Assembly (NCBI RefSeq): GCF_025464955.1
Contig: NZ_JAODNM010000080.1
Coordinates: 1 to 64,000, forward strand
Source: Amycolatopsis sp.
GTDB taxonomy: Bacteria; Actinomycetota; Actinomycetes; Mycobacteriales; Pseudonocardiaceae
Reading direction: 5' to 3'
Length of the DNA: 64,000 nucleotides
The notes below the pieces were generated by a model. It was given only the letters and a program-made list of their open reading frames with translations, was not told the DNA's origin and made no database searches. The stretch's first letter is position 1, and the number at the start of each line of letters is the position of its first letter. The position numbers were made by a program, and so were the translations under genes. Shown in pieces: positions 1 to 64,000 of this stretch.

Positions 1-125
1 TAGGTGTCGGAGTGCTCCAGCTCCTGGGCGTGCGGGATGACTTCCTTGTCCACGAACGACCGGACCGTGGACAGGATCTCGGACTGGACGTCGGTCAAGC
101 CGGCGGTCTGGGCGAGGCGGGCCAT
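1..125 (-). CDS. Acyl-CoA dehydrogenase, N-terminal part (cut by window edge)
   Basis: Only the first 41 codons are in the window. The reverse-strand ATG at 125-123 opens a helical N-terminus, MARLAQTAGLTDVQSEILS followed by a VRSFVDKEVIP segment, which is the usual start of the acyl-CoA dehydrogenase alpha-helical domain (FAD-dependent alpha,beta-desaturation of acyl-CoA). A GGAG ribosome site lies a few bases upstream. It follows a thiolase and another acyl-CoA dehydrogenase on the same strand with about 100 bp in between, so it is probably the third gene of a leftward beta-oxidation operon. Catalytic residues lie beyond the edge. The family call rests on the N-terminus only. Confidence 0.7.
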   Translation of the reverse strand, partial: MARLAQTAGLTDVQSEILSTVRSFVDKEVIPHAQELEHSDT

Positions 126-227
126 CAGATTCTCCAGGGGGACGAAACTCAGTTCTTGTGCGATTGGTAGCCACGGGCTAGGGGATAGAGATCATGCCGA
201 GCGCGCCGTGTCGCTCATCCAGCGGCG

Positions 228-1442
228 TTATGGGGTGACTCGCTCGAAGATCGCCGCGAGTCCCTGGCCGCCGCCGATGCACATGGTTTCGAGACCGTAC
301 CGGGCTTGCCGCCGGTCGAGTTCGCGTGCGAGGGTGGTCAGGATGCGGGTGCCGGTCGCGCCGACCGGGTGGCCCAGTGAGATCCCGGAGCCGTGCACGT
401 TCAGCCGGTCGAAGTCGGACTCCGCGAAGTCCCACTCCCGCGTGCAAGCCAGCACCTGGGCAGCGAATGCCTCGTTGAGCTCGATCAGGTCCATCTCCGA
501 CAGCTTGAGCCCGGCACGGTCCAATGCGGCCTGGGTCGCCGGCACGGGCCCGATTCCCATGACCTTCGGCTGCACGCCTGCCACGCCCCAGGACACCAGG
601 CGGACCAGCGGCCTCAGGCCGAGTGCGGCGGCGCGGTCCGGGTGGGTCACCACACACAGGGCGGCGGCGTCGTTCTGGCCGCTGGCGTTGCCCGCGGTCA
701 CGGTGGCCTCCGCGTCCTGCTTGCCCAGGATCGGCCGCAGGCCGGCGAGTGTCTCTGGCGTGGTGTCCGAACGTGGGTGCTCGTCGGTGTCTACGACCAG
801 AGTCCCGTTGCGGCTTGCCACGGTGACCGGGATGATCTCCTCGGCGAACACCCCGGATCGCTGTGCCGCGATGGCGCGCCGGTGGGAGCTGACGGCCAGC
901 CGGTCTTGCTCGTCGCGGGAAATCCCGTAGTCGCGGCGGAGGTTCTCAGCGGTCTCGAGCATGCCACCGGGCACCGGGTAGTCCCGGCCACCCGCGGTCA
1001 CCCGCCCGCGCGCGAGCCCGTCGTGGAGGGTCATGCCGGCGCCCCTGGCACCCCAGCGCACTTCGGTGGAGAAGAACGGGGCGTTGCTCATGCTCTCCAC
1101 ACCGCCCGCGACGACGACCTCGCTCACGCCGGTGGCGACCTGCATGCCGGCCTGCAGCACTGATTGCAGACCGGAGCCACAGCGGCGGTCGACCTGCATA
1201 CCAGGCACCGTCACGGGCAGGCCGGCGTTCAACGCCACGACGCGGCCGATCGCCGGGGCCTCACTGGTCGGGTAGCAGTGCCCGAGGACGACGTCGTCGA
1301 TCCCGGCGGGGTCGAGCCCGGTGCGCTCAAGCAGGCCGCGCAGGACGTTCTCGCCGAGCTCGGCGGCGCTGAGGCTTTTGAGGGCGCCGCCGTACCGGCC
1401 GATGGGGGTGCGGACCGGTTCGCAGATCACGACCTCGCGCAT
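228..1442 (-). CDS. Thiolase (acetyl-CoA acyltransferase, FadA-like)
   Basis: A 404-residue thiolase that would cleave 3-ketoacyl-CoA with CoA, or condense acyl-CoAs, in the cytoplasm. The N-terminus MREVVICEPVRTPIGRYGG is typical. The acylated cysteine is Cys88 in DRRCGSGLQS, followed by the NEAF motif, the GHPVGATG histidine motif and the second catalytic cysteine in CIGGGQG near the C-terminus, so all catalytic elements are present. The ATG at 1442 is chosen because a GAAAGG site precedes it and the homology starts there; the open frame extends upstream without family similarity. It lies 40 bp downstream of an acyl-CoA dehydrogenase and upstream of another, forming a beta-oxidation operon. 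Exact chain-length specificity cannot be read from sequence. Confidence 0.93.
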   Translation of the reverse strand: MREVVICEPVRTPIGRYGGALKSLSAAELGENVLRGLLERTGLDPAGIDDVVLGHCYPTSEAPAIGRVVALNAGLPVTVPGMQVDRRCGSGLQSVLQAGMQVATGVSEVVVAGGVESMSNAPFFSTEVRWGARGAGMTLHDGLARGRVTAGGRDYPVPGGMLETAENLRRDYGISRDEQDRLAVSSHRRAIAAQRSGVFAEEIIPVTVASRNGTLVVDTDEHPRSDTTPETLAGLRPILGKQDAEATVTAGNASGQNDAAALCVVTHPDRAAALGLRPLVRLVSWGVAGVQPKVMGIGPVPATQAALDRAGLKLSEMDLIELNEAFAAQVLACTREWDFAESDFDRLNVHGSGISLGHPVGATGTRILTTLARELDRRQARYGLETMCIGGGQGLAAIFERVTP

Positions 1443-1482
1443 GGCGTTTGCCTTTCGGGAGAAGGAGTCGGTGCGGTGAGGG

Positions 1483-2643
1483 TCACGACACTTGGCGTCG
1501 CACGAGCGTGCCGCCGATGATAAGCCGCTGGATCTCGCTGGTGCCCTCGTACAGCCTGAGCAGGCGGACCTCCCGGTAGATCCGCTCCACCGGGACGCCC
1601 CGCATGTAGCCGGTGCCGCCGTGCACCTGCACCGCGAGGTCCGCGACGCGGCCGGCCATCTCAGTGCAGAAGAGCTTGGCCGCCGAAGGCATGATCCGCC
1701 GGTCGGTGCCGCTGTCGTAGGCCGCCGCGGCCTCCCGGACAAGGGCGCGGCCCGCGCTGACGCCGGTGAACTGGTCGGCGAGCATCGCCTGGACCAGCTG
1801 ATGGGTGCCGATCGGGACGTCGCCTTGGGTGTTGGTGGCCGCGTAGGCGACGGACTCGTCCAGCGCCCGCTGTGCACTGCCGACGGCGAGCGCCGCGATG
1901 TGCACCCGGCCGCGTGCCAGGGAGGTCATGGCCGCCCGGTAACCGACCTCTTCGGAGGCGCCCACGAGCGCGGACCCCGCAACGTGCACGGAGTCGAACG
2001 TGACGTCGGCGGTCCAGGCGCCCTCCTGGCCCATTTTCGCGTCCTTGGGGCCGACGGCGACCCCTCGGGTATCCGCAGGTACGAGGAACACCGCGATTCC
2101 GGGACCGTCGGAGTCCGCGTCACGGGTCCGGGCGAAGACGAGGAACAGGTCGGCGAGCGGGGCGTTGGTGATGAAGCGCTTCTGGCCGTCGATCACCCAG
2201 CTGTCGCCGTCGCGGCGAGCCCGGGTGCGCAGGCCGGCCGGGTTCGAGCCGGCGCCGGGCTCGGTGAGGGCGAAGGAGGCGACGACTTCACCCGAAGCGA
2301 TCCGCTCCAGCCACTGCTTTTTCTGGACGTCGGTGCCGAAGTTGACGAGTATCTGCCCCGCGATGCCGTTGTTGGTGCCGAACATCGAACGCAGGGCAAG
2401 GGTGGTGTAGCCGAACTCCATGGCCAGCTCGACGTCCTGACGGAGGTTCAGCCCGAGGCCGCCCCACTGCCCGGGGATCGCGTAGCCGAACAGGCCCATG
2501 TCCGCCGCCACGGCCCGCAGGTCGTCGGGCATCCGGTCGGCATCCATGATCTCGTTCTCGCGCGGGATGACGTCGTCGCGGATGAAGCGCCGAACCAGGG
2601 CGAGGATGTCCGCGAATTCGTCGGCGCTGACTGTGTCGCTCAT
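1483..2643 (-). CDS. Acyl-CoA dehydrogenase
   Basis: A 386-residue flavoprotein of normal family length that introduces a trans-2 double bond into acyl-CoA and passes electrons to ETF. Visible signatures are FALTEPGAGSNPA in the middle beta-domain, QVHGGTGYM in the C-terminal helical domain, and LYEGTSEIQ near the end, whose first glutamate matches the catalytic base of the medium-chain class. The start MSDTVS at 2643 is preferred; a GTG two codons upstream (2649) is also possible. It is the first gene of a leftward operon with the thiolase and a second dehydrogenase. A divergent LysR gene starts 83 bp away and is the obvious candidate regulator. Confidence 0.93.
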   Translation of the reverse strand: MSDTVSADEFADILALVRRFIRDDVIPRENEIMDADRMPDDLRAVAADMGLFGYAIPGQWGGLGLNLRQDVELAMEFGYTTLALRSMFGTNNGIAGQILVNFGTDVQKKQWLERIASGEVVASFALTEPGAGSNPAGLRTRARRDGDSWVIDGQKRFITNAPLADLFLVFARTRDADSDGPGIAVFLVPADTRGVAVGPKDAKMGQEGAWTADVTFDSVHVAGSALVGASEEVGYRAAMTSLARGRVHIAALAVGSAQRALDESVAYAATNTQGDVPIGTHQLVQAMLADQFTGVSAGRALVREAAAAYDSGTDRRIMPSAAKLFCTEMAGRVADLAVQVHGGTGYMRGVPVERIYREVRLLRLYEGTSEIQRLIIGGTLVRRQVS

Positions 2644-2680
2644 GACCACTGATCGTCGAGCAAAATCTGATGCAAGTCCA

Positions 2681-2723
2681 ATACCAATAGCTGCTGTATT
2701 GTTTCTCTCAGCGATATAATCGC
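2681..2723. promoter_or_regulatory. Divergent promoter region with two inverted repeats (LysR target)
   Basis: The 83-bp gap between the acyl-CoA dehydrogenase start and the LysR start holds two dyads: CAATA-N7-TATTG at 2685-2701 and GCGATATAATCGC at 2711-2723, the second ending four bases before the LysR ATG. LysR regulators usually bind such short interrupted dyads between divergent genes. The LysR gene has no visible Shine-Dalgarno site, so the second dyad may overlap its promoter or a leaderless start. Confidence 0.5.
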
Positions 2724-2726
2724 TGG

Positions 2727-3623
2727 ATGGACTTCATCCAGCTCGAGGTGTTCCGGGCGGTCGCGCAGGAGTTGCACTTCGGCCGTGCCGCCGAGCGCCT
2801 CCGCCTGGCTCAGCCCTACCTGAGCCGGACGATCCGGGCGCTCGAAGCCGATCTCGGGGCGCCGCTGTTCGACCGCACGACACGGAGAGTGGAGCTGACC
2901 CCCGCCGGACGCGCGTTGATGAACCCCGCGGCCGAGATTCTCGCCTTGAGCGAACAGGCCCGAGCCGAGGTCGAGGCGGCGTACCGGGGGGACAGCGGGC
3001 GCGTGCGGTTCAGCTTCGCGGGCCCGTCCTCGCAGTCCATGGTCGGCCTACTGGCTCGGACGGTGCGCGAGCGGTTCGGCCGCATCAATTTGGTCTTCCG
3101 GCCCGGTCGGTACGGCCCGGTCGTGGTGCGCGAACTGCTGGAAAAAAGCACCGACCTGGCCATCGCGCGGTTCGAGCACGCGCCAGTGGGCGTCGCGAGC
3201 AGGCTCGTGGCCCGCGAACGTGGAGTGCTGGCGGTTCCCTCGGCCCACCCACTTGCCGGCGCGGCCGCGGTCTCCTTCGCCGACCTTCGGGGTGAGTCGT
3301 TCATCGCGCTGCCGGAGGCCGCCGGCTCCGCGGTGCGGGCGATGTTCGTCGCCGGGTGCCACGCGGCCGGGTTCGCGCCGAACCTAGTGCAGACGGCACC
3401 GGACTCGTGGACCTGTGTCGCGCTGGTGGCCGCGGGAGTGGGGCTGCACGTCACCACGGACTCGGCGGTGGAACACATGGCCCTCGACAGCGTGCAAGTG
3501 GTTCCCTTCGCGGAGGAGACCACGCCGATCTCCGGCTATCTCCTGTGGCGTCGGGACGACTCCGATCCCGCGCTCGCCAAAGTCCTTGTGGTTTCCGAGC
3601 TCGTGCTGCCGACCGTGGCCTGA
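2727..3623 (+). CDS. LysR-family transcriptional regulator
   Basis: A 298-residue protein of standard LysR length. Residues 1-60 form the winged helix-turn-helix (MDFIQLEVFRAVAQELHFGR, then AAERLRLAQPYLSRTIRALE and the FDRTTRRVELTPAGRAL wing). The rest is a two-lobed substrate-binding domain with typical segments such as SAHPLAG. It is divergent from the acyl-CoA dehydrogenase/thiolase operon and probably controls it in response to a pathway acid or CoA ester (inference from layout). Its stop lies one base from the end of the convergent hydrolase gene. Start by homology; no clear ribosome site. Confidence 0.93.
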   Translation: MDFIQLEVFRAVAQELHFGRAAERLRLAQPYLSRTIRALEADLGAPLFDRTTRRVELTPAGRALMNPAAEILALSEQARAEVEAAYRGDSGRVRFSFAGPSSQSMVGLLARTVRERFGRINLVFRPGRYGPVVVRELLEKSTDLAIARFEHAPVGVASRLVARERGVLAVPSAHPLAGAAAVSFADLRGESFIALPEAAGSAVRAMFVAGCHAAGFAPNLVQTAPDSWTCVALVAAGVGLHVTTDSAVEHMALDSVQVVPFAEETTPISGYLLWRRDDSDPALAKVLVVSELVLPTVA

Positions 3624-3624
3624 G

Positions 3625-4569
3625 CTACCCGACGCGCGCGTGGTCGATGAACGCGGTCACCGCGTCCACTGTCGCGTCGGGCTGCTCGTCGGGAATGAAG
3701 TGCCCGGCTTTCGCGATGACGACGCCGGTCACGTTCTCCGCCCAGGGGCTGAGGGAGGCGGCCATGTCGGGGATCGAGCCGTGGGAGCTGGAGATTCCCA
3801 GGACCGGGACGGTCAAGTGCCCTCGTTCGAGCGTCTCTCGGTTTTTACGCGCTGATTCCTCGCCGTCGCGGAAGTAGGCGAGAAATGCTCGGAGCCCTCC
3901 CTCGGCGGCGATGGAGGCGGCGTAGTGGTCGATGTCGGCGCTGTCGAACGTGTTCGGGGACAGGGTCTTGGCCCTCAAGAACCAGCCGACGTAGTCACGC
4001 TCGCGGCCGGTGATCAGCGTCTCGGGCAGTTCGGGCACCATGTGGAATGCCAGGTGCCAGGTCTTCCAGGCCCGTTCGGGATCGGTGGGGATGGTGTCCG
4101 GGAGGGTGATTCCGGGAATGCCGGCGTCGAGCAGGGCGACGCCGTGCAGGCGGTCTTGGTAGCTCAGGGCGAGCGAGAAGGCGACGCAGGCTCCGATGTC
4201 GTGGGCGACGAGCCAGTACTTCGGCACGTTGAGCGCGGTCAGCGCCGCCTGGACGCGCGAAGCGACGGTATGACTGTCGTAGCTCCCTTGAGGACGGTCG
4301 GAGTGGCCCTGTCCCGGCAGGTCGATCGCGATCACGTGGAAGCGCTCGGCAAGCCGCGGCATCACCTGGTGCCAAGCCCACCAGGTCTGCGGGAATCCGG
4401 CGAGCAGGACGACGGTGGTGCCGCTCGACGGACCGCCTTCTACGGCGTGAAGCTGGATTCCTTCCGCGTCGACCCAGCGGTGGGTGAAGCCCACGAGGTC
4501 GCGCAGCGGCAGCCCGGGGACGTGGTTCTGGTCGGGCGAGCGGTTCGGGGCGATGGCGGTGTCGGTCAT
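3625..4569 (-). CDS. Alpha/beta hydrolase, epoxide hydrolase / haloalkane dehalogenase type
   Basis: A 314-residue alpha/beta hydrolase. LLAGFPQTWWAW carries the oxyanion HGxP-like motif, DLPGQGHSDRPQG follows, and AHDIGACVAFSLA gives the nucleophile elbow with aspartate rather than serine, the signature of epoxide hydrolases and haloalkane dehalogenases. AGHFIPDEQP supplies the catalytic histidine near the C-terminus. It would hydrolyse an epoxide, or less likely a C-halogen bond, through an aspartyl ester. It is divergently transcribed from a TetR gene, and a large inverted repeat lies right at its start, so substrate-induced derepression is likely. The substrate is unknown. Confidence 0.85.
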   Translation of the reverse strand: MTDTAIAPNRSPDQNHVPGLPLRDLVGFTHRWVDAEGIQLHAVEGGPSSGTTVVLLAGFPQTWWAWHQVMPRLAERFHVIAIDLPGQGHSDRPQGSYDSHTVASRVQAALTALNVPKYWLVAHDIGACVAFSLALSYQDRLHGVALLDAGIPGITLPDTIPTDPERAWKTWHLAFHMVPELPETLITGRERDYVGWFLRAKTLSPNTFDSADIDHYAASIAAEGGLRAFLAYFRDGEESARKNRETLERGHLTVPVLGISSSHGSIPDMAASLSPWAENVTGVVIAKAGHFIPDEQPDATVDAVTAFIDHARVG

Positions 4570-4571
4570 AT

Positions 4572-4623
4572 CTCGAGCCTAGCGCATCATGAACTGAACG
4601 GTTCACGATGCGCTAGGCTCGAG
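4572..4623. promoter_or_regulatory. 52-bp near-perfect inverted repeat, probable TetR operator
   Basis: The 17-bp arms CTCGAGCCTAGCGCATC (4572-4588) and its exact complement (4607-4623) flank a core. The symmetry continues after one mismatch to give 23-nt arms around a 6-nt centre. Offset inside is an 11-bp palindrome, TGAACGGTTCA at 4595-4605, the size of a TetR operator. It lies between the divergent hydrolase (ATG at 4569) and TetR gene, so one bound dimer or pair of dimers could silence both. Confidence 0.75.
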
Positions 4624-4650
4624 GACACGAAGGGCCGGCTGGAGAACGGG

Positions 4651-5256
4651 GTGTATACGCCGATGGCCGGGAAGAAGCAGTTCGACGTGGACGTCGCGCT
4701 CGACGCGGCGATGGTCCGGTTCTGGCGGGCCGGGTACGCCAACACCTCGCTCGACGACCTCTCCAGGGCGACCGGATTGAACCGGAGTTCCCTCTACTCC
4801 TCGTTTCGCGACAAAGACTCGCTCTACCTGCGCTGCCTGGATCGCTACGCCGTCCGGTACGGGGGCAGGTACGAGCAGGCGCTTTCCGTCGGTGCGTCTG
4901 GGGAACCGTTGCGGGCGATACGGGCGTTTTTCGAGGTCACCCTCCAACGTATCGCCGACCCCGAGGTGCCGGACGGATGTCTGGTCGCTCAGACCGCGAT
5001 GGCGGCACCGGTACTCAGCCCCGCTATCGCCGCGCGGGCGATCGAAGCCGTGGGGCTTCAGCGCGCACGGCTGCGGACCGCCTTGAACACCGCGGCGTTG
5101 GCCGAGGGCGACGCCGAGAACTACGCCACTCACATCGTGGCGGTCAACCAGTCGCTGGCCGTGATGAGCAGGGCCCGGGCGAGTCAGAAGCAGCTCCGCG
5201 CGATCGTCGACATCAGCATCAGCGCGCTCTCGCATGCTCTGCGCGGCCGGGGCTAG
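4651..5256 (+). CDS. TetR-family regulator
   Basis: About 200 residues. The N-terminal helix-turn-helix covers roughly residues 15-60 (ALDAAMVRFWRAGYANTSLD, then RATGLNRSSLYSSFRDKDSLY), and the C-terminal ligand domain is of the TetR_C type seen in AcrR/YxaF-like proteins (IADPEVPDGCLVAQTAM). I place the start at GTG 4651 because GGAG lies 6 bases upstream; ATG 4663 is the alternative. It is divergent from the epoxide-hydrolase-like gene and separated from it by the inverted repeat, so it is probably the repressor of that gene and of itself. Its TAG stop lies inside the 12-bp target duplication of the IS4 element, so the insertion left the protein intact. Confidence 0.88.
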   Translation: MYTPMAGKKQFDVDVALDAAMVRFWRAGYANTSLDDLSRATGLNRSSLYSSFRDKDSLYLRCLDRYAVRYGGRYEQALSVGASGEPLRAIRAFFEVTLQRIADPEVPDGCLVAQTAMAAPVLSPAIAARAIEAVGLQRARLRTALNTAALAEGDAENYATHIVAVNQSLAVMSRARASQKQLRAIVDISISALSHALRGRG

Positions 5257-5260
5257 AGCC
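5249..5260. repeat. Left 12-bp target-site duplication of IS4-family element
   Basis: GGGGCTAGAGCC occurs immediately before the left inverted repeat and again immediately after the right one (6791-6802). IS4-family elements characteristically duplicate 10-13 bp. The copy includes the TAG stop of the preceding TetR gene. Confidence 0.9.
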
Positions 5261-6790
5261 AAAGCCGTTCAGTTAGCTGGTGGCGGTGGTTGTCAAGATC
5301 GTCGCGTTTCGGCGTGTCGTGACGTGAGGTAGCGAAGCTCCGAGGTAGGAGAGGGCGTCCGCCAAAGACATCCTCACTGCCCCGGGAGCTTCGCTGAGTA
5401 CGGATTCTGTCATCACGCGCGTCGTTAGGGTGGCTGGTCGACGGTTCGCGCCAGGTCATGTCGGTGAGTTGACCCGGATCGTGCCGTTCGAAATGGTCGA
5501 TGCGGTCCTGGCCGACACCGGCACTGTCGAGTCCCGGGTCCGGTTGCTGCCCTCCCGGGTGGTGGTCTACCTGCTCCTGGCTGCGGCGTTGTTCGCTGAT
5601 CTGGGCTATGGGCAGGTGTGGTCACGGATGATCAGCGGCCTGGACGGGCTGCGGATCGGGTTTCCCTGCGCGAGCGCACTGGCTGGGGCGCGGCGCCGGA
5701 TCGGTGTCGCACCGTTGCGGGCGTTGTTCGACCTGGTGCGTGGCCCGGCGGCAGGGGTGGCCACGGCCGGGGTGTACTGGCACGGCCGGTTGGTGACCGC
5801 GGTCGACGGCACGTCGATGTGCTGCCCCGAGAGCATCGCGAACCTGGCCGTGTTCCGCCGTGGCGGCGGGAACCACGGCGGGACCGGCTATCCGATGCTG
5901 CGGATGCTGGCACTGGTGGCCTGTGGCACCCGCACCATCATCGACGCCACGTTCGGCACCGACCGGGTCGGGGAGACCCGCTACGCCCACGACCTGCTCG
6001 CGGTGTTGCGTGCGGGGATGATCGTGCTCGTCGACCGCAACTTCGCCGTCGCGGCCTGGATCACCGCGGTGGCCGACACCGGCGCGGACATGCTGATCAG
6101 GGTCAAAAGCAACCGCAAGCTCCCGGTCGTGGGACGGCTACGGGACGGCTCGTATCTGTCCATGATCGGGCCGGTGCGGGTGCGGGTCATCACCGCGCAG
6201 ATCACGATCACCACCAGTGCCGGGTCACGAAGCGAGGCCTATCGGCTGATCACCACGATCCTCGACCCAGGCATCCCGGCGGCCCGCATCGTCGAGCTTT
6301 ACCACGAACGCTGGGAGATCGAGACCGCGTTCCTGGAGATGAAGTCCACGATCCTGGGCGGACGCGTGCTGCGCGCTCGCACCCCGCAAGGGATCGAGCA
6401 GGAGATGTATTCCCTGTTGATCGCCTACCAGGCGCTGCGGATCGCGATTGTGGACGCCGGTCTCGCTCACCGTGATCTCGATCCGGACCGCGGGAGCTTC
6501 ACCGTTGCTCTCAACGCCGCCCGTGAGCAGCTTGTCCTGGCCGCGGGCGTCATCGCCGACACCGTTATCGATCTTGTCGGGAAGATCGGCAGCAGTGTCC
6601 TCGATCACCTCATGCCCACTCGCCGGACCCGGACCAACCCGCGTGTGGTCAAACGGGCCATCTCCAAGTTCGTCGCCTCCGCGACGAAACGACGTCATCG
6701 CGGACCCAGCCGCACGGCCATGATCAGCATCAACATCCTCACCACCGCCGGTACTTGACACCCCACCAACCGGGCTAACTGAACGGCCTT
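5261..6790. mobile_element. IS4-family insertion sequence, complete, 1530 bp
   Basis: The ends are imperfect inverted repeats: left AAAGCCGTTCAGTTAGC (5261-5277), and the right end read in reverse AAGGCCGTTCAGTTAGC (from 6790), one mismatch in 17. A perfect 12-bp direct repeat flanks the element and one intact transposase gene fills it. Matching target duplications mean it jumped in as a unit and probably recently. It separates the TetR gene from the downstream thiolase promoter. Confidence 0.93.
5430..6758 (+). CDS. IS4-family DDE transposase
   Basis: A 442-residue transposase. The catalytic triad is visible: VDGTSM (first Asp), VDRNF (second Asp), and YHERWEIETAF, which fits the Y-x2-R-x3-E signature of IS4 enzymes. 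The N-terminal segment ending LPSRVVVYLLLAAALF is typical of actinobacterial members. GTG at 5430 is used as start. An in-frame CTG at 5394, preceded by GGGAG, would add 12 residues and is possible. No frameshift or stop, so probably active. Confidence 0.95.
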   Translation: MAGRRFAPGHVGELTRIVPFEMVDAVLADTGTVESRVRLLPSRVVVYLLLAAALFADLGYGQVWSRMISGLDGLRIGFPCASALAGARRRIGVAPLRALFDLVRGPAAGVATAGVYWHGRLVTAVDGTSMCCPESIANLAVFRRGGGNHGGTGYPMLRMLALVACGTRTIIDATFGTDRVGETRYAHDLLAVLRAGMIVLVDRNFAVAAWITAVADTGADMLIRVKSNRKLPVVGRLRDGSYLSMIGPVRVRVITAQITITTSAGSRSEAYRLITTILDPGIPAARIVELYHERWEIETAFLEMKSTILGGRVLRARTPQGIEQEMYSLLIAYQALRIAIVDAGLAHRDLDPDRGSFTVALNAAREQLVLAAGVIADTVIDLVGKIGSSVLDHLMPTRRTRTNPRVVKRAISKFVASATKRRHRGPSRTAMISINILTTAGT

Positions 6791-6802
6791 GGGGCTAGAG
6801 CC
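6791..6802. repeat. Right 12-bp target-site duplication of IS4-family element
   Basis: A second exact copy of GGGGCTAGAGCC, directly abutting the right inverted repeat. Together with the copy at 5249-5260 it defines the insertion point. Confidence 0.9.
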
Positions 6803-6904
6803 TGTCGCAGCCTGGGGTGTGGGATCGCGCACTCCCAGTGGATGTCGACTTGCCCACGATATCTAATCTGTATTAAATAAAGTGACCCAGCGAAGGAGAC
6901 GCTC

Positions 6905-8038
6905 ATGCGCGACGCGGTCATCGTCGATGCGGTCCGGACACCGATCGGCAGACGCAACGGGGCGCTGGCCGGCGTTCACCCCGCTGAGCTCACCGCACAT
7001 GTCCTCACCGCACTCGTCGAGCGGACCGGGCTGGCGCCGGGCGATGTCGACGACGTGATCTGGGGCTGCGTTTCACAGGTGGGCGAACAGTCGGCCAATC
7101 TCGGTCGGGTCGGCGTGCTGGCCGCGGGGTGGCCTGTGTCGGTGCCCGGCACGACCGTCGATCGCAAGTGCGGTTCGAGCCAGCAGGCGGTGAGCTTCGC
7201 CGCCGCGGGCGTGATCGCGGGCCACTACGACTTCGCGATCGCGGGCGGAGCCGAGTCGATGAGCCGGGTGCCGATGGGCTCGAACGTCCAGGGCGCCAAG
7301 CCCTACCCGGACGGTGTGCTCGAGCGGTTCGGGGTTGAGCGGTTCGACCAGGGGGTCGGCGCCGAGATGGTGGCAGCCAAGTGGCGCTTGTCGCGCACGC
7401 AGCTTGACGAGTATTCGGCGCGCTCACACGAGCGCGCAGCGGCCGCGATCGACTCGGGCGCGCTGGCCGGGCAGCTCGCCCCGCTTCCAGGCATGCTGGC
7501 CGTCGACGAGGGCCTTCGCCGCGGTACGACCGTGGAGACGCTGGCCGGGCTGAAGACCGCATTCCGGGAAGACGGTGTGATTACCGCGGGCAACGCTTCC
7601 CAGATCTCGGACGGTGCCGGCGCGCTGCTCATCACGACTTCGGAGACCGCCCTGGCTCACGGCATGACGCCGATGGCGCGGATTCATTCGGCCGCGATCG
7701 CGGCCGACGACCCGGTCATCATGCTCACGGCGCCGATCGGCGCGACGGCGAAGGTGCTTAAGCGATCCGGGTTGAGCATCGATGACATCGGCGCCTTCGA
7801 GGTGAACGAGGCATTCGCTTCCGTGCCGCTGGCGTGGCAGGCCGAAACGGGAACGACCGGTGACGTGCTCAACCCGCTCGGCGGTGCGATCGCGGTGGGT
7901 CACCCGCTCGGCGGGTCCGGCGCGATTCTGATGACCAGGCTCGTCCACCACATGCGGAGCCGGCGGATCCGCTACGGCTTGCAGACCATGTGCGAGGCCG
8001 GCGGGCAGGCCAACGCCACCATTCTCGAACTCCTTTGA
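6905..8038 (+). CDS. Thiolase (acetyl-CoA acyltransferase)
   Basis: A 377-residue thiolase with all catalytic elements: MRDAVIVDAVRTPIGRRNG start, nucleophile Cys89 in DRKCGSSQQA, FEVNEAFAS, AVGHPLGGSGA, and CEAGGQANA with the second cysteine. GAAGGAG lies 7 bases before the ATG. It would cleave a 3-ketoacyl-CoA. It leads a short rightward group with an SDR and, past a TetR, a Baeyer-Villiger monooxygenase, which suggests cyclic or branched ketone/fatty acid catabolism. The upstream 100 bp contain an AT-rich stretch (TAATCTGTATTAAATAAAG) that is probably its promoter. It is a different paralog from the thiolase at 0.2-1.4 kb. Confidence 0.93.
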   Translation: MRDAVIVDAVRTPIGRRNGALAGVHPAELTAHVLTALVERTGLAPGDVDDVIWGCVSQVGEQSANLGRVGVLAAGWPVSVPGTTVDRKCGSSQQAVSFAAAGVIAGHYDFAIAGGAESMSRVPMGSNVQGAKPYPDGVLERFGVERFDQGVGAEMVAAKWRLSRTQLDEYSARSHERAAAAIDSGALAGQLAPLPGMLAVDEGLRRGTTVETLAGLKTAFREDGVITAGNASQISDGAGALLITTSETALAHGMTPMARIHSAAIAADDPVIMLTAPIGATAKVLKRSGLSIDDIGAFEVNEAFASVPLAWQAETGTTGDVLNPLGGAIAVGHPLGGSGAILMTRLVHHMRSRRIRYGLQTMCEAGGQANATILELL

Positions 8039-8116
8039 CCATTGATACCCGCAGGAAATCAATCGATACTTAGTCCGGCATTGCCGATAGCCGGGCGCGC
8101 GGGTGAAATAAGTGGT

Positions 8117-8132
8117 GTGCAAGATAGTGCAC
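8117..8132. promoter_or_regulatory. Small inverted repeat upstream of SDR gene
   Basis: GTGCA-AGATAG-TGCAC, 5-bp arms with a 6-bp centre, lies 35 bp before the SDR start in the thiolase-SDR gap. It could be an operator for the TetR protein encoded just downstream. Short enough to be chance. Confidence 0.3.
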
Positions 8133-8167
8133 TTTCTCATCGCTCAACCACGAAGTCGGGAGTATCT

Positions 8168-8962
8168 GTGTCGCTCACCACGCCCCATCACCGGATTGAC
8201 CTATCTGGGATGAACGCGATCGTCACCGGGGCGAGCAGGGGGATCGGAGCCGCGGTGTCAATCGCGCTCGCCGGTGCGGGCGCTCGAGTTGTCTTGGTCG
8301 GACGTGTGCGGGAAACCTTGGAAGCAGTCGCCCGCCGATTGCCGAACGATCCGGTCGTCGTGGTCGCCGATGTTGCGCATCCGGAGGCCCCCCAGTCGAT
8401 CGTCGAGCAGGCCGAGGCGGCCGTAGGCCAGTTCGACGTGCTGGTGAGCAACGCCGGTGGCGGGGACGCCGTCGGTCCTGCGAACACTCTCAGCGTGGAC
8501 CAGGCGGATGCGTTGTGGGCACTCAACCTGCGGGCGCCTGTCCTGCTCGGTGGGCTCGTTGCCGCGAAGATGGCAGAGACGGGTGGTGGCAGCGTGGTGA
8601 ACATGTCCTCTGGACTCGGCCAGCAGGGGATGCCGGATGTCAGCCTGTACAGCGCGGTCAAGGGTGGCTTGGACGCGGCAACCCGCTCGCTGGCCGCTGA
8701 GTGGGGGTCCGCGTCGGTCCGGTTCAACGTGGTGAGCCCGGGAATCACTCGCACCGAGCTCGGCGCCTGGATTGCCGCGGACGAGAAGGCGCAGAGCAAA
8801 TATCTGGAGAAGGTACCGCTGGGCCGGATCGGCGAGCCGGACGACGTCGCCGCCACGGTGCTCTTCCTGAGCTCCCCGGCAAGTGCCTACATTACGGGCC
8901 AGACACTGGCTGTCGACGGCGGCTGGGTCACCACCGCGCCCTCCGTGTTCCCCGCTGCCTGA
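8168..8962 (+). CDS. Short-chain dehydrogenase/reductase (SDR)
   Basis: A 264-residue classical SDR: cofactor loop [10 protein letters not shown] at the N-terminus, [16 protein letters not shown] carrying the catalytic serine, and YSAVKGG with the Tyr-x3-Lys pair. The C-terminus [12 protein letters not shown] is typical of the FabG-like group. Start GTG 8168 is chosen because GGGAG (8158-8162) precedes it and the conserved part begins soon after; the frame is open further upstream without similarity. It likely oxidises a 3-hydroxyacyl-CoA or a cyclic alcohol to the ketone that the monooxygenase 1 kb downstream could use (inference). Confidence 0.88.
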
Positions 8963-9106
8963 GCGGCAGCCGGATCTGACCGTCTGCCCCGTCGGCTCAG
9001 GCCAGGGAAATCCACCAGGCACTGCGAATCCAGGGCGCGGAGTGCAACGTTGTTGTCAGTTGCCCGTTGGAAGGACACAGCGAACTGAGCGGAAGAGGGC
9101 GGCGAG

Positions 9107-9757
9107 TCAGCGGGCCGGTGTCACCGGAGCCAGCCAAAGCCCGGTGATTCCGTCGATCAGGCCGTTCGCGGCGTCCTGCCAGTTGTCCCTCGGGGTGGGG
9201 AGGTCCTCGGCGATGGCCTGTTCGCGTTCCGCGGCCATGTGGACCATCAAGTGGCGGGCCATGTCGATACGTTCGGCGCGAACTTCGGCCGGGAGGTCGG
9301 GCATACAGCGGCGGAACCCGTCGACGGTCTGGGCGAGTGTGGATGACGTGCGCGACTCCTCCTCGAAGATCCCGCGCAGTGCGGGATCGGTCATGATCTG
9401 TGCGTTGAAGCGGGCGAACCAGGTCGGTGCGCCGAGCTCCTGGAGGTATGCGGTGGTCGGCTGCACCAGGCAGGCCACCCACTGCCGCAGGTTGCCGGTA
9501 CCCGTGATCTCCTCGACCATCTCGGCACGCAACCGCTCGAGGTGGGCGAGGTGCTTGTGGGTGATGGCGCGGACCAGGTCGGCCTTCGTGCCGAAGTGGT
9601 AGTTCACCGCGGCGTTGTTGCCCTGTCCCGCGGTCTCGCTGATCTGCCGGTTGGACACTGCTTGGACCCCGTGCTCGGCGAACAGCCGTTCGGCTGTGCA
9701 GAGTATGGCGTCTCGGGTGACGTTCGCTCTGTCCACCCGGACGTCTCTCCGATTCAT
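9107..9757 (-). CDS. TetR-family regulator
   Basis: A 216-residue TetR protein. The helix-turn-helix is in the first 60 residues (RDAILCTAERLFAEHGVQAV, then SETAGQGNNAAVNYHFGTKADL). The N-x-AVNYHFG form is that of the subgroup with a TetR_C_4-like ligand domain. GAGGTGG precedes the ATG at 9757; an upstream in-frame start adds only unrelated residues. It is divergent from the Baeyer-Villiger monooxygenase, with about 230 bp between, and convergent with the SDR. It probably controls the monooxygenase. The gap contains ACGTGCG twice (9787 and 9798), a weak operator candidate. Confidence 0.88.
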   Translation of the reverse strand: MNRRDVRVDRANVTRDAILCTAERLFAEHGVQAVSNRQISETAGQGNNAAVNYHFGTKADLVRAITHKHLAHLERLRAEMVEEITGTGNLRQWVACLVQPTTAYLQELGAPTWFARFNAQIMTDPALRGIFEEESRTSSTLAQTVDGFRRCMPDLPAEVRAERIDMARHLMVHMAAEREQAIAEDLPTPRDNWQDAANGLIDGITGLWLAPVTPAR

Positions 9758-9985
9758 GACCACCACCTCTGTTGCCGGGGATTTTACGTGCGGGACCACG
9801 TGCGCCCGTGCCGTGGTCGGAATGTCCTGGTGAATTAGAACCCGCGAGCTGTATCAGGCGCATCTCGGTGCGCAGCTCCGGCGCTGGTCGCGAACGTGCT
9901 GGGGGTCACGGCTCGGTAAGACGCAGTCCACCCGTGTTTAAATCACCTGCTTGACTTCTGGTTCGACGGTCTGTTGTCTGGAGAG

Positions 9986-11818
9986 ATGAAGATCACTGGC
10001 CGAGACAGGCCTACACGTCCCCCGCTGGCGCCGGTGACGCCGACCGACCTGGGTTTCGATCCCGACGCCCTGCGCGTGAAGTACCGCGCCGAGCGCGATC
10101 GCCGTCTCCGCCCCGACGGCAGTGCACAGTACCAGCCAGCCGAGGGCGATTTCGGCTACTACGCCACCGATCCCTACGCGGATTCCGGGCGCACCAGGCC
10201 ACCGTTGCATGACAAGGTCGAGGCGGTGGTCATCGGCGGCGGTTTCGGCGGTCTGCTGGCCGCCGCGCGACTGCGGCAAGCCGGCGTCGGGAGTATCCGG
10301 ATGATCGAGAAAGCCGGTGATTTCGGCGGGACATGGTACTGGAATCGCTATCCCGGCATCCATTGCGACGTCGAGTCGTATGTGTACTTGCCGCTGCTGG
10401 AAGAGGTCGGCTACCTGCCGGAGTGGAAGTACTCGCCCGGTGCGGAGATTCTCCGGCACGCCCAGGCGATCGGCCGGACTTTCGACCTCTACCAGGACGC
10501 GTGCTTCAACACCGCGGTCGAGGAGCTCCGCTGGGACGAAGACGAAGTGGAATGGATCGTCCGCACCGACCGCGGTGACCGGATGCGTGCGCAGTACGTG
10601 GTCATCTCGAACGGAACGCTGGACCAGCCGAAGCTCCCCGGTATTCCGGGTATCGAGACCTTCCGGGGACACACGTTTCACACGAGCAGGTGGGATTACT
10701 GCTACACCGGCGGCGACGCCGACGGTGGCCTCACAGGGCTGGCCGACAAGCGGGTCGCCATCATCGGTACGGGTGCCTCGGCCATCCAGGTCGTGCCGCA
10801 CCTCGGGCGTGACGCAAAGCAGCTCTACGTCTTCCAGCGCACGCCGTCCACGGTCGACGTGCGGGGCAATCGCCGTACCGACCCGAGCTGGGCCGGGTCG
10901 CTGACCCCGGGTTGGCAGCAGCGGCGACGGGACAACTTCCTTACCGCGGTCACTGGTGGCCAGGTCGAGGAAGACTTGGTGGCGGACGGTTGGACCAGCA
11001 GCGCGCGTCTGCTCCAGAGCCTCATAGCGACAAGCACACACGCCGATCTCTCGGCGGAAGAACAAGGGAGAGTCGCCGAACTCGCCGACTTCCAGAAGAT
11101 GAACGAATTGCGTGCCCGGGTGGCTGGTGAGATCGAGGATCCAGTCACGGCCGAGATCCTGAAGCCCTGGTATCGCTACATGTGCAAACGGCCGGCGTTC
11201 AGCGACAGCTATCTGCAGACGTTCAATCGTCCCAACGTGGAAGTGATCGACACCGCTGATCAAGGCGGGGTTGAGCAGGTCACCGCGACGGCGGTCGTGG
11301 TCGGCGGGCAGGAGTACGAAGTCGACTGCATCGTCTTCGCGACCGGGTTCGAGCTCGGCAAGTCGGATGTGCTGAGCGGCCGGCTCCCGGTGTACGGCCG
11401 CGACGGACTCTCCCTCCTGGAGCACTGGGACACCGGCCTGCGGACACTGCACGGCTCCACCAGTCACGGTTTCCCGAATCTGTTCCACCTCGGACTTCTC
11501 CAGAACGCCGGCGCGATCAACTACGTGCACGGCCTCGACGAGCATGCGACGCATCTCGCCGAGGTCGTCGCCGAGGCCCGCAAGCGCGGTGCCCGCTGGG
11601 TCGAACCGACCGCCGCGGCCGAGCAGGCATGGATGGACAGGATTCGGAGGAAATCGCCGGACCGCTACCGCTTTCTGCTCGAGTGCACGCCGGGCTACTA
11701 CAACAGCGAAGGCACCCCGCGGGAAGAGAGCGAGGGGTTCGACGGCGGGCCGATCGCCTTCCATCAGCTGTTGCGGCGGTGGCGATCGGATGACGGCTTC
11801 GCCGAGTCCATGGTGTAG
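9986..11818 (+). CDS. Baeyer-Villiger flavin monooxygenase
   Basis: About 610 residues, a class B flavoprotein monooxygenase using NADPH, FAD and O2 to insert oxygen next to a ketone. The first Rossmann motif is VIGGGFGGLLAA near residue 80. The fingerprint FRGHTFHTSRWD fits FxGxxxHxxxW(P/D), and the second nucleotide motif is IIGTGASAIQVVP. The 80-residue extension before the FAD motif matches the long subgroup that includes cyclopentadecanone monooxygenase, rather than the shorter cyclohexanone enzymes. ATG 9986 is used; TTG 9974 is possible. Neither has a well-spaced ribosome site. It is followed directly by remnants of a lactonase-like gene, which would have opened the lactone product. 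Confidence 0.9.
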   Translation: MKITGRDRPTRPPLAPVTPTDLGFDPDALRVKYRAERDRRLRPDGSAQYQPAEGDFGYYATDPYADSGRTRPPLHDKVEAVVIGGGFGGLLAAARLRQAGVGSIRMIEKAGDFGGTWYWNRYPGIHCDVESYVYLPLLEEVGYLPEWKYSPGAEILRHAQAIGRTFDLYQDACFNTAVEELRWDEDEVEWIVRTDRGDRMRAQYVVISNGTLDQPKLPGIPGIETFRGHTFHTSRWDYCYTGGDADGGLTGLADKRVAIIGTGASAIQVVPHLGRDAKQLYVFQRTPSTVDVRGNRRTDPSWAGSLTPGWQQRRRDNFLTAVTGGQVEEDLVADGWTSSARLLQSLIATSTHADLSAEEQGRVAELADFQKMNELRARVAGEIEDPVTAEILKPWYRYMCKRPAFSDSYLQTFNRPNVEVIDTADQGGVEQVTATAVVVGGQEYEVDCIVFATGFELGKSDVLSGRLPVYGRDGLSLLEHWDTGLRTLHGSTSHGFPNLFHLGLLQNAGAINYVHGLDEHATHLAEVVAEARKRGARWVEPTAAAEQAWMDRIRRKSPDRYRFLLECTPGYYNSEGTPREESEGFDGGPIAFHQLLRRWRSDDGFAESMV

Positions 11819-11823
11819 GCGCG

Positions 11824-12676
11824 TTGACCGGCAGGACGCTCCCGAGCCGCGTCGACGACTCGGGAGCGTCCCACCCGGTGAACACCAGATGGGACATCGA
11901 ACGGCTCGTCCCGCTGAACAGACTGTGGAGCTCCAACGGCGTCGCGTTCGGTCCGGACGGCCGGCTGTACGTGGCGGAGTTCCTGCCGGTCGGCTCAGCG
12001 CTGTGGACCTGGTGTCGGGAGACATCGAGACCATCGTGCCCATCGGCGGGCCGGTGCCGTCGCCCGACGACCTCGTGCCATGTACATCACCGACCTGGTG
12101 CCCGGCCGGGGGTGGCGACGCGACCTGGCCGGCGAGTACACGCTGGTGTCCGACGAGGTCGCCGTACCCAACGGGATCACCTGTGTGGGTGACCGGCTGT
12201 TCGTCAGCGAGATGCGGCCGGACGACCGTCTGCTGGAGCTGTTCACCGACGGCCGTGAGCAGAGGGTGCTGACCGGCGGGCTGGCCATGGCCAACGCGAT
12301 GCAACTCGGCCAGACGGCTGTCTCTACTACCCGCACATGCTCACCGGTCGGATCTGCCGGAATCAGCTCGGTGGCGGTGGGTCCGAAGTGTCGCCGAGGA
12401 CATGCACGAGCCGGTCGCGGTCCGGTTCGACAAGGCGGGCATGCTGACGGTCATGTCCCGCGGTGTGGCGGGGATCGTGACCCGCATCGACCTCTTCGGC
12501 GGCGGTGCCCGGTCGGTGGTCGTCACCGGCACCGTGGGGCTGGACAACGCGGCCTTCGACGGCGAGAACCGGATGTTCGTGTCCAGCTTCGCTAGCGGCG
12601 GGATCGCCGAAGTGCACCAGGACGGCAAGACGCGCGCGGTGGTGCCGCAGGGGTCACCGCCAACACCGCTTCGTTA
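11824..12676 (+). pseudogene. SMP-30/gluconolactonase-like protein, multiply frameshifted
   Basis: One beta-propeller coding region can be followed only by changing frame at least four times. WSSNGVAFGPDGRLYVAEF is in the first frame, LSAVDLVSGDIETIVPIGG in the second, then VAVPNGITCVGDRLFVSEM, then LYYPHMLTGRIC, and finally VAVRFDKAGMLTVMSRG with GLDNAAFDGENRMFVSSFA. The order is that of an intact SMP-30/gluconolactonase-like protein, a family of metal-dependent lactonases. The 3' end stops where an IS4-type fragment begins. It lies 5 bp after the monooxygenase stop, so the original operon probably paired lactone formation with lactone opening. It is certainly not translated as one protein now. 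Confidence 0.8.
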
Positions 12677-12719
12677 ATGTGGCGGTGTGCATGATCTTGT
12701 GTTGTGGCATGGGCGACGC

Positions 12720-12880
12720 GTGAGACGAGGGCGGCTCGGGATCGGGTGGCCGATCGTGTGGCTATCGGTGTGGTGACGCAGATGTTTCCGCCGGAGTTGG
12801 TGGACGCGGCGGTTGTGGGGACGGGGGTGATGGAGCAGCGTGATCGAAATCTTCCGTCTCGGTTGATGGTGTATTGGGAC
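12720..12880 (+). pseudogene. N-terminal fragment of a second IS4-family transposase
   Basis: The translation contains AARDRVADRVAIGVVTQMF and ELVDAAVVGTGVMEQRDRNL followed by PSRLMVY. This parallels the N-terminus of the intact IS4 transposase at 5.4 kb (ELTRIVPFEMVDAVLADTG, LLPSRVVVY) but is clearly a different element. Similarity ends near 12875, where the frame runs into unrelated sequence, and no catalytic residue remains. It abuts the end of the broken lactonase-like gene, so this element probably took part in truncating it. Confidence 0.75.
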
Positions 12881-13028
12881 CGCCCGGGTATGAGCGAGCG
12901 GGCCGGGCCTGCCGATGGGTATTTCGGCTCAAGTCACACTTCAGGCGAAGGGAAGACTTGGTGAGAACACGACCTTCGGCCTGTCCTCGCCCGCTTAAGC
13001 GCCATACTTCACATTCCAGGAGACATCC

Positions 13029-14258
13029 ATGAAGGCACCTCTCGCCGTTCTTGTGTCGGGGGCCATGCTCTCGAGCTTGTCGCTGTGGGCTGTCGCGGAC
13101 GCCGTCCCTGCCGCGACCACGACGTCCGCGGTCGTGGGTCTGCCCGGCGCGTTCAATGCCATTACGGACGTGCCCGGTATCGACGTCGGTCAGGTCCAGT
13201 CGATCCACGCTCCCTACCTGACGGGCACCACCGTCGTCCACGCCACCAAGCTGGCGGTAACCGGGGTCGACCAGCGCGGCGGCGCACCGGCCACCAAAGA
13301 GACCGACCTGCTGAACCCGGAGAACGCGAACCCCGGGGTGAACGCGGTGATGCTCGGTGGAAGCAGCATGTACGGCCTCGGCGCGACCGACGGAGTGATC
13401 CGCTGGCTCGAGGACCGCGGCGAAGGGATCACCACCGGCCCGGGCGTGGCACCCATCGTCCCGGCCGCGGACATCTATGACCTCGGCCGAGGTGGGAACT
13501 TCGAGGCGACGACCAAGCCCGCATGGGGTTATCTCGCGGCCGAGGCCGCCAAGACCGGGCCGGTGCGGGAAGGAAGCGTGGGAGGCGGCGCGGGCGCGGT
13601 CTCCGGCGGCCTGAAGAGTGGAGTCGGGACAGCCAGCGTCGACCTCGGCAACGGCATCGTCGTCGGGGCGATCGTTGTGGTCAACTCCGCAGGCTCGGCG
13701 GTCGATCCCCGGGACTGCTCGCTGTACGCACAGCGGTTCGAACTCGCCGGCGAGTTCCGCGGACTGACCACTCCGGCAGCGGCGGACTGCAAGCACACCA
13801 GTGCGGCAAGTCCCCAGGCCGCGCTGAACACGACGATCGCGGTCGTTGCGACGAACGCTCCGCTGGAGAAAGCGGCGGCGGCCAGGATGGCCGAGAACTC
13901 GCATGACGGAATGGCGCGTGCCATCGACCCGATTCACACGCTCTATGACGGTGACACGGTCTTCGCGATGTCCACCGGTTCCAGAGACGCACTGCGAGTC
14001 AATAATCCCGACGAAACCGCGCAGCTCACTGGCATCTTCGCGGCGGCCGAAGTCACCTTGTCCCGGGCTATCGGCCACGCGCTCCTGGGAGCAGTGACCG
14101 CTGGAGGGATCAAGGGTTACTGCGACACTTACCCGTCGGCCTGCGCCCATCTCGCGCCGGTCTCGCCTGCTCGGCAGGGCACGGCACCGGACGTGACCCA
14201 GGCGTCGGTGAACCGCGCGGCGAACGCCCTTGCTGCCGGTGTCCCACCGCTTCCGTGA
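13029..14258 (+). CDS. Secreted P1-family (S58, DmpA-like) aminopeptidase
   Basis: A 409-residue N-terminal-nucleophile peptidase of the DmpA/BapA type. These cleave themselves into two chains and remove N-terminal residues, often D- or beta-amino acids. A signal peptide is visible (MKAPLAVLVSGAMLSSLSLW then AVADAVPAA), so the enzyme is exported. The N-terminal half has LPGAFNAITDVPGIDVGQ and GGSSMYGLGATDGV, and the self-cleavage site is Asn267-Thr268 in LNTTIAVVATNAPL, making Thr268 the likely nucleophile. AGGAG lies 8 bases before the ATG. It stands alone between the IS relic and a decayed SDR. Product strength is good; the substrate is open. Confidence 0.9.
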   Translation: MKAPLAVLVSGAMLSSLSLWAVADAVPAATTTSAVVGLPGAFNAITDVPGIDVGQVQSIHAPYLTGTTVVHATKLAVTGVDQRGGAPATKETDLLNPENANPGVNAVMLGGSSMYGLGATDGVIRWLEDRGEGITTGPGVAPIVPAADIYDLGRGGNFEATTKPAWGYLAAEAAKTGPVREGSVGGGAGAVSGGLKSGVGTASVDLGNGIVVGAIVVVNSAGSAVDPRDCSLYAQRFELAGEFRGLTTPAAADCKHTSAASPQAALNTTIAVVATNAPLEKAAAARMAENSHDGMARAIDPIHTLYDGDTVFAMSTGSRDALRVNNPDETAQLTGIFAAAEVTLSRAIGHALLGAVTAGGIKGYCDTYPSACAHLAPVSPARQGTAPDVTQASVNRAANALAAGVPPLP

Positions 14259-14339
14259 CCGCTCGCGTTCTGAAGGTGACGGTCGCCGAGCCCAGTGAAG
14301 GTCGGCGATGTCGACTCAAACTACTCGGCGAGGTGATCG

Positions 14340-15012
14340 TCAGTCCCGGAACCCGGCTCCGCCGTTGACGCTCCACACTTGACCGCTGACCCAGTCGGCG
14401 TCGTCGCTGAGGAGGAAGCAGATCGTGTTGGCGAGGTCTTCGGGCTTGCCGAGCCGCTCGAGGGTGCAGGCGGTGAGCATCCGGGCCTGGAATTCTTCGC
14501 TCGTGTTCCTGATGGCGGTCTCGCTGAGTACTGCGCCGGGGCTGACAACGTTCGCCCGGATGCCGTCTTTTCCGTAGGCGGACGCGATTGCCGGGTGAGC
14601 GCGTTGATACCGGCCTTCGACGCGGCGTAGGCGGGCCGGAACCGGCTCCCCGACCCACGAGGCTCCGGAGGAGGTATTGACGATGGCGCCGCCGCCGCGT
14701 TCGATCAGGTGGGGAGCGCGTGCTTGCTGATCAGCGCGTACCGATGAGGTTCGCCTGAAGAGCGTCCGCGACGTGGCGCTCTTGGACATGGACATCGCGC
14801 TCTGGGGGCACGAGTTCGCGTCGGCCAGGTCGAAGGCGACAGCGGTTGCTTCGCCGCCGGCGTCGTTAACCTGCCGAGCGATCGTTTCGGCTCCCGGCAG
14901 GTTCGCCCAGGACCAGGCGTGCTCCTTCCTCGCTCAGCCGGATGGCTGTCGCCGCGCCGACACCGCTGGCGCTCCCGGCGACCAGAATCCGTTTACCGTT
15001 CAGTCCTCGTAT
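14340..15012 (-). pseudogene. Decayed SDR dehydrogenase
   Basis: The N-terminal part (GLNGKRILVAGSASGVGAAT, then IRLSEEGARLVLG) and the C-terminal part (GGAIVNTSSGASW, GIRANVVSPGAVLSETA, DLANTICFLLSDDADWVSG, ending SVNGGAGFRD) lie in different frames, with at least two frameshifts between 14600 and 14870. The catalytic Tyr-x3-Lys region is scrambled. The start codon also appears lost: the position matching the ATG of the related fragment at 61263 reads ATA here (15012-15010). It lies downstream of hydrolase copy A, and a stub of the same SDR tail lies downstream of hydrolase copy B at 22.8 kb, so SDR plus hydrolase was an ancestral pair. Confidence 0.8.
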
Positions 15013-15082
15013 GTTGTTCCTCGTTGTCCTCAGAGTATTGGAGTGAGCTCTGGGCTTGCGTGCCGTGCGCACGAGTCGCAGT

Positions 15083-15931
15083 TCATTGAAGGAATGTGGT
15101 GACCTCGGCGGCGAACTCGGCCGGATACTGGAACAGGAAACCGTGTCCGGAGTCCGGGTAGATCTTCACCGTAGCGTTGGGCAGATGCTTGCCCAGTAGC
15201 TCCGTGTTCTTGGTCGGCACCATGATGTCGTTGTCGCCGTTGGCTACCAGCGCAGGTTGCTTGATGGCGGCCAGACGGCTCAAACACGTGGGATCTGGCG
15301 CGCCCCACTGGGTGATGGCGTCGAGCTGGGCGTCGCGAGCGCGAAGGTCTGTCGGTTCGTCGCGGCCCTCCTGGCGAGTGAAGATCCGCTGAATGAATTC
15401 CCAGCCCTTCGCGGTGCTGGTCTCGGTGGGCGGGAAGAAGAGTGACACCAGGTCGTCGCCGCTGGGCTCGTCGGCCATGGCCGCGGCGAGGACCTGTGGT
15501 GTGAATCCGTGCATGTCCTCGCCGCCTTGGGGACCGGTGCCTGCCAAGATGAGCCGCCGCGCGAGCTGGGGCCGGATCAGTGTGACTTCTTGGGCAACGA
15601 ACCCGCCCAGTGAGAAGCCGAGCAGATCGATGCGCCGCAAGTCCAGGGCGTCGGTGAACGCGAGGATGTCCTGCGCGCTCGCGGTGACATCGGTACGCGG
15701 ACGACCGTTCGATCCGCCTACGCCCGCATAGTCAACGAGGATTACTTCCCGCTGTTCGGCGATCGCGTCGACCAGGCTGGGGTCCCAGTTGTCGAGGTTG
15801 CCGCGGAAGTGCTGAAGGAAGAGCAGTGGCACGCCGTCCGTGGTGGCGTTGCCGAAGCGGCGGTAGGCATAGCGGATGCCATCGGCCGCGTTGATGGACA
15901 GGTTGGGCGCGGTGAGCTGGCTCGTGGTCAT
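15083..15931 (-). CDS. Alpha/beta hydrolase, copy A
   Basis: A 282-residue serine alpha/beta hydrolase. LFLQHFRGNLDNWDP replaces the usual HG motif, DYAGVGGSNG follows, LGFSLGGFVAQ is the nucleophile elbow with serine, NGDNDIMVP holds the acidic residue and DSGHGFLFQYP the histidine. This layout is common in proteins annotated as non-haem chloroperoxidase-like or ester hydrolases. It is divergent from a TetR gene that probably represses it through the dyads in the 109-bp gap. A paralog at 22934-23782 differs at about 26 of 282 residues by eye, evidence of a segmental duplication. Both copies look intact. Confidence 0.9.
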   Translation of the reverse strand: MTTSQLTAPNLSINAADGIRYAYRRFGNATTDGVPLLFLQHFRGNLDNWDPSLVDAIAEQREVILVDYAGVGGSNGRPRTDVTASAQDILAFTDALDLRRIDLLGFSLGGFVAQEVTLIRPQLARRLILAGTGPQGGEDMHGFTPQVLAAAMADEPSGDDLVSLFFPPTETSTAKGWEFIQRIFTRQEGRDEPTDLRARDAQLDAITQWGAPDPTCLSRLAAIKQPALVANGDNDIMVPTKNTELLGKHLPNATVKIYPDSGHGFLFQYPAEFAAEVTTFLQ

Positions 15932-15991
15932 CGTGAACTCCTTGATAGATTATGTCCATACTCTATCCATGGCGGCCCCGGATGGCAACCG

Positions 15992-16013
15992 ATAGATGTC
16001 GGGCTTCATCTAT
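15992..16013. promoter_or_regulatory. TetR operator candidate between hydrolase A and TetR
   Basis: ATAGATG-N8-CATCTAT is a perfect 7-bp dyad upstream of the TetR start. A second looser dyad with the same outer sequence, ATAGA-N12-TCTAT, lies at 15945-15966 close to the hydrolase start. Two related sites, one per divergent gene, fit repression of both by the TetR protein. Confidence 0.65.
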
Positions 16014-16040
16014 AGTGGCGGTAGTTCGAGAGGAGTCGTC

Positions 16041-16613
16041 GTGGGACGAGCATCGCAAGCGGATGCAGCACAGCATCGTGACGAGGTTGTCGAGGCAGCG
16101 TCGCATCTGTTCCGAGAACGGGGCATAGTCGCAGTCAGCGTGCCCGAATTGATGGCCGCAGCCGGACTGACACACGGTGGCTTCTACCGTCATTTCGAGT
16201 CGAAGGACGCCCTGGCGGCTATCGCGGTTACGGCAGCCTTCGCCTCCCAGGTCACGCAGATCGAACAGGTTGTCGTCGACAACCGGGACGATATCGAGTC
16301 GGCGCGCCGGATTTTCCTCGACGACTACCTGAGCGTGGAGCATCGCGACAGCGCGGGTGACGGCTGCCCGAACGCCGGCTTGGCGACCGAGGTCGCGCGG
16401 CTACCTGACGACAGCGACATCCGCACCGCCTTCACAGCCGGCCTGCATCAGATGGTGTCTGCGATCGGCAAGGTCGGAGCGGGCGAGGAGGGGGAGGCGC
16501 TGGTGGAACTCTCGACCTTGGTCGGAGCGATGGTGCTGGCCCGGGCCGCGGCCGGCGACGAGGTGTCCGACCGGATTCTGCGCGAGGTGCGCCGCAGCCT
16601 CGATCGGCGCTGA
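16041..16613 (+). CDS. TetR-family regulator
   Basis: A 190-residue TetR protein with an N-terminal helix-turn-helix (RDEVVEAASHLFRERGIVAV, LMAAAGLTHGGFYRHFESKD) and a C-terminal domain with YLSVEHRDSAGDGCPNAGLA, typical of the TetR_C_16/LmrA-YxaF-like group. GTG 16041 is chosen because AGGAG lies 6 bases upstream. It is divergent from hydrolase copy A and flanked by the ATAGA(TG) dyads, so it likely regulates that hydrolase and itself. Hydrolase copy B has no neighbouring equivalent and could be controlled in trans. Confidence 0.9.
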   Translation: MGRASQADAAQHRDEVVEAASHLFRERGIVAVSVPELMAAAGLTHGGFYRHFESKDALAAIAVTAAFASQVTQIEQVVVDNRDDIESARRIFLDDYLSVEHRDSAGDGCPNAGLATEVARLPDDSDIRTAFTAGLHQMVSAIGKVGAGEEGEALVELSTLVGAMVLARAAAGDEVSDRILREVRRSLDRR

Positions 16614-16720
16614 CCACTCCGAGCCGGGCAGTTGGTGGCCTTAGCCCGAGTTGTGGCCAGGCGATTGTGCGCAAGCAGGGCGCAAAAGTGGAAAAGCGCC
16701 CGCGTCCGGTATGCCAATGG

Positions 16721-17356
16721 TCAGTGGTCGGTGTGGTCGCGCAGGCAGTCGATCAGGGTGTCGAGGGACGCTTCAAGGGCGACGGTGTCACGGCGGGCCT
16801 GGGTGAGCACCAAGCCGCCCTGAACGGCGGCGAGCAGGGCGAGGGCGAAGCGTTCCGGGTCGACCCGGTCGGGAAGTTTGCCGCGTTCCCGCATCGCGAG
16901 CAGGCCAGACCGTAGGTCTTCCTCCCATCGGTTGAAGCCGGCCAGTAGGTCGGTCCGCGCCTCCGGGGCGGACCTGGACAGCTCGCTGCTCAGGCTGCCC
17001 ATCGGGCAGCCCTGTTGGTTGCGCCCATCCCGGTGGATGCTCACGATGACGTCGCGCCATGCCTCCAACGCCTCGATGCTGTCGAGGTTGGCGAGCAGCG
17101 GTTTCTGTACTCCGAGCACGCTGTCGCGCTGGTGGTTGATGACCGCGTGGACAAGGCCTTCCTTGTCGCCGAAGTAGTGGTAGATCTGCGAGGCGCTCAC
17201 CCCGGCGGCGGCCTGCACGTCCTCGATACTCGTGCGTCCGACGCCGTGTTCGTACATCAGCGCGGCCGCCTCGGAGACGATGCGCCGGTGCGTTTCCTGA
17301 CCCTTGCGGGTGAGGCGTTGACCGCTTGCCGCTGTCCCGACGGGTACTGGTGCCAT
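16721..17356 (-). CDS. TetR-family regulator
   Basis: A 211-residue TetR protein. The recognition region is RIVSEAAALMYEHGVGRTS then QAAAGVSASQIYHYFGDKEGL. The C-terminal domain has QQGCPMGSLSSELS, a motif of the TetR_C subgroup to which many AcrR/NemR-like repressors belong. ATG 17356 is the preferred start; ATG 17374 adds MCYLGS and neither has a good ribosome site. It is divergent from a CocE hydrolase/MFS pair 400 bp away. A shared 21-nt motif near both genes is the probable binding site. Confidence 0.88.
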   Translation of the reverse strand: MAPVPVGTAASGQRLTRKGQETHRRIVSEAAALMYEHGVGRTSIEDVQAAAGVSASQIYHYFGDKEGLVHAVINHQRDSVLGVQKPLLANLDSIEALEAWRDVIVSIHRDGRNQQGCPMGSLSSELSRSAPEARTDLLAGFNRWEEDLRSGLLAMRERGKLPDRVDPERFALALLAAVQGGLVLTQARRDTVALEASLDTLIDCLRDHTDH

Positions 17357-17377
17357 GGAGCCAAGGTAGCACATTGT

Positions 17378-17398
17378 GGAATGAAAACTACAAAGATG
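17378..17398 (-). promoter_or_regulatory. Shared 21-nt motif at TetR promoter
   Basis: Read on the minus strand this is CATCTTTGTAGTTTTCATTCC. The plus-strand sequence at 17646-17666 (CAGTTTTGTAGTTGAAATTCC) matches it at 16 of 21 positions. Each copy lies upstream of one of the divergent genes and faces the gene it precedes, as expected for operators of the TetR gene at 16.7-17.4 kb. Confidence 0.5.
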
Positions 17399-17645
17399 TC
17401 TGTGGCTTGGCTCTCAAGGTTGTTGCTCTCTGATGTCTTGGTGCACTGTGGACTTCCCTGAGTTTCACCGTTTCCGTGGTCGCCCGTGAATGTCGGGTCG
17501 TGAGGCACACCTTCTTCCGGGTGGCTCCCGGAGAATCGGTTCGCCGACGCGTCCGGCGTGCGCATGAGGTCTGTAACTGCAGTTCGGCGCGGTGAATCAG
17601 TCTCTTGGGCGCCTGTTCATCGGTACTCGCCTGTGTCGATGGCCT
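17399..17645. other. Intergenic spacer between divergent TetR and CocE genes
   Basis: I see no gene, strong hairpin or relic in this stretch. It is part of the unusually long (about 400 bp) divergent region whose only recognisable content is the paired 21-nt motif at its two ends. Confidence 0.4.
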
Positions 17646-17666
17646 CAGTTTTGTAGTTGAAATTCC
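17646..17666 (+). promoter_or_regulatory. Shared 21-nt motif upstream of CocE hydrolase
   Basis: CAGTTTTGTAGTTGAAATTCC, second copy of the motif at 17378-17398 in opposite orientation, about 90 bp before the CocE start. Likely binding site of the divergent TetR regulator. Confidence 0.5.
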
Positions 17667-17753
17667 ATTTTTGAGTGTGCATCATCAGGGGACCACTTCA
17701 AACACGGGTGGCCCGTCGACCGGGCCCTGAACGCAGGAACGAAGGTGGCCGGC

Positions 17754-19532
17754 ATGGCCCAGCACAAGACCGAAATCCGGGACGGTATGCACGTCGAGTG
17801 GGACGTACCGATCACCATGGAGGACGGCGTGGTGCTGCGTGCCGACGTCTTCCGGCCGGTCGCCGAGGGGCAGTACCCGGTGATCATGAACCACGGTCCC
17901 TACGCCAAGGGCATCGCGTTCCAGGAAAGCTTCTCGATGTTCTGGGAGCCGCTTGTCGAGGAGTACCCGGAGGTCCTGGAAGGCTCCACGAACGCGTACC
18001 AGAACTGGGAGACCGTCGACCCCGAGCGCTGGGTGCCAGACGGCTATGTGGTGGTCCGGGTCGATTCGCGCGGCGCGGGTCGCTCACCCGGGTTCATGGA
18101 CATCTTCTCGCCGCGCGAGACCCGTGACTACGCGGCCTGTGTCGAGTGGGCTGGTACGGAGTCATGGAGCAACGGCAAGGTCGGCCTGCTCGGAGTCTCT
18201 TACTACGCGGTCAGCCAGTGGCTCGTCGCGGCCCAGCGCCCGCCGCACCTCGCCGCGATCATCCCATGGGAGGGTGCGACCGACTACTACCGCGAGTTCA
18301 CCCACCACGCGGGTCTGCTCAACGAGTTCGTGTCCAAGTGGTACCCCGGCCAGGTGCGCGTCGCACAGCACGGCGTCGGCGATCGCGGCCCGCGCAGCCC
18401 GAACACCGGCGAGACGATCGCCGGCCCCGAGACCTTGAGCGACGAGAAACTGGCCGCCAACCGTCGGGACGCCATCGCTGACCTCCTGGCCCACCCGCTC
18501 AACGACGAGTTTTACGCCGAGCGTTCGGCGGACCTGCCGAAGATCACCGTCCCGCTGCTGTCGGCCGCCAACTGGGCGCACGGCCTGCACAGCCGCGGCG
18601 GCTTCGAGGGCTGGGCGCAGGCGTCCTCGGAACACAAGTGGCTCGAGGTGCACGGCCTTGGCCACGTCACGGAGTTCTACACCGCGCACGGCATGGATCT
18701 GCAGAAGCGGTTCTTCGGCCACTTCCTGAAGGGTGAGGACACCGGCTGGGACCGGCAGTCGCCCGTCGAGCTCAACATCCGCCACGTCGACGGCGGTTTC
18801 GAACTTCGTGGCGAGCAAGAATGGCCGCTGGCACGCACCGAATGGACGAAGTTCTACCTGCACACCGGTGACGGTTCGCTGTCCACTGAGGCCCCCGCCG
18901 ACCGGAACACGGCCGGCTTCAAGGCTTTAGGGGAGGGGCTGACCTTCACCACCGAGCCCTTCACCGCGCCGACCGAGATCACCGGCCCGGCGGCTGCACG
19001 GCTCGTGGCAGCCTCCAGCACCACCGACGCCGACCTCTTCCTCACCCTGCGCGTGCTCGACCCGCAGGGCCGCGACATCCGTTTCGTGAGCGCGCTCGAC
19101 CCGGCCGGCGTGGTCGCCCACGGCTGGCTGCGTGCCTCGCACCGAGCGGTCGACGCCGAGCGGACCCTGCCCTACCGGCCCTGGCACCCGCATGACCACC
19201 TCGATCCGCTGGTCCCGGGAGAAGCCGTTCTGCTGGATGTCGAGATCTGGCCGACCTCGGTCGTCGTCCCGGCCGGCTACCGCCTCGCGGTGACGATCCA
19301 GGGCCGCGACTTCGAGTTCCCCGGCGACGGCCCGTGGCCCACGTCGTTCGGCGTGGAGATGAAGGGGCACGCCGTCTTTCTGCACAACGACACCGACGAC
19401 CGCCCGACGAAGGTCTTCGGCGGCGTGACGACCCTGGTCTCCGGCGGCGAGGAGCCTTCCTACCTGCTCCTCCCGATCATTCCGCAAAGTCAGGAGGGCG
19501 TACGCCGGGGCCCGTTCCCCGACCGCGCCTGA
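17754..19532 (+). CDS. CocE/NonD-family hydrolase (X-Pro dipeptidyl-peptidase-like)
   Basis: About 592 residues. The N-terminal alpha/beta hydrolase domain has VRVDSRGAGRSPGF (oxyanion region) and LGVSYYAVSQW with nucleophile Ser near residue 149. A helical insertion follows, and a C-terminal jelly-roll (PepX_C-like) is visible in TDADLFLTLRVLDPQGRDI, VAHGWLRASHRA and VVVPAGYRLAVTIQGRDFE. The family includes cocaine esterase, acylamino-ester hydrolases and X-Pro peptidases, so an ester or amide bond is cleaved. ATG 17754 has GAAGG 8 bases upstream; GTG 17745 is an alternative. It is followed after 21 bp by an MFS transporter, probably co-transcribed and controlled by the divergent TetR gene. 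Confidence 0.9.
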   Translation: MAQHKTEIRDGMHVEWDVPITMEDGVVLRADVFRPVAEGQYPVIMNHGPYAKGIAFQESFSMFWEPLVEEYPEVLEGSTNAYQNWETVDPERWVPDGYVVVRVDSRGAGRSPGFMDIFSPRETRDYAACVEWAGTESWSNGKVGLLGVSYYAVSQWLVAAQRPPHLAAIIPWEGATDYYREFTHHAGLLNEFVSKWYPGQVRVAQHGVGDRGPRSPNTGETIAGPETLSDEKLAANRRDAIADLLAHPLNDEFYAERSADLPKITVPLLSAANWAHGLHSRGGFEGWAQASSEHKWLEVHGLGHVTEFYTAHGMDLQKRFFGHFLKGEDTGWDRQSPVELNIRHVDGGFELRGEQEWPLARTEWTKFYLHTGDGSLSTEAPADRNTAGFKALGEGLTFTTEPFTAPTEITGPAAARLVAASSTTDADLFLTLRVLDPQGRDIRFVSALDPAGVVAHGWLRASHRAVDAERTLPYRPWHPHDHLDPLVPGEAVLLDVEIWPTSVVVPAGYRLAVTIQGRDFEFPGDGPWPTSFGVEMKGHAVFLHNDTDDRPTKVFGGVTTLVSGGEEPSYLLLPIIPQSQEGVRRGPFPDRA

Positions 19533-19553
19533 CCCGCAGAAAGGCATGGACCC

Positions 19554-20804
19554 GTGACCACGCATCCGCCCGCCACGCGCACCCCGGAGACCCACCGGCA
19601 CGCCGGACGTCGGGCCGTCCTGTCGCCCTCCAGCGGGCTGTGGGTGGTGACCGCCGCCTTCACCACGTTGATGGCCTTCGGCACCGTGCCCACGCCGCTG
19701 TGGCCGCTCTACCAGGTCCGCGATCACTTCGGTCCGACCAGCGTCACCATCGCCTTCGCCGCGATGGTGGCTGGCGCCGCCGTGACGTTCCCAACGCTGG
19801 GACACCTGTCCGACCACATCGGACGCCGCAAGGTCGTCGTGCCCGCGCTGGTGCTCGGCATCGTGGCCGCGGTCGTCATGTCGGTGTGGCCGAGTCTGGC
19901 CGGGCTCATCACCGGCCGCTTCCTCACCGGCGTCGGCGTCGGCCTGATGGCGCCGACCGCCACCGCCTACATCGCCGATCTGTACCGCGCCGCCCATCCG
20001 GACCGGCCCGGTTCAGCCGACCCCGGGCTGATCTCCACCGCTGCCAACCTCGGGGGCCTCGCGCTCGGTCCGCTGGTCGCTGGGGCCCTGGCCGAATGGG
20101 TGCCCTTTCCGCTGGCGACCTCCTACGTCGTGATCGCCGTCATCATGGGCATCGCCGGTCTGCTGGTCATGCTGAGTCCGGAGACGGTGACCTCCCACGC
20201 CACCAAGGAGACCCGCCCGGTCCGCTTCGCGCTGCGCCCCGGCAACCGTGCGACGTTCGGCGCCGCAGCAGTGGTCGGGTTCTTCGCCTTCGCACTGATG
20301 GGTCTGTTCTCGTCACTCGGGGCGATCATCGTGCGCGGTGAACTGGACATCGCCTCGCAGTTCACCATCGGCCTCATCCCGTTCACCGCGTTCGCCGCGT
20401 CTGCCGTGGCACAGCTTGTGCTCGGCCGGCTCCCGCTGCCCAAGCAACTGGTGACCGGCACCGTCCTGTTCCCGGTGGGGCTGGCGTTGACGGCGCTGTC
20501 GCTCTACCAGCCGGCCTTGTGGCTTGCGCTGGTCGCTGCCGGCCTGTCCGGCTCGGGCGCGGGCCTGCTGTTCAAGGGCTCGGTCACGCAGAGCGCCATC
20601 GCCGCCGTCCCTGCCTCCCGCGCGGGCGTCTTGGCTGTTTTCTTCGTGATCGCCTACCTCGGTATGGGCCTGCCGTCGGTGGCTTTCAGCCTGCTGATCC
20701 AGCACATCCCGCTGAAGGCGACGATGATCGGCTTCGCGGCGGTGCTCTCCGTCGGGACCCTCGTCGCTGTCATCACCGCCGTCCGCACCAACCGCAAGCC
20801 GTAG
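19554..20804 (+). CDS. MFS transporter, 12-helix
   Basis: A 416-residue major facilitator. About 12 hydrophobic helices are seen, with the diagnostic loop GHLSDHIGRRK between helices 2 and 3 and RFLTGVGVGLMAPTATAYIA in helix 5, typical of drug:H+ antiporter-like exporters. GTG 19554 follows AGAAAGG at good spacing. It is 21 bp after the CocE hydrolase, so the pair may hydrolyse and export, or import and hydrolyse, one compound under the upstream TetR repressor. Direction of transport cannot be decided from sequence. Confidence 0.9.
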   Translation: MTTHPPATRTPETHRHAGRRAVLSPSSGLWVVTAAFTTLMAFGTVPTPLWPLYQVRDHFGPTSVTIAFAAMVAGAAVTFPTLGHLSDHIGRRKVVVPALVLGIVAAVVMSVWPSLAGLITGRFLTGVGVGLMAPTATAYIADLYRAAHPDRPGSADPGLISTAANLGGLALGPLVAGALAEWVPFPLATSYVVIAVIMGIAGLLVMLSPETVTSHATKETRPVRFALRPGNRATFGAAAVVGFFAFALMGLFSSLGAIIVRGELDIASQFTIGLIPFTAFAASAVAQLVLGRLPLPKQLVTGTVLFPVGLALTALSLYQPALWLALVAAGLSGSGAGLLFKGSVTQSAIAAVPASRAGVLAVFFVIAYLGMGLPSVAFSLLIQHIPLKATMIGFAAVLSVGTLVAVITAVRTNRKP

Positions 20805-20879
20805 GAGGCTTTCCTGGGCAGCGCATTCCGAAGCGGTTGCGCCCAGACGATGTCCGCGGAAGTGTCGGGGCAGCGGTGT

Positions 20880-20975
20880 CTGAGTCGAAGGCGAAGCGGG
20901 TGGAGCCAGGGCTCCAGCTGTTGGCGTTGATGGTGCCTTGGCCGCCGAACAGCGGCAGCCGGGCGAGGGGTGCTT
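20880..20975 (-). pseudogene. Remnant of TolB-like beta-propeller protein, C-terminal end
   Basis: The minus strand reads LARLPLFGGQGTINANSWSP then GSTRFAF, nearly identical to the C-terminal end of the intact protein at 31.8-32.8 kb (RRPLFGGQGTINVNSWSP, then DSQRFAF). Nothing else of the gene is present here. A third copy of this segment occurs at about 61.15 kb. Confidence 0.8.
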
Positions 20976-21044
20976 GAACCGGTCGACGGTGTAGGTGGAA
21001 TGCTGCGGTGGCATCGGCTGATGGGGCGGCTTCGGCCCCGGCGG

Positions 21045-21165
21045 CCTTCATTCGATCTTTGTTGATGCGGTCACAAAGTCTTCGACCAGCGTGGAGATCT
21101 GTGTGGCCGCGGGCTCGTTCAGATGTACCCCGTCCGTGGTCGTGGTGAAACCGTGACGGACTCGT
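21045..21165 (-). pseudogene. Remnant of SGNH hydrolase, C-terminal end
   Basis: The minus strand matches the last ~40 codons of the intact SGNH hydrolase at 25468-26280, including FTTTTDGVHLNEPAA. The DNA is almost the same as 25485-25580 over about 95 bp, then diverges. Both the catalytic serine and GTND blocks are missing. It is one piece of the duplicated material between 20.8 and 26.3 kb. Confidence 0.85.
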
Positions 21166-21930
21166 CAACAGGTGAGACAGTCCGGACGTTCGAGAAAACC
21201 AATGTGAGTCCGCTTCGACGGCGCTGTTGCGCCAGTTGCCGGCTCCCGGTATCGGCGAGTCCGGTCGTTGTGTTCGGCCAGGGCGTGGATTTTCGAATGC
21301 CGGCCCGAGATGGTGAACACGGCGGTCGCTCGAAGGGGTGACAAGGACGATGCGGTGATGCGGCGCGGCTCGCCGATGCTGAAAGTCGGACTTGGGCGAC
21401 GTGCCCCCTTCAGACCAGGGCGACCGACAATCGGCCAGCCGACGCTCACGCCTGATAGTGCCTTCGAGCATCAATCGGCCGATCCTCTCGTGGCCGGTGA
21501 GTTCGGTAAGGTGGCGGTCGATGTGGCATTGGTGCTGCTCAAGGCGCGACGGTTGGTGAAGATTGTTCGTGCAGAGGTCGAAGCGCGGGGTGAGCTGGCT
21601 CTGCGACGCTTCACAGTGCACGAGTGCAATGACCGGCACGAGGTTGAGTAGCGATCTTGGGTTGCGCGGATCGGCACTGTGCCGATCGGCCCGCGCGCCA
21701 CGCAGGCGATGCGGGAGTCAGGAGTGACCCGGCTTCCCGTCTCACGTCGCGACGTCACAGCATTCAGCTCAGTTCACAGTGATCGTTCGCAACACCTTCA
21801 TGTCAACGTGCAAGGGAGGCGTCGATCCTCCAGATGATCTGGCGGGCGATCTCGAATGGGACACTACCGGGTGGCAGTCACTGTCAGAAGACAATATCGG
21901 CCTTGAGTCATGAGATAACGGGAGAGCGCC
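21166..21930. other. Non-coding or unrecognised stretch, 765 bp
   Basis: Short open frames exist on both strands (for example plus 21268-21651 and minus 21165-21449), but none shows a ribosome site, a conserved motif or natural-looking composition. Given the relics on both sides it is most likely debris of genes too decayed for me to name. The last 30 bp contain the ribosome site (GGAGAG) of the truncated TetR gene. Confidence 0.4.
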
Positions 21931-22165
21931 GTGACACGTCGCGAGATGCAGATGAAGATGGAGCAGACCCGCGACCTGATCGGCAAGGTGGCGTTCACGC
22001 TCTTTCGTGAGAAGGGGTTCGAAGCGACGACCGTCGAGGAGATCGCCGCGGCGGCCGAGGTGGGCGCACGCACGGTGTATCGCCACTATCCGACGAAAGA
22101 GATGCTCGCTCTCAGTGGCTTCGCGAAGGTGTTCGAGGCTGCACTGGAAGACCTTGGGGCATGCC
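21931..22165 (+). pseudogene. TetR regulator, truncated after the DNA-binding domain
   Basis: GTG 21931, preceded by GGAGAG, opens a good TetR N-terminus: MEQTRDLIGKVAFTLFREK, then VEEIAAAAEVGARTVYRHY and PTKEMLALSGFAKVFEAALE. Around 22165 the sequence switches to the antisense of a truncated oxidoreductase gene, so the frame ends in an unrelated arginine-rich tail at 22221. The ligand-binding domain is gone. A short DNA-binding protein could still be made, but more likely this is a deletion product. Confidence 0.8.
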
Positions 22166-22169
22166 CGGC

Positions 22170-22666
22170 GTCCGGGCTAATTCGACGGCGTAGCCGCCAA
22201 CGGCCCCGGCGGCGCCCGTGACGAGCAGAGTGCTGCGGGGGCGTAGCGGGAAATTGTCGAGGGCGAGTGAGGCGGTCGTCGCGTTGAGGGGGATCGTCGC
22301 GGCGAGCGTCAGGTCCATGCCGTCGGGGGCGGGAGCGATGGAGTTGAGATCGGCCACCAGGTACTCGGCCTGGGCCTTCGTTGGGCGCAGTACCGCGGAG
22401 TCGAACACGATCACCGGGGTTCCGACCTTCAGGGAGACTGCCACGCCGACCGCGTCGATCGTTCCGGCGGCGTCCAGGCCGAGACCGGAGTATTCGGCTC
22501 CCTCCTGCGGCTTGAAGACCCCGGACCACACACCGGCGTCGGCTGGATTGAGCGCGGCTGCCGCGACTTTGACGCGGACCTCCAGCGGGCCCGGTTCCGG
22601 AAGGGGGACCTCCAGGATCTCGACGGCCTCGGGTCCACCGGATTTCCTGACGACTGCTGCGCGCAT
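22170..22666 (-). pseudogene. Zinc-type oxidoreductase (MDR), copy A, C-terminal half deleted
   Basis: The first ~165 residues match the intact oxidoreductase at 24346-25269 almost exactly (MRAAVVRKSGGPEAVEILEV through LLVTGAAGAVGGYAVELART). At about 22170 the match stops within the codons after ELAR and the frame runs on in unrelated sequence to a stop at 22112. The NADP-binding and C-terminal parts are missing. The breakpoint joins it tail-to-tail to the truncated TetR gene, consistent with one deletion that removed the 3' ends of both. Confidence 0.88.
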
Positions 22667-22757
22667 GTTTCTCTTTATTCCCGTTGTCTATTCGAACTCG
22701 ATGAACTCTGTGAACGATAGGCGGGTTAGTCCTTGAAACCAAGGCCTAAATTCGTGA

Positions 22758-22780
22758 GTAGGCATTCAAAAGTGCGTTAC
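22758..22780. promoter_or_regulatory. Operator-like dyad upstream of oxidoreductase copy A
   Basis: GTAGGCATTCAAAAGTGCGTTAC, the counterpart of the better dyad upstream of the intact copy (25347-25369). The two flanks otherwise differ, so this block seems to be kept for function. The spacing of GTAG/CTAC and CACTT/AAGTG-like halves resembles HxlR or MarR-type operators. Confidence 0.5.
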
Positions 22781-22810
22781 ATCTCTGAATGGGCAGCCGG
22801 TATTTCGACC

Positions 22811-22878
22811 CAGCGAAGGTCGACTCCAGCTGCTCGGCGAGGTGATCGTCAGTCCCGGAATGCGCCTCCACCGTTGAC
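22811..22878 (-). pseudogene. Stub of SDR C-terminus beside hydrolase copy B
   Basis: The stretch GCTCGGCGAGGTGATCGTCA continuing into GTCCCGGAA is shared with 14330-14350, the end of the decayed SDR beside hydrolase copy A. It reads VNGGGAFRD then stop on the minus strand. It holds the same position relative to hydrolase copy B, showing that the SDR gene was once present here as well and has been deleted to its last codons. Confidence 0.75.
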
Positions 22879-22933
22879 TCGGGCGCCGTGCGCACGATGA
22901 CCGCCTACCGGCGCACGGCACCCGAGTCCGGTT

Positions 22934-23782
22934 TCACTGGAGGAACGTGTTGACCTCGGCGGCGAACTCGACCGGATACTGGAACAGGAAACCGTGTCCG
23001 GAGTCCGGGTAGATCTTCATCGTGGCATTGGGGAGGTACTTGCCGAGCAGCTCGGTGTTCTTGGTCGGTATCATGATGTCGTTGTCGCCGTTGGCCACCA
23101 GCACTGGCTGCTTGATGGCGGCCAGGCGGCTCAAGCGCGTGGGATCCGGCACACCCCACTTGGTGATGGCGTCCAGCTCCGCGTCGCGAGTGCGAAGGTC
23201 TGTCGGTTCGTCGCGGTCCTCCTGGCGGGTGAAGATCCGCTGAATGAATTCCCAGCCCTTCGCCGTGCTGGTCTCGGTGGGTGGGAAGAAGAGCGTCACC
23301 AGGTCGTCGCCGCCGGGCTCGTCGACCGTGGCCGCGGCGGAGACCTGGGGTGTGAATCCGTGCATGTCCTCGCAGCCTTGGGGACCCGTGCCTGCCAAGA
23401 TGAGTCGTCGCGCGAGCTGGGGTCGGATCAGTGTGACTTCTTGGGCGACGAACCCGCCCAGTGAGAAGCCGAGCAGGTCGATGCGCCGTAAGCCCAGTGC
23501 GTCGGTGAACGCGAGGATGTCCTGCGCGCTCGCGGTGACGTCGGTACGCGGATGACCGTTCGATCCGCCGACGCCCGCGTAATCGACAAGGATTACTTCC
23601 CGCTGGTCGGCGATTGCGTCGACAAGGTGGGGATCCCAGTTGTCGAGGTTCCCGCGGAAGTGTTGAAGGAAGAGCAGGGGCACGGCGTCCGTGGTGGCGT
23701 TGCCGAAGCGGCGGTAGGCGTAGCGGACGCCGTCGGCCGCGTTGATGGACAGGTTGGCCGCGGTGAGCTGGCTTGTGGTCAT
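22934..23782 (-). CDS. Alpha/beta hydrolase, copy B
   Basis: A 282-residue paralog of the hydrolase at 15083-15931 with the same catalytic set: LGFSLGGFVAQ (serine), NGDNDIMIP and DSGHGFLFQYP (histidine). Start ATG 23782 matches copy A; the longer open frame upstream has no counterpart there. Substitutions are scattered and conservative and the frame is intact, so it is probably still functional. Upstream there is no divergent TetR gene. Instead a decayed SRPBCC gene and the intact oxidoreductase follow on the same strand, so transcription may come from the oxidoreductase promoter. Confidence 0.9.
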   Translation of the reverse strand: MTTSQLTAANLSINAADGVRYAYRRFGNATTDAVPLLFLQHFRGNLDNWDPHLVDAIADQREVILVDYAGVGGSNGHPRTDVTASAQDILAFTDALGLRRIDLLGFSLGGFVAQEVTLIRPQLARRLILAGTGPQGCEDMHGFTPQVSAAATVDEPGGDDLVTLFFPPTETSTAKGWEFIQRIFTRQEDRDEPTDLRTRDAELDAITKWGVPDPTRLSRLAAIKQPVLVANGDNDIMIPTKNTELLGKYLPNATMKIYPDSGHGFLFQYPVEFAAEVNTFLQ

Positions 23783-23867
23783 CAGGTAACCCCTCGACAG
23801 ATTATTGCCAATTCTCCATACTTGACAGGCTTGTGAGGGCAACGGTGGTCAATCTCGGCACGCTTGG

Positions 23868-24317
23868 CTTCGTCGGCCGGATAGAGCCTCCACGCGTGCT
23901 TGCAGTGCGGCACCGTATTGGGAGGATTCCGTCCTAACTCGGCCGAGTATCGGGATGAGTTCGGCGGCGACGGGACCGAAGAACTCTTCGGAGTCGGTGA
24001 ACTCGGTGGTGCCGTCCGGCCGGGGGTTGAGGACGACGAGTGCCTGCTGAGGATGGCGTCGAGCGATCCGCCCTCCCAGACCAGCCGATAGGGTGCCTCC
24101 ACATCGACGATTCTCAGCGTGGCGTCCTGGTCAGTGACGTCGCCGTTCGAGCGTCGGCCCTGAATCTCCGCCCGGTCACGGCCTGTTCGGGCGTCGCGTC
24201 GGGGGAGAGGACCGGGTGCCACTGCGCGTACTGGTCGAATGCCACCAGCACGCGCCACATGTCCTCCACCGAAGCGGAGATTCTGGTGACCGCGGTGACG
24301 ACGGGGATCTCCGTCAC
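23868..24317 (-). pseudogene. SRPBCC (polyketide cyclase/START-like) protein, frameshifted
   Basis: A START-like fold protein readable only with two frame changes. The segments are VVTAVTRISASVEDMWRVLV then FDQYAQWHPV in one frame, TLRIVDVEAPYRLVWEGGSL in a second, and ALVVLNPRPDGTTEFTDSEE then FFGPVAAELIPILGR in a third. The order is correct for a ~150-residue SRPBCC protein, a family that binds hydrophobic ligands. GTG 24317 begins the first segment, 28 bp after the oxidoreductase stop, so it was once the second gene of that operon. Confidence 0.75.
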
Positions 24318-24345
24318 GGCCGGTTCTCTCTGCTGTCCTCGGGAT

Positions 24346-25269
24346 TCACGGCACGAGGATGATCCGGCCACGTTGGCCGCCGCGGGCGAGTTGGGCGTGG
24401 GCTTCGGCGGCCTTCGACAGCGGGTAGGTCTCAGCGACCCGCGGTGTCAGCAAACCCACCTCGGCGAGCGCGGCGAGATACGACAGGCGGGTCCCTTCGA
24501 CACCGGCGACGGTGAGCAGTACTGTCACGCCCCGCTCCGGCGCCGGCAGTACATCACCTCGCACGCTCACGAAGGTGCCGCCGTCGCGGACGGACGCGAG
24601 TGCGGGAGCGCCTACTGCCGCCGCGTCGAGCACGCCGTCCACGCCGTCGGGCACAAAGCGGCGCACCGCCGCACTCAGGTCCTCCTCGCGTGGCACGAAC
24701 CAGGTGGCGCCATGATCGCGGAGGAACTCTTCGTCCTCGGGCCGCCCCTGTGCGACGATCCGCACTCCTCGTGTCCGGGCCAATTCGACGGCGTAGCCGC
24801 CAACGGCCCCGGCTGCGCCTGTGACGAGCAGGGTGCTGCGGGGGCGTAGCGCGAAATTATCGAGGGCGAGTGAGGCGGTCATCGCGTTCATGGGGATCGT
24901 TGCCGCGAGTGTCAGGTCCATGCCCTCCGGGGCGAGGGCGATGGAGTTGAGGTCGGTCACCAGATATTCGGCCTGGGCCTTCGTCGGGCGCAACACCGGC
25001 GCATCGAACACGATTACCGGGGTTCCGACTTTCAAGGAGACTGCCATGCCGACCGCGTCGATCGTTCCGGCGGCGTCCAGGCCGAGACCGGAGTATTCGA
25101 CCCCCTCCGGCGGTGTGAAGAGCCCGGACCACACACCGGCGTCGGCGGGATTGAGCGCGGCGGCCGCGACTTTGATGCGTACCTCCAGCGGGCCTGGTTC
25201 CGGAAGGGGGACCTCCAGGATCTCGACGGCTTCGGGTCCACCGGACTTCCTGACGACTGCTGCGCGCAT
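24346..25269 (-). CDS. NADP-dependent oxidoreductase, zinc-type/quinone reductase family (MDR)
   Basis: A 307-residue medium-chain dehydrogenase/reductase. The N-terminal GroES-like domain (MRAAVVRKSGGPEAVEILEV, LNPADAGVWSG) lacks the structural-zinc cysteines, and the Rossmann loop is VTGAAGAVGGYAVELA. This pattern is that of quinone oxidoreductase/enoyl reductase members that reduce alpha,beta-unsaturated ketones with NADPH. It is the intact partner of the truncated copy at 22.2-22.7 kb. An HxlR-like dyad lies 78 bp upstream. It is followed by a broken SRPBCC gene and hydrolase copy B, which together could have formed a three-gene operon. Confidence 0.9.
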   Translation of the reverse strand: MRAAVVRKSGGPEAVEILEVPLPEPGPLEVRIKVAAAALNPADAGVWSGLFTPPEGVEYSGLGLDAAGTIDAVGMAVSLKVGTPVIVFDAPVLRPTKAQAEYLVTDLNSIALAPEGMDLTLAATIPMNAMTASLALDNFALRPRSTLLVTGAAGAVGGYAVELARTRGVRIVAQGRPEDEEFLRDHGATWFVPREEDLSAAVRRFVPDGVDGVLDAAAVGAPALASVRDGGTFVSVRGDVLPAPERGVTVLLTVAGVEGTRLSYLAALAEVGLLTPRVAETYPLSKAAEAHAQLARGGQRGRIILVP

Positions 25270-25346
25270 GATTTGCTTTCTTTCCTTTTGTCTATGGGAA
25301 CGCTGTGAGTGCTATGAACTCTAGGCGAATCAGGATCAATTCGTAA

Positions 25347-25369
25347 GTAGGCACTTAAAAGTGCGCTAC
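25347..25369. promoter_or_regulatory. HxlR-like operator upstream of oxidoreductase
   Basis: GTAGGCACTTAAAAGTGCGCTAC is a near-symmetric dyad (CACTT-AA-AAGTG inside GTAG...CTAC, one-base offset). Its counterpart occurs before the truncated copy at 22758. HxlR-family regulators often use sites of this shape to control quinone reductases. No HxlR gene is in the window. Confidence 0.5.
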
Positions 25370-25467
25370 GCCCTGGGTGGGTAGCGAGCCGTCGCGGTGG
25401 AGTCGATGCGCCCATTGTGACTTAGGTCGCTGGCTGCAAAGGAATATCTTGGCTGATGTGGCGTCCT

Positions 25468-26280
25468 TCATTCGGTCCCTATTGATGCGGCCACGAACTG
25501 TTCGACCAGCGTGGAGATCTGTGCGGCCGCGGGCTCGTTCAGATGTACCCCGTCCGTGGTCGTGGTGAAACCGTGGCGGCGCGCGATGGCGACCCAGGTT
25601 TGCCGAAGGAAGACTCGGCGCATCGCCGCCGCGCCCATGAGCTTCTTGGTTCCGTCCCACTGGGTCGGTGTCTGGTCTGTCGCGACCAGGTCGGCAATCC
25701 GCTCGTGTGCCGGCAGGACCGGCGCCGCGGCCTGCGCCGCGACCTTGTGGATGATCGCGTTATAGGGCGCGATGAGTTCCGCCCATCGCCCGCTGGCTGT
25801 GTCGCCGAGCGGCGGAAGCGACATGAGAGCGATTCTGGCGGACGTCTCGGACTTCAGTCGGACGACGATACGGTGTAGGTTGTCCCGGTACCACTCCGGG
25901 GTCGGGCGCTGCGGGAGACGCTTGGACTTCATGTATCCGTCCGACCATTTGGCTGAAATCTGCGCGGCCACGTCGTTCGTGCCGATGAGCACCGTCACGA
26001 TCGCGGGTTGGCAGGCGATGACCTCGTCCAGGCGGGTCAACAGGTTCCAAGCGAGGTCCCCGCTGATTCCGGCATTGACGGTGTCCATCGTGGGGGCCAC
26101 TGCCGCGGCGACCTGGCGGACCCAGTTCGCGCTGATCATGCCTTGGGTAATGCTGTCGCCCGCGCAGACGAGCACCGGACGGCCGCTCGGGTGCGCCGCG
26201 TAACGGCGAGGGCTGATCGGTTTCGAGGTCCGCCCGATCCTGACGCGGTGTCGCTGGCCAGTGGGGTCAATGCTCGTCAT
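25468..26280 (-). CDS. SGNH/GDSL hydrolase
   Basis: A 270-residue SGNH esterase. Block I is CAGDSITQG with the catalytic serine at residue 43, block II is the glycine in NAGISGDLAWN, block III is LIGTNDVAA, and block V is DGVHLNEPAA holding the Asp and His. It probably removes acyl groups such as acetyl from a sugar or glycoside. No signal peptide is visible, so cytoplasmic action is likely. It lies 73 bp downstream of an MFS transporter of the glycoside/pentoside type on the same strand, which supports uptake followed by deacylation. A remnant of its 3' end is duplicated at 21.05 kb. Confidence 0.9.
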   Translation of the reverse strand: MTSIDPTGQRHRVRIGRTSKPISPRRYAAHPSGRPVLVCAGDSITQGMISANWVRQVAAAVAPTMDTVNAGISGDLAWNLLTRLDEVIACQPAIVTVLIGTNDVAAQISAKWSDGYMKSKRLPQRPTPEWYRDNLHRIVVRLKSETSARIALMSLPPLGDTASGRWAELIAPYNAIIHKVAAQAAAPVLPAHERIADLVATDQTPTQWDGTKKLMGAAAMRRVFLRQTWVAIARRHGFTTTTDGVHLNEPAAAQISTLVEQFVAASIGTE

Positions 26281-26353
26281 GGAGCGCTCCGGTTGGATCG
26301 GGTGCGGTGTCGGTCACGAAGGATGGTCCTTTCTCCAAGCCCGCTCGGCAACT

Positions 26354-27784
26354 TCAGCGAACGCGTTTGATCGGGAGAACGACGATCGAGGCCAGGAGGA
26401 CGAGGCCGAACGCGACAGGCCACACAGGACCGTAGGAACCGCCGAACGCGGCGACGACCACGCCGGCGAGGATGGGGCCGAGGGCCTGGCCCACGTTCGT
26501 GCCCAGGTTCGCCACGCCGAGGTCACGGCCCGCCGACTCACGGTCTGGCAGCAAATCGATGAACAGTGCCTGGTCGACGACGATGTACACGCCAAGGCCG
26601 AAGCTGCCCACGACCGACTCGACGAACATCGCCGGGACCGTCGGCCACCCGAACGGGACGAGGAAGGACACGGCCGCGATGATCGATGCGGCGACCACGA
26701 AAGGCTTACGCCTGCCGATCTTGTCGGACCATCTTCCCGAGATCACCATACCGATCAGCGCGGCGGGGAGGCCGGCGAGTTGGATCAGTGGAATGGTCTG
26801 TGCCGCCTGGGTCGCCGACAGCGCGGGCTTCACGTAGCTCTGCAGCATGTAGAGCCCGTAGACGTTCGCGATGCCGAAGCCGATGAACAACAGTACCTTC
26901 GCGATCCACGCCCACCGGTAATCCCGGTCGCCGAGCGCCCGCACGTACGAGGCGAGAAAGGCGCGGGTCCGCAATGGTTCGACGGCCAACCGCTGAGACG
27001 ATCGGTCCCGGGCGAACAGTACGAAGCAGGCCGTCGTGAGCATGAGGGCCACGGCGAGCGGGAAGTACGCCGCGAGCCCGATCGCGGCGAACAGGGACCC
27101 GGCGACCACTGATCCGCCGATCCCGGCGAGATAGATGACCAGGCCGGTGACCGTCGAGAGAGCGCCGACGCGATTCTCCGGAACGCGGTCGACGACCGTG
27201 GCCATGAGCGGTCCCTGGGCGGCGCCCAGCACCACCGTGGTGAGGGAGAAGACGATCACCAGGATGGCGATGGTCGGCACAATCGGAAACAGCGCGACCA
27301 GCGCCGCGCCCGCGACACCCCCGGCGGCAATCCAGGGTGCCCGGCGACCCCACTTCGATCGAGTCCGGTCCGACAGCAGGCCGACGACCGGCTGGATCAG
27401 CATCGAGATGAGCGCCCCGACCGTCGTCACGAGCGACAGGCTCGTCGCTCGTGAGGAGTTGAACTGGGCCAGGAGCCCCAGTAGCCGGTGCTGATCCGCC
27501 GTCGGTGTCAGCGTGCCCGCATCGACCTGCGCCTTCAGCGTGTTGAGGGCTTGCAGGTTCACGTGCGCGTCGGCCCCGGCGAAGATGTGCGCGAACTCTA
27601 GCTGCTGAACGTGAAGCGGCACCAGAATGCTGGACATCGACCCGAACAGCAGGACGAGCCCGAGGCAGGCAAGAGCGTAGAAGTATGTGTACCGGCGGAA
27701 GGCTCGAGTCTTCGGCTGGTAGCGCACGGCCACCGTCGAGCCGGTTTGCTTGGCCGCGTCGGCCGACGGCGTGTCGGTAGTCAT
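26354..27784 (-). CDS. MFS transporter, glycoside/sugar-cation symporter type
   Basis: A 476-residue transporter with about 12 membrane helices and a long first periplasmic loop (about residues 60-110). QPVVGLLSDRTRSKWGRRAP is the loop 2-3 signature shared with the GPH and SLC45-like sugar transporters, and SGRWSDKIGRRKPFV is the matching C-half loop. Its likely job is uptake of a glycoside or oligosaccharide. It is followed by an SGNH hydrolase. Upstream, at 27961-27975, is a copy of the TGAAAC-N3-GTTCTA-type operator, so it may belong to the same regulon as the large catabolic cluster. Confidence 0.88.
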   Translation of the reverse strand: MTTDTPSADAAKQTGSTVAVRYQPKTRAFRRYTYFYALACLGLVLLFGSMSSILVPLHVQQLEFAHIFAGADAHVNLQALNTLKAQVDAGTLTPTADQHRLLGLLAQFNSSRATSLSLVTTVGALISMLIQPVVGLLSDRTRSKWGRRAPWIAAGGVAGAALVALFPIVPTIAILVIVFSLTTVVLGAAQGPLMATVVDRVPENRVGALSTVTGLVIYLAGIGGSVVAGSLFAAIGLAAYFPLAVALMLTTACFVLFARDRSSQRLAVEPLRTRAFLASYVRALGDRDYRWAWIAKVLLFIGFGIANVYGLYMLQSYVKPALSATQAAQTIPLIQLAGLPAALIGMVISGRWSDKIGRRKPFVVAASIIAAVSFLVPFGWPTVPAMFVESVVGSFGLGVYIVVDQALFIDLLPDRESAGRDLGVANLGTNVGQALGPILAGVVVAAFGGSYGPVWPVAFGLVLLASIVVLPIKRVR

Positions 27785-27960
27785 CGGGCCGCAGACGGTG
27801 CAGTCGACATGGGGACCCCTTCGTTGGGGAGGTGAGCTTCGGCCTGGTCCTGGTGAATTCGTCCTAGTGGGACAGTCGTGCGATCACACTGTCGACGTCG
27901 AAGTCATCGATCCAGGCCCCCATCGTGTCGAGCAGGGCGGGCGACAGATGTGGCATCAGA

Positions 27961-27975
27961 TGGAACTCCGTTTCA
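27961..27975 (-). promoter_or_regulatory. KstR-like operator, leftward copy (before MFS transporter)
   Basis: TGGAACTCCGTTTCA, which read in reverse is TGAAAC-GGA-GTTCCA, one base off the consensus TGAAAC-N3-(G/A)TTCTA. It lies 177 bp before the MFS start and 84 bp (about eight helical turns) from the rightward copy at 28045, in opposite orientation. Confidence 0.6.
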
Positions 27976-28030
27976 TGGCGAGTCCGTCAAGAGCACGTTT
28001 CCAGCAGGCTAACACGGGCGTCGCCAGCAG

Positions 28031-28059
28031 TGGACAAAAACTTCTGAAACCTTATTCTA
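28031..28059 (+). promoter_or_regulatory. Promoter with embedded KstR-like operator (collapsed cluster copy)
   Basis: Operator TGAAAC-CTT-ATTCTA at 28045-28059 overlaps a promoter-like pair, TGGACA (28031-28036) and TATTCT (28053-28058), 16-bp spacer. The arrangement matches the promoter before the intact DUF35 operon at 38379-38408. It drives the relic ORF and TetR paralog A. Confidence 0.65.
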
Positions 28060-28188
28060 GTTGAGTAAGCTGCGACACGGGTCAAGCCGGTCTTCGTCCG
28101 CCACCTCGGGCACGGGCTCACTCTGCCGCGGCATGAGCAGGACCGGCGAGTCTGGCGTGGACCGCGGTTGTCATCCTTGGAGCACAGC

Positions 28189-28332
28189 GTGGGTCGAATG
28201 CCGATTGTCGACTACCTCGTCCTTGACGAGCGTGCGGACTGCCGGGCCTGGTACTTCGACCGGCGCACCGCCTGCAGCGGGACGGTCCTCAGCCGCGTCG
28301 TCCACGACACACTCCGAGTCGGTGTCGCCTGA
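28189..28332 (+). pseudogene. DUF35/OB-fold protein, internally deleted 47-residue relic
   Basis: From GGAGCACAGCGTG onward the DNA matches the intact DUF35 gene at 38511 (start RMPIVDYLVLDE, later WYFDRRTAC versus RYFDRRNAC). Pieces in between are missing and the Zn-ribbon CxxC pairs are gone. The frame is still open from GTG 28189 with a good ribosome site to a TGA at 28332, one base before an ATG in frame with TetR A, so it could now act as a short leader peptide. The genes that follow in the intact cluster (thiolase, ligase) are absent. Confidence 0.75.
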
Positions 28333-28345
28333 TATGATCGCTCCC

Positions 28346-29002
28346 GTGACAGACGCTGATTCGCAGGTCCCGCTGCCTGTCGGGATGATGACGAGTCGTC
28401 AGCTCGCCCGTCGGGCACGGCTCATCGAGACCGTGATCGCGCTTGTCGCCGAATCCGGTACGACCTCGATTCAGATGCGTGACGTGACTGATCGGTCCGG
28501 GGTGGCGCTGGGCACCGTTTACCGGTACTTCCGGTCGAAGGACCATCTTCTGGCCGCCGCGTTCGCTGAGTGGCAGGGCAAACTCACGCGCCGAATCGTG
28601 TCTTCGCGGCGCGATGAGAACGAGGATTCGCTGCCGTTGGTGAGGGACTTTCTGCGCCGCGTCCTGCAGGCATTCGATCGTGCTCCCGGCATGGCCGTGC
28701 TCATGATGCAGATGACGGCTTCGTCCGATCCGGATGTGCAGCAGCTCATCGAGCAGGGTAGCAGCGGCTTTGACGTCGCGTTCGATCACTTGCTCGCGGC
28801 GGAACCCCGCGATGACGTCTCCTACATCCGACTCGCGATCGGTTGTGTTCTGGTGGACGCGGTCAACCGTATGTCCAATGGACGGGCCACCTTCCAGGAA
28901 ACGCTGCCCCAGGTCGAAGGCGTCGCCGACATCCTGTTGAGCACGCGTGGCCGGCGGTCCGCTTCGTCGCGCAAGAGTCGCTCGCAGCGGACTCCGGCCT
29001 GA
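28346..29002 (+). CDS. TetR-family regulator, KstR-like, paralog A
   Basis: A 218-residue TetR protein. The recognition part IQMRDVTDRSGVALGTVYRY then FRSKDHLLAAA resembles KstR-type regulators of steroid/lipid catabolism, which also carry the QMRxV-VGTLYRYF pattern. The C-terminal domain includes MAVLMMQMTASSDPDVQQL. The paralog at 41772-42428 is closely similar throughout. Start GTG 28346 matches that of the paralog; ATG 28334 is also in frame. It lies inside the collapsed cluster copy, with KstR-like palindromes on both sides (28045 and 29100), and is a likely binder of them. Ligand probably a CoA ester, by analogy with KstR. Confidence 0.9.
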   Translation: MTDADSQVPLPVGMMTSRQLARRARLIETVIALVAESGTTSIQMRDVTDRSGVALGTVYRYFRSKDHLLAAAFAEWQGKLTRRIVSSRRDENEDSLPLVRDFLRRVLQAFDRAPGMAVLMMQMTASSDPDVQQLIEQGSSGFDVAFDHLLAAEPRDDVSYIRLAIGCVLVDAVNRMSNGRATFQETLPQVEGVADILLSTRGRRSASSRKSRSQRTPA

Positions 29003-29025
29003 TCCGGGCCGAGCCCCACTGTCGG

Positions 29026-29040
29026 TAGAAGCCTGTTTCT
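29026..29040 (-). promoter_or_regulatory. Decayed KstR-like operator
   Basis: TAGAAGCCTGTTTCT, two mismatches from the reverse consensus TAGAAC-N3-GTTTCA. It is 74 bp from the rightward copy at 29100, the same distance and orientation as the 42519/42593 pair beside paralog B. Confidence 0.45.
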
Positions 29041-29089
29041 CCTTGCGCTCGAGCGCGCCCCGCATACCCATGTCGCGCTGATGTTACTG

Positions 29090-29118
29090 TTGCGAATTGT
29101 GAAACCGCGTTCTAGACT
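29090..29118 (+). promoter_or_regulatory. Promoter with embedded KstR-like operator (former P450 promoter)
   Basis: TTGCGA (29090-29095), 17-bp spacer, TAGACT (29113-29118), with operator TGAAAC-CGC-GTTCTA at 29100-29114 in the spacer. It is the counterpart of the intact P450 promoter at 42583-42611. Today it drives the Gfo/Idh gene at 29337, after passing the P450 relic. Confidence 0.7.
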
Positions 29119-29171
29119 GGTACAGTCACTGCCAATCGGAGCCTGTGCTACAAACGCCCGATCCGGTATCG

Positions 29172-29250
29172 AACGTCCACGGGGAGGCGTGCTTCTGGGC
29201 GTTAACGCCGGCCGGGGACATCAGCTTCGTCAGTCACGCATCCACGTGAA
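29172..29250 (+). pseudogene. Cytochrome P450 fragment
   Basis: GTCCACGGGGAGGCGTGCTT followed by CTGGGCGTTAACGCCGGCCG matches 42926-42990 inside the intact P450 (GTCCATGGAGAGGCGGGCTT...). The translated piece HGEACFWALTPAGDISFVSH matches HGEAGFWALTLAEDITFASR of the P450. Everything before and after is lost. It places a former P450 gene directly after this promoter, as in the intact cluster. Confidence 0.8.
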
Positions 29251-29336
29251 CGCAGCCACGATCCGGAATGGCGAGAGGAAATCATGAACGTCTTCCCCCA
29301 TGACGATGTCCGCGCAACCGTCGAGAGGCTCAATCG

Positions 29337-30344
29337 ATGAGCGACCAGGTATTCCGGTGGGGAATCTCCAGCCCCGGCGCCATCGCCGTGGAGTTCGCCC
29401 GCTCGATTCGCACCGCGCCCTTGGCCGAGGTAGTCGCTGTGGGCTCCCGTGACCTCGGCCGCGCAAAGGTGTTCGCCGACGAGCATGGCATCGGCTCGGC
29501 TTTCGGTTCGCTGGAGGACCTGGCCGCGTCGCCCGACGTTGACGGCGTGTACGTCTGTTCACCCGTGTATGCGCACGCCGCCGCGGTCGACGTCATTGCC
29601 GCAGCGGGGAAAGCGATTCTCATCGAGAAGCCGTTCGCGACCTCCGCAGCGGCCGCCGCGGCGATGTTCGCGACCGCGAAACGGCACAACGTCTTCCTCA
29701 TGGAAGCGATGTGGACCCGGTTCCTCCCCGCCTGGCAACAGATCCGGGGCTTGGTCGACGGAGGTCGAATCGGCGAGGTCCGCGCTGCCTCGGCCAACTT
29801 CGGTTTCCCGCTACTCGGGGGAGCGCGTGACGACTTTCTCCTCGATCCGGCGAAGGGTGGCGGAAGTCTCCTGGAGATCGGTGTCTACCCTGTCCAGCTG
29901 CTCCAGGACTATTTCGGAACGCCAACCCGGGTCGAAGCCGCCGTCATCGAGTCCGAGACGGGAGTCGACCTCAGCGTCGCGGCAGCCCTGACCTTCGGTG
30001 ACAAAATCGCGTCCTTGCAGTCGTCCATCACGCAGATGCTGCCGAGCTCGGCAACTATCAGCGGCAGTTTTGGAATCATCCATGTGCCAGCGTTCTTCCA
30101 TGCGGCTCGCCGCTTTGAAATCCACACCCTGGACGGCGACGCCGCCCATCCCTTCTCGGTCGAGCTGGTCGACGCCGAACCGGCTATCAGCCCGCTCGCC
30201 TACCAAGCCATCCATGTCGCCGAGCGAATCGCCCAAGGCGAGGTCGACAGCGATGTCATGAGCCCAGGCGACACCGTCGCGACTCTGCGCATCATCGAAG
30301 CCATTCTCGAGTCCGCAGGTTCGCGAAAGACTTCGGATTCCTGA
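29337..30344 (+). CDS. Gfo/Idh/MocA-family oxidoreductase
   Basis: A 335-residue NAD(P)-dependent oxidoreductase acting on sugars, inositols or related cyclic diols. The N-terminal Rossmann domain starts VFRWGISSPGAIAVEFARSI. The lysine motif ILIEKPFATS is near residue 100 (EKP signature), and LMEAMWTRFLPAW is common in the dihydrodiol dehydrogenase/glucose-fructose oxidoreductase-like subgroup. The C-terminal domain begins about residue 130. GAGAGG lies 9 bases before the ATG. It now lies behind a former P450 promoter carrying a KstR-like operator, and leads a rightward group with an SGNH hydrolase, a second broken Gfo/Idh gene and a beta-propeller protein. Confidence 0.9.
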   Translation: MSDQVFRWGISSPGAIAVEFARSIRTAPLAEVVAVGSRDLGRAKVFADEHGIGSAFGSLEDLAASPDVDGVYVCSPVYAHAAAVDVIAAAGKAILIEKPFATSAAAAAAMFATAKRHNVFLMEAMWTRFLPAWQQIRGLVDGGRIGEVRAASANFGFPLLGGARDDFLLDPAKGGGSLLEIGVYPVQLLQDYFGTPTRVEAAVIESETGVDLSVAAALTFGDKIASLQSSITQMLPSSATISGSFGIIHVPAFFHAARRFEIHTLDGDAAHPFSVELVDAEPAISPLAYQAIHVAERIAQGEVDSDVMSPGDTVATLRIIEAILESAGSRKTSDS

Positions 30345-30406
30345 CCTACGCGGCCTACATCGAAGTGGCTACGGTCGGCGAGCCTCCTGAACAAAGGGAA
30401 TACGCA

Positions 30407-31099
30407 GTGGACCAATCGCACCGTGACCAGCCGAAACCCTCCCTGGGGCGACGCCTATTCACGCCGCCGTTGCTCGCAGTCATCCATCGCCTGATCGTGG
30501 CGGCTCAACAGAATCGGGCGTCTCAGTTCGCTGTGCTCGGTGCTCCCGGTGGCCGAGTCGTCTTCCTCGGAGACAGCATTACGGAGGGCGGCCTGTGGGA
30601 CGAGTGGCTCCCGAACGTTGACGTGCTCAACCGGGGTATCGGCGGTGAGCGCAGCGCTGACGTGCTGCGCCGCCTCGACACCGCCGTCAACGAGCCCAAG
30701 GCGGTCTTCCTGCTCATCGGGACGAACGATGTGATGGCGCTCAAGCCGCTCGACGAGATCGCATGGAATGTGGCAGCGATCCTGGCCGGCATCGAGCAAC
30801 GCGCACCCGGCACTCCCGTCGTCGTGCAGAGTGTCATGCCACGCGGCGCGGCGTACCGGGAGGAGATGCGTGCGCTCAACCGCCGCTACGCCGATCTCGT
30901 CGCTCATCAGCCGGAGCACGTCCGCTACGTCGACCTGTGGCCCGCTCTCGCCACCGCCGATGGCGTGCTCAACCCGGAATTCACCCGTGACCGCCTGCAC
31001 CTCAACGGGTTGGGCTACCGAGCCTGGGTAGAAGTCCTCGAACCACTCATCGCACCGTTCGCAGCCCCACAGCATGCCGTTGACGGCCCACCCAGCTGA
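30407..31099 (+). CDS. SGNH/GDSL hydrolase (lysophospholipase L1-like)
   Basis: A 230-residue SGNH hydrolase of the GDSL_2 type: FLGDSITEGG with the catalytic serine at residue 57, NRGIGGERSADVLRR, LIGTNDVMA, and DRLHLNGLGY with Asp and His at the end. GTG 30407 is chosen because GGGA lies 7 bases upstream and the upstream frame (to 30365) shows no similarity. No signal peptide. Together with the flanking Gfo/Idh genes it suggests deacylation of a sugar derivative before oxidation. It is distinct from the SGNH enzyme at 25.5 kb. Confidence 0.9.
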   Translation: MDQSHRDQPKPSLGRRLFTPPLLAVIHRLIVAAQQNRASQFAVLGAPGGRVVFLGDSITEGGLWDEWLPNVDVLNRGIGGERSADVLRRLDTAVNEPKAVFLLIGTNDVMALKPLDEIAWNVAAILAGIEQRAPGTPVVVQSVMPRGAAYREEMRALNRRYADLVAHQPEHVRYVDLWPALATADGVLNPEFTRDRLHLNGLGYRAWVEVLEPLIAPFAAPQHAVDGPPS

Positions 31100-31114
31100 G
31101 GATTTCAGGAACGC

Positions 31115-31712
31115 TTGCCTCGGGCGACCACCACCTCAGTCGAGTCCGGCGAGTTGGGCAAGCTTCAACTGGTCGAGGCGAGCTTCTGCTTCCCCCTGCC
31201 CAAGTTCAGCGACATCCGCTACAACTTCGACCTTGCCGGCGGCGCCCTGATGGACGCGGGCTGCTACGCGGTGCACATGATCCGACTGCTGGGCGGCGCC
31301 CAAGCCGACGGCGAGCCGGAGGTCGTACGGGCTGACGCGAAATTGCGTGGCGCGAACATCGACCGGGCCATGCGAGCGGACCTGCGCTTCCCCGCCGGAC
31401 ACACCGGACGCCTTCTCTGCTCGATGTGGTCGTTGGACGTGTTCAAGATCAGCGCGCGCTGTCGGCGAGCGTGGCGAACTGTCGGTTTTCAATCCCCTCA
31501 CCGGGAGCCGGATTTCGGTGCGTAGCGGGGAAGGCAAGCGGGTCGAGCGCGTCAGCGAACGTGCCACCTACGCGTATCAGCTGGATGCGTTCGCCGCAGC
31601 GGTGCTGCGCGGCGAACCCGTCCTCACCCCGCCTGCCGACTCAATCGCCAACATGGCGGTCATCGACTCGATCTACACCTCGGCCGGCTTGCCGGTCCGG
31701 CAACCGTGCTGA
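31115..31712 (+). pseudogene. Second Gfo/Idh/MocA oxidoreductase, C-terminal part with frameshift
   Basis: Only the catalytic C-terminal domain remains: VEASFCFPLPKFSDIRYNFD, LAGGALMDAGCYAVHMIRLL and LCSMWSLDVFKISAR. The frame then shifts at about 31452 and continues as VGERGELSVFNPLTGSRISV to a normal-looking end at 31712. The NAD-binding domain and EKP motif are absent. It lies between the SGNH hydrolase and the propeller gene on the same strand, so the operon originally held two oxidoreductases. Confidence 0.82.
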
Positions 31713-31760
31713 CTGTCTTCCCACCCGCTGTCACCGCGCACAACCTAAGGAGAAACCGAA

Positions 31761-32813
31761 ATGACCACACCCTCGGCACCCGAAGATCGCCTCCCAGAAC
31801 GCCCCGAACCGGGGTTGTTCAGTGCCGAAAACCTCGCAAAACTCGAAGGGATCGCAGGACTCGAAGGGCAGGAAATGTCGCCGAGTGACTTCGCGCGTGC
31901 TCTTGGGCGGGACCTGTCGAACCTCTACCGAGAACTTGGTGAAGGTCAGAAGTGCCGAATCCACGTGTTCGACATGGCGACCAGATCCGACACGATCATC
32001 GCCGAGTTCGACGACGTGCTCTTCGAGGCGCCCAACTGGGGGCCGGACGGTGACATGCTGTATCTCAACGGGAAAGGCGGATTGTGGGCATTCCCGCTCG
32101 ACTCCCCGTCCGAACCTCGCCGGATCGAGTACGAAGGGATATCCGCGGCCCTCAACAACGACCACGTTCTCGATCCCCGAGGCAAAGCCATCTTCCTCTC
32201 CGCGATGGACGGCCACATCTACCACGGGGCACTGGACGGCGGCAGCACCCGCCGGATCACCGACGAGGACAAGGTGTGGCATTTCCTGCACGGCGTCTCA
32301 CCCGATGGCAACACGCTCGGCTTCATTCGAATCTCGGCGATGGGCGGTCCGGGCAAGCTCGCCTTCATCGCCTCCGAAGGCGGTCGGATCACGCCGATGG
32401 AGACGGGTGAAGGTCACGCCGACGGTATCGAGTGGACCCCCGACGGTGAGTGGATCTACTTCAACACCGAGCGCTGGGCCTCGCAACCCGGACACGCTCA
32501 ACTTGCCAGGGTACCCAGCAAAGAGCCCGTAGTGGACAAGATCGAGCGACTGATCTCGACCGACACCGTCGACTGGTTCCCGCACTTCGCTCCCGACGGA
32601 CGTTACGCTGTGTATCTCCAATATCCGGCCGGAACCGAAGGCCACCCCGAGAACCTCGATGTCGAACTCGTCGTCGTCGACACCGCCGACTGGTCCGCAC
32701 CCGTCGCGCGGCGGCCCTTGTTCGGTGGCCAAGGCACGATCAACGTCAACAGCTGGAGCCCCGACTCCCAGCGATTCGCCTTCGTCACCTATCCACTCGA
32801 AACCGGCGAGTAG
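31761..32813 (+). CDS. TolB-like WD40/beta-propeller protein
   Basis: A 350-residue protein made of repeated propeller blades with the TolB/DPP-type Asp-Gly turn: NWGPDGDMLYLNGKGGLW, VLDPRGKAIFLSAMDG, GVSPDGNTLGFI, EWTPDGEWIYFN and FAPDGRYAVYLQYPAGTEGH, about six blades. No signal peptide and no transmembrane segment, so unlike TolB itself it is cytoplasmic. AAGGAG lies about 9 bases before the ATG. Context with Gfo/Idh and SGNH genes suggests a role in sugar-derivative processing, possibly as a lyase or lactonase, but no catalytic motif is recognised. Remnants of two more copies occur at 20.9 and 61.0 kb. Confidence 0.75.
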   Translation: MTTPSAPEDRLPERPEPGLFSAENLAKLEGIAGLEGQEMSPSDFARALGRDLSNLYRELGEGQKCRIHVFDMATRSDTIIAEFDDVLFEAPNWGPDGDMLYLNGKGGLWAFPLDSPSEPRRIEYEGISAALNNDHVLDPRGKAIFLSAMDGHIYHGALDGGSTRRITDEDKVWHFLHGVSPDGNTLGFIRISAMGGPGKLAFIASEGGRITPMETGEGHADGIEWTPDGEWIYFNTERWASQPGHAQLARVPSKEPVVDKIERLISTDTVDWFPHFAPDGRYAVYLQYPAGTEGHPENLDVELVVVDTADWSAPVARRPLFGGQGTINVNSWSPDSQRFAFVTYPLETGE

Positions 32814-33164
32814 ACCAATCCGGTGCCGACCTCGTTCCGAAGCATCAACCGTCCACATGCGACACCGGTCGGCCACCCGCGATAGGCTGGCGGGATAGAG
32901 GGTTTGCTGCTGCGGCTGTCCGAGGTCGCTTCCGAAGCCAGGGCTGCGGTACCGAGACCGGTCGACGCTGCGATTCGGCCCGGCTGGCACACCCGCCGGG
33001 GCCGTCGCGACGGTGCCCGCCGGGTGTGCCGTGACGGATCTCGGCGGGGACGTCGCCGGTCAGGTGTGGCTCGAACGCACCGGCAGTGCCAGGCTGCTCG
33101 ACGACTCGTGCTGGAGGGGTACGCGATCGCCGGCCCGCTGCAGTCGTCGGCTTCAGCTCCTGGT
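32814..33164. other. Spacer between propeller gene and broken hchA
   Basis: No independent gene recognised. On the minus strand the hchA frame reads on through this stretch to 32845 with low-complexity, arginine-rich residues unlike any HchA, so the original stop was probably near 33165. Confidence 0.4.
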
Positions 33165-34085
33165 CCGCCGTTTCCCGAACGGCCTGGGTGAGAGCGTCGG
33201 CGGCGAGCAGGCCGAGACCGTTCGAGGCGAGCGGGCTGTCGCCGGTCAGCACCGTGCGGTCTCGGTGAGTCTTGCCTGTGACGTCGTCGTTGAGGATGGT
33301 CAGTCCCTGCTCGGCCAACCGCTCGGCCGCCAGCCACGGTAGGGGACCGGGCAGGTAGCCGACGTCCTGGTTCGGGCCTTGGTCGAGTGCGTCGGGGAAC
33401 ACGCAGATCGAGTAGTTTGCGAACGGCGACTCCGCTTTACCCAGTGTGGCGGCAAGCAGCGCGGCAGGGCCGTGGCACAGCGTGATGATGAACTTGTCGT
33501 TCGACAAGGCCCAGTCCAGCGTCTGTCCCACTGCCTCGCTCGCCAGCAGGCCGGCGACGCACCGTGTCCGCCGGGGATGAACACGGCGAGGTAGTCGGAA
33601 TCGGCCCCGAGCTGGTTGGCGACCACGTCGGTGAGCTTCTGCGGTTGCTTCAGCTTTGGCTTCAGCGCGGCGTAGGTGGCCAGGACAGCCTCATCCTCGC
33701 TCGGCATGGCCCACAATTCGAGCTTGGCCGGGTTACCGCCAATGGTCGCGATATCGACCTCGAAGCCGGCCTCCATGAGATGGTGCAAGGGAAGCAGCAT
33801 CTCGACCGGGTGATTGCCGGTGGAGAACATCCTGCCGTTCTTCAGCAGGACGTAGCGCTCCTCGGTGGCGATCACCAGGACCCTCCACTTACCGCCCTTG
33901 TATTCATCCTTGTGCCGCACTCCGTCGAAGTTGGTCTTCGGCGATATGTACAGACTCAGTGAATACGGCGACGGAAAGAACGCGTTGTCCTCGGCCTCGT
34001 CCGGCCTCGGATCCTTGCTCGGGTTGCCGGTATCGGATGGCAAAGCAGAGACCTGATTTCGTTGCGGCGTTTCAGATGCATCCAT
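33165..34085 (-). pseudogene. hchA: HchA-like glyoxalase III / protein deglycase, single frameshift
   Basis: Strong similarity in order to Hsp31/HchA (DJ-1/PfpI superfamily): [81 protein letters not shown], then in the next frame [20 protein letters not shown] with the catalytic cysteine, [12 protein letters not shown], and [20 protein letters not shown]. One base is missing after GGTGCG at about 33560; restoring it gives GGHGA(L/V)[10 protein letters not shown], as in the family. HchA detoxifies methylglyoxal. A one-base lesion could be recent decay or a sequence error. Confidence 0.88.
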
Positions 34086-34192
34086 CGACGCAACTTGTCA
34101 CGCTGTTCGAGAGGACACGCTGTGATAGTTGCGACAGCGGCGCACCACCTGAATGTTTGCGACCATAAGGCTGGAGCGCATAGGCTTCAATT

Positions 34193-34918
34193 ATGACTGC
34201 TGGTGAACTTCCGACGATCGGCATCTCCGGAATCAACACGGGAGACTCCGCGACGGCCGCAGGCGTCCGCGAACTCGGCGTGCTCGCGGAGGAACTCGGC
34301 TACGACTCCATCTGGCTCGGCGAGCACATCGTCGCGCCGAGCCCGCAAGTGCCACCGTCCCCCGTGGACCCCGAATTTCCCATGCTCGATCCCATTGTGG
34401 CCTCGCCCTGCTGGCCGGCGTGACCAGTGAGGTGCTGCTGGGGACCGGGATCATCGTTTTGCCGCAACGCAATCCGGTCGTGCTGGCCAAACAGCTGGCC
34501 AGCCTCGACGTGGTGAGCGACGGCCGGCTCGTGTTCGGTTTCGGCGTCGGGTGGATGGAGGAGGAGATGCGCGCGGTTGGGGTGTCCGCGCGGGAACAGC
34601 ACCGCTGCGCTACGGCGCGCCGCGCGGGTCGGCACCGACTGGTACGGCTGGGCTCTCGACGTGGCCGGGACCGAGCAGCGACTGTCCGAGCTCCGCACCG
34701 AGACCGACGCGGCCGGTCGCGACTTCGCCGAGTTGAACATCACGATCACTCCGGCCGAGGCCATCACCCCGGACGTCGTGCGCGAGTACGCGCGGCTCGG
34801 CGTCGATCGGCTGCTGCTGACGCCGCCGGGAACCTGGGACCCCGGGTTCGGCCGGGCCGATTTCGCCGCATTCCTCCGGGCCAACGCCCCCGCTGTGATC
34901 GGCGCCGGATCGCGTTGA
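34193..34918 (+). pseudogene. LLM-class F420-dependent oxidoreductase, frameshifted and internally deleted
   Basis: A luciferase-like monooxygenase-fold gene in pieces. IGISGINTGDSATAAGVREL then AEELGYDSIWLGEHIVAP is in one frame; TSEVLLGTGIIVLPQRNPVV then LASLDVVSDGRLVFGFGVGW in a second; RAARVGTDWYGWALDVAGTE then VREYARLGVDRLLLTPPGTW in a third. Relative to the usual ~290 residues, about 60-80 residues between the second and third pieces are missing. It is divergent from the broken hchA. Confidence 0.85.
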
Positions 34919-35232
34919 CGCAGCGGCAACTCAGCCTGCGCCGACCAGCGACCGAGGGCGACAATGTGAGCGACCCTGGTGGGCCGGTGACTGTCACCGC
35001 TCACTCGACTGGGCGGAGCGTGGCCGCCATCGGGCACGGAAGTGGCACGACGGGTGATGTGAGCTCCAGACGCGAACAGCCAGGTCCACAGCACATCTGC
35101 TGTGCACCTGGCCGTTCGGTGGCGGAGCGGGTAATCGGGATGAGCCGTCGTACGCGAGGTGATTCTCGGTTTCGAGCAGCACAATTTCAGCGGTTGCGAT
35201 CGACGACAATGACGTGATCTCACCAAGTAGTG
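34919..35232. other. Intergenic stretch, nothing recognised
   Basis: A 314-bp gap between the end of the broken LLM gene and the end of the convergent GH3 gene. No gene-like frame, strong hairpin or relic found. Confidence 0.4.
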
Positions 35233-37506
35233 TCACTGCGACAGACGCGCGAGCAGCTCGTCGATGTCGTCGTTGGAGAAGGCGCCCGCGGAGACGATAC
35301 GGAGCTTCTCCAGCGGCATACCGTTGATCACCTCGGTCACGATGCGCTGCATCTCGGGGGGCATCTCGGCGCCGCCCCCGAGCATCGGAGAGGCAGCCGC
35401 GAACCGTGCGACCGTGGCGGCGAACTCGGGGTCACCGAGGAAGTGGCCCAGTGGGGTGCGCCGATCGACGACCTCCACCGAGCGGGTGTCCCCGGCCAAC
35501 TCGACACCGACGCCGGCCCGGATGTCGCGCGAGGAGTGTCCGATCTCGATCGTGAAGGTGCCGCTCTCGATCACCCAGCGGTCGCGGTGCTCGTCCCAGA
35601 ACGAGAAGTCGCGCCGATCCAGTTCGACGCGGGTCGTAACGGTTTCGCCTGCCGGAATCCAGACCTTGCTGAATCCCCGAAGCTCCCGCTCCGGTCGTGG
35701 GACGGTACTGATGTCGTCGTGTACATACACCTGGACGACCTCGAACCCGTCACGCTCGCCGACGTTGCGGACCGCCACCTCCACGGTGACCTGCTCGTCG
35801 TCGTGTACCGTGGCGCGCGGGTCCGAATATTCGAACTCGGTGTAGCTCAGGCCATGCCCGAACGGGTAGACCACCGGCATCTTCCGACGATCGTAGTAGC
35901 GGTAGCCGACCCAGATGCTTTCTCGGTAGTGCACGCGGCGCTGCGCTCCCGGATAGTCCACATAGGCTGGTGTGTCCTCCAGCCGCAGCGGAACGGTCTC
36001 GCTGGTACGGCCCGAGGGGTTCACCTCGCCGAAGACGATGTCCAGAGCGGCCGAGGCGACTTGCTGGCCGCCGAGGTTGAGGTCCAGAATCGCGTCCACC
36101 TTCTCGTGCCACGACGCCACGTCGACGACCGATCCCTTGTGCAACATGACAACCGTACGCGGGCTCACCGCGCAGGCCGCGTCGATCAGCGCGAGATGGG
36201 ATGCGGGCAGTGACAGCGTTTCCCGGTCGTAGCCCTCCGACTCCGTCAGCTCGGTCAGTCCGACGAACAGCAGCGTGACATCGGCGTCCGACGCCACGGT
36301 CACCGCCTCGTCGAGCAGCGCCTTGTCGACCTGCTCGCCATCGTATCCCCGGGCGTAGCGAACCAGCTCAGGCGAAAGGAAACGACTGATCTCGTCGCGC
36401 GCGGTCGCGAACGAGGCGACATTGACGCCCGAGCTGCCACCGCCTTGGAACCGGGGCTTCTCGGCGAACTCGCCGATAAGCGCGACAGTGCCGGTACGCG
36501 CCAGCGGAAGCGTGGTGCGTTCGTTGCGCAGCAGGACGATCGACTGCTGGGCCACGGTGCGGGCCAGCTCGACCAGTTCGGCTTCGCTGCTGGCCACCGC
36601 GTCAGGCCGATCACGGGCCGCGAAGCGCGAACTCAGGTCGATGATCCGGGCAGCGGCGCGGTCGATGTCCGCCTCGCTCAGCTCGCCCGACTTCAGCGCG
36701 TCGCGGATCGCGGCGGCGCCCATCCCGTTCGACGCCGGCATCTCCAGGTCGATGCCGGCCTTGAGTGCGGCGACCTGGTTGCTCACCGCACCCCAATCGC
36801 TGACGACCACGCCGTCGAAGCCCCACTCGTCACGGAGAATCTCGGTCAGCAGCCGGTGGTTCTCGGTGCAGGGGATGCCGTTGACCGCGTTGTAGGCGGC
36901 CATCACCGTCGCCGGTCGTCCCTCGGTCACCGCGATCTCGAACCCGCGCAGGTAGATTTCGCGGAGGGCACGCTCGTCGACCTCGGCGCTGACCGTGAAC
37001 CGGTCGTATTCCTGGTTGTTCACCGCGAAGTGTTTGACGGACGTGCCGACACCGCCAGACTCGGTGCCCGCGATGACCGCGGCGGCGAGACGGCCACTCA
37101 AGTAGGGGTCCTCGGAGAAGTACTCGAAGTTCCGGCCACCCAGGGGCGTGCGTCTGATGTTCATACCCGGCCCGAGCACAACCTCCACGCCGGTCCGGCG
37201 GGCCTCGGTGGCGAGCGCGGCGCCCTGCGTCCGAGCGAGGGCGGTGTCCCAGCTGCAGGACAGCGCGGACGCGGTAGGGAAGCAGATGGCGGTGGGGGCT
37301 TGCGGGGTGCCGGCCTGGTCGCCCGCGGCACCCCAGCCGATTCCGTGCGGGCCGTCGGACAGCGTCATCGGGTTGATGCCGCGATCCGGATAGCCGACGG
37401 TCTGCCAGGAGGACGCGCCCGAGAGTAGCGCGATCTTCTCCTCGATCGTCAACCCGGCGAGTAGCCGGGAGGTGGTGGGGTAGGAGCGATCGCTTTGTAG
37501 CGTCAT
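35233..37506 (-). CDS. GH3 beta-glucosidase
   Basis: A 757-residue glycoside hydrolase family 3 enzyme with the full three-part layout. A (beta/alpha)8 domain contains DGPHGIGWG, GRNFEYFSEDPYLSG and KHFAVNNQE; the nucleophile Asp is in VVVSDWGAV near residue 237. An alpha/beta sandwich carries GGGSSGVNV. The C-terminal fibronectin-III-like domain (VEVAVRNVGERDGFEVVQVY) ends in a short helical tail. No signal peptide, so it works inside the cell on imported glycosides, fitting the glycoside-type MFS transporter at 26-28 kb. It is divergent from a TetR gene, with a perfect palindrome between them. Confidence 0.95.
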   Translation of the reverse strand: MTLQSDRSYPTTSRLLAGLTIEEKIALLSGASSWQTVGYPDRGINPMTLSDGPHGIGWGAAGDQAGTPQAPTAICFPTASALSCSWDTALARTQGAALATEARRTGVEVVLGPGMNIRRTPLGGRNFEYFSEDPYLSGRLAAAVIAGTESGGVGTSVKHFAVNNQEYDRFTVSAEVDERALREIYLRGFEIAVTEGRPATVMAAYNAVNGIPCTENHRLLTEILRDEWGFDGVVVSDWGAVSNQVAALKAGIDLEMPASNGMGAAAIRDALKSGELSEADIDRAAARIIDLSSRFAARDRPDAVASSEAELVELARTVAQQSIVLLRNERTTLPLARTGTVALIGEFAEKPRFQGGGSSGVNVASFATARDEISRFLSPELVRYARGYDGEQVDKALLDEAVTVASDADVTLLFVGLTELTESEGYDRETLSLPASHLALIDAACAVSPRTVVMLHKGSVVDVASWHEKVDAILDLNLGGQQVASAALDIVFGEVNPSGRTSETVPLRLEDTPAYVDYPGAQRRVHYRESIWVGYRYYDRRKMPVVYPFGHGLSYTEFEYSDPRATVHDDEQVTVEVAVRNVGERDGFEVVQVYVHDDISTVPRPERELRGFSKVWIPAGETVTTRVELDRRDFSFWDEHRDRWVIESGTFTIEIGHSSRDIRAGVGVELAGDTRSVEVVDRRTPLGHFLGDPEFAATVARFAAASPMLGGGAEMPPEMQRIVTEVINGMPLEKLRIVSAGAFSNDDIDELLARLSQ

Positions 37507-37538
37507 CGGTACAGGCCCGCCTTTTTCGAGGTGGAGAT

Positions 37539-37561
37539 GGGGGTAACAGCTTGTTACCCCC
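37539..37561. promoter_or_regulatory. Perfect TetR operator GGGGGTAACA-GCT-TGTTACCCCC
   Basis: A 23-bp palindrome with 10-bp perfect arms and a 3-bp centre, in the 103-bp gap between the divergent GH3 and TetR genes. It is almost certainly the binding site of that TetR protein and would control both genes. Confidence 0.85.
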
Positions 37562-37609
37562 TGCTTTGGATGCTAGGTTCGGACAGTTCGATCTGTCAAG
37601 GAGGGGTAC

Positions 37610-38266
37610 GTGGCCACAGGGGCGCCCAAAGATCTCGTCGCCGCGGGCTCCGACGTCGAGAATTTCGAGGCCTTCCGCGAGCAACAGCGCGCGGCCGTCG
37701 CCGACGCTCTCATCGAACTGGTCGGCACCAGCGGGTTCGCCGCGGTGAACGTGAGCGACCTGGTGCGCGTCGTCGACATGAGCCGGAAGACGTTCTACAA
37801 GTACTTCCCGTCGATCGAGGCCGCGCTGGTCTACACGCAGAAGATGGTCCTGACCGGAATGCGAACCGAGCCGGCGTTGCGACACAAGTCGGGCTTGAGT
37901 CATTTCCTGGGCCAGCTTCGCGGGATCGCGGACCTCGCGCTGGAGCGTCCCGATCGGATGATCTTCCTCGGCTTCTTCGACTTCGCAGTCAAGGGAAGTA
38001 TCCCCGCCGCTGATCGCGAGACCTACGAGGCGTTCACGGTGCGTCTGGCCGAGGAGTCCCTGTCGGCCTTCGCGCAGGGGCAGCGAGACGGCTCCATCGA
38101 TCCCGGTCTGCCCGCGACCGAGACCGTACTCGCGTCCACGAATGCTGTCTTCGGGCTTGCGCAGAGGTGCCTCAACGCCTCCACGACCGCGAAGAACAAG
38201 GGTCTGACCGGGCGCCTCATCGCCGCTGAACTCCATGCCTGGGAAGCCGTCCTGACCGCCAAGTAG
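37610..38266 (+). CDS. TetR-family regulator (of GH3 gene)
   Basis: A 218-residue TetR protein with helix-turn-helix REQQRAAVADALIELVGTSG then VSDLVRVVDMSRKTFYKYFP and a C-terminal ligand domain. GTG 37610 has the strong ribosome site AAGGAGGGG just upstream. It is divergent from the intracellular GH3 glycosidase and separated from it only by the GGGGGTAACA palindrome. Likely a local repressor responding to the glycoside or its aglycone. Confidence 0.9.
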   Translation: MATGAPKDLVAAGSDVENFEAFREQQRAAVADALIELVGTSGFAAVNVSDLVRVVDMSRKTFYKYFPSIEAALVYTQKMVLTGMRTEPALRHKSGLSHFLGQLRGIADLALERPDRMIFLGFFDFAVKGSIPAADRETYEAFTVRLAEESLSAFAQGQRDGSIDPGLPATETVLASTNAVFGLAQRCLNASTTAKNKGLTGRLIAAELHAWEAVLTAK

Positions 38267-38307
38267 CGCGAACCCGACTGCTGTCGTCCGGGAAGACATG
38301 CACCGAT

Positions 38308-38322
38308 TAGAACACAGTTTCA
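38308..38322 (-). promoter_or_regulatory. KstR-like operator, leftward copy
   Basis: TAGAACACAGTTTCA, exact reverse of TGAAAC-N3-GTTCTA. It lies 86 bp (about eight turns) from the rightward operator at 38394 with opposite orientation, just after the TetR stop, with no leftward gene to serve. A looping partner is more likely than a second promoter. Confidence 0.7.
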
Positions 38323-38378
38323 TGAGTTGGTCGCCATATGGGCGTGCCAGTCGGGATCGAGTCCTGGATGCCTGCCGG

Positions 38379-38408
38379 TGGACGGCAGCAACATGAAACG
38401 CTATTCTA
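38379..38408 (+). promoter_or_regulatory. Promoter with embedded KstR-like operator for the DUF35-thiolase-ligase operon
   Basis: TGGACG (38379-38384), 17-bp spacer, TATTCT (38402-38407). The operator TGAAAC-GCT-ATTCTA covers 38394-38408, so a bound repressor would block RNA polymerase directly. About 100 bp of leader separates it from the DUF35 start. Confidence 0.75.
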
Positions 38409-38510
38409 ATTCGGGACAGGGTCACGACCCGGGCGAGCCGACCGTCATCCGCCACCCCGGGCACTGAATCACTCCGCCGCGGACCGCGGTTGTCATCCTT
38501 GGAGCACAGC

Positions 38511-38915
38511 GTGGATCGAATGCCGATTGTCGACTATCTCGTCCTGGACGAGCCTCCGCGCCTGGTAGCGCACGAGTGCATGGCCTGTCAGGCCCGGTAC
38601 TTCGATCGGCGCAACGCCTGCGCCGCCTGCGGCGGGACGGAGTTCACCCGAGCCGATGTCGAACGCGACGCGACGCTGCGTTCCTTCACGATCGTCAACG
38701 TCGCGGCCGAAGGTGTCCCGGTGCCCTACGTCGCCGCGATCGTGGACTGTGCCGGGACCACTGTCCCGGGGCTGCTCGTCAACACGCCGCCTGATCCCGT
38801 CCACGTACGTCTCGGGATGAAGCTCCGGCTCACCACCTTTTCGATCGGCGCCGACGCGTCCGGTGTGGACGCCGTCAACTACGGCTTCGAACCGGCAGCG
38901 GAGGGGGAGCGATGA
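38511..38915 (+). CDS. DUF35 / OB-fold Zn-ribbon protein, thiolase partner
   Basis: A 134-residue stand-alone DUF35 protein. The N-terminal rubredoxin-like Zn ribbon has Cys23, Cys26, Cys37 and Cys40 (HECMACQARYFDRR, ACAACGG), followed by an OB-fold (LRSFTIVNVA, PYVAAIVDCAGTT). Such proteins pair with SCP2-type thiolases; in steroid side-chain breakdown the DUF35 domain of ChsH2 binds the thiolase-like aldolase Ltp2. GTG 38511 has GGAG 7 bases upstream. Its stop overlaps the start of the next gene (ATGA), so the two are translated in step and probably form a complex. A decayed copy lies at 28.2 kb. Confidence 0.9.
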   Translation: MDRMPIVDYLVLDEPPRLVAHECMACQARYFDRRNACAACGGTEFTRADVERDATLRSFTIVNVAAEGVPVPYVAAIVDCAGTTVPGLLVNTPPDPVHVRLGMKLRLTTFSIGADASGVDAVNYGFEPAAEGER

Positions 38916-40114
38916 CCGAGGATGTCTGGATTCTCGGAATCCACATGACGAAGTTCGGCAAGCACCGCGACAAGGACACCATCGACCTGGCCTCCGAAGC
39001 CGTGTTCGGGGCTTTGGCCGACGGCGGCGTCGGCATCGACGACATCGGCGTCCTGGGAGCCGGCAATCTCCTCGGCGGCCCCACGCCGTTCGGGCAGAAC
39101 CTGCAGAAGCAGATCGGGCAGACCGGTGTTCCGGTGTACAACGTGGCCAACGCGTGTGCGACCGGCGCGACGGCCCTGCGCGTCGCGATCATGGCCGTCA
39201 AGGCCGGCGAGACGGACATGGGGCTCGCGGTCGGCGTGGAGAAGCTGTCGGGGATGGGGTTGCTCACCGGCGATGTGGCAACGCAGACCGAACAGCAGTG
39301 GCGTCCGCAGGGTCGCTTCGGAGCCATCACGTCTCTGGAAGGCCGCGTCAGGACGGACACCATGCCGGGGGTGTTCGCGCAGATCGGCATGGAGTACGCG
39401 AGCCGCTATGACGGCGTCGACTTCGAACTGTTCGCCCGTATCGCGGAGAAGAACCATGCTCACTCGACGTTGAACCCGCTGGCCGCCTATCAGAAGCGGT
39501 TCTCGCTCGACGAGATCATGAACGATATCATGATCGCCTACCCGAACACCCGGCCGATGTGCTCGGCCAACTGCGACGGTGCTGCCGCGGCGGTGGTCGT
39601 GAGTGAGAGCAAGCTCCGGACGCTCTCGCCGGAACAACGGCGTCGTGCGGTCAAGATCAGTGCCTCGGTGCTGACCAGCGATCCTTGGCAGGAAGGATGC
39701 CAGGTCCTGCCGGACGTCAGCACGCTCACCCGGCTCGCGGCCGACCAGGCCTACGAACGTGCCGGTGTGTCGCCCGACGACCTCGATCTGGTCGAACTGC
39801 ACGACTGCTTCGCGACGGCGGAGCTGGTGCACTACGAGAATCTGTCTCTCTGTGAGCCGGGAGGGGCCGTCGACCTGTTCGAGTCGGGCGAGACCTGGCG
39901 CGACGGCCGCATCCCGGTGAACGTCTCGGGTGGGCTCGAGTCCAAGGGGCACCCGGTCTCGGCGACCGGCATCGCCAATATCTGGGAAGTGGCGACCCAC
40001 CTGCGGGGCGAAGCCGGTCCCCGGCAGATCGAGGGAGCCAGGGTGGGGCTGGCCCATGTCGTCGGGATCGGCCAGGCGTCCGCGGTGCACATCCTGGAGA
40101 AGTCCGCCGGCTGA
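38912..40114 (+). CDS. SCP2-type thiolase / lipid-transfer-protein-like aldolase
   Basis: A 400-residue thiolase-fold protein of the SCP-x/Ltp type. The active-site cysteine is Cys82 in NVANACATGATAL. The usual NEAF motif is replaced by ELHDCFA, and SKGHPVSATG follows near residue 350, both marks of the SCP2-thiolase group. With the co-translated DUF35 protein it could be a thiolase for branched or ring-bearing 3-ketoacyl-CoA, or a retro-aldolase as in Ltp2. The conserved cysteine favours thiolytic cleavage. ATG overlaps the preceding stop. The ligase follows after 32 bp. Confidence 0.92.
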   Translation: MTEDVWILGIHMTKFGKHRDKDTIDLASEAVFGALADGGVGIDDIGVLGAGNLLGGPTPFGQNLQKQIGQTGVPVYNVANACATGATALRVAIMAVKAGETDMGLAVGVEKLSGMGLLTGDVATQTEQQWRPQGRFGAITSLEGRVRTDTMPGVFAQIGMEYASRYDGVDFELFARIAEKNHAHSTLNPLAAYQKRFSLDEIMNDIMIAYPNTRPMCSANCDGAAAAVVVSESKLRTLSPEQRRRAVKISASVLTSDPWQEGCQVLPDVSTLTRLAADQAYERAGVSPDDLDLVELHDCFATAELVHYENLSLCEPGGAVDLFESGETWRDGRIPVNVSGGLESKGHPVSATGIANIWEVATHLRGEAGPRQIEGARVGLAHVVGIGQASAVHILEKSAG

Positions 40115-40146
40115 ACCACCGTCCGGAAAGCATGAGGAGAACCACA

Positions 40147-41730
40147 TTGTCTGCCGATGTCACTTCGCCGGTCGGTGCCTACGCGGTCGGCGCGAGGTAC
40201 CCGGACCGGATCGCGATTGTCGCCCCCGACGGTGGGACGACGTCGTTCGGACAGCTTCTCGAGCGCGGCAACAGGCTGTCGAACGCGCTGCGCGCACTGG
40301 GGCTGGGTGACGGGGACGTCGTGGCGTTCCTGTTGGGGAACGAACCGTCGTTCTTCGAGGTCGCGCTCGGCGTGGAGCAGGTCGGGATGTATCGGGTGCC
40401 GATCAACACCCACTCGACCCCAGCCGAGGTCGCCTACATCGTGCGGGACTCGGGCGCGCGCGTGCTCGTCGCGTCGCACGATCTCGCGGCGGTCCTCGGT
40501 CCGGTGCTCGACGACCTCGGCGCGCACCGGATCGCGATCGGCGGAGCGGTAGCGGGCTGGCACGACTACGACGCCTGGCTCGCCGCGGCCGATGCCGGGG
40601 TTCCAGCGGACCGCAGGGCGGGCGCGGCCATGGGCTACACCTCCGGCACCACCGGACGGCCCAAGGGCGTTCGCCGCCCGCTGGCGGGAATCCCGCCGGA
40701 GGGGCTGCTGTCGGTGATGCTGGACGTCGTGCTGAGCCCGTTCGGCTTCCGTCCGCTCGACGGCGTCCACCTGGTCGTCGCACCGCTGTATCACGCCGCG
40801 CCCAACACCTTCGCGGTCGGCGCGCTGCACCTCGGCCACACCGTGGTCGTCCAACCCCGCTTCGACGCCGAAGCGTTCTTGACCACGGTGGCGGAGCGCC
40901 AGGTCACCAGCACTCACCTGGTGCCGACCCACTTCCACCGTCTCCTCGAACTGCCGAAGGAAGTGCGTGCCGCAGCCGACCTGAGCAGCCTGGAGATCGT
41001 GGTGGCCGCCGGCGCGCCGTTCCCGCCGAAGATGAAGGCACGAGCACTCGGCTGGCTCGGGCCGGTGATCTGGGAGTACCTCGCTTCGACCGAAGGACTC
41101 GTGAGTGTCATTTCCCCCACGGAGGCCTTGGCGCACCCCGGTTCGGTCGGACGGCCCACCGACGTCAGGATTCTCGATGACGAGGGCGATCCGGTCGTGC
41201 CCGGCGACGAGGGCCTGATCTACTTTCCGGCCGGACAGCCGCCGTTCGCCTATCACAATGACCCCGGCAAGACCGCTGCCACCGTCCGTGCCGACGGGTA
41301 CGCCACGGCCGGCGATCTCGGCCGTATCGGTGAGGGTGGATATCTGTACCTGCTCGACCGGCGTGTCGATCTCATCATCACCGGCGGGGTCAATGTCTAC
41401 CCGGCGGAGATCGAACAGCGCCTTGTCGAACACCCGATGGTCGAGGACGTGGCCGTAGTCGGACTGCCCGACGCCGAATGGGGGCAGCAGGTCGTCGCCG
41501 TGGTCAAGCTCGCCGACGGGGAACACGGCCACGAGCAGGTGTCCGGCGAACTCGACGCCTACTGCCGCGCGTCGCTGACCCGGGCCAAGTGTCCACGCCG
41601 TTACGAGTTCGTCGATACACTGCCACGTACGGAAACCGGGAAGCTGCTTCGCCGCGTCGTCCGTGACACCGTCCGATCGCCGAACGACCGACCGGACCCT
41701 TCCCGCGCCATGCCCGCGAACCACGGCTGA
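40147..41730 (+). CDS. Acyl-CoA synthetase (AMP-forming, FadD-like)
   Basis: About 527 residues of the adenylate-forming superfamily. The P-loop-like motif is MGYTSGTTGRPKGVRR; EYLASTEGLVSVISP is the substrate/adenine region, and YATAGDLGRIGEGGYLYLLD then RRVDLIITGGVNVYPAEIEQ and the C-terminal lysine in RTETGKLLRR are present. It activates a carboxylic acid to its CoA ester. TTG 40147 is preferred because AGGAG (40135-40139) is correctly spaced for it; the ATG at 40132 overlaps that site. It is the third gene of the DUF35-thiolase operon and supplies the CoA ester the rest of the cluster needs. Confidence 0.92.
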   Translation: MSADVTSPVGAYAVGARYPDRIAIVAPDGGTTSFGQLLERGNRLSNALRALGLGDGDVVAFLLGNEPSFFEVALGVEQVGMYRVPINTHSTPAEVAYIVRDSGARVLVASHDLAAVLGPVLDDLGAHRIAIGGAVAGWHDYDAWLAAADAGVPADRRAGAAMGYTSGTTGRPKGVRRPLAGIPPEGLLSVMLDVVLSPFGFRPLDGVHLVVAPLYHAAPNTFAVGALHLGHTVVVQPRFDAEAFLTTVAERQVTSTHLVPTHFHRLLELPKEVRAAADLSSLEIVVAAGAPFPPKMKARALGWLGPVIWEYLASTEGLVSVISPTEALAHPGSVGRPTDVRILDDEGDPVVPGDEGLIYFPAGQPPFAYHNDPGKTAATVRADGYATAGDLGRIGEGGYLYLLDRRVDLIITGGVNVYPAEIEQRLVEHPMVEDVAVVGLPDAEWGQQVVAVVKLADGEHGHEQVSGELDAYCRASLTRAKCPRRYEFVDTLPRTETGKLLRRVVRDTVRSPNDRPDPSRAMPANHG

Positions 41731-41771
41731 CCTCAACCGCGGGATCGACAGTGCGTGGTATAACTGTCGAC

Positions 41772-42428
41772 GTGGCAGACGCTGATTCGCAGGCCCCGCT
41801 GCCCGTCGGGTTGATGACGAGTAGTCAGCTCGCCCGCCGGGCCAGGCTCATCGAAACCGTGATTCAGCTGGTCGCCAAATCCGGCACTACTGCCATCCAG
41901 ATGCGTGACGTGACCGACCGGTCCGGGGTGGCACTGGGCACTGTTTACCGGTACTTCCGGTCGAAGGACCACCTCCTGGCCGCCGCGCTGACCGAGTGGC
42001 AGGGCAAACTCACCCGCCGAGTCCTCTCCTCGAACCGTGATGAGAACGAGGATTCGCTGCCGCTGGTGAAGGATTTTCTGCGCCGCGTCCTGCAGGCCTT
42101 CGATCGTGCCCCCGGGATGGCCGTGCTCATGATGCAGATGACGGCATCGTCGGATCCGGATGTGCAGCAGCTCACCGATCAGAGCGGCAGCGGCTTTGAC
42201 GCCGCGTTCGATCACCTGCTCGCAGCGGGGCCTCGCGATGACGTCTCCTACATTCGACTCGCGATCGGCTGTGTTCTGGTCGATGCGGTCAACCGTATGT
42301 CCAATGGACGGGCCACTTTCCAGGAAGTGCGGGGCCAGGTCGACGGTGTCGCCGACATCCTCTTGAGCACGCGTGCCCGGCGTTCCGGTTCTTCGCGTAA
42401 GGATCCCTCAGCACGCGCTTCGGCTTGA
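41772..42428 (+). CDS. TetR-family regulator, KstR-like, paralog B
   Basis: A 218-residue paralog of the regulator at 28.3-29.0 kb with the same recognition helix region (IQMRDVTDRSGVALGTVYRY, FRSKDHLLAAA). GTG 41772 corresponds to the start of paralog A; GTG 41751 is also in frame. It lies between the ligase operon and the P450 operon, is followed by a long hairpin (42428-42478), and both neighbouring promoters carry the TGAAAC-N3-GTTCTA palindrome. It is therefore the best candidate for the cluster's repressor. The KstR-like label comes from helix-turn-helix resemblance and operator style, not from a database match. Confidence 0.9.
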   Translation: MADADSQAPLPVGLMTSSQLARRARLIETVIQLVAKSGTTAIQMRDVTDRSGVALGTVYRYFRSKDHLLAAALTEWQGKLTRRVLSSNRDENEDSLPLVKDFLRRVLQAFDRAPGMAVLMMQMTASSDPDVQQLTDQSGSGFDAAFDHLLAAGPRDDVSYIRLAIGCVLVDAVNRMSNGRATFQEVRGQVDGVADILLSTRARRSGSSRKDPSARASA

Positions 42429-42478
42429 TTGCGGCCGTGCGCTCGTGAGCGTTGCAGTCGCTGAGAAGCGGCCGCAAT
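42428..42478 (+). terminator. Large nested hairpin after TetR B
   Basis: Perfect 10-bp arms ATTGCGGCCG (42428-42437) and CGGCCGCAAT (42469-42478) enclose a second perfect hairpin, CGCTC-GT-GAGCG (42440-42451). It begins on the last base of the TetR stop codon. No T-run follows, as is common in actinobacteria. It would insulate the P450 promoter from upstream transcription. Confidence 0.7.
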
Positions 42479-42518
42479 GCGCACTCGGCGACGCCACTCG
42501 TGGATGAGGCCGAAGCCA

Positions 42519-42533
42519 TAGAATTGCGTTTCG
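42519..42533 (-). promoter_or_regulatory. KstR-like operator, leftward copy near P450 promoter
   Basis: TAGAATTGCGTTTCG: in reverse it is one mismatch from TGAAAC-N3-ATTCTA. It is 74 bp (about seven turns) from the operator at 42593, in opposite orientation, the same geometry as the pair at 29026/29100. Confidence 0.6.
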
Positions 42534-42582
42534 CTGCTGCGTGTTGAGTACCAAGGCTACCCTTGTGGCGCGGAAATTACTG

Positions 42583-42611
42583 TTGCCAAAGCTGAAACCG
42601 TGTTCTATATT
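42583..42611 (+). promoter_or_regulatory. P450 operon promoter with embedded KstR-like operator
   Basis: TTGCCA (42583-42588), exactly 17 bp, TATATT (42606-42611). Operator TGAAAC-CGT-GTTCTA at 42593-42607 fills the spacer. The same arrangement recurs at 29090. About 150 bp of leader precede the chosen P450 start. Confidence 0.8.
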
Positions 42612-42760
42612 GATACTGTCAGGTTAACTCCGGCGGGCACGATCCGGCCGGCGCTCGCGAAGAGTCGCCGAAGGTGAGCCGAGTGATCCGGACGAGCGCC
42701 TCGGCCGTCATGCCCGATCCGGGATCGAGTGGCTCGTCCGCTGTAGCCGAAAGAGCAAGT

Positions 42761-44041
42761 ATGAAACTGCATCGCACGCCGCATCCGTCCACTTGCGACA
42801 AGGACATCTCCAGCAAGGAGTTCTGGGCCAAGCCGTTCGACGAACGCGACGAGACGTTCCGGTGGCTTCGCGAGAACGCGCCGGTGAGCTGGCACCCGTC
42901 ACTCGAGGATCCGGCCTTGCCGGCGTCCGTCCATGGAGAGGCGGGCTTCTGGGCGTTGACGCTGGCCGAGGACATCACCTTCGCCAGCCGCAACCACGAG
43001 CAGTTCAGCTCCGAACTCGGTCTGCCGTATCTGCCGCCTCGTGCCGCGGGGGCACCGCTGATGGCTCCGTCGATTCTGGAGCTGGACCCGCCGCGGCACA
43101 CCGAGTACCGGAAGGTGCTTAGCTCGGCGTTCACACCGAAGGCGGTGGGGCTGCTCACGGAGAAGATCGAGCAGCGCGCCGAGCAGATCGTCGACCGTGT
43201 CGTGGGAGGGGGCGCGTTCGATTTCGTCGCCGAAGTGTCCTCGAAACTCCCGATGCTGACCGTCGCGGACCTCGTCGGCGTTCCGGCGGACAAGGTCACG
43301 TCGTTCGCGGAGGCGGGCAACAATCTCGCCGCGCTCGAGGATCCCGAAACCCTGAGCAAACTGCCCGCCGGCGTGACGCCGCACGAGTGGGCGAACCAGC
43401 AGGTCGCGTACCTGATGGAAACGGGGATCGAGCTTGCCGAGGCCCGGCGGGCGCACCCCGAGGACGACATCGTCACCAGGCTGGTCACGGCGGACGTCGG
43501 CGGGCGCAAGCTCGGCAACGAGGACATCGGCACCATGATGATCCTGTTGAGCGTCGCCGGAAACGACACGACCAAGCAGACAACCAGCCATACCGTGGTC
43601 AACCTGGCTCGGCATCCCGCGCAGCGGGAGTGGCTGATCGAGGACTTCGGCGGCCGGATCATGGGGTCGATCGAGGAGTTCGTGCGGCACGCGACGCCGG
43701 TCATGATGTTCGCGCGGACCGCCACCCGGGACACCGAGATCCGGGGGACCGAGATCACCGCGGGGGACAAGGTCGCGCTGCTCTACTGCTCGGGCAACCG
43801 GGACCCGACGGTGTTTCCCGACCCGGAGACCTTCGACCTGACCCGGCGGGCGTTCGGGCACGTCGGGTTCGGTGGCGGTGGCGTGCACTTCTGCCTGGGC
43901 AACGGTGTGGCGAAGGCGCAGCTGCGCGCGCTGTTCCGCCAGATCCTCACCAAGCTTCCCCACCTCGATGTCGGCGAGCCGGAGCTACTGAGCGGCGGGG
44001 GCATGAACGGCATCAAGCGCCTGCCGGTAACGGTCAGCTGA
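42761..44041 (+). CDS. Cytochrome P450
   Basis: A 426-residue bacterial P450. The I-helix oxygen-binding motif is AGNDTTKQ, the K-helix ExxR is EEFVR, and the haem loop FGGGGVHFCLGNGVAKAQ places the cysteine ligand at residue 378. It resembles the actinobacterial CYP families (CYP125/142/124-like) that hydroxylate a terminal methyl of steroid or terpenoid side chains. That resemblance is a judgement from context and general motifs. Start ATG 42761 fits family length; the frame is open further upstream to 42674. It heads an operon with its own ferredoxin, reductase, alcohol and aldehyde dehydrogenases. A decayed fragment of a sister copy lies at 29.2 kb. Confidence 0.95.
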   Translation: MKLHRTPHPSTCDKDISSKEFWAKPFDERDETFRWLRENAPVSWHPSLEDPALPASVHGEAGFWALTLAEDITFASRNHEQFSSELGLPYLPPRAAGAPLMAPSILELDPPRHTEYRKVLSSAFTPKAVGLLTEKIEQRAEQIVDRVVGGGAFDFVAEVSSKLPMLTVADLVGVPADKVTSFAEAGNNLAALEDPETLSKLPAGVTPHEWANQQVAYLMETGIELAEARRAHPEDDIVTRLVTADVGGRKLGNEDIGTMMILLSVAGNDTTKQTTSHTVVNLARHPAQREWLIEDFGGRIMGSIEEFVRHATPVMMFARTATRDTEIRGTEITAGDKVALLYCSGNRDPTVFPDPETFDLTRRAFGHVGFGGGGVHFCLGNGVAKAQLRALFRQILTKLPHLDVGEPELLSGGGMNGIKRLPVTVS

Positions 44042-44104
44042 CTAAGAGCCGCTAACACTACAACTGCTCGGCTCGCAACACGCAATCTGCGGTGTTGTCG
44101 TCGT

Positions 44105-44127
44105 CCCCGGTACAACAGAGGTACCGG
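44105..44127 (+). other. Intergenic hairpin between P450 and ferredoxin
   Basis: CCCGGTAC-AACAGAG-GTACCGGG, perfect 8-bp stem with 7-nt loop, in the 175-bp gap. No T-run follows, so partial termination, RNA processing or mRNA stabilisation to set the P450:ferredoxin ratio is possible. Confidence 0.5.
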
Positions 44128-44216
44128 GAACTCCTCCGCTTTGCATCTCACGCACCTGGACGCCCGCTCCCAGATCGAGCGCCACCGTATTAGCAGCTCT
44201 ACTGACAGGACAGATC

Positions 44217-44420
44217 ATGGAGATTCACGTCGACCGTGCGCGGTGCACAGGCATCGGGATGTGCGAGTCCGTCACTCCCGACTACTTCGAAGTGTTTGAC
44301 GACGGGACCCTTGTCCTGCATCGCGTCGACGTGCCCGAGCAGGACGTCGCGCTGATCGAGGACGCCGTGCGGGCGTGTCCGGCGGGCGCGCTGTCGCTGG
44401 AGAGCGGGCATGAGGTCTAA
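44217..44420 (+). CDS. 3Fe-4S ferredoxin
   Basis: A 67-residue ferredoxin with Cys10, Cys16 and Cys54 (RCTGIGMCES, ACPAGAL). The position between Cys10 and Cys16 that holds a cysteine in 4Fe-4S types is absent, so a 3Fe-4S cluster is expected, as in the ferredoxins that serve actinobacterial P450s. It lies 175 bp after the P450 and runs without gap into the ferredoxin reductase (TAA directly followed by GTG). It carries electrons from that reductase to the P450. Confidence 0.95.
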   Translation: MEIHVDRARCTGIGMCESVTPDYFEVFDDGTLVLHRVDVPEQDVALIEDAVRACPAGALSLESGHEV

Positions 44421-45686
44421 GTGGACGGATCGAAGGCGGGACTGGTCGTCGTCGGGGCGTCACTCGCGGGCCTGCGGGCGGTGGAGTCGGCGCGACGCGT
44501 GGGTTATCGCGGTCCGATCACGCTGATCGGAGAAGAGGTGCACGCCCCTTACGACCGCCCGCCGTTGTCCAAACAGTTTCTGGTGGACAAGCGAAACCCG
44601 GTACCGCTGTGTACCGAAGGGGAACTCCGCGAACGACTCGGCGTGCGACTCCTGTTGGGCTACAAGGCGGCCGGACTGGATCCGGACTCGCGCCTCGTGC
44701 GGCTCGATGACGGGTACCGGGTGCCTTACCACCGTGCGGTCATCGCGACCGGCGCGAAGGCACGAGGGCTGAACGGGTCGGGTGGGTTGGCCGGCGTGCA
44801 CACCCTGCGCACGGTGGAGGACGCTTCGACCATCCGCGAGGCGCTGACTCTGGGGGCGCGAGTCGTAGTCGTCGGTGCGGGATTCATCGGCGCGGAGATC
44901 GCATCGTCGGCGGTGTCCGTCGGCGCGACGGTGACCATCGTGGAGGCCGCGCTGGCACCACTGGTGCGGGCCGTGGGTGAAGTCGTGGGGACCGAACTGG
45001 CCAGGTTGCACGACCTGGCTGGTGTCCGTGTGGTGCTCGGCGCGCGCATCACCGAGCTGCTGGGGACGACACGCGTCACCGGGGTCCGCCTCGCCGACGG
45101 GCAAGGCGTCCCGGCCGACGTAGTGGTCGCCGGCATCGGCGCGGTTCCGGCTACCGAGTGGCTGAGCGGGTCAGGCGTCGTGCTCGATCCCGTCGGCGGC
45201 GGGATCGTCTGCGACGAGTTCCTGCGCACGTCGGTCGCGGGCGTCTACGCCGCCGGTGACGTGGCGTCCTGGCCGAACGCGATCATGGACCGGCGGATGC
45301 GGATGGAGAACTGGACCGGCGCCGCCGAACAGGGGGCGCGGGCGGCGATCAACGCGCTGTTCCCCGACCGTGCCAAGGCTTTCGAGACGGTTCCGTACTT
45401 CTGGAGCGACTGGTATGGCAGCCGCATCCAGTTCGCGGGCACCGCACTCGCCGAGCGGGCGGAGATCGTGACCGGTGATGTCGAGCACGCCCAGTTCGTC
45501 GCCCTCTACAGCACGGGTGGCCGCGTTGTCGGCGCGGCAACGCTCAACCGGCCGGCGAAGATCATGAAGCTGCGTCGGTTGATCGAGCGACGATCAAGCG
45601 TCGATGACGCCGTCCAGCTGCTTGAGCGGTCGCCCACCGCCGGAGTACCGGAACCTGCAGCAGGAAGAGCCCAATCATGCCCCTGA
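44421..45686 (+). CDS. Ferredoxin reductase, FAD-dependent (NAD(P)H)
   Basis: A 421-residue flavoprotein of the putidaredoxin-reductase/BphA4 type. The FAD motif is VVVGASLAGLRAVESAR, APYDRPPLSKQFL follows, the NAD(P) motif is VVVVGAGFIGAEIASSA near residue 145, the FAD-ribityl motif is VYAAGDVASWP, and the C-terminal domain has VPYFWSDWYGSRIQF. It passes electrons from NAD(P)H to the ferredoxin encoded immediately upstream. GTG directly follows the ferredoxin stop, and its own end overlaps the alcohol dehydrogenase start by 10 bp, so translation is coupled across the three genes. Confidence 0.95.
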   Translation: MDGSKAGLVVVGASLAGLRAVESARRVGYRGPITLIGEEVHAPYDRPPLSKQFLVDKRNPVPLCTEGELRERLGVRLLLGYKAAGLDPDSRLVRLDDGYRVPYHRAVIATGAKARGLNGSGGLAGVHTLRTVEDASTIREALTLGARVVVVGAGFIGAEIASSAVSVGATVTIVEAALAPLVRAVGEVVGTELARLHDLAGVRVVLGARITELLGTTRVTGVRLADGQGVPADVVVAGIGAVPATEWLSGSGVVLDPVGGGIVCDEFLRTSVAGVYAAGDVASWPNAIMDRRMRMENWTGAAEQGARAAINALFPDRAKAFETVPYFWSDWYGSRIQFAGTALAERAEIVTGDVEHAQFVALYSTGGRVVGAATLNRPAKIMKLRRLIERRSSVDDAVQLLERSPTAGVPEPAAGRAQSCP

Positions 45687-46777
45687 CCACCAAGGCCGCA
45701 GTCCTGCGCGCCGCCGATGGCCCGTTCGTCATCGAGGACGTAGTCCTCGACCCGCTGGGGCCTGAGGACCTGCTCGTGCGCATCGCGGGGACGGGCATGT
45801 GCCACACCGACCTGGTGGCCCGCGACCCTGCCTTTGCGGCCGCTCTGCTGCCCGCCGTACTCGGCCACGAAGGCTCCGGCGTCGTGACGGCGGTGGGAGG
45901 CGAGGTCACGGACTTCGAAGTCGGCGATCACGTGGTGATGTCGTTCGACTCGTGCGGCGGCTGCGGGTTGTGTCGAGGCGGTGACCCCGCCTATTGCGAG
46001 AATTTCCTGGCGAGCAATCTCTCCGGCCGGCGGCGGGACGGTCGCCCCGGGGCGACGGGAAGCGACGGTGCTACTGTCAACAGCCGGTGGTTCGCCCAGT
46101 CGTCGTACGCGGGGTTCGCCGTCGCGACCCGGCGCAACGCCGTCAAGGTCGATCCGGCCCTGCCGTTGGAGCTGCTGGGGCCGCTCGGGTGCGGCTTGCA
46201 GACCGGTGCCGGTGTCGTGTTCAACGAGATGAACCTGCGGCCGGGCCAGAGCGTCGCCGTGTTCGGTGCGGGCACCGTGGGGCTTGCGGCCGTGATGGCC
46301 GCGAAGATCGCGGGCGCGACGGACATCGTCGTGGTCGACACACATCCGGGCCGTCTGGAGATGGCGGTGGAGCTCGGCGCGACCCGCGTCTATCCGGGCA
46401 GCCTGGAGCTCGTCACCCGGATCCTGGGTGGTGAACCCGGCGTGGACCACACCTTGGACACCACCTCCGTGCCCGCGGTCATGGCTGCGGCGGTTCAGGT
46501 TCTCGCCCCCCGCGGCGGCGCGGTCCTGGTGGGTGGGGGAGCGGGGGCGTTGACGATCCGTCCACCCCAGCTCGCCGGGCGGCGCCTCACCTACGTGCTG
46601 GAAGGAAGTGCGGTCCCGCAGGAGTTCATTCCGATCCTGCTCGGGCATTGGCGGGACGGCAGGTTCCCGTTCGACCGGCTTATCCGCACGTACCCGCTCT
46701 CGGAGATCAATCAGGCCGAAGCCGATTCGCTGTCCGGAGTGACGATCAAACCCGTCCTGATCCCGGAAAGCGTCTGA
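45677..46777 (+). CDS. Zinc alcohol dehydrogenase (aryl/class III-like, MDR)
   Basis: A 366-residue zinc-dependent alcohol dehydrogenase. The catalytic-zinc cysteine is in GTGMCHTDL, GHEGSGVVTAVG holds the zinc histidine, the structural-zinc cysteines are in CGGCGLCRGGDPAYC, and the Rossmann motif is VFGAGTVGLAAVMAA. The pattern is that of aryl-alcohol or long-chain alcohol dehydrogenases with NAD. Its start lies inside the reductase gene (10-bp overlap). It would oxidise the primary alcohol made by the P450 to the aldehyde, and the aldehyde dehydrogenase 31 bp downstream would finish to the acid. Confidence 0.93.
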   Translation: MPLTTKAAVLRAADGPFVIEDVVLDPLGPEDLLVRIAGTGMCHTDLVARDPAFAAALLPAVLGHEGSGVVTAVGGEVTDFEVGDHVVMSFDSCGGCGLCRGGDPAYCENFLASNLSGRRRDGRPGATGSDGATVNSRWFAQSSYAGFAVATRRNAVKVDPALPLELLGPLGCGLQTGAGVVFNEMNLRPGQSVAVFGAGTVGLAAVMAAKIAGATDIVVVDTHPGRLEMAVELGATRVYPGSLELVTRILGGEPGVDHTLDTTSVPAVMAAAVQVLAPRGGAVLVGGGAGALTIRPPQLAGRRLTYVLEGSAVPQEFIPILLGHWRDGRFPFDRLIRTYPLSEINQAEADSLSGVTIKPVLIPESV

Positions 46778-46808
46778 CTGTCGTGCCGCGACGATTGGAA
46801 GGCAGCTG

Positions 46809-48257
46809 ATGACCAGGCAGAGTACGACCAGGCAGGGCACTGAGCCGACACCCGCGACGGCCGACGGCGTCGACCTGTCTACAGCGGACAAGTTCGGAAT
46901 CGTGAATCCTGCCACCGGCCGGGTGTTCGCGCACGCGCCGGCGGTCGGGGTCGACCAGCTCGACCACGTGTTCAGCACCGCGCAACGCGCTTACGACAGT
47001 TGGCAGGACGACGAACCCGCGCGGCGCGCAGCGCTACGCGCCGCCGCGGACCGTCTCGACTCGGCTGCCGACGAACTTGCCCCCCTGCTCACTGCCGAAC
47101 AGGGTAAACCGCTCCTCCACGCGCGAGACGAGATCACGAGATCCGCGCTGTGGTTACGGTACTTCGCCGACCTCGAGGTGCCTCGGGAAATCGTCCGCGA
47201 CGACGCCGAGGCGTACCAGGAGGTCGTCCGCAGGCCGCTCGGTGTGGTCGTCGCGATCACCCCGTGGAACTTCCCGATCATGCTCGCCTTCTGGAAGATC
47301 GCCCCGGCACTGCGCGCGGGCAACACCGTGGTGGTCAAGCCTTCGCCCTATACGCCGCTCACCATGCTCGCCGTGGGCAAGCTGCTCCGCGAGGTGCTGC
47401 CGGCGGGGGTCCTGAGCGTGATCAGCGGCCCGGAGCCCCTCGGCGCGGCGGCGGTGGCACACCGCATCCCCCGCAAGGTGAGCTTCACGGGCTCCACCGT
47501 CGTCGGCCGCCAGGTCGGAATCGCCGCGGCCGCCGACTTCAAGCGCGTCACGCTGGAGCTCGGCGGCAACGACCCGGCGATCCTCCTCGACGACGTCGAC
47601 GTCGACCGAATCGCACCATCCCTGTTCTGGAGCGCGTTCGTGAACAGCGGCCAGGTATGCCTCGGCGCCAAGCGCATCTACGTCCACCACTCGATCCATG
47701 CCAGGGTGGTCGAAGCGATGGCGGCACTCGCCGGCACGGTCGTGGTGGGCGACGGCGCGATGCCCGGCGCCCAGTTCGGTCCACTGAACAACCTTCCCCA
47801 GTTCGAGCGGGTCAAGGAGTTGGTCGGCGACGCGGTCCACCACGGGGCGGCGGTCGCGGCCGGCGGCGCACCGCTCGACCGCGACGGGTACTTCTACCCA
47901 CCCACCGTGCTGTCCGCCGTGACTGACGGCATTCGCGTCGTGGACGAGGAACAGTTCGGTCCGGTCATGCCCATCGTCGCCTTCGACGACGAAGCCGACG
48001 TAGTGCGGCGCGCCAACGCCAGCGCGTACGGCCTTACGGCGTCAGTGTGGTCGGCGGACCCCGAACGCGCCTACGCCCTCGCGGCCGAAGTCGACAGCGG
48101 CCAGGTCAGCGTCAACGTCCACGGTGGCGGGATCATGCCCACCTTGCCTTTCGGCGGCCACAAGGACAGCGGCATCGGCGTCGAGAACGGCCCGTGGGGC
48201 CTCGCGTCGTACACCGATATCCAAGTCATCGCCGGACCCCCACGCAACCCGTCCTGA
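46809..48257 (+). CDS. Aldehyde dehydrogenase (NAD(P)-dependent)
   Basis: A 482-residue aldehyde dehydrogenase. [33 protein letters not shown] (cofactor), TLELGGNDP with the catalytic glutamate, and [14 protein letters not shown] with the nucleophile cysteine are all present, as is the [11 protein letters not shown] motif. It converts the aldehyde to a carboxylic acid, the substrate type for the acyl-CoA synthetase at 40.1 kb. It follows the alcohol dehydrogenase by 31 bp in the P450 operon, with GH3 next. Confidence 0.95.
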
Positions 48258-48289
48258 CCATGACAGCCACCGATGACGCTGGAGCCACC

Positions 48290-50455
48290 ATGACTGACCC
48301 TGTCTGCCCTCCCGGCACCGCCTTCGCCTACGTCGTCGACGCTGTCCGTGTCGGCGGCGACATCGCGACCGCCGTGGCGCGCCTGGTCAATCGCCTGACC
48401 GACGACGAGCTGCTGTGGCTGCTCGACGGGGATCGCACTGTGCTTGCCGGGCTCCGCGGGATCACCTCGGGGTACAACATGGTGGCCGTCGAGGCGGGCC
48501 GGGTCGACCGCCTCGGGATCCCCGGGATCCGGTTCACCGACGGACCACGGGGGGTGGTCATGGGCAGCTCGACCTCGTTCCCCGCCTCGATCGCCCGCGC
48601 CGCCGCGTGGGACACCGGCCTCGAACGCGCCATCGGCGACGCCATCGGGACCGAGGCCCGTGCCCTGGGCGCCAACCTGTTCGCCGGTATCTGCGTCAAC
48701 CTCGCCTACGCCCCTGGCTGGGGTCGCAGCCAGGAGTCCTACGGGGAGGACCCGGTCCTGATCGGCGCCATGGGCGCCGCCATGACCGAGGGAGTCAACC
48801 CCTGGGTGATGTCGTGTGTGAAGCACTTCGCGCTGAACTCCATGGAGGAGGCCCGTTTCTCCGTCGACGTCCAGGTCGCCGACGACGTACTGCACGAGGT
48901 CTACCTGCCCCACTTCCGCACGGTCGTGGCGGCCGGCGCGGACTGCGTGATGAGCGCGTACAACTCCGTCAACGGGGTCTGGGCAGGGGAGAACCGCCAC
49001 CTGCTCACCGAGGTGCTACGCGACGACTGGGGCTTCGGCGGGTTCGTGATGTCTGACTTCCTGTTCGGCCTGCGTAGCCCGATCGAGTCCGTCGCCGCGG
49101 GCCAGGACCTGGAGATGCCGCTGCGCCAGCAGCGCGCCCGCGTCCTTCCCGCCGCACTGGCCGACGGCCGCCTGGCCCGCGCCGATGTGCGGACCGCCGC
49201 CACCCGGATCCTCACCGCCCAAGTCCGCCTCGCCCTTCGCGCCCGGCCCACGCCCGCCGCGGACGTCGTGGCTTCCGCCGCGCACCGCGAGCTGGCTCGT
49301 GACGCCGCCCGCCGAGGGGTGGTGCTGCTGCGCAACGAGCAGGCGGACGGAGCCGCTGTCCTGCCGTTCTCCGTCGAGACTCTGGGGCGCCTCGCCGTCG
49401 TCGGGCGGCTGGCCGAGCAGCCCAATCTCGGGGATGCGGGGTCTTCGAAGGTCCGCCCACCGTCCACCAGCAGTGTCCTGGCCGGTCTCCGCGAACGTCT
49501 CGGGAACCGCGTCGTGCACGGCCGGGACCTCGCCGCCGCCACGGCGGCTGCCCGTACCGCCGATGCCGCGGTGGTCGTTGTCGGCCTCTCGTCGGTCGAC
49601 GAGGGCGAGGCCATGGCCGAGGTCGACCCCCAGGTGCTCCGGAGGCTGGGTGGGATCACCCGGGTCCCCGGCGTCGCCTGGCTGCTGAGCAAAGTCGTGG
49701 CTGCCGGTGACCGCAGCAAGAAGACCGGCGGGGACCGGCGCGACCTGCGCCTGCACGCCGATGATGTCGCACTGGTCCAGGCCGTGGCCGCGGTCAACCC
49801 GCGAACCGTCGTCGTGGTGATCGCCGGCGGCGCCGTCGTGCTGGATCCGTGGGAGGACGAGGTCGCCGGGATCCTGCTGGCCTGGTATCCCGGCATGGAA
49901 GGTGGGCGGGCGATCGCCGACCTGCTGCTCGGTGAAGCCGAACCCGGTGGGCGACTGCCGGTCGCCATCCCCCGTCGTCGCGAAGATCTCCCAGTCGTGG
50001 ACTGGAGCGCCCGCACGGTGGCCTACGGGCGCTGGTGGGGGCAGCGCAAGCTCGACCGGGACGGCACGACCGCGGCGTACCCGTTCGGCTTCGGCTTGGG
50101 CTACACCACGTTCACGCTCGCGGATCTGCGCGTCGGGCCGGTCGAGGGCGAACGGTTCACCGCGACCGTGTCGGTGACCAACACGGGTCCGCGCACCGGC
50201 CGCCACGTCGTCCAGATCTACGCCCACCTGCCCGAGCAGGAACGGATTGTGCGGGCGCTGATCGGTTTCCAGGCTGTACCCGACGTAGCGTCCGACGAGA
50301 GCCGGACCGTGACTGTGGACTGCACCACCCGGCCGCTGCAACGCTGGGCGCACGACGGCTTCACGATCGACCATCTCACCACCGTGCCGGTCGAGGCAGC
50401 GTCCTGGTCCGGAGATCCGTCAGCGGCTGCGGGTGTGTTCAGAACGGGGCCGTGA
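48290..50455 (+). CDS. GH3 glycoside hydrolase
   Basis: About 721 residues of family GH3: FTDGPRGVVMG, WGRSQESYGEDPVLIG, VKHFALNSMEEARF, nucleophile Asp in FVMSDFLFG, then the second domain and a short fibronectin-like C-terminus (VSVTNTGPRTGRHVVQIYAH). ATG 48290 has GGAG 5 bases upstream; ATG 48260 is an alternative. No signal peptide. It is the last gene of the P450 operon, 32 bp after the aldehyde dehydrogenase, and is a distinct paralog from the GH3 at 35-37.5 kb. Its presence implies that the compound degraded by the cluster arrives as a glycoside. Confidence 0.93.
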   Translation: MTDPVCPPGTAFAYVVDAVRVGGDIATAVARLVNRLTDDELLWLLDGDRTVLAGLRGITSGYNMVAVEAGRVDRLGIPGIRFTDGPRGVVMGSSTSFPASIARAAAWDTGLERAIGDAIGTEARALGANLFAGICVNLAYAPGWGRSQESYGEDPVLIGAMGAAMTEGVNPWVMSCVKHFALNSMEEARFSVDVQVADDVLHEVYLPHFRTVVAAGADCVMSAYNSVNGVWAGENRHLLTEVLRDDWGFGGFVMSDFLFGLRSPIESVAAGQDLEMPLRQQRARVLPAALADGRLARADVRTAATRILTAQVRLALRARPTPAADVVASAAHRELARDAARRGVVLLRNEQADGAAVLPFSVETLGRLAVVGRLAEQPNLGDAGSSKVRPPSTSSVLAGLRERLGNRVVHGRDLAAATAAARTADAAVVVVGLSSVDEGEAMAEVDPQVLRRLGGITRVPGVAWLLSKVVAAGDRSKKTGGDRRDLRLHADDVALVQAVAAVNPRTVVVVIAGGAVVLDPWEDEVAGILLAWYPGMEGGRAIADLLLGEAEPGGRLPVAIPRRREDLPVVDWSARTVAYGRWWGQRKLDRDGTTAAYPFGFGLGYTTFTLADLRVGPVEGERFTATVSVTNTGPRTGRHVVQIYAHLPEQERIVRALIGFQAVPDVASDESRTVTVDCTTRPLQRWAHDGFTIDHLTTVPVEAASWSGDPSAAAGVFRTGP

Positions 50456-50686
50456 GGTCATACCTGGAATTGTTAGAACGGCGCTCTCTGATCTTAGCCG
50501 TGGGCCTTGCTAGGAAAGGCGCTTTCGTCGCGGTGACTGCAAGGAACGTCCCTTTCGCCCGGCCGAGCGTGTCCGCCGCTTGCTACCGCGTGTCCGCGCT
50601 CTGGGTACGGCGTGCACAACCCGCCCGCTGCCTTGCGTGTCACCGAAGACCCACGGATGCGACCGGAGAGCCACAAAATGGCATCC

Positions 50687-50715
50687 TTGACACCGGTGAA
50701 ACGTCGTTCTAACGT
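50687..50715 (+). promoter_or_regulatory. Promoter P1 with KstR-like operator (amidohydrolase operon)
   Basis: Consensus -35 TTGACA (50687-50692), 17-bp spacer, TAACGT (50710-50715), with operator TGAAAC-GTC-GTTCTA at 50697-50711 in the spacer. The 230 bp before it, after the GH3 stop, hold no gene; a lone half-site TAGAAC occurs at about 50473. Confidence 0.75.
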
Positions 50716-50721
50716 CAGAGG

Positions 50722-50740
50722 TGAAACCAGGTTCTATTTT
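50722..50740 (+). promoter_or_regulatory. Second KstR-like operator (amidohydrolase operon)
   Basis: TGAAAC-CAG-GTTCTA at 50722-50736, same orientation and 25 bp downstream of the first, overlapping TATTTT (50735-50740), a possible second -10. Two tandem sites suggest tighter repression of the long downstream operon. Confidence 0.7.
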
Positions 50741-50772
50741 TGTCGACTTGCAGTCCACTGAAAGGACGCGAC

Positions 50773-51966
50773 GTGACCAGCGACGGCATCCGGGGATTTG
50801 ACGCGGACAATCACTACTACGAGGCCATGGACGCGTTCACCAGGCACATCGAGCCGGAGTACGCGAAGCGGTGTATGCAGTGGGCGAACATCGACGGCAA
50901 GTCCCGGCTTCTGGTGGGTGGCAAGATCAACCGATTCATCCCCAACCCGACGTTCGACAAGCTCGCCGCCCCGGGTTCCTTGGAGGACTTCTTCCGCGGA
51001 AAGAACGAAGGCGGCCAGTCCACAGTGGAACTCTTCGGTGAGCTGAAGCCGCCGAGCCCGGCCTACAGCGACCGCGATGCCCGGTTGGCGACCATGGACG
51101 AACAGCGTCTCGACGGGGTCCTGCTCTTCCCGACTCTCGGGGTGGGGATGGAGCAGGCGCTGCGCGCGGACATCCCCGCACTGACGGCGGCGTTCCGCGC
51201 CTTCAACCAGTGGCTGCGGGACGACTGGGGGCACGCCTACCGGGACCGCATCTTCGCCGCCCCCTACATCACGCTCGCCGACCCGGACAACGCCGTGGCG
51301 GAGTTGCGCCTGGCACTGGAGAACGGTGTGCGCGTGATCGACATGCAGGCGGGGCCGATCCTCACCGAGCGCGGCTGGAAAGCGCCGGGCGACCCGATGT
51401 TCGACCAGTTCTGGTCGCTGCTCAACGAGTCGCAGATCACCTTGGCCTACCACGCCGCGGACAACGCGTACGCCGACCTGCTGCCGCTGTGGGGCGAGAA
51501 GGCCGAGCTGGAGGCACACCGCAGTGCGCTGCTACGCGGCCTGCTGTCGGCCAACGCGGTGCCGGACATGATGGCCGCGCTGCTCAGCGGGGGGATCTTC
51601 GACCGCTACCCGAACGTGCGGGTCGCGGTCATCGAGACCGGCGCCGGCTGGGTCGGCCCGCTGTTCAAGGGCCTCAAGAAGTCCTATGGACAGCAGCCGA
51701 AGGCGTGGACGTCCGATCCGATCGAGACATTCCGACGGCACTTTTGGGTGGCCCCGTTCTACGAGGACGACCTCAACGAGCTCAAGGACCTGGTGGGCAT
51801 CGACCGAATCCTCTTCGGCTCCGACTGGCCGCACACCGAAGGGCTCTCCGAACCGCTCGCCTATGTCAAGGACATCGAGCGCGCCGGGCTGTCCGAGGTG
51901 GAGCGCGACAAGATCTTGCGGCACAACGGGGCCAGCCTCGTCCGGCCGGCCGCCGAGGTCCTGTGA
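50773..51966 (+). CDS. Amidohydrolase-2 family metal-dependent hydrolase (first of pair)
   Basis: A 397-residue TIM-barrel amidohydrolase_2 protein. DADNHYYEAMDAF replaces the usual HxH, LAYHAADNAYADLLP carries a metal histidine, VIETGAGWV follows, and LFGSDWPHTEGLS holds the Asp-Trp-Pro-His near the end. This family includes ACMSD-type decarboxylases and hydrolases that cut C-C bonds in cyclic keto acids. GTG 50773 follows AAAGGA by 6 bases. It opens the third operon of the cluster and overlaps the second amidohydrolase by 4 bp (GTGA), so the two probably form a heteromer. Confidence 0.9.
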   Translation: MTSDGIRGFDADNHYYEAMDAFTRHIEPEYAKRCMQWANIDGKSRLLVGGKINRFIPNPTFDKLAAPGSLEDFFRGKNEGGQSTVELFGELKPPSPAYSDRDARLATMDEQRLDGVLLFPTLGVGMEQALRADIPALTAAFRAFNQWLRDDWGHAYRDRIFAAPYITLADPDNAVAELRLALENGVRVIDMQAGPILTERGWKAPGDPMFDQFWSLLNESQITLAYHAADNAYADLLPLWGEKAELEAHRSALLRGLLSANAVPDMMAALLSGGIFDRYPNVRVAVIETGAGWVGPLFKGLKKSYGQQPKAWTSDPIETFRRHFWVAPFYEDDLNELKDLVGIDRILFGSDWPHTEGLSEPLAYVKDIERAGLSEVERDKILRHNGASLVRPAAEVL

Positions 51967-52820
51967 GCACCCCGCTGGGGTACCCCATCATCGACACGAT
52001 GATCGGCTTCCCCGCCGAAGGCCCCGGGCAGTACGAGTTCATCAGGAACCAGGCCAAGGACGAGCAGACCAAGGCGGAGTACGAGTTCCCGGTCGAGTAC
52101 ATGTTCAAGAACGTGCCCGAGGGCCTTTCCATCGAGGACCCGGTCGCGGTGACACTGGCCGAAATGGACCGTTTCGGGGTGGAGCGGGGCCTCATCGGAG
52201 TGGGCTCGACCGGCGCGGACGCGCTGCGCCGGTACCCGGACCGGTTCGTTGCGCAGGTGGAGATCGACGCGAACCGCGGCATGGACGGCATCAAGGACCT
52301 CGTTCGGTGCTACGAGGAGTACGACGTCCGTGCGGTGGGTGCGTTCCCGTGCGGCATGGCGCCCCAGGTTCCCATCAACGACAAGAAGATGTACCCCTTC
52401 TACGCCAAATGTGTCGAGCTGGACCTCCCGATCTTCGTGAACGCGGGCGTGCCGGGTCCGCGACTCCCTTTCGCGCCACAGCATGTCGGCTTGATCGACG
52501 AGGTCATGTACGACTTCCCGGGGCTCGTTTTCGTCGCCCGCCACGGTTGTGAGCCGTGGGAGGAGTTGGCCGTCAAGCTCATGCTGAAGTGGCCCGGTCT
52601 GCACTACTGCACGTCGGCCTTCTCGCCGAAGTACTACCCGAAGGCCATCGTCGACTACGCCAACACCCGCGGTGCCGACAAGATCGTCTACGCCGGGTAT
52701 TTTCCGATGGGGCTCAGCCTCGAGCGAATCATGGGCGAACTGCCGAAGGTCGGATTCCGCGACCATGTATGGCCCAAGTTCCTCCACGAGAACGCCCGCC
52801 GAATCCTCAAACTCGGCTGA
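51963..52820 (+). CDS. Amidohydrolase-2 family protein (second of pair)
   Basis: A 285-residue amidohydrolase_2 protein: PIIDTMIGFPAEGPGQYEF, VERGLIGVGSTGADALRRYP, VFVARHGCEPW and KIVYAGYFPMGLSLERI. Compared with its partner, the N-terminal metal motif is weak and the late SDxPH motif reads AGYFP, so it may be a non-catalytic or altered-chemistry subunit. GTG overlaps the previous stop by 4 bp, showing translational coupling. Such pairs accompany acyl-CoA dehydrogenases in several actinobacterial catabolic clusters, probably for C-C cleavage of a CoA-bound ketone (inference). Confidence 0.85.
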   Translation: MSTPLGYPIIDTMIGFPAEGPGQYEFIRNQAKDEQTKAEYEFPVEYMFKNVPEGLSIEDPVAVTLAEMDRFGVERGLIGVGSTGADALRRYPDRFVAQVEIDANRGMDGIKDLVRCYEEYDVRAVGAFPCGMAPQVPINDKKMYPFYAKCVELDLPIFVNAGVPGPRLPFAPQHVGLIDEVMYDFPGLVFVARHGCEPWEELAVKLMLKWPGLHYCTSAFSPKYYPKAIVDYANTRGADKIVYAGYFPMGLSLERIMGELPKVGFRDHVWPKFLHENARRILKLG

Positions 52821-52863
52821 TCGCCACCTAATCCAGCAAGAACACTCCGCGGCAAGGAAGCCA

Positions 52864-52881
52864 CACGGGTTCGATCCCGTG
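52864..52881 (+). other. Hairpin resembling a tRNA T-arm
   Basis: CACGGG-TTCGAT-CCCGTG, 6-bp perfect stem in the 97-bp gap before the double acyl-CoA dehydrogenase. Outer bases CGGCA/TGCCG can extend it. The GGTTCGATCC core resembles a tRNA T-loop, but no anticodon arm or full cloverleaf is present. It may be an mRNA element or a tRNA-end remnant. Confidence 0.3.
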
Positions 52882-52917
52882 CCGCCGTCCTCGCCGTTGG
52901 CGACCGGGAGAGGCAAG

Positions 52918-55110
52918 ATGTCCATCGGTTTCACCGTCGAACACGACGAGCTCACCGCGTCGGTATCCGGTCTGGTCGCGCGTCATGCCGCCCGTTCCGA
53001 CACCCGTGATCGGTTCGATGCCCTCGCTGCCGGCCTACGCCAGCCGTACTGGGAGGTGTTCCACCAGCAGGGCCTGCTCGCCATCCACCTTCCCGAGGAC
53101 CATGGCGGCGGCGGTTTCGGCGTGCGCGATCTTGGTGTGGTCCTCGAGGCCGCCGGACACGGCCTGTTGCCCGGGCCGTACTTGCCGACGGTCCTGACCG
53201 GCGCCGTTGTCGCGGACAGTGGTTGCGGCCCCGCCCGCTCCGCAGTGCTGTCTGCGCTGGTCGCCGGTGCCACCGCGGCCGTCGCAATCGGCACCGGCGA
53301 GCTGGTCGCCCGGCGTGCCGAAAGCGGCTACCAGATCACCGGTTCGGTGTCGCCGGTACTCGGTGCGGTGTCGGCCGAGCACCTGGTACTCGGGGCGCGG
53401 CTGGAGGGAGACGTCGAGCTGGCAGGCGAAGAGATCTGGTTCACCGTCCCGGCCAGTGCCGTCACCGTGAGCGCAGGGCGGGCCATCGACCTGACCCGCG
53501 ACATCGGCACCCTCTCGCTCGCCGGGCTCGCGGTGGCGGCCGATCAGGTGCTGTCCCGGATTGATTCGGCGTGTATCGGTGCCGCGGCGGCCGCCCTCGC
53601 CGCAGCCGAAGTAGTCGGCATCGCCAGGTGGTGCCTTGAGTCGGCGCTCGACTACGTCAAGGTGCGTGAGCAGTTCGGCCGGCCGATCGGCTCGTTCCAG
53701 GCGGTCAAGCATCGCTGCGCCCGACTGTTCGTCAGCGCGGAGACCGCGGCGGCCGCGGCGTGGGACGCCCTGCGTGCCGTGGACGAGGACGAGTACCAAC
53801 GCCGCGTCGCGGCCGCCGCTGCGGCCGTCGTCTGCCTGCCCACCGCGGTCAACGCCGCGCTGGACGCGATCACCTTGTTCGGCGGCGTCGGATTCACCTG
53901 GGAGCACGATGTGCACCTGTACTGGCGGCGTGCGCAGAGCCTGCGCGCGCTGCTGGGCCCGACCGATCGGTGGGCACGTTCCCTGGGCAAGCTCGCGGTC
54001 GAAAGCGGCCGCGACTTCGAGGTACGCGACGTCGAAGTCGACGATGCCGTCCGGGTCGAGATCGCCTCCGATCTCGCACGGGTGGCAGGGCTCCCGGTAG
54101 CGCGACGTCGCGGTGCGCTCGCCGACCTCGGCTACGCCGCGCCGCACTATCCTCGCCCTCACGGACGCGCCGCGACCCCCGCCGAACAGCTCATGATCAC
54201 CCAGGAGCTCACCAGACTGGGGATCGACCAGCCGTCCATGGCCATCGGAGAATGGGTGGTTCCGACCCTCATCGCGCATGGCGACGACGGTCAGCGGGAA
54301 CGTTTCGTGGTCCCGTCGCTGCGGGGAGAGATCGCCTGGTGCCAGCTGTTCAGTGAGCCAGGAGCCGGCTCGGACCTCGCTTCCCTGATGACCAAGGCGA
54401 CCCGCGTCGACGGCGGTTGGCGGCTGAGTGGCCAGAAGGTCTGGATCTCGCTGGCCCACGAAGCGGACTGGGGTGCCTGCCTTGCCCATAGTGACAACAC
54501 TGTCGCCAAGCACAAAGGCTTGTCGTATTTCCTCGTCGACATGCACGCCGAGGGCGTGGAGGTCCGGCCACTGAGGCAGTCCACCGGGGCTGCGGAATTC
54601 AACGAGGTCTTCCTCAACGACGTGTTCGTGCCGGACGACTGTGTGGTCGGGGAACCCGGCCAGGGCTGGGTTCTCGCTCGCACCACGCTGTCCAACGAAC
54701 GGATCGCCATTGGCGGCGGTATGTCGAGCTCCGGGCTCGGTGTGCTGCGGCGGCTCGTTCGCGACGGCACGGTGCCGGTCAACGGTCCGGACACAGCACG
54801 AGTGCTCGGCGGGCTGACCGCACAGGAGAACGCGTTGGCGGCGCTCAACCTACGGTCGGTGCTGGCCCGGCTGTCGGGCCTCGAACCGGGCGCGGCGGGC
54901 AGCGTGTCCAAAGTGGCCGGCGCGCTGCACTGCCGGGCGGCCGCCGACGCGATAGCCGACATCCTCGGTCCGCTGGCCGCCCACGTCGATCCACGCAGTT
55001 CCGAAGCCACTTGGAACTACTTGAACGTGCCTACTTTCCTGCTCGGCGGTGGAACCGTCGAAATCCAATACAACGTCATCGCCGAGCGCATCCTCGGCCT
55101 ACCCCGGTGA
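52918..55110 (+). CDS. Double-length acyl-CoA dehydrogenase (FadE34-like fusion)
   Basis: A 730-residue protein made of two complete acyl-CoA dehydrogenase domains in one chain, about residues 1-370 and 380-730. Domain 1 has LLAIHLPEDHGGGGFGVRDL and VKVREQFGRPIGSFQAVKHR. Domain 2 has AWCQLFSEPGAGSDLASL, WRLSGQKVWISLAHEADWGA and GGGTVEIQYNVIAERILGLP. This layout is that of the FadE34/ChsE3 type used on steroid side-chain CoA esters, where one heterodimer-like unit is fused. GGGAGAGG precedes ATG 52918. Desaturation of a bulky acyl-CoA is the expected step. It follows the amidohydrolase pair. Confidence 0.92.
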   Translation: MSIGFTVEHDELTASVSGLVARHAARSDTRDRFDALAAGLRQPYWEVFHQQGLLAIHLPEDHGGGGFGVRDLGVVLEAAGHGLLPGPYLPTVLTGAVVADSGCGPARSAVLSALVAGATAAVAIGTGELVARRAESGYQITGSVSPVLGAVSAEHLVLGARLEGDVELAGEEIWFTVPASAVTVSAGRAIDLTRDIGTLSLAGLAVAADQVLSRIDSACIGAAAAALAAAEVVGIARWCLESALDYVKVREQFGRPIGSFQAVKHRCARLFVSAETAAAAAWDALRAVDEDEYQRRVAAAAAAVVCLPTAVNAALDAITLFGGVGFTWEHDVHLYWRRAQSLRALLGPTDRWARSLGKLAVESGRDFEVRDVEVDDAVRVEIASDLARVAGLPVARRRGALADLGYAAPHYPRPHGRAATPAEQLMITQELTRLGIDQPSMAIGEWVVPTLIAHGDDGQRERFVVPSLRGEIAWCQLFSEPGAGSDLASLMTKATRVDGGWRLSGQKVWISLAHEADWGACLAHSDNTVAKHKGLSYFLVDMHAEGVEVRPLRQSTGAAEFNEVFLNDVFVPDDCVVGEPGQGWVLARTTLSNERIAIGGGMSSSGLGVLRRLVRDGTVPVNGPDTARVLGGLTAQENALAALNLRSVLARLSGLEPGAAGSVSKVAGALHCRAAADAIADILGPLAAHVDPRSSEATWNYLNVPTFLLGGGTVEIQYNVIAERILGLPR

Positions 55111-55162
55111 CCATTTGCGAGCCAAGACATCGAAGTCCTCTGGAACCGACAGGAGCACAGTT

Positions 55163-55906
55163 ATGACCAGTCGAGTCGCTCTCGTGACAGGCGCGGGCCG
55201 AAACGTCGGGCAAGGGATTGCTGTCGCGCTCGCCGAAGCCGGCTACCGGGTTGCCGTGAACGACCTCGATGACCAGCGCACCAAACAGACCGTGGAGCTG
55301 ATCACCGGCAGCGGCGGCACTGCGGTCTCGGCGCCCTTCGACGTGACTGACCCGGATGAGGTGGCGTCGGCCGTCGCCCAGCTCCAGGCGGAGCTGGGCC
55401 CGATCGACGTCGTGGTGAACAATGCGGGCGTCCCGGAGGGCGGCAAGACAGGCTCGTTCCTCAACAGCACTCCGTCTGACTGGCACACCTACATCGGCAT
55501 CAACATGATCGGATCGACGAACGTCCTGCACGCCGCCCTGCCGGGGATGGTCGAACGAGGGTGGGGACGTGTCATCCAGATCTCCTCCGGCGCCGGCTCG
55601 GTGGGTCGGAACATCGGCGTCTCGCTCTACGGCGGCAGCAAGGCGGGGATCGAAGGTTTCCTCCGGCACCTCTCGCAGGAGGTGGGGCCATCGGGGGTGA
55701 CAGTGAACTCGCTGGCACTCGGATTGATGGACAACGTCGGAACCGACATCCCGACGATGAAGGCGCTCCTCGCCGGCATTCCGGTCGGCCGCCTCGGCAA
55801 GCCGTCGGACGTCGGCGGCGCGGTGCTCTGGCTGTGCTCCGAACCGGGTTCCTGGGTGACTGGGCAGACCATCCACGTCAACGGAGGTTCGGTCAACGGC
55901 CACTGA
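55163..55906 (+). CDS. SDR-family oxidoreductase
   Basis: A 247-residue classical SDR: TGAGRNVGQGIAVALAEAG cofactor loop, NNAGVPEGG, ISSGAGSVGRNIG with the serine, YGGSKAG with the Tyr-x3-Lys pair, and WVTGQTIHVNGGS at the end. ATG 55163 has AGGAG 8 bases upstream. It likely oxidises a 3-hydroxyacyl-CoA or cyclic alcohol in the pathway. It lies 52 bp after the double acyl-CoA dehydrogenase, with a second SDR and an enoyl-CoA hydratase next, giving the full set for one beta-oxidation turn. Confidence 0.92.
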   Translation: MTSRVALVTGAGRNVGQGIAVALAEAGYRVAVNDLDDQRTKQTVELITGSGGTAVSAPFDVTDPDEVASAVAQLQAELGPIDVVVNNAGVPEGGKTGSFLNSTPSDWHTYIGINMIGSTNVLHAALPGMVERGWGRVIQISSGAGSVGRNIGVSLYGGSKAGIEGFLRHLSQEVGPSGVTVNSLALGLMDNVGTDIPTMKALLAGIPVGRLGKPSDVGGAVLWLCSEPGSWVTGQTIHVNGGSVNGH

Positions 55907-55956
55907 GCATCCGAACACCGAACAAAGCTACCGAATCAACAGAGACGAGAAGTCTG

Positions 55957-56730
55957 ATGGACTTTCATGGAGTTTCGGCAATCGTGACGGGCGGCGCCTC
56001 CGGTCTCGGGGCCGCTACCGCCCACCGGCTCGCCGACCGGGGAGCGACCGTTGTCATCGCCGACATCTCGGAGGACAAGGGCAAAGAGACGGCGGCGAGT
56101 ATCGGTGGCGTCTACGCGCGAGTCGATGTCACCTCCACCGAGGACATCATCGCCGCCACCGAGCTCGCCACGACACTCGGCCCGCTCCGGGTGTTGGTGA
56201 ACTGCGCCGGTCTGGGATTTGCCGGCCGGACAGTCGGGCGTGGTGGTTACGAGTCGGCTCACGACCTCGATATGTTCCGCCATATCATCGAGATCAACAC
56301 CATCGGCATGTTCGACTGCATTCGGATCGCGGCCACCGCGATGGCCCGGACCGAGCCGTTGGCCGACGGGGAGCGTGGGGCCATCGTCAATACCGCCTCG
56401 GTTGCCGCGTTCGACGGCCAGATCGGCCAGGCCGCTTACGCTGCGTCGAAGGGTGGCATTGTCGCCATGACGTTGCCGATTGCGCGTGACCTCGCTGCGA
56501 TCGGCGTCCGTGTGTGTACCATCGCTCCCGGCCTGATCGACACACCGATCTATGGCGAAGGTCCGGCATCCGGGCAGTTGAAGGACAAGCTCAAACGCGA
56601 TGTCCTCTTTCCCCATCGGCTTGGCACCGCCGACGAGTTCGCCACCCTGGCCGTCGAAGTGCTCGGCAACAGCTACCTCAACGGCGAGGTCATTCGCATC
56701 GACGGCGGTGCCCGGCTGCAACCGAAGTAG
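55957..56730 (+). CDS. SDR-family dehydrogenase, HSD10-like 3-hydroxyacyl-CoA dehydrogenase
   Basis: A 257-residue SDR close in layout to type-10 17-beta-hydroxysteroid/2-methyl-3-hydroxybutyryl-CoA dehydrogenases: IVTGGASGLGAATAHRLA, IADISEDKGKE (NAD-specific Asp), VLVNCAGLGFAGRTVG, AIVNTASVAAFDGQIGQAAY then AASKGG, and APGLIDTPIYGEGP. That group oxidises branched 3-hydroxyacyl-CoA and hydroxysteroids. It lies between the first SDR and the enoyl-CoA hydratase. The ribosome site is weak (GAGACGAGAAG). Confidence 0.92.
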   Translation: MDFHGVSAIVTGGASGLGAATAHRLADRGATVVIADISEDKGKETAASIGGVYARVDVTSTEDIIAATELATTLGPLRVLVNCAGLGFAGRTVGRGGYESAHDLDMFRHIIEINTIGMFDCIRIAATAMARTEPLADGERGAIVNTASVAAFDGQIGQAAYAASKGGIVAMTLPIARDLAAIGVRVCTIAPGLIDTPIYGEGPASGQLKDKLKRDVLFPHRLGTADEFATLAVEVLGNSYLNGEVIRIDGGARLQPK

Positions 56731-56769
56731 CAGCTCCGAAATGTTGGCCAGATAACGGGAGATCCACTT

Positions 56770-57564
56770 ATGCCACAGGTACTGACCGAACAGGACGGAC
56801 ACGTGCTGACCGTCACCCTCAACCGCCCTGCGCGACGCAACGCGCTGACGATATCCAGTCTGTCCCGGCTGGCGGACATCTGGAGCGAGGCCGCTGCCGA
56901 CACCAGCGTCCGGGTTGTCGTGCTCACCGGAGCGGAGGGTTCGTTCTGCGCCGGAATGGATCTGCGCGGTATGGCGGGGGAGGACGGCGATGAGGACGCC
57001 GCAGCTGCCGAACGGGCGAAGACCGACCGGGGGTTCGCCAACCGCGGTCTTCTCAAGACCGGCCGGATGAACAAGCCGGTCATCGCGGCCGTCGAAGGAA
57101 ACGCGATCGCCGGGGGCATGGAACTGCTGCTCGGTACGGACATCCGAGTTGCCGGCGAAGGCGCACGGTTCGGGCTGTCGGAGGTTCGTTGGGCGCTCTA
57201 TCCGGCGGGTGGTGGTGTCGTCCGGCTCTCCCGTCAGATCCCTTACCCGGTCGCGGTCGACATCATGCTGACCGGTCGGCATATCGACACGACGGAAGCC
57301 GCCCAGCTGGGTCTCATCGGCCACATCGTCCCCGACGGGAAGTCGCTGGAGACCGCACGACAGATTGCCGCCACGATCGCGGCCAACGGCCCGCTGGCGG
57401 TCGAGGCGGTCGTGCGTACCCTCCGGGAAACCGCGGCGATGTCCGAGGAAGAGGCTTTCGCTTTCGAACAGCCCCACATCGCCGCGGTCTTCGGTTCGGA
57501 AGACGCGCAGGAAGGCCCGAGGGCCTTTGCCGAAAAGCGGACACCGGTATTCCACGGCCGCTGA
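56770..57564 (+). CDS. Enoyl-CoA hydratase / isomerase (crotonase family)
   Basis: A 264-residue crotonase-fold protein. VTLNRPARRNALT, oxyanion-hole segments SFCAGMDLRGM and GNAIAGGMELLLGTD, and RFGLSEVRWALYPAGGG. Of the two hydratase glutamates the first (SEVR) is present and the second position is replaced by the LYPAGGG stretch, so it may be a hydratase or an isomerase. GGGAG lies 8 bases before the ATG. It supplies the hydration step between the acyl-CoA dehydrogenase and the SDRs. Confidence 0.92.
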   Translation: MPQVLTEQDGHVLTVTLNRPARRNALTISSLSRLADIWSEAAADTSVRVVVLTGAEGSFCAGMDLRGMAGEDGDEDAAAAERAKTDRGFANRGLLKTGRMNKPVIAAVEGNAIAGGMELLLGTDIRVAGEGARFGLSEVRWALYPAGGGVVRLSRQIPYPVAVDIMLTGRHIDTTEAAQLGLIGHIVPDGKSLETARQIAATIAANGPLAVEAVVRTLRETAAMSEEEAFAFEQPHIAAVFGSEDAQEGPRAFAEKRTPVFHGR

Positions 57565-57650
57565 ACTCGGTAGCCTGAAGGACCTGATCGTGGCGTCCAC
57601 ATCGATCTCATCTCGGTCGCCTGACGTGCGGCCGTTTGACTGGAGAACCC

Positions 57651-59177
57651 ATGGAACAACCGTTGACCGCGGCCGAGCTGATGGAGCGATTGAGGGGGCC
57701 GGACGGTTCCCTGTCGTTGGAGTCGGCGGAGCGGATCGGCTTCGTTTCGCCCGGGCCGTCCATTTCGGCCACCGATCCGTTCTTCTCCTACGATCGCCCG
57801 GAGGCACACGGGGTACACGTCGAGCAGGTCCTCGTTCCCTTGCGAGACGGCAGTCATCTCAGTGGTGAGCTGCACCGGCCGGCCAACGCCGACGGCACGC
57901 CCGCGGCCGGCCGTTTCCCGGGCATCGTCTACGAGTTCAACGGATACGACGCCGTGCCGCTCTTCGCCGCCGGGGTGAAGCCTTTCGTGACCCGGGGATA
58001 CGTTGCGCTGGTCTGCAACGTACGGGGGACCGGCGGGTCACCGGGCGTCATCGACCCGTTCGGCCCACAAGAGCAACGCGACAACGTCGACCTCATCGAA
58101 TGGCTGGCCGAACAGCCGTACTCCACCGGGAAGATCGGCCAGATGGGGGTGAGCTACGGCGGCCACACCACGTTGCTGGCCGCGGTCAACCGGCCACCGC
58201 ACCTGACCGCGGTGATCGCCGTTCAAGCGATCAGCGACTGGTACGAAAACACCATCTACCGCGGCGGGATCCCCAACGCGAAGATCCACGAATGGCAGCG
58301 GTCGACCGCGCCCGACACACTGGAGACCTACCCTCGCCATCCGCTCTACGACGACTACTGGCGCGAGCGCAGCGTCAAGGCCCGCTGGGACCAGCTTCAG
58401 GTCCCGGTGCTCGACGTCGGCGGCTGGCTCGATCCTTACCGAGCGGCCATGGTCGAGAACTTCCGCGCGCGCCAGGACAGCGTCTGGATGGTCGCCGGAC
58501 CGTGGGCGCACGGTATGGTGCCCGGCCGGCTCGAGGACATCGGCTCGGCCGCCTACCTCGCCTGGTGGGACCACTGGCTCTCCGACCTGCCCGGCGCGCT
58601 GCCCGAAGCGAAGGTCACCTCCTACGAGATGCCGGCGGAGGGCTGGCGGCTGTACTCCATCTGGCCGCCCGCCGAGTCGCGGACGACAAGCTTCAGCCTG
58701 AGCGCGGCGGGTGAACTCCTGTCCAGCACCGAGCCGGCGACACCGGCCGGCACGAGCACATTCGACGTCGGGACCGGCCAGCTGGGCTTCGAAACCCGTC
58801 CGCTGGACACCGACGAGGTGATCACGGGCGGGATCGAGGCGACCGTGCGGGCGTCGTTCACCGCGGCCGATGGCGCGATCGCGGTGGTGCTGGAGGACGT
58901 CGCGCCGGACGGCACCGCCGAACGTGTCGCCAATGGCTGGCTGCGGGCGAGCCACCGCCGCGGCAGCGAAGAACTCGCCGCGGTGGCCCCCTATGCCGAC
59001 TATCCGCTGGTGATCATGTTGTGGCCCATCCATCACCGCGTACGCGCCGGTCACCGGCTCAAGGCCACGGTGTCCAGCCGCGACTACCCGCTCATCGAGA
59101 ATGACGCCCCGGACGGCACGGTGACCGTATGGCTGGGCGAGGGCGGCTCCACCCTTCGCTACCAGGCGCTGCCGTGA
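57651..59177 (+). CDS. CocE/NonD-family hydrolase
   Basis: A 508-residue member of the same family as the 17.7-kb gene but not a close copy. VCNVRGTGGSPGVIDPF, nucleophile Ser168 in MGVSYGGHTTLLA, VLDVGGWLDPYRAAM with the acid, GPWAHGMVPG with the histidine, and a C-terminal jelly roll (VANGWLRASHRRGSEELAAV, HHRVRAGHRLKATVSSRDYP). GGAGA lies 4 bases before ATG 57651. It probably hydrolyses an ester or amide in the substrate or an intermediate. The stop overlaps the AtuA-like start by 4 bp. The 75 bp before it recur at 61692-61768. Confidence 0.92.
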   Translation: MEQPLTAAELMERLRGPDGSLSLESAERIGFVSPGPSISATDPFFSYDRPEAHGVHVEQVLVPLRDGSHLSGELHRPANADGTPAAGRFPGIVYEFNGYDAVPLFAAGVKPFVTRGYVALVCNVRGTGGSPGVIDPFGPQEQRDNVDLIEWLAEQPYSTGKIGQMGVSYGGHTTLLAAVNRPPHLTAVIAVQAISDWYENTIYRGGIPNAKIHEWQRSTAPDTLETYPRHPLYDDYWRERSVKARWDQLQVPVLDVGGWLDPYRAAMVENFRARQDSVWMVAGPWAHGMVPGRLEDIGSAAYLAWWDHWLSDLPGALPEAKVTSYEMPAEGWRLYSIWPPAESRTTSFSLSAAGELLSSTEPATPAGTSTFDVGTGQLGFETRPLDTDEVITGGIEATVRASFTAADGAIAVVLEDVAPDGTAERVANGWLRASHRRGSEELAAVAPYADYPLVIMLWPIHHRVRAGHRLKATVSSRDYPLIENDAPDGTVTVWLGEGGSTLRYQALP

Positions 59178-60526
59178 CGGCGGGCTCGTGGGGAACGGTG
59201 AGGATCGGTTCGGGGGCGGGGTTCGCCGATGACCGGGTGGAGCCCGCGGTGGAGCTCGCCGAGCACGGGGAGCTCGATTACCTCGTGTTCGAGTGCCTGG
59301 CCGAACGCACGATCGCGCTTGCCCAGCTCCAACGGCGTCGCGATCCGCGGTCCGGTTACAACGAATGGCTCGCCGAGCGGATGCAGGCGGTGCTCCCGGT
59401 GTGCGCCCGCCGCGGAGTCAGGATCGTGACGAACATGGGGGCCGCGAACCCACTGGCCGCGGCCGAGGTCGTGACCGGTGTCGCTCGCGATGCGGGGTTG
59501 ACCGGTTTGAGGATCGCGGCGGTGACCGGGGACGACGTCCTGGACCTGGTCGAGCGCGCCGACTCGCGCCTGCCGGAGCTGGGCGGAACGGTCGGCTCCC
59601 TGGGCGAGGACCTGGTGTCGGCGAACGCCTATCTCGGCGCCGCCGGGGTGGCCGAGGCGCTGGCGGACGGCGCCGACGTCGTGCTCACCGGCCGGATCGC
59701 GGATCCCTCGCTGTATCTCGCCCCGCTCATCCACGAGTTCGGCTGGGCGCCTGATGACTGGGATCGTCTCGGCCGGGGCCTGTGTGCGGGGCATCTGCTC
59801 GAATGCGCGGGGCAGGTCACCGGTGGCTACTTCGCCGATCCGGGGCGCAAGGAGGTGCCGGGGTTGGCGCGGTTGGGCTTCCCGATCGCGGAGGTCACCG
59901 AGGACGGGGTGTTCACGGTGACGAAGGTCCCGGGGTCCGGTGGGCGGGTCACGGTCGCGACCTGCGTCGAGCAGTTGCTCTACGAGGTGCATGACCCGGC
60001 CGCTTATGTCTCCGCCGACGTCGTGGCTGATTTCTCCGGCGCCGAACTGGTCCAGACCGGCGAGGACCGGGTCCGCGTCAGCGGGGTGTCGGGGCACGCT
60101 CGTCCGGAGACGCTGAAGGTCTCTGTCGGTTACCTCGACGGGTATCGGGGAGAGGGCCAGATCTCCTATGCCGGCCCCAACGCCGTGGCTCGTGGACGGC
60201 TGGCGCTCGACATCGTGCGGGAGCGGCTGGCCCTTACCCGGGTGGCCACGACCGAGCTCCAGTTCGAACTCATCGGCGTCGACGCCGTGCACCGGGGTGC
60301 GGGGGCGTCGGCTGCTGAACCGAACGAGGTGCGTGCCCGGGTCGCCGGTCGTACCCGTGGCCTCGCCGACGCTCGTCGTATCGGTCGTGAGGTCAGCTCG
60401 TTGTGGCTCAACGGCCCGGCCGGTGGCGCGGGGGCGACCCGTCAGGTGGAGGAGGTCGTGGCGATCGCCTCGGCCTTCGTTCCCCGGGACCTGGTCACCA
60501 CCGTTGTCACCTTCCTGGAGGTCTGA
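59174..60526 (+). CDS. AtuA-like protein (DUF1446, acyclic terpene utilisation family)
   Basis: A 450-residue protein of the family of AtuA, from the acyclic terpene (citronellol/geraniol) operon of Pseudomonas: RIGSGAGFADDRVEPAVELA at the start, LDYLVFECLAERTIALAQ, RIVTNMGAANPLAAAE and VLTGRIADPSLYLAPLIHEF. The enzymatic role of AtuA is not settled. GTG 59174 overlaps the CocE stop. The next gene is its usual small partner. The pair argues for a terpenoid-like or branched substrate. Confidence 0.9.
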   Translation: MTAGSWGTVRIGSGAGFADDRVEPAVELAEHGELDYLVFECLAERTIALAQLQRRRDPRSGYNEWLAERMQAVLPVCARRGVRIVTNMGAANPLAAAEVVTGVARDAGLTGLRIAAVTGDDVLDLVERADSRLPELGGTVGSLGEDLVSANAYLGAAGVAEALADGADVVLTGRIADPSLYLAPLIHEFGWAPDDWDRLGRGLCAGHLLECAGQVTGGYFADPGRKEVPGLARLGFPIAEVTEDGVFTVTKVPGSGGRVTVATCVEQLLYEVHDPAAYVSADVVADFSGAELVQTGEDRVRVSGVSGHARPETLKVSVGYLDGYRGEGQISYAGPNAVARGRLALDIVRERLALTRVATTELQFELIGVDAVHRGAGASAAEPNEVRARVAGRTRGLADARRIGREVSSLWLNGPAGGAGATRQVEEVVAIASAFVPRDLVTTVVTFLEV

Positions 60527-60529
60527 CCG

Positions 60530-60844
60530 ATGCGGCTCTACGACTTGGCGCATGCCCGCGCGGGGGACAAGGGCACCACCTCGGACATCTCTGTGATCGC
60601 CTACCGGCAGAACGACTACGCGTTCCTCGAACGACACGTGACCTCGCGCCGTGTGCGTGAGCACTTCTCCGACCTCGTCATGGGCACTATCGAACGCTAT
60701 GAGTTACCGCAGTTGTCGGCGCTGAAGTTCGTCCTTCACCACACGATTGGCGGTGTTACCCGAACTCTCGATGTCGACATCCACGGAAAGAGCCTCGCCT
60801 CCTGCCTGCTCGAACTGCACCTGCCCGAAGTGTTCGCGGTTTAG
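60530..60844 (+). CDS. AtuA C-terminal-like small subunit
   Basis: A 104-residue protein beginning LYDLAHARAGDKGTTSDISV, the sequence that forms the C-terminal domain of full-length AtuA proteins, here encoded separately 3 bp after the large subunit. It is the last gene of the long rightward cluster; beyond it are only relics. Most likely it forms a complex with the preceding protein. Confidence 0.9.
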   Translation: MRLYDLAHARAGDKGTTSDISVIAYRQNDYAFLERHVTSRRVREHFSDLVMGTIERYELPQLSALKFVLHHTIGGVTRTLDVDIHGKSLASCLLELHLPEVFAV

Positions 60845-60953
60845 TGGACGCGGGTTATGCTGCGATCTGTGTCTGAACTTGCTGTCCTTTTCGAATGAGG
60901 ATGGCCGCCACGATCGCGGCGATGACACACGCGGCGGCGGCCACGAGGACGCC

Positions 60954-61215
60954 GAGCGCTGGGCGTCGAAACCCGGACACGCCCAACTCGCCAGAGTGCC
61001 CAGTGAAAACCCCACAGCCAACAAGATCGAGCGACTGATCTCGACCGACACCGTCGACTGGTTCCCTCAACTGGCACCCAACGGGCATTTCGCCGTGTAC
61101 TTCCAGTATCCAGCAACAATCGTAGGCCACGCCCGTCGCACGACTGCCGCTGTTCGGTGGACAAGGCACGATCAACGGCAACAGCTGTAGCCCCGACTCC
61201 CAACAGTCCGCCTTC
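60954..61215 (+). pseudogene. Remnant of TolB-like propeller protein, C-terminal third
   Basis: Matches 32470-32790 of the intact propeller gene: ERWASKPGHAQLARVPSENP, IERLISTDTVDWFPQLAPNG and AVYFQYPA, then a deletion and frame change, then LPLFGGQGTINGNSCSPDSQ. The segment deleted is the piece between GHP and VARRPL. It is the third copy of this C-terminal region in the window and the only other one retaining the IERLISTDTVDWFP blade. Confidence 0.85.
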
Positions 61216-61262
61216 GAGCCTCTGCCCCCTCGAAACCGTGATTGAACGGAAATAGGCATGAC

Positions 61263-61580
61263 ATGCGGGGACTGAACGGCCAGCGGATTTTGGTTGCCGG
61301 TAATGGGAGTGGCGTCGGCGCTGCGACGGCGGGTTCGGCTGATCGAGGAGGGTGTGCGCCTGGTTTCGGGTGATACCAATCTGGCGGAGCCGAAGCGGTC
61401 GCGCAGCAGGTCAACGACGCTGGCGGCGAAGCAACCGCCGTCTTCTTCGACCTCGCGGACGTGGAATCGGTCGGGGCACTTGTCGACCGCGGTTGAAATC
61501 TTGGGTGGCCTCGAGGGCGTCGCGAAGGTGGCCGGGAATCTGTCTGCGGCCATCGTGGGCAACGATCTGGTCTGTTCGAT
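61263..61580 (+). pseudogene. SDR N-terminal fragment, frameshifted
   Basis: ATG 61263 begins MRGLNGQRILVAGNGSGVGA, matching GLNGKRILVAGSASGVGA of the decayed SDR at 14.3-15.0 kb. After a frame change it continues AVAQQVNDAGGEATAVFFDL and VAGNLSAAIVGNDL, then ends. The catalytic half is missing. It helps show that the ATA codon of the 15.0-kb copy was once ATG. Confidence 0.8.
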
Positions 61581-61691
61581 GCCGAACCGACCACCCGGTT
61601 TCGGCAAGGTCCTGGTGGTACCCAGAATTCTGGCGCCGAGATCAGCATTCAACGCACTGTGCCGAGCACCGTCCGATGTGGTCTTCGTGAT

Positions 61692-61768
61692 CTGAAGGAC
61701 GGCCCCGATGGCGTCCACATTGATCTCGCCGCAGTCTCCTGTCGTACGGCCGTGTGATTGGAGACTCT
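61692..61768 (+). repeat. Copy of the CocE 5' flank
   Basis: CTGAAGGACGGCCCCGATGG followed by CGTCCACATTGATCTC and GTACGGCCGTGTGATTGGAG parallels 57575-57650, the spacer before the CocE hydrolase at 57.65 kb, including the ribosome-site region. No CocE coding sequence follows. Probably the scar of a duplicated and deleted copy. Confidence 0.6.
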
Positions 61769-61921
61769 TCACGACCGGCGCATGGCTATCGCCGGCCCTC
61801 ACCCCAGTGATTGACTACCTTTGCAAGAGTCTTTAACTAAGACTCTTGTCATGGTGGTCTAGACCCTGCATACTTGATTTCTGTCAGCCCGCTGAATGAC
61901 CTGAAGTGAGAGGTGAAAACG

Positions 61922-62854
61922 ATGTTGCCCCAGCCGGTACGGCGTTCTAACCGCGCCAGAAAACTTCGCGTCCCTGCTTGCCTCGCCGTCGTTGTGGTCG
62001 TCGCGGTCGCCACGGCCGGTGGTGGTTCCGCGGCCGCGTCGCCCGCGAGATTGCTACCGTCCGCACAGGCGACGTTCACTGAGGACTTCGACGGCCCGGC
62101 CGGTAGCGGCGTTGACCTGAGCAAGTGGCATTTCGAAACCGGGGATAACGCGAACAACCACGAGCGCGAGTGGTACACGTCCGGTACCGACAACGCCGCG
62201 CTCGACGGGCAGGGCAACCTCGTCATCACCGCCAAGAAAGAGAATCCCGGAAACTACAATTGCTGGTACGGCCCTTGTGCATACACCTCGGCCCGACTGT
62301 CCACAGCCGGCCAGTTCACCCAGGCCTACGGGCACTTCGAGGCCCGCATGAAAATCCCCCGCGGACAGGGCATGTGGCCGGCTTTCTGGCTGCTCGGTGA
62401 CAACATCGGGGACGTTGGCTGGCCGGGCAGCGGCGAGGTCGACATCATGGAGAACGTCGGCAACGAGCCGAACACTGTGCACGGCACCATTCACGGCCCC
62501 GGCTACTCCGGGGCCAACGGCATCGGCGCTGCCTATAACGGGCCCACCTTCGCCGACGACTTCCACACCTACGCGGTGGACTGGGCGCCGGACTCGATCA
62601 GCTGGTCGGTCGACGGGAACGTCTACGAGACCCGCACCCCGGCCGACGTCAACGGCAACCAGTGGGTGTTCGACCATCCCTTCTACATCATCCTCAACCT
62701 CGCCGTCGGCGGCGACTGGCCAGGCGACCCGAACGACAGCACGTCATTCCCCCAGCAGCTCGTCGTCGACTACATGCACGTCACCACCAGTGATGGCGGC
62801 AGTCTCGCTGTTTCTGCATCCCACGCGCGCAAGGCGGGAACGTCTACACCGTAG
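61922..62854 (+). CDS. Secreted GH16 endo-beta-glucanase
   Basis: A 310-residue glycoside hydrolase family 16 enzyme with a signal peptide: basic start RRSNRARKLR, hydrophobic VPACLAVVVVVAVATAG, then cleavage near AAASPA. The catalytic motif ExDxxE is EVDIMENVG (Glu172, Asp174, Glu177), with WPAFWLLG and HTYAVDWAPDSISWSVDG around it, as in 1,3-beta-glucanases. ATG 61922 has GAGAGG 8 bases upstream; GTG 61913 is too close to it. It hydrolyses beta-1,3(-1,4)-glucans outside the cell. No carbohydrate-binding domain is fused. It stands alone after the relic zone. Confidence 0.93.
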   Translation: MLPQPVRRSNRARKLRVPACLAVVVVVAVATAGGGSAAASPARLLPSAQATFTEDFDGPAGSGVDLSKWHFETGDNANNHEREWYTSGTDNAALDGQGNLVITAKKENPGNYNCWYGPCAYTSARLSTAGQFTQAYGHFEARMKIPRGQGMWPAFWLLGDNIGDVGWPGSGEVDIMENVGNEPNTVHGTIHGPGYSGANGIGAAYNGPTFADDFHTYAVDWAPDSISWSVDGNVYETRTPADVNGNQWVFDHPFYIILNLAVGGDWPGDPNDSTSFPQQLVVDYMHVTTSDGGSLAVSASHARKAGTSTP

Positions 62855-63128
62855 TGATCTCATCGACGTCGTCTGTCCAAAGTAGACGGTTGACCCGTCG
62901 CGCAGGTCACTGTCTTTCGACGGTCGTCAGACACTGACGCGGCCGACTTCAAGAACAGTAACCGAACCACGCCGCGGCCGCCGGGGGCATGCTGATCCTG
63001 CCCCGGCAACCCCAGAACGAATCCGCCTGTGCCCGACTGGGTTTCCGCGAACTGTATCTCGCCGCTGCAGTCGCTTTGTCTGCACTTTCGTCGAGAACCG
63101 CCGGTCTCGGTACGGCTAAGAGGTTGTC
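62855..63128. other. Spacer between GH16 gene and IS5-type fragment
   Basis: A 274-bp stretch with no recognised gene. A weak dyad CGTCT-N9-AGACG at about 62868 follows the GH16 stop and could be a terminator. The IS end GAGGTTGTCTTACGTGG begins near 63120. Confidence 0.35.
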
Positions 63129-63815
63129 TTACGTGGTGAGTTTGGCGAGTTTCTTGTAGCAGGTGATGGCTGCTCCGAGTGTGAGGAAGCCGAGGAAATG
63201 GCGGGCATGGCGTTCATAACGCAAGGTCAAGCGGCGGTACCCGGTCAACCAGGCCATTGTTCGCTCAATGACCCAGCGGTGCCTGCCCAGCCTCTGATTG
63301 CTCTCGACACCTTTGTGAGTAATGCGGACGCTCATGCCCCGGTCGCGGACCCATCTGCGGAGTGCTGCGTGGTAGTAGGCTTTGTCGGCGTGCAGCTTGC
63401 CCGGCGTGCGCCGACGCGGGCCACGGCGGGACTTGACCGCGGGCAGGGCCATGACGAGAGGCTTGAGCGCGTCAGCGTCGTTGGTGTTGGCCGCGGAAAC
63501 CCTCACGACCAGTGGCAGCCCGGCGCATTCGGACAAGACGTGGATCTTCGAGCCGGTCTTGCCCCGGTCCACCGGGCTCGGGCCGGTCAGAGATCCCCCT
63601 TTTTTGGCCCGGACACTGGCGCCGTCGATGATCGCGCGGGACCAGTCGAGCGCACCCCGGCTGCCGAGTTCGTCGAGGACAACGTGATGGAGTTCGCGAA
63701 ACACCCCAGCTCTGGTCCACTGAGCGAAGCGTCGATGCGCGGTCTGGAACGGCACCCCGAACGACGGCGGCAGATCACGCCACGCACACCCGCTGGTCAG
63801 GACGTACACAACCAA
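63120..63815. mobile_element. IS5-type insertion sequence, truncated at the transposase N-terminus
   Basis: The right-hand terminus of the element (GAGGTTGTCTTACGTGG) is at about 63120, directly after the transposase stop. The other terminus is missing: at about 63815 the sequence changes to a secreted-protein gene in the opposite orientation. An adjacent deletion removed the other end, so the element cannot move by itself. Confidence 0.7.
63129..63815 (-). pseudogene. IS5-family transposase, 5'-truncated
   Basis: The minus strand encodes VVYVLTSGCAWRDLPPSFGV, QTAHRRFAQWTRAGVFRELH, IIDGASVRAKKGG (first Asp), KLHADKAYYHAALRRW (second Asp) and RHRWVIERTMAWLTGYRRL (Glu), ending CYKKLAKLTT. The family normally has about 40-50 more residues at the N-terminus; these are replaced by unrelated sequence antisense to the neighbouring gene. 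The catalytic residues remain, but a normal start is gone. Confidence 0.88.
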
Positions 63816-64000
63816 TTCGGCTCGCAACGCTACGCGGTACTGTTCAAACCCGGCACCTACAGCAACGACGTGAACATCGGCTTCTACACCCAGGCACTCG
63901 GCCTGGGGCTCAACCCCGACGACGTCACCATCAACGGCGGCGTGCACGTCCAGGCCGACTGGCAGGGCGGCAACGCCACCCTCAACTTCTGGCGCGGCGC
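63810..64000 (+). pseudogene. Secreted-protein gene fragment (runs off the window)
   Basis: From 63810 the plus strand reads NQFGSQRYAVLFKPGTYSND, then NIGFYTQALGLGLNPDDVTI and NGGVHVQADWQGGNATLNFW to the edge. This matches the start region of large actinobacterial secreted proteins with a pectate-lyase-like right-handed beta-helix, often annotated as coagulation factor 5/8-type domain proteins. The 5' end, including any signal peptide, is missing and replaced by the IS5 fragment, so this copy is probably inactive. How far it continues cannot be seen. Confidence 0.65.

Follow-up and report, generated by a model that had tools for sequence, protein, structure and literature searches.

A 15-bp KstR-like element and the TetR-type regulators that may read it in an actinobacterial catabolic gene cluster

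The window analysed here, a stretch of 64,000 nucleotides from Amycolatopsis sp., carries a gene cluster in which one 15-bp element, TGAAACNNNRTTCTA, recurs between genes, and this raises the question of which regulator reads it. KstR (Rv3574), the repressor of cholesterol catabolism, has the 14-bp operator TAGAAC-N2-GTTCTA, which adjoins the -10/-35 region; KstR represses itself, and its gene lies beside a fadE gene (PMC1995591). The 15-bp element has half-sites in common with this operator, including TGAAAC, while its centre comprises three bases instead of two. The preliminary description of this DNA had likewise called the element KstR-like and one base longer in the centre, in agreement with the N2 spacing given for KstR (PMC1995591). 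We consider it very probable that the cluster's own TetR-type repressors, TetR1 and TetR2 (a recent copy of TetR1), use this element as their operator. The extra central base may be how the cell keeps two related regulons apart.

Operator-like sites in the window and the assembly

Seven exact matches were found in the window (Table 1), compared to a mean of 0.00 in 100 shuffled windows, and three variants complete a set of ten sites; with up to two mismatches, 12 matches stand against 1.49 expected. All seven exact sites and all three variants were found where the preliminary description had put them, and all ten are outside called genes, in line with its finding of no good match within genes. 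Assembly-wide occurrence was judged by pattern search with the reversed pattern as control. The 9.2-Mb assembly contains 8 exact matches, 7 of them in the window, and at one mismatch or less it contains 17 (reversed pattern 4), of which eight fall outside the window. Six of these eight (L001, L009, L012, L013, L016, L017) are within a called reading frame on either strand, L011 is between gene calls, and L010 is in an open frame just 5' of the HTH region in a further KstR-like TetR gene with an unsure start. L001 is the only exact match in the approximately 9.1 Mb outside the window, and the motif is thus not equally common elsewhere in the genome.

Table 1. Coordinates of the operator-like sites, promoter-like sequences, genes and remnants in the window
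Feature	Position	Strand	Remark
Operator-like site, 1 mismatch (TGAAACGGAGTTCCA)	27961..27975	-	between MFS gene (-) and TetR2 region; 15.4 bits, weak
Exact operator-like site TGAAACCTTATTCTA	28045..28059	+	duplicate's counterpart of 38394 site
Decayed remnant resembling OB-fold gene start region (38425-38621)	28073..28275	+	gapped, 72-76% identity
TetR2, KstR-like regulator, 218 aa	28346..29002	+	86% identical to TetR1
Weak site, 2 mismatches (AGAAACAGGCTTCTA)	29026..29040	-	74 bp from inverted partner 29100; 15.7 bits
Promoter-like TTGCGA-17-TAGACT	29090..29118	+	spacer holds exact site 29100-29114
Remnant, 84% identical to 42928-42998 (within P450 gene)	29174..29246	+	between duplicated promoter and GFO1
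GFO/IDH/MocA oxidoreductase	29337..30344	+	first gene 3' of duplicated promoter
TetR3, third TetR gene	37610-38266		adjoins 38-kb sites
Exact operator-like site TGAAACTGTGTTCTA	38308..38322	-	inverted partner of 38394, 86 bp apart
Exact operator-like site TGAAACGCTATTCTA	38394..38408	+	5' of OB-fold/thiolase/CoA-ligase/TetR1 genes
OB-fold ChsH2_C-like protein, thiolase (lipid-transfer type), acyl-CoA ligase	38490..41730	+	
TetR1, KstR-like regulator	41772..42428	+	alternative start 41751
Site with 1 mismatch (CGAAACGCAATTCTA)	42519..42533	-	inverted partner of 42593, 74 bp; 19.2 bits
Promoter-like TTGCCA-17-TATATT	42583..42611	+	spacer holds exact site 42593-42607
P450, ferredoxin, ferredoxin reductase, Zn-alcohol dehydrogenase, aldehyde dehydrogenase, GH3 glycosidase	42674..50455	+	
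Promoter-like TTGACA-17-TAACGT	50687..50715	+	spacer holds exact site 50697-50711
Second exact operator-like site (TGAAACCAGGTTCTA)	50722..50736	+	25 bp further on than 50697
AH1, PF04909 protein, putative regulon core	50740..51966	+	start unsure
AH2, second PF04909 protein, putative regulon core	51963..52820	+	58-71% identity in relatives
Fused (double) acyl-CoA dehydrogenase, putative regulon core	52909..55110	+	start approximate
Two short-chain dehydrogenases, enoyl-CoA hydratase, S15-type hydrolase, AtuA + AtuA ferredoxin-like domain	55049..60844	+	second dehydrogenase by eye

A matrix was built exclusively from other organisms, using 54 of the relatives' 75 sites (one mismatch or less; 48 exact, 56 loci) that were left once truncated flanks or a repeated core had been dropped; L098 and L099 were omitted. 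With this matrix the ten window sites rank 1-10, scoring 26.1 to 15.4 bits, and the next match scores 10.6. The seven exact sites reach 23.1 bits or more, a value reached by none of 30 column-permuted matrices (best 18.6). Since 5 of the 30 reach at least 15.4 bits somewhere in the window, the scores of 29026 (15.7) and 27961 (15.4) do not by themselves establish these two weak sites.

By sequence identity, parts of 38.4-43.0 kb have a decayed segmental duplicate in the 28-kb region. Because of this duplication, the four sites at 28-29 kb are copies of, or have a common source with, the sites at 38.3 and 42.5 kb, and with four of ten sites in the duplicate about six independent sites result. 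The preliminary description had left the duplication unremarked; in this respect its interpretation must be corrected, and the same is true for the number of embedded promoters (see below), while its local regulon, the paralogy of the two regulators and the likeness to KstR stand. The decayed duplicate suggests that promoter-operators outlast their enzyme genes and put new genes under the same control. Inverted pairs in the window are spaced 84, 74, 86 and 74 bp. Looping between them was considered and dropped, as two of the four are duplicate counterparts and one further case (75 bp, L098) leaves too few to claim it. No minus-strand gene starts at sites 38308, 42519 or 29026.

A TetR clade beside KstR

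TetR1 and TetR2, described before as close paralogs, share 86% amino-acid identity. Both contain the TetR_N HTH domain (PF00440; 39 and 40 bits, cut-off 24), while the Pfam family TetR_C_20 scores 24.5 and 24.2 bits, just under its gathering cut-off of 26.5. Using the KstR profile NCBIfam NF033703, TetR1 obtains 74.2 and TetR2 67.5 bits, under the curated cut-off of 280, and the bona fide KstR of the same assembly 332.6 bits. Among solved structures, KstR chains are found among the best TetR1 matches (E about 1e-14), and the recognition helix is nearly the same in KstR and TetR1/2 (VALGT-YRYF). Further parallels with KstR are TetR family membership, a site by the -10/-35 region, putative self-repression and a fadE-type neighbour (PMC1995591). 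In the protein tree, which carries a long-branch warning and omits L165, L168 and L169 as too short, the 11 KstR-family rows form one group (support 100/98) with TetR1 and TetR2 outside. All 45 site-bearing rows, 43 loci and the two window TetRs, fall into one 68-row clade (support 95/81). This clade also holds 23 of the 34 site-less rows, so that in many members the site is altered or missing from the 12 kb covered; the site label requires 13 changes on the tree. Phylogenetically, we therefore place TetR1 and TetR2 in an actinobacterial clade beside KstR. TetR1 relatives occur in 20 of 393 other genomes of the class at E <= 1e-22, among 297 family genomes the own genome alone was hit at E <= 1e-40, and the plasmid collection gave no match at E <= 1e-10.

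Comparison of 80 relatives' loci (the best 80 of 310 candidate stretches, 12 kb each, 33-82% identical to the TetR) ties the motif to this clade. The exact site is present in 43 of these best 80 and absent from 37 (reversed control 0/80); one with a single mismatch at most is present in 56 and absent from 24 (reversed control 1/80). In all 49 exact matches from these best 80 of 310 the centre has 3 bases, and spacers of 0-2 and 4-7 bases gave 0. An exact site lies at most 300 bp upstream of the TetR match, or in its first 30 bp, in 31 of the best 80, and near the TetR starts of the same best 80 there are 34 N3 and 0 N2 sites; 41 of the 49 exact sites precede an AH2, AH1, TetR or GH3 homologue by no more than 450 bp. 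The near-palindrome adjoining the TetR genes is present in the window and conserved in relatives. Genomes chosen for having the TetR contain exact sites in 20 of 20 cases (40 matches; reversed control 5) and family genomes in 4 of 99 (11 matches; reversed control 12), two samples that come from different families. Of the 40 matches, 14, in 12 of the 20 genomes, are within 20 kb of the TetR. The motif in family genomes without the TetR was discarded as a candidate, its 11 matches in 4 genomes being below the reversed control of 12, and five loci (L072, L073, L075, L076, L077) among nine G020/G058 matches all turned out to be an arm of a repeated hairpin.

Could the bona fide KstR bind these sites, making the cluster part of the ordinary cholesterol regulon? 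The half-sites are the same, TGAAAC included, the HTH helices are near-identical and a KstR is present in the assembly. However, all six KstR genes that pass the cut-off, one from the own assembly and five from other genomes, have a single N2 site and lack N3 sites in their 3.5-kb stretches, whereas the window lacks the 14-bp N2 site and the N3 sites accompany the other clade in the tree. Four KstR genomes contain 24 to 31 N2 matches (each palindrome counting twice; 0 to 6 in the reversed control), compared to one N3 match each, located at the TetR1-type gene. We thus regard binding by KstR as very unlikely.

Five other genomes comprise a bona fide KstR with its 14-bp site together with a regulator of the TetR1 clade. 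A stricter N2 pattern gave 8 matches in the own assembly (reversed 0). Two results count against the spacing idea: the looser pattern TRRAACNNGTTYYA gave 7 N2 places there versus 6 reversed, and sites of both kinds, N2 and N3, are absent from the five lower-scoring KstR-family loci (L184, L185, L186, L188 and L189). An attempt to assign contig C179 firmly to the organism of the KstR contig was abandoned (assembly contamination 5.4%); consequently, the claim of co-residence rests on the five other genomes. Among 59 other genomes of the genus, none has AH2 above 40% identity, and two have it at 38 and 40%. By dinucleotide signature, 6 of 8 window chunks resemble two Kribbella-like loci more closely than a small set of loci from the own assembly, although the Kribbella-like pair itself contains related genes.

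We infer insulation by spacing from these patterns. One might go further and propose that KstR and the TetR1 clade are kept apart in one cell only by centre length, two versus three bases, that the spacer alone encodes the insulation of two lipid-catabolic regulons in several actinobacterial families, and that the clade defines an unnamed regulon with a two-subunit amidohydrolase-type oxygenase and a fused acyl-CoA dehydrogenase, a proposal that we find about equally easy to believe and to doubt. A clade with KstR half-sites but a 15-bp site, next to the much-studied KstR in the same genomes, represents a natural test of how TetR regulators escape cross-talk, where half-site spacing and not base contacts would be at issue.

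Promoter embedding and proposed mechanism

A clear TTGNNN-17-TANNNT promoter surrounds three window sites only (29100, 42593, 50697), where "at least five" had been claimed before, and a consensus scan of 37000-51500, with 29100 outside its range, accepted 42583 and not 50687. In relatives, TTG stands exactly 10 nt upstream of 10 of the 75 sites with one mismatch or less (every other offset at most 2), and in 10 of these 10 TANNNT follows 17 nt on. On the other strand TTG is found at -11 or -10 in 28 of 75 (every other offset at most 3). Judged by these offsets, promoter embedding of the putative operator is conserved among relatives. The same TTG at 10 nt in 10 of the 75 relatives' sites and at the three window sites, together with the site's own TA opening TANNNT, could indicate that the motif acts chiefly as a promoter element recognised by an alternative sigma factor, and not as an operator. 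We give this very little credence, since TTG on the other strand in 28 of 75 means that the site serves both directions, spacings of 13, 25 and 29 bp are seen between tandem sites, and presence tracks one TetR clade. Regulation by the neighbouring TetR3 is likewise very improbable: its gene ends 42 bp short of the 38308 site and a homologue adjoins a GH3 gene in L098, but the site recurs by TetR1 relatives in many families, L098 is the only one of the 80 loci (best 80 of 310) with a homologue at E <= 1e-15, and TetR3 aligns with TetR1 over the HTH only (31% over 70 residues).

For TetR1 and TetR2 as repressors, the following scenario could be envisioned, in which we infer binding, repression, ligand and substrate. 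A repressor dimer would recognise a pair of KstR-type half-sites, TGAAAC and TAGAAC, one base wider apart than in KstR sites. At the three window promoters the operator would fill the -35/-10 spacer, so that bound repressor keeps RNA polymerase out, and the remaining sites are located ahead of operon starts. An intermediate of the pathway, probably the substrate as a CoA thioester, would take the repressor off the DNA and switch on the genes for uptake, deglycosylation, P450 oxidation, CoA activation and beta-oxidation together.

Contents of the putative regulon

A shared operator at operon starts defining a local regulon, as previously described, is supported by our analysis. Its conserved core, as far as gene content can tell, is a pair of PF04909 amidohydrolase-superfamily genes with a fused acyl-CoA dehydrogenase; the core targets thereby differ from those of KstR. 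The cluster looks made for the breakdown of a lipid- or terpenoid-like compound. No pathway assignment of this core was found in the material examined, and the 15-bp operator would provide a handle for locating the regulon in other actinobacteria. KstR2 of mycobacteria is likewise a TetR repressor of a sterol-catabolic regulon; it aligns with TetR1 over the HTH only (PDB KstR2, E about 1e-4), and its operator AnCAAGnnCTTGnT has half-sites other than those of the 15-bp site. In the open-licence literature, a weak basis for a negative, no title on the TetR1 clade or the 15-bp operator was found, nor anything to the point on DitZ.

KstR3 of Mycolicibacterium neoaurum is a TetR repressor in an operon with genes for a DUF35 protein and a thiolase-like aldolase (PMC10398937, in part), which, likened by description only, somewhat resemble the genes at 38.5-40.1 kb; the words motif, palindrom and amidohydrolase are absent from the main text of that report. 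AH1 and AH2 score 82 and 79.8 bits for PF04909 (cut-off 26.4), and AH1 matches PtmU3 (E 2e-21) and DitZ (E 7e-17). PtmU3 and AibH1H2 belong to the amidohydrolase-related dinuclear oxygenases; AibH1H2 is a PF04909 oxygenase (PMC10811679, in part), and AH1 and AH2 are neighbouring genes of this Pfam family. The nearest solved chain to AH1 is the putative TIM-barrel hydrolase 4dzi (E 4e-94).

The 15-bp site in operons and promoters

All seven exact TGAAACNNNRTTCTA sites that the preliminary description reported for the window are present precisely where it had placed them (none in 100 shuffles). Its three variant sites are likewise real, all on the minus strand, and all three operon starts of the 38-61 kb cluster carry sites, as it had held.

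Features of the window discussed here
Feature	Position (strand)	Remarks
Site pair	38308/38394	before OB-fold protein, thiolase, CoA ligase, TetR1
Site pair	42519/42593	before P450, ferredoxin, reductase, alcohol and aldehyde dehydrogenases, GH3 glycosidase
Site pair	50697/50722	before AH1 and AH2 (PF04909), fused acyl-CoA dehydrogenase, two short-chain dehydrogenases, enoyl-CoA hydratase, S15-type hydrolase, AtuA
Two further site pairs	28 kb	flanking TetR2
TetR1	41772..42428 (+)	
TetR2	28346..29002 (+)	
TetR3	37610-38266	TetR_N only; between GH3 gene and 38-kb sites; not close to TetR1
GFO/IDH/MocA frame	31115-31525	short (136 aa), C-terminal part only
Transposase genes	5430-6758 and 63129-63947	IS4-type and DDE_Tnp_1; on either side of the catabolic region

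The whole 9.2-Mb assembly contains 8 exact sites, 7 of them in the window, and 17 sites with at most one mismatch versus 4 for the reversed pattern, our chance control. Eight of the 17 lie outside the window: six fall inside called reading frames, on either strand (L009, L012, L013, L016, L017 and L001, the eighth exact site), and L011 lies between gene calls. In L010 (contig 55, C55) a one-mismatch site is found at 1501-1515, in an open frame just ahead of a TetR HTH; this gene (about 1548-2162), which adjoins an ACAD-like frame, encodes another, distant KstR-like TetR. In five fetched loci (L072, L073, L075, L076, L077), which come from two congeneric genomes, there is a repeated hairpin around position 1501 (arm GTGAGTGTGAAAC...), within which the motif occurs by chance.

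Promoter embedding had been claimed for at least five sites, which is too many. Three (29100, 42593 and 50697) clearly lie within a 17-nt promoter spacer, each with TTG exactly 10 nt upstream, and the remaining sites of the window have no clear promoter. A promoter consensus scan of 37000-51500 gave two promoter-like sites (0.7 expected), one being 42583. Among 75 sites with at most one mismatch from the loci of named relatives, 10 have TTG exactly 10 nt upstream (no other offset exceeds 2), all 10 followed by TANNNT 17 nt further on. In another 28, the opposite strand carries a TTGAC-like hexamer 10-11 nt off (no other offset exceeds 3), an arrangement found chiefly in mycobacteria. Filtering to 54 less related sites left 8 and 19, respectively. 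Thus, the place of the 15-bp site is within promoter spacers, in both directions.

Tandem sites, 13 bp apart in L132 and L133 and 29 bp apart in L142 (compare 25 bp for 50697/50722), are possible cooperative double operators. In L098, an inverted pair at 6741 and 6816, 75 bp apart and one with 2 mismatches, precedes a GH3 gene and resembles the 74-bp pairs of the window; a TetR3 homologue adjoins the GH3 gene there.

A regulator clade beside KstR and the spacing of its predicted operator

TetR1 and TetR2 both contain a TetR_N domain, and their closest solved relatives are the TetR-family chain 3bjb and KstR chains (E about 1e-14). With the KstR profile they score 74 and 67 bits, respectively, far under the cut-off of 280. 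TetR relatives at E <= 1e-22 occur in 20 of 393 other genomes of the class; 10 of the 21 loci fetched from these hold the exact site and 19 hold it at up to 2 mismatches (reversed pattern: 1 locus). Among 80 loci from named genomes, the best of 310 candidate stretches, the exact site is present in 43 and absent from 37, and 56 have it at up to one mismatch (reversed controls 0 and 1).

In a tree of 91 proteins, which drew a long-branch warning from the program, above all for L010, the 11 KstR-family rows group together (100/98). Each of the 45 rows with a site belongs to a single 68-row clade (95/81) spanning Mycobacteriaceae, Nocardiaceae, Frankiaceae, Thermomonosporaceae, Geodermatophilaceae and Kribbellaceae, 23 rows of which lack the exact site; 11 more site-less rows fall outside it, eight of them as one Streptomycetaceae group. 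TetR1 and TetR2 are sisters, neighboured by proteins of Kribbella antibiotica (78% identity) and Streptomyces sp. SID13031 (82%). Judged by sequence, these regulators represent a family close to KstR, not KstR itself. The 15-bp element is real and conserved, a predicted operator with a local regulon, our confidence being lowered very slightly because many rows inside the 68-row clade are site-less.

Most interesting, besides the regulon core, is the one-base difference in spacing. The proposed likeness to the KstR operator with one extra central base was borne out: PMC1995591 gives TAGAAC-N2-GTTCTA for this operator, includes TGAAAC among the half-sites and has the site overlap the -10 region. 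Across the 80 loci, the centre comprises three bases in 49 of 49 exact matches; all other lengths from 0 to 7 are absent. Looser half-sites (TRRAAC/GTTYYA) gave 49 matches with three bases (control 1), 3 with two (control 0) and nothing else. KstR exceeds its cut-off in the Amycolatopsis assembly and in five relatives' genomes of listed contamination 0 (G299, G327, G455, G527, G577); within the surrounding 3.5 kb, each of these six genes has a single N2 site and lacks an N3 site, and both are absent from five KstR-family loci of lower score. In four mycobacterial genomes (genus g47), TRRAACNNGTTCTA has 24, 29, 30 and 31 matches (0 to 6 in the reversed control), a count in which palindromes score on both strands. 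TRRAACNNNGTTCTA matches once per genome, at the TetR's own site (0 to 1 reversed); these four N3 sites are one inherited site, not four events. The Amycolatopsis assembly gave 8 matches to the strict N2 pattern versus 0 reversed, and 7 places versus 6 for the looser one. The recognition helix reads VALGTVYRYF in TetR1 and TetR2 and VALGTLYRYF in the KstR of this assembly. Two repressors that read DNA with almost the same helix may thus be kept apart by a single base of spacing.

The regulon core and a putative pathway

Of the 80 loci, 48 contain a homologue of AH2, 47 one of the acyl-CoA dehydrogenase and 32 one of AH1; all three are together in 25, every one with an exact site. Most exact sites (41/49) have a homologue of AH2, AH1, TetR or GH3 at most 450 bp downstream, and 24 have both the TetR and an AH or dehydrogenase gene within that distance. 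Twenty genomes chosen for having the TetR contain 40 exact matches versus 5 for the reversed control; 14 of the 40, in 12 genomes, are within 20 kb of it. AH1 resembles PtmU3 and DitZ, its best match being the putative hydrolase 4dzi, and dinuclear oxygenases such as AibH1H2 are assigned to PF04909 in PMC10811679. One might guess that AH1/AH2 is a dinuclear oxygenase of this type. The genes for P450, ferredoxin system, CoA ligase, thiolase, GH3 and AtuA would fit, again as a guess, the breakdown of a glycosylated terpenoid or steroid.

The 28-kb copy and the origin of the contig

TetR1 and TetR2 are indeed close paralogs, as had been suggested, with 86% residue identity and 87% of 671 DNA bases identical. 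Furthermore, 28073-28275 aligns with 38425-38621, in the start region of the OB-fold gene, 29174-29246 is 84% identical to 42928-42998, which lies within the P450 gene, and the site-pair spacings agree between copies (84 vs 86, 74 vs 74). The 28-kb region is a decayed segmental duplicate. On the simplest reading, a segment of about 38.3 to 43.0 kb would have been copied, and the copy would then have lost most of the P450 as well as the thiolase and the ligase, which would leave a promoter once before the P450 copy in front of a GFO/IDH/MocA oxidoreductase. In this copy the plus-strand sites retain the full consensus, while one and two mismatches are found in the minus-strand sites paired with them, and alignment of the flanks is poor. 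This is consistent with selection on the plus-strand sites, although few sites are involved. A stretch 90% identical to the short GFO/IDH/MocA frame adjoins the TetR gene of L098.

The assembly has a listed contamination of 5.4%, and the contig itself may be a transferred island or foreign: no TetR1 match at E <= 1e-40 was found in 296 other genomes of the family, 59 other genomes of the genus gave only two AH2 matches (38-40% identity), and 6 of 8 window chunks are closer in dinucleotides to Kribbella-like loci than to the pool of loci from their own genome. The flanking transposases are arranged as in a mobile island.
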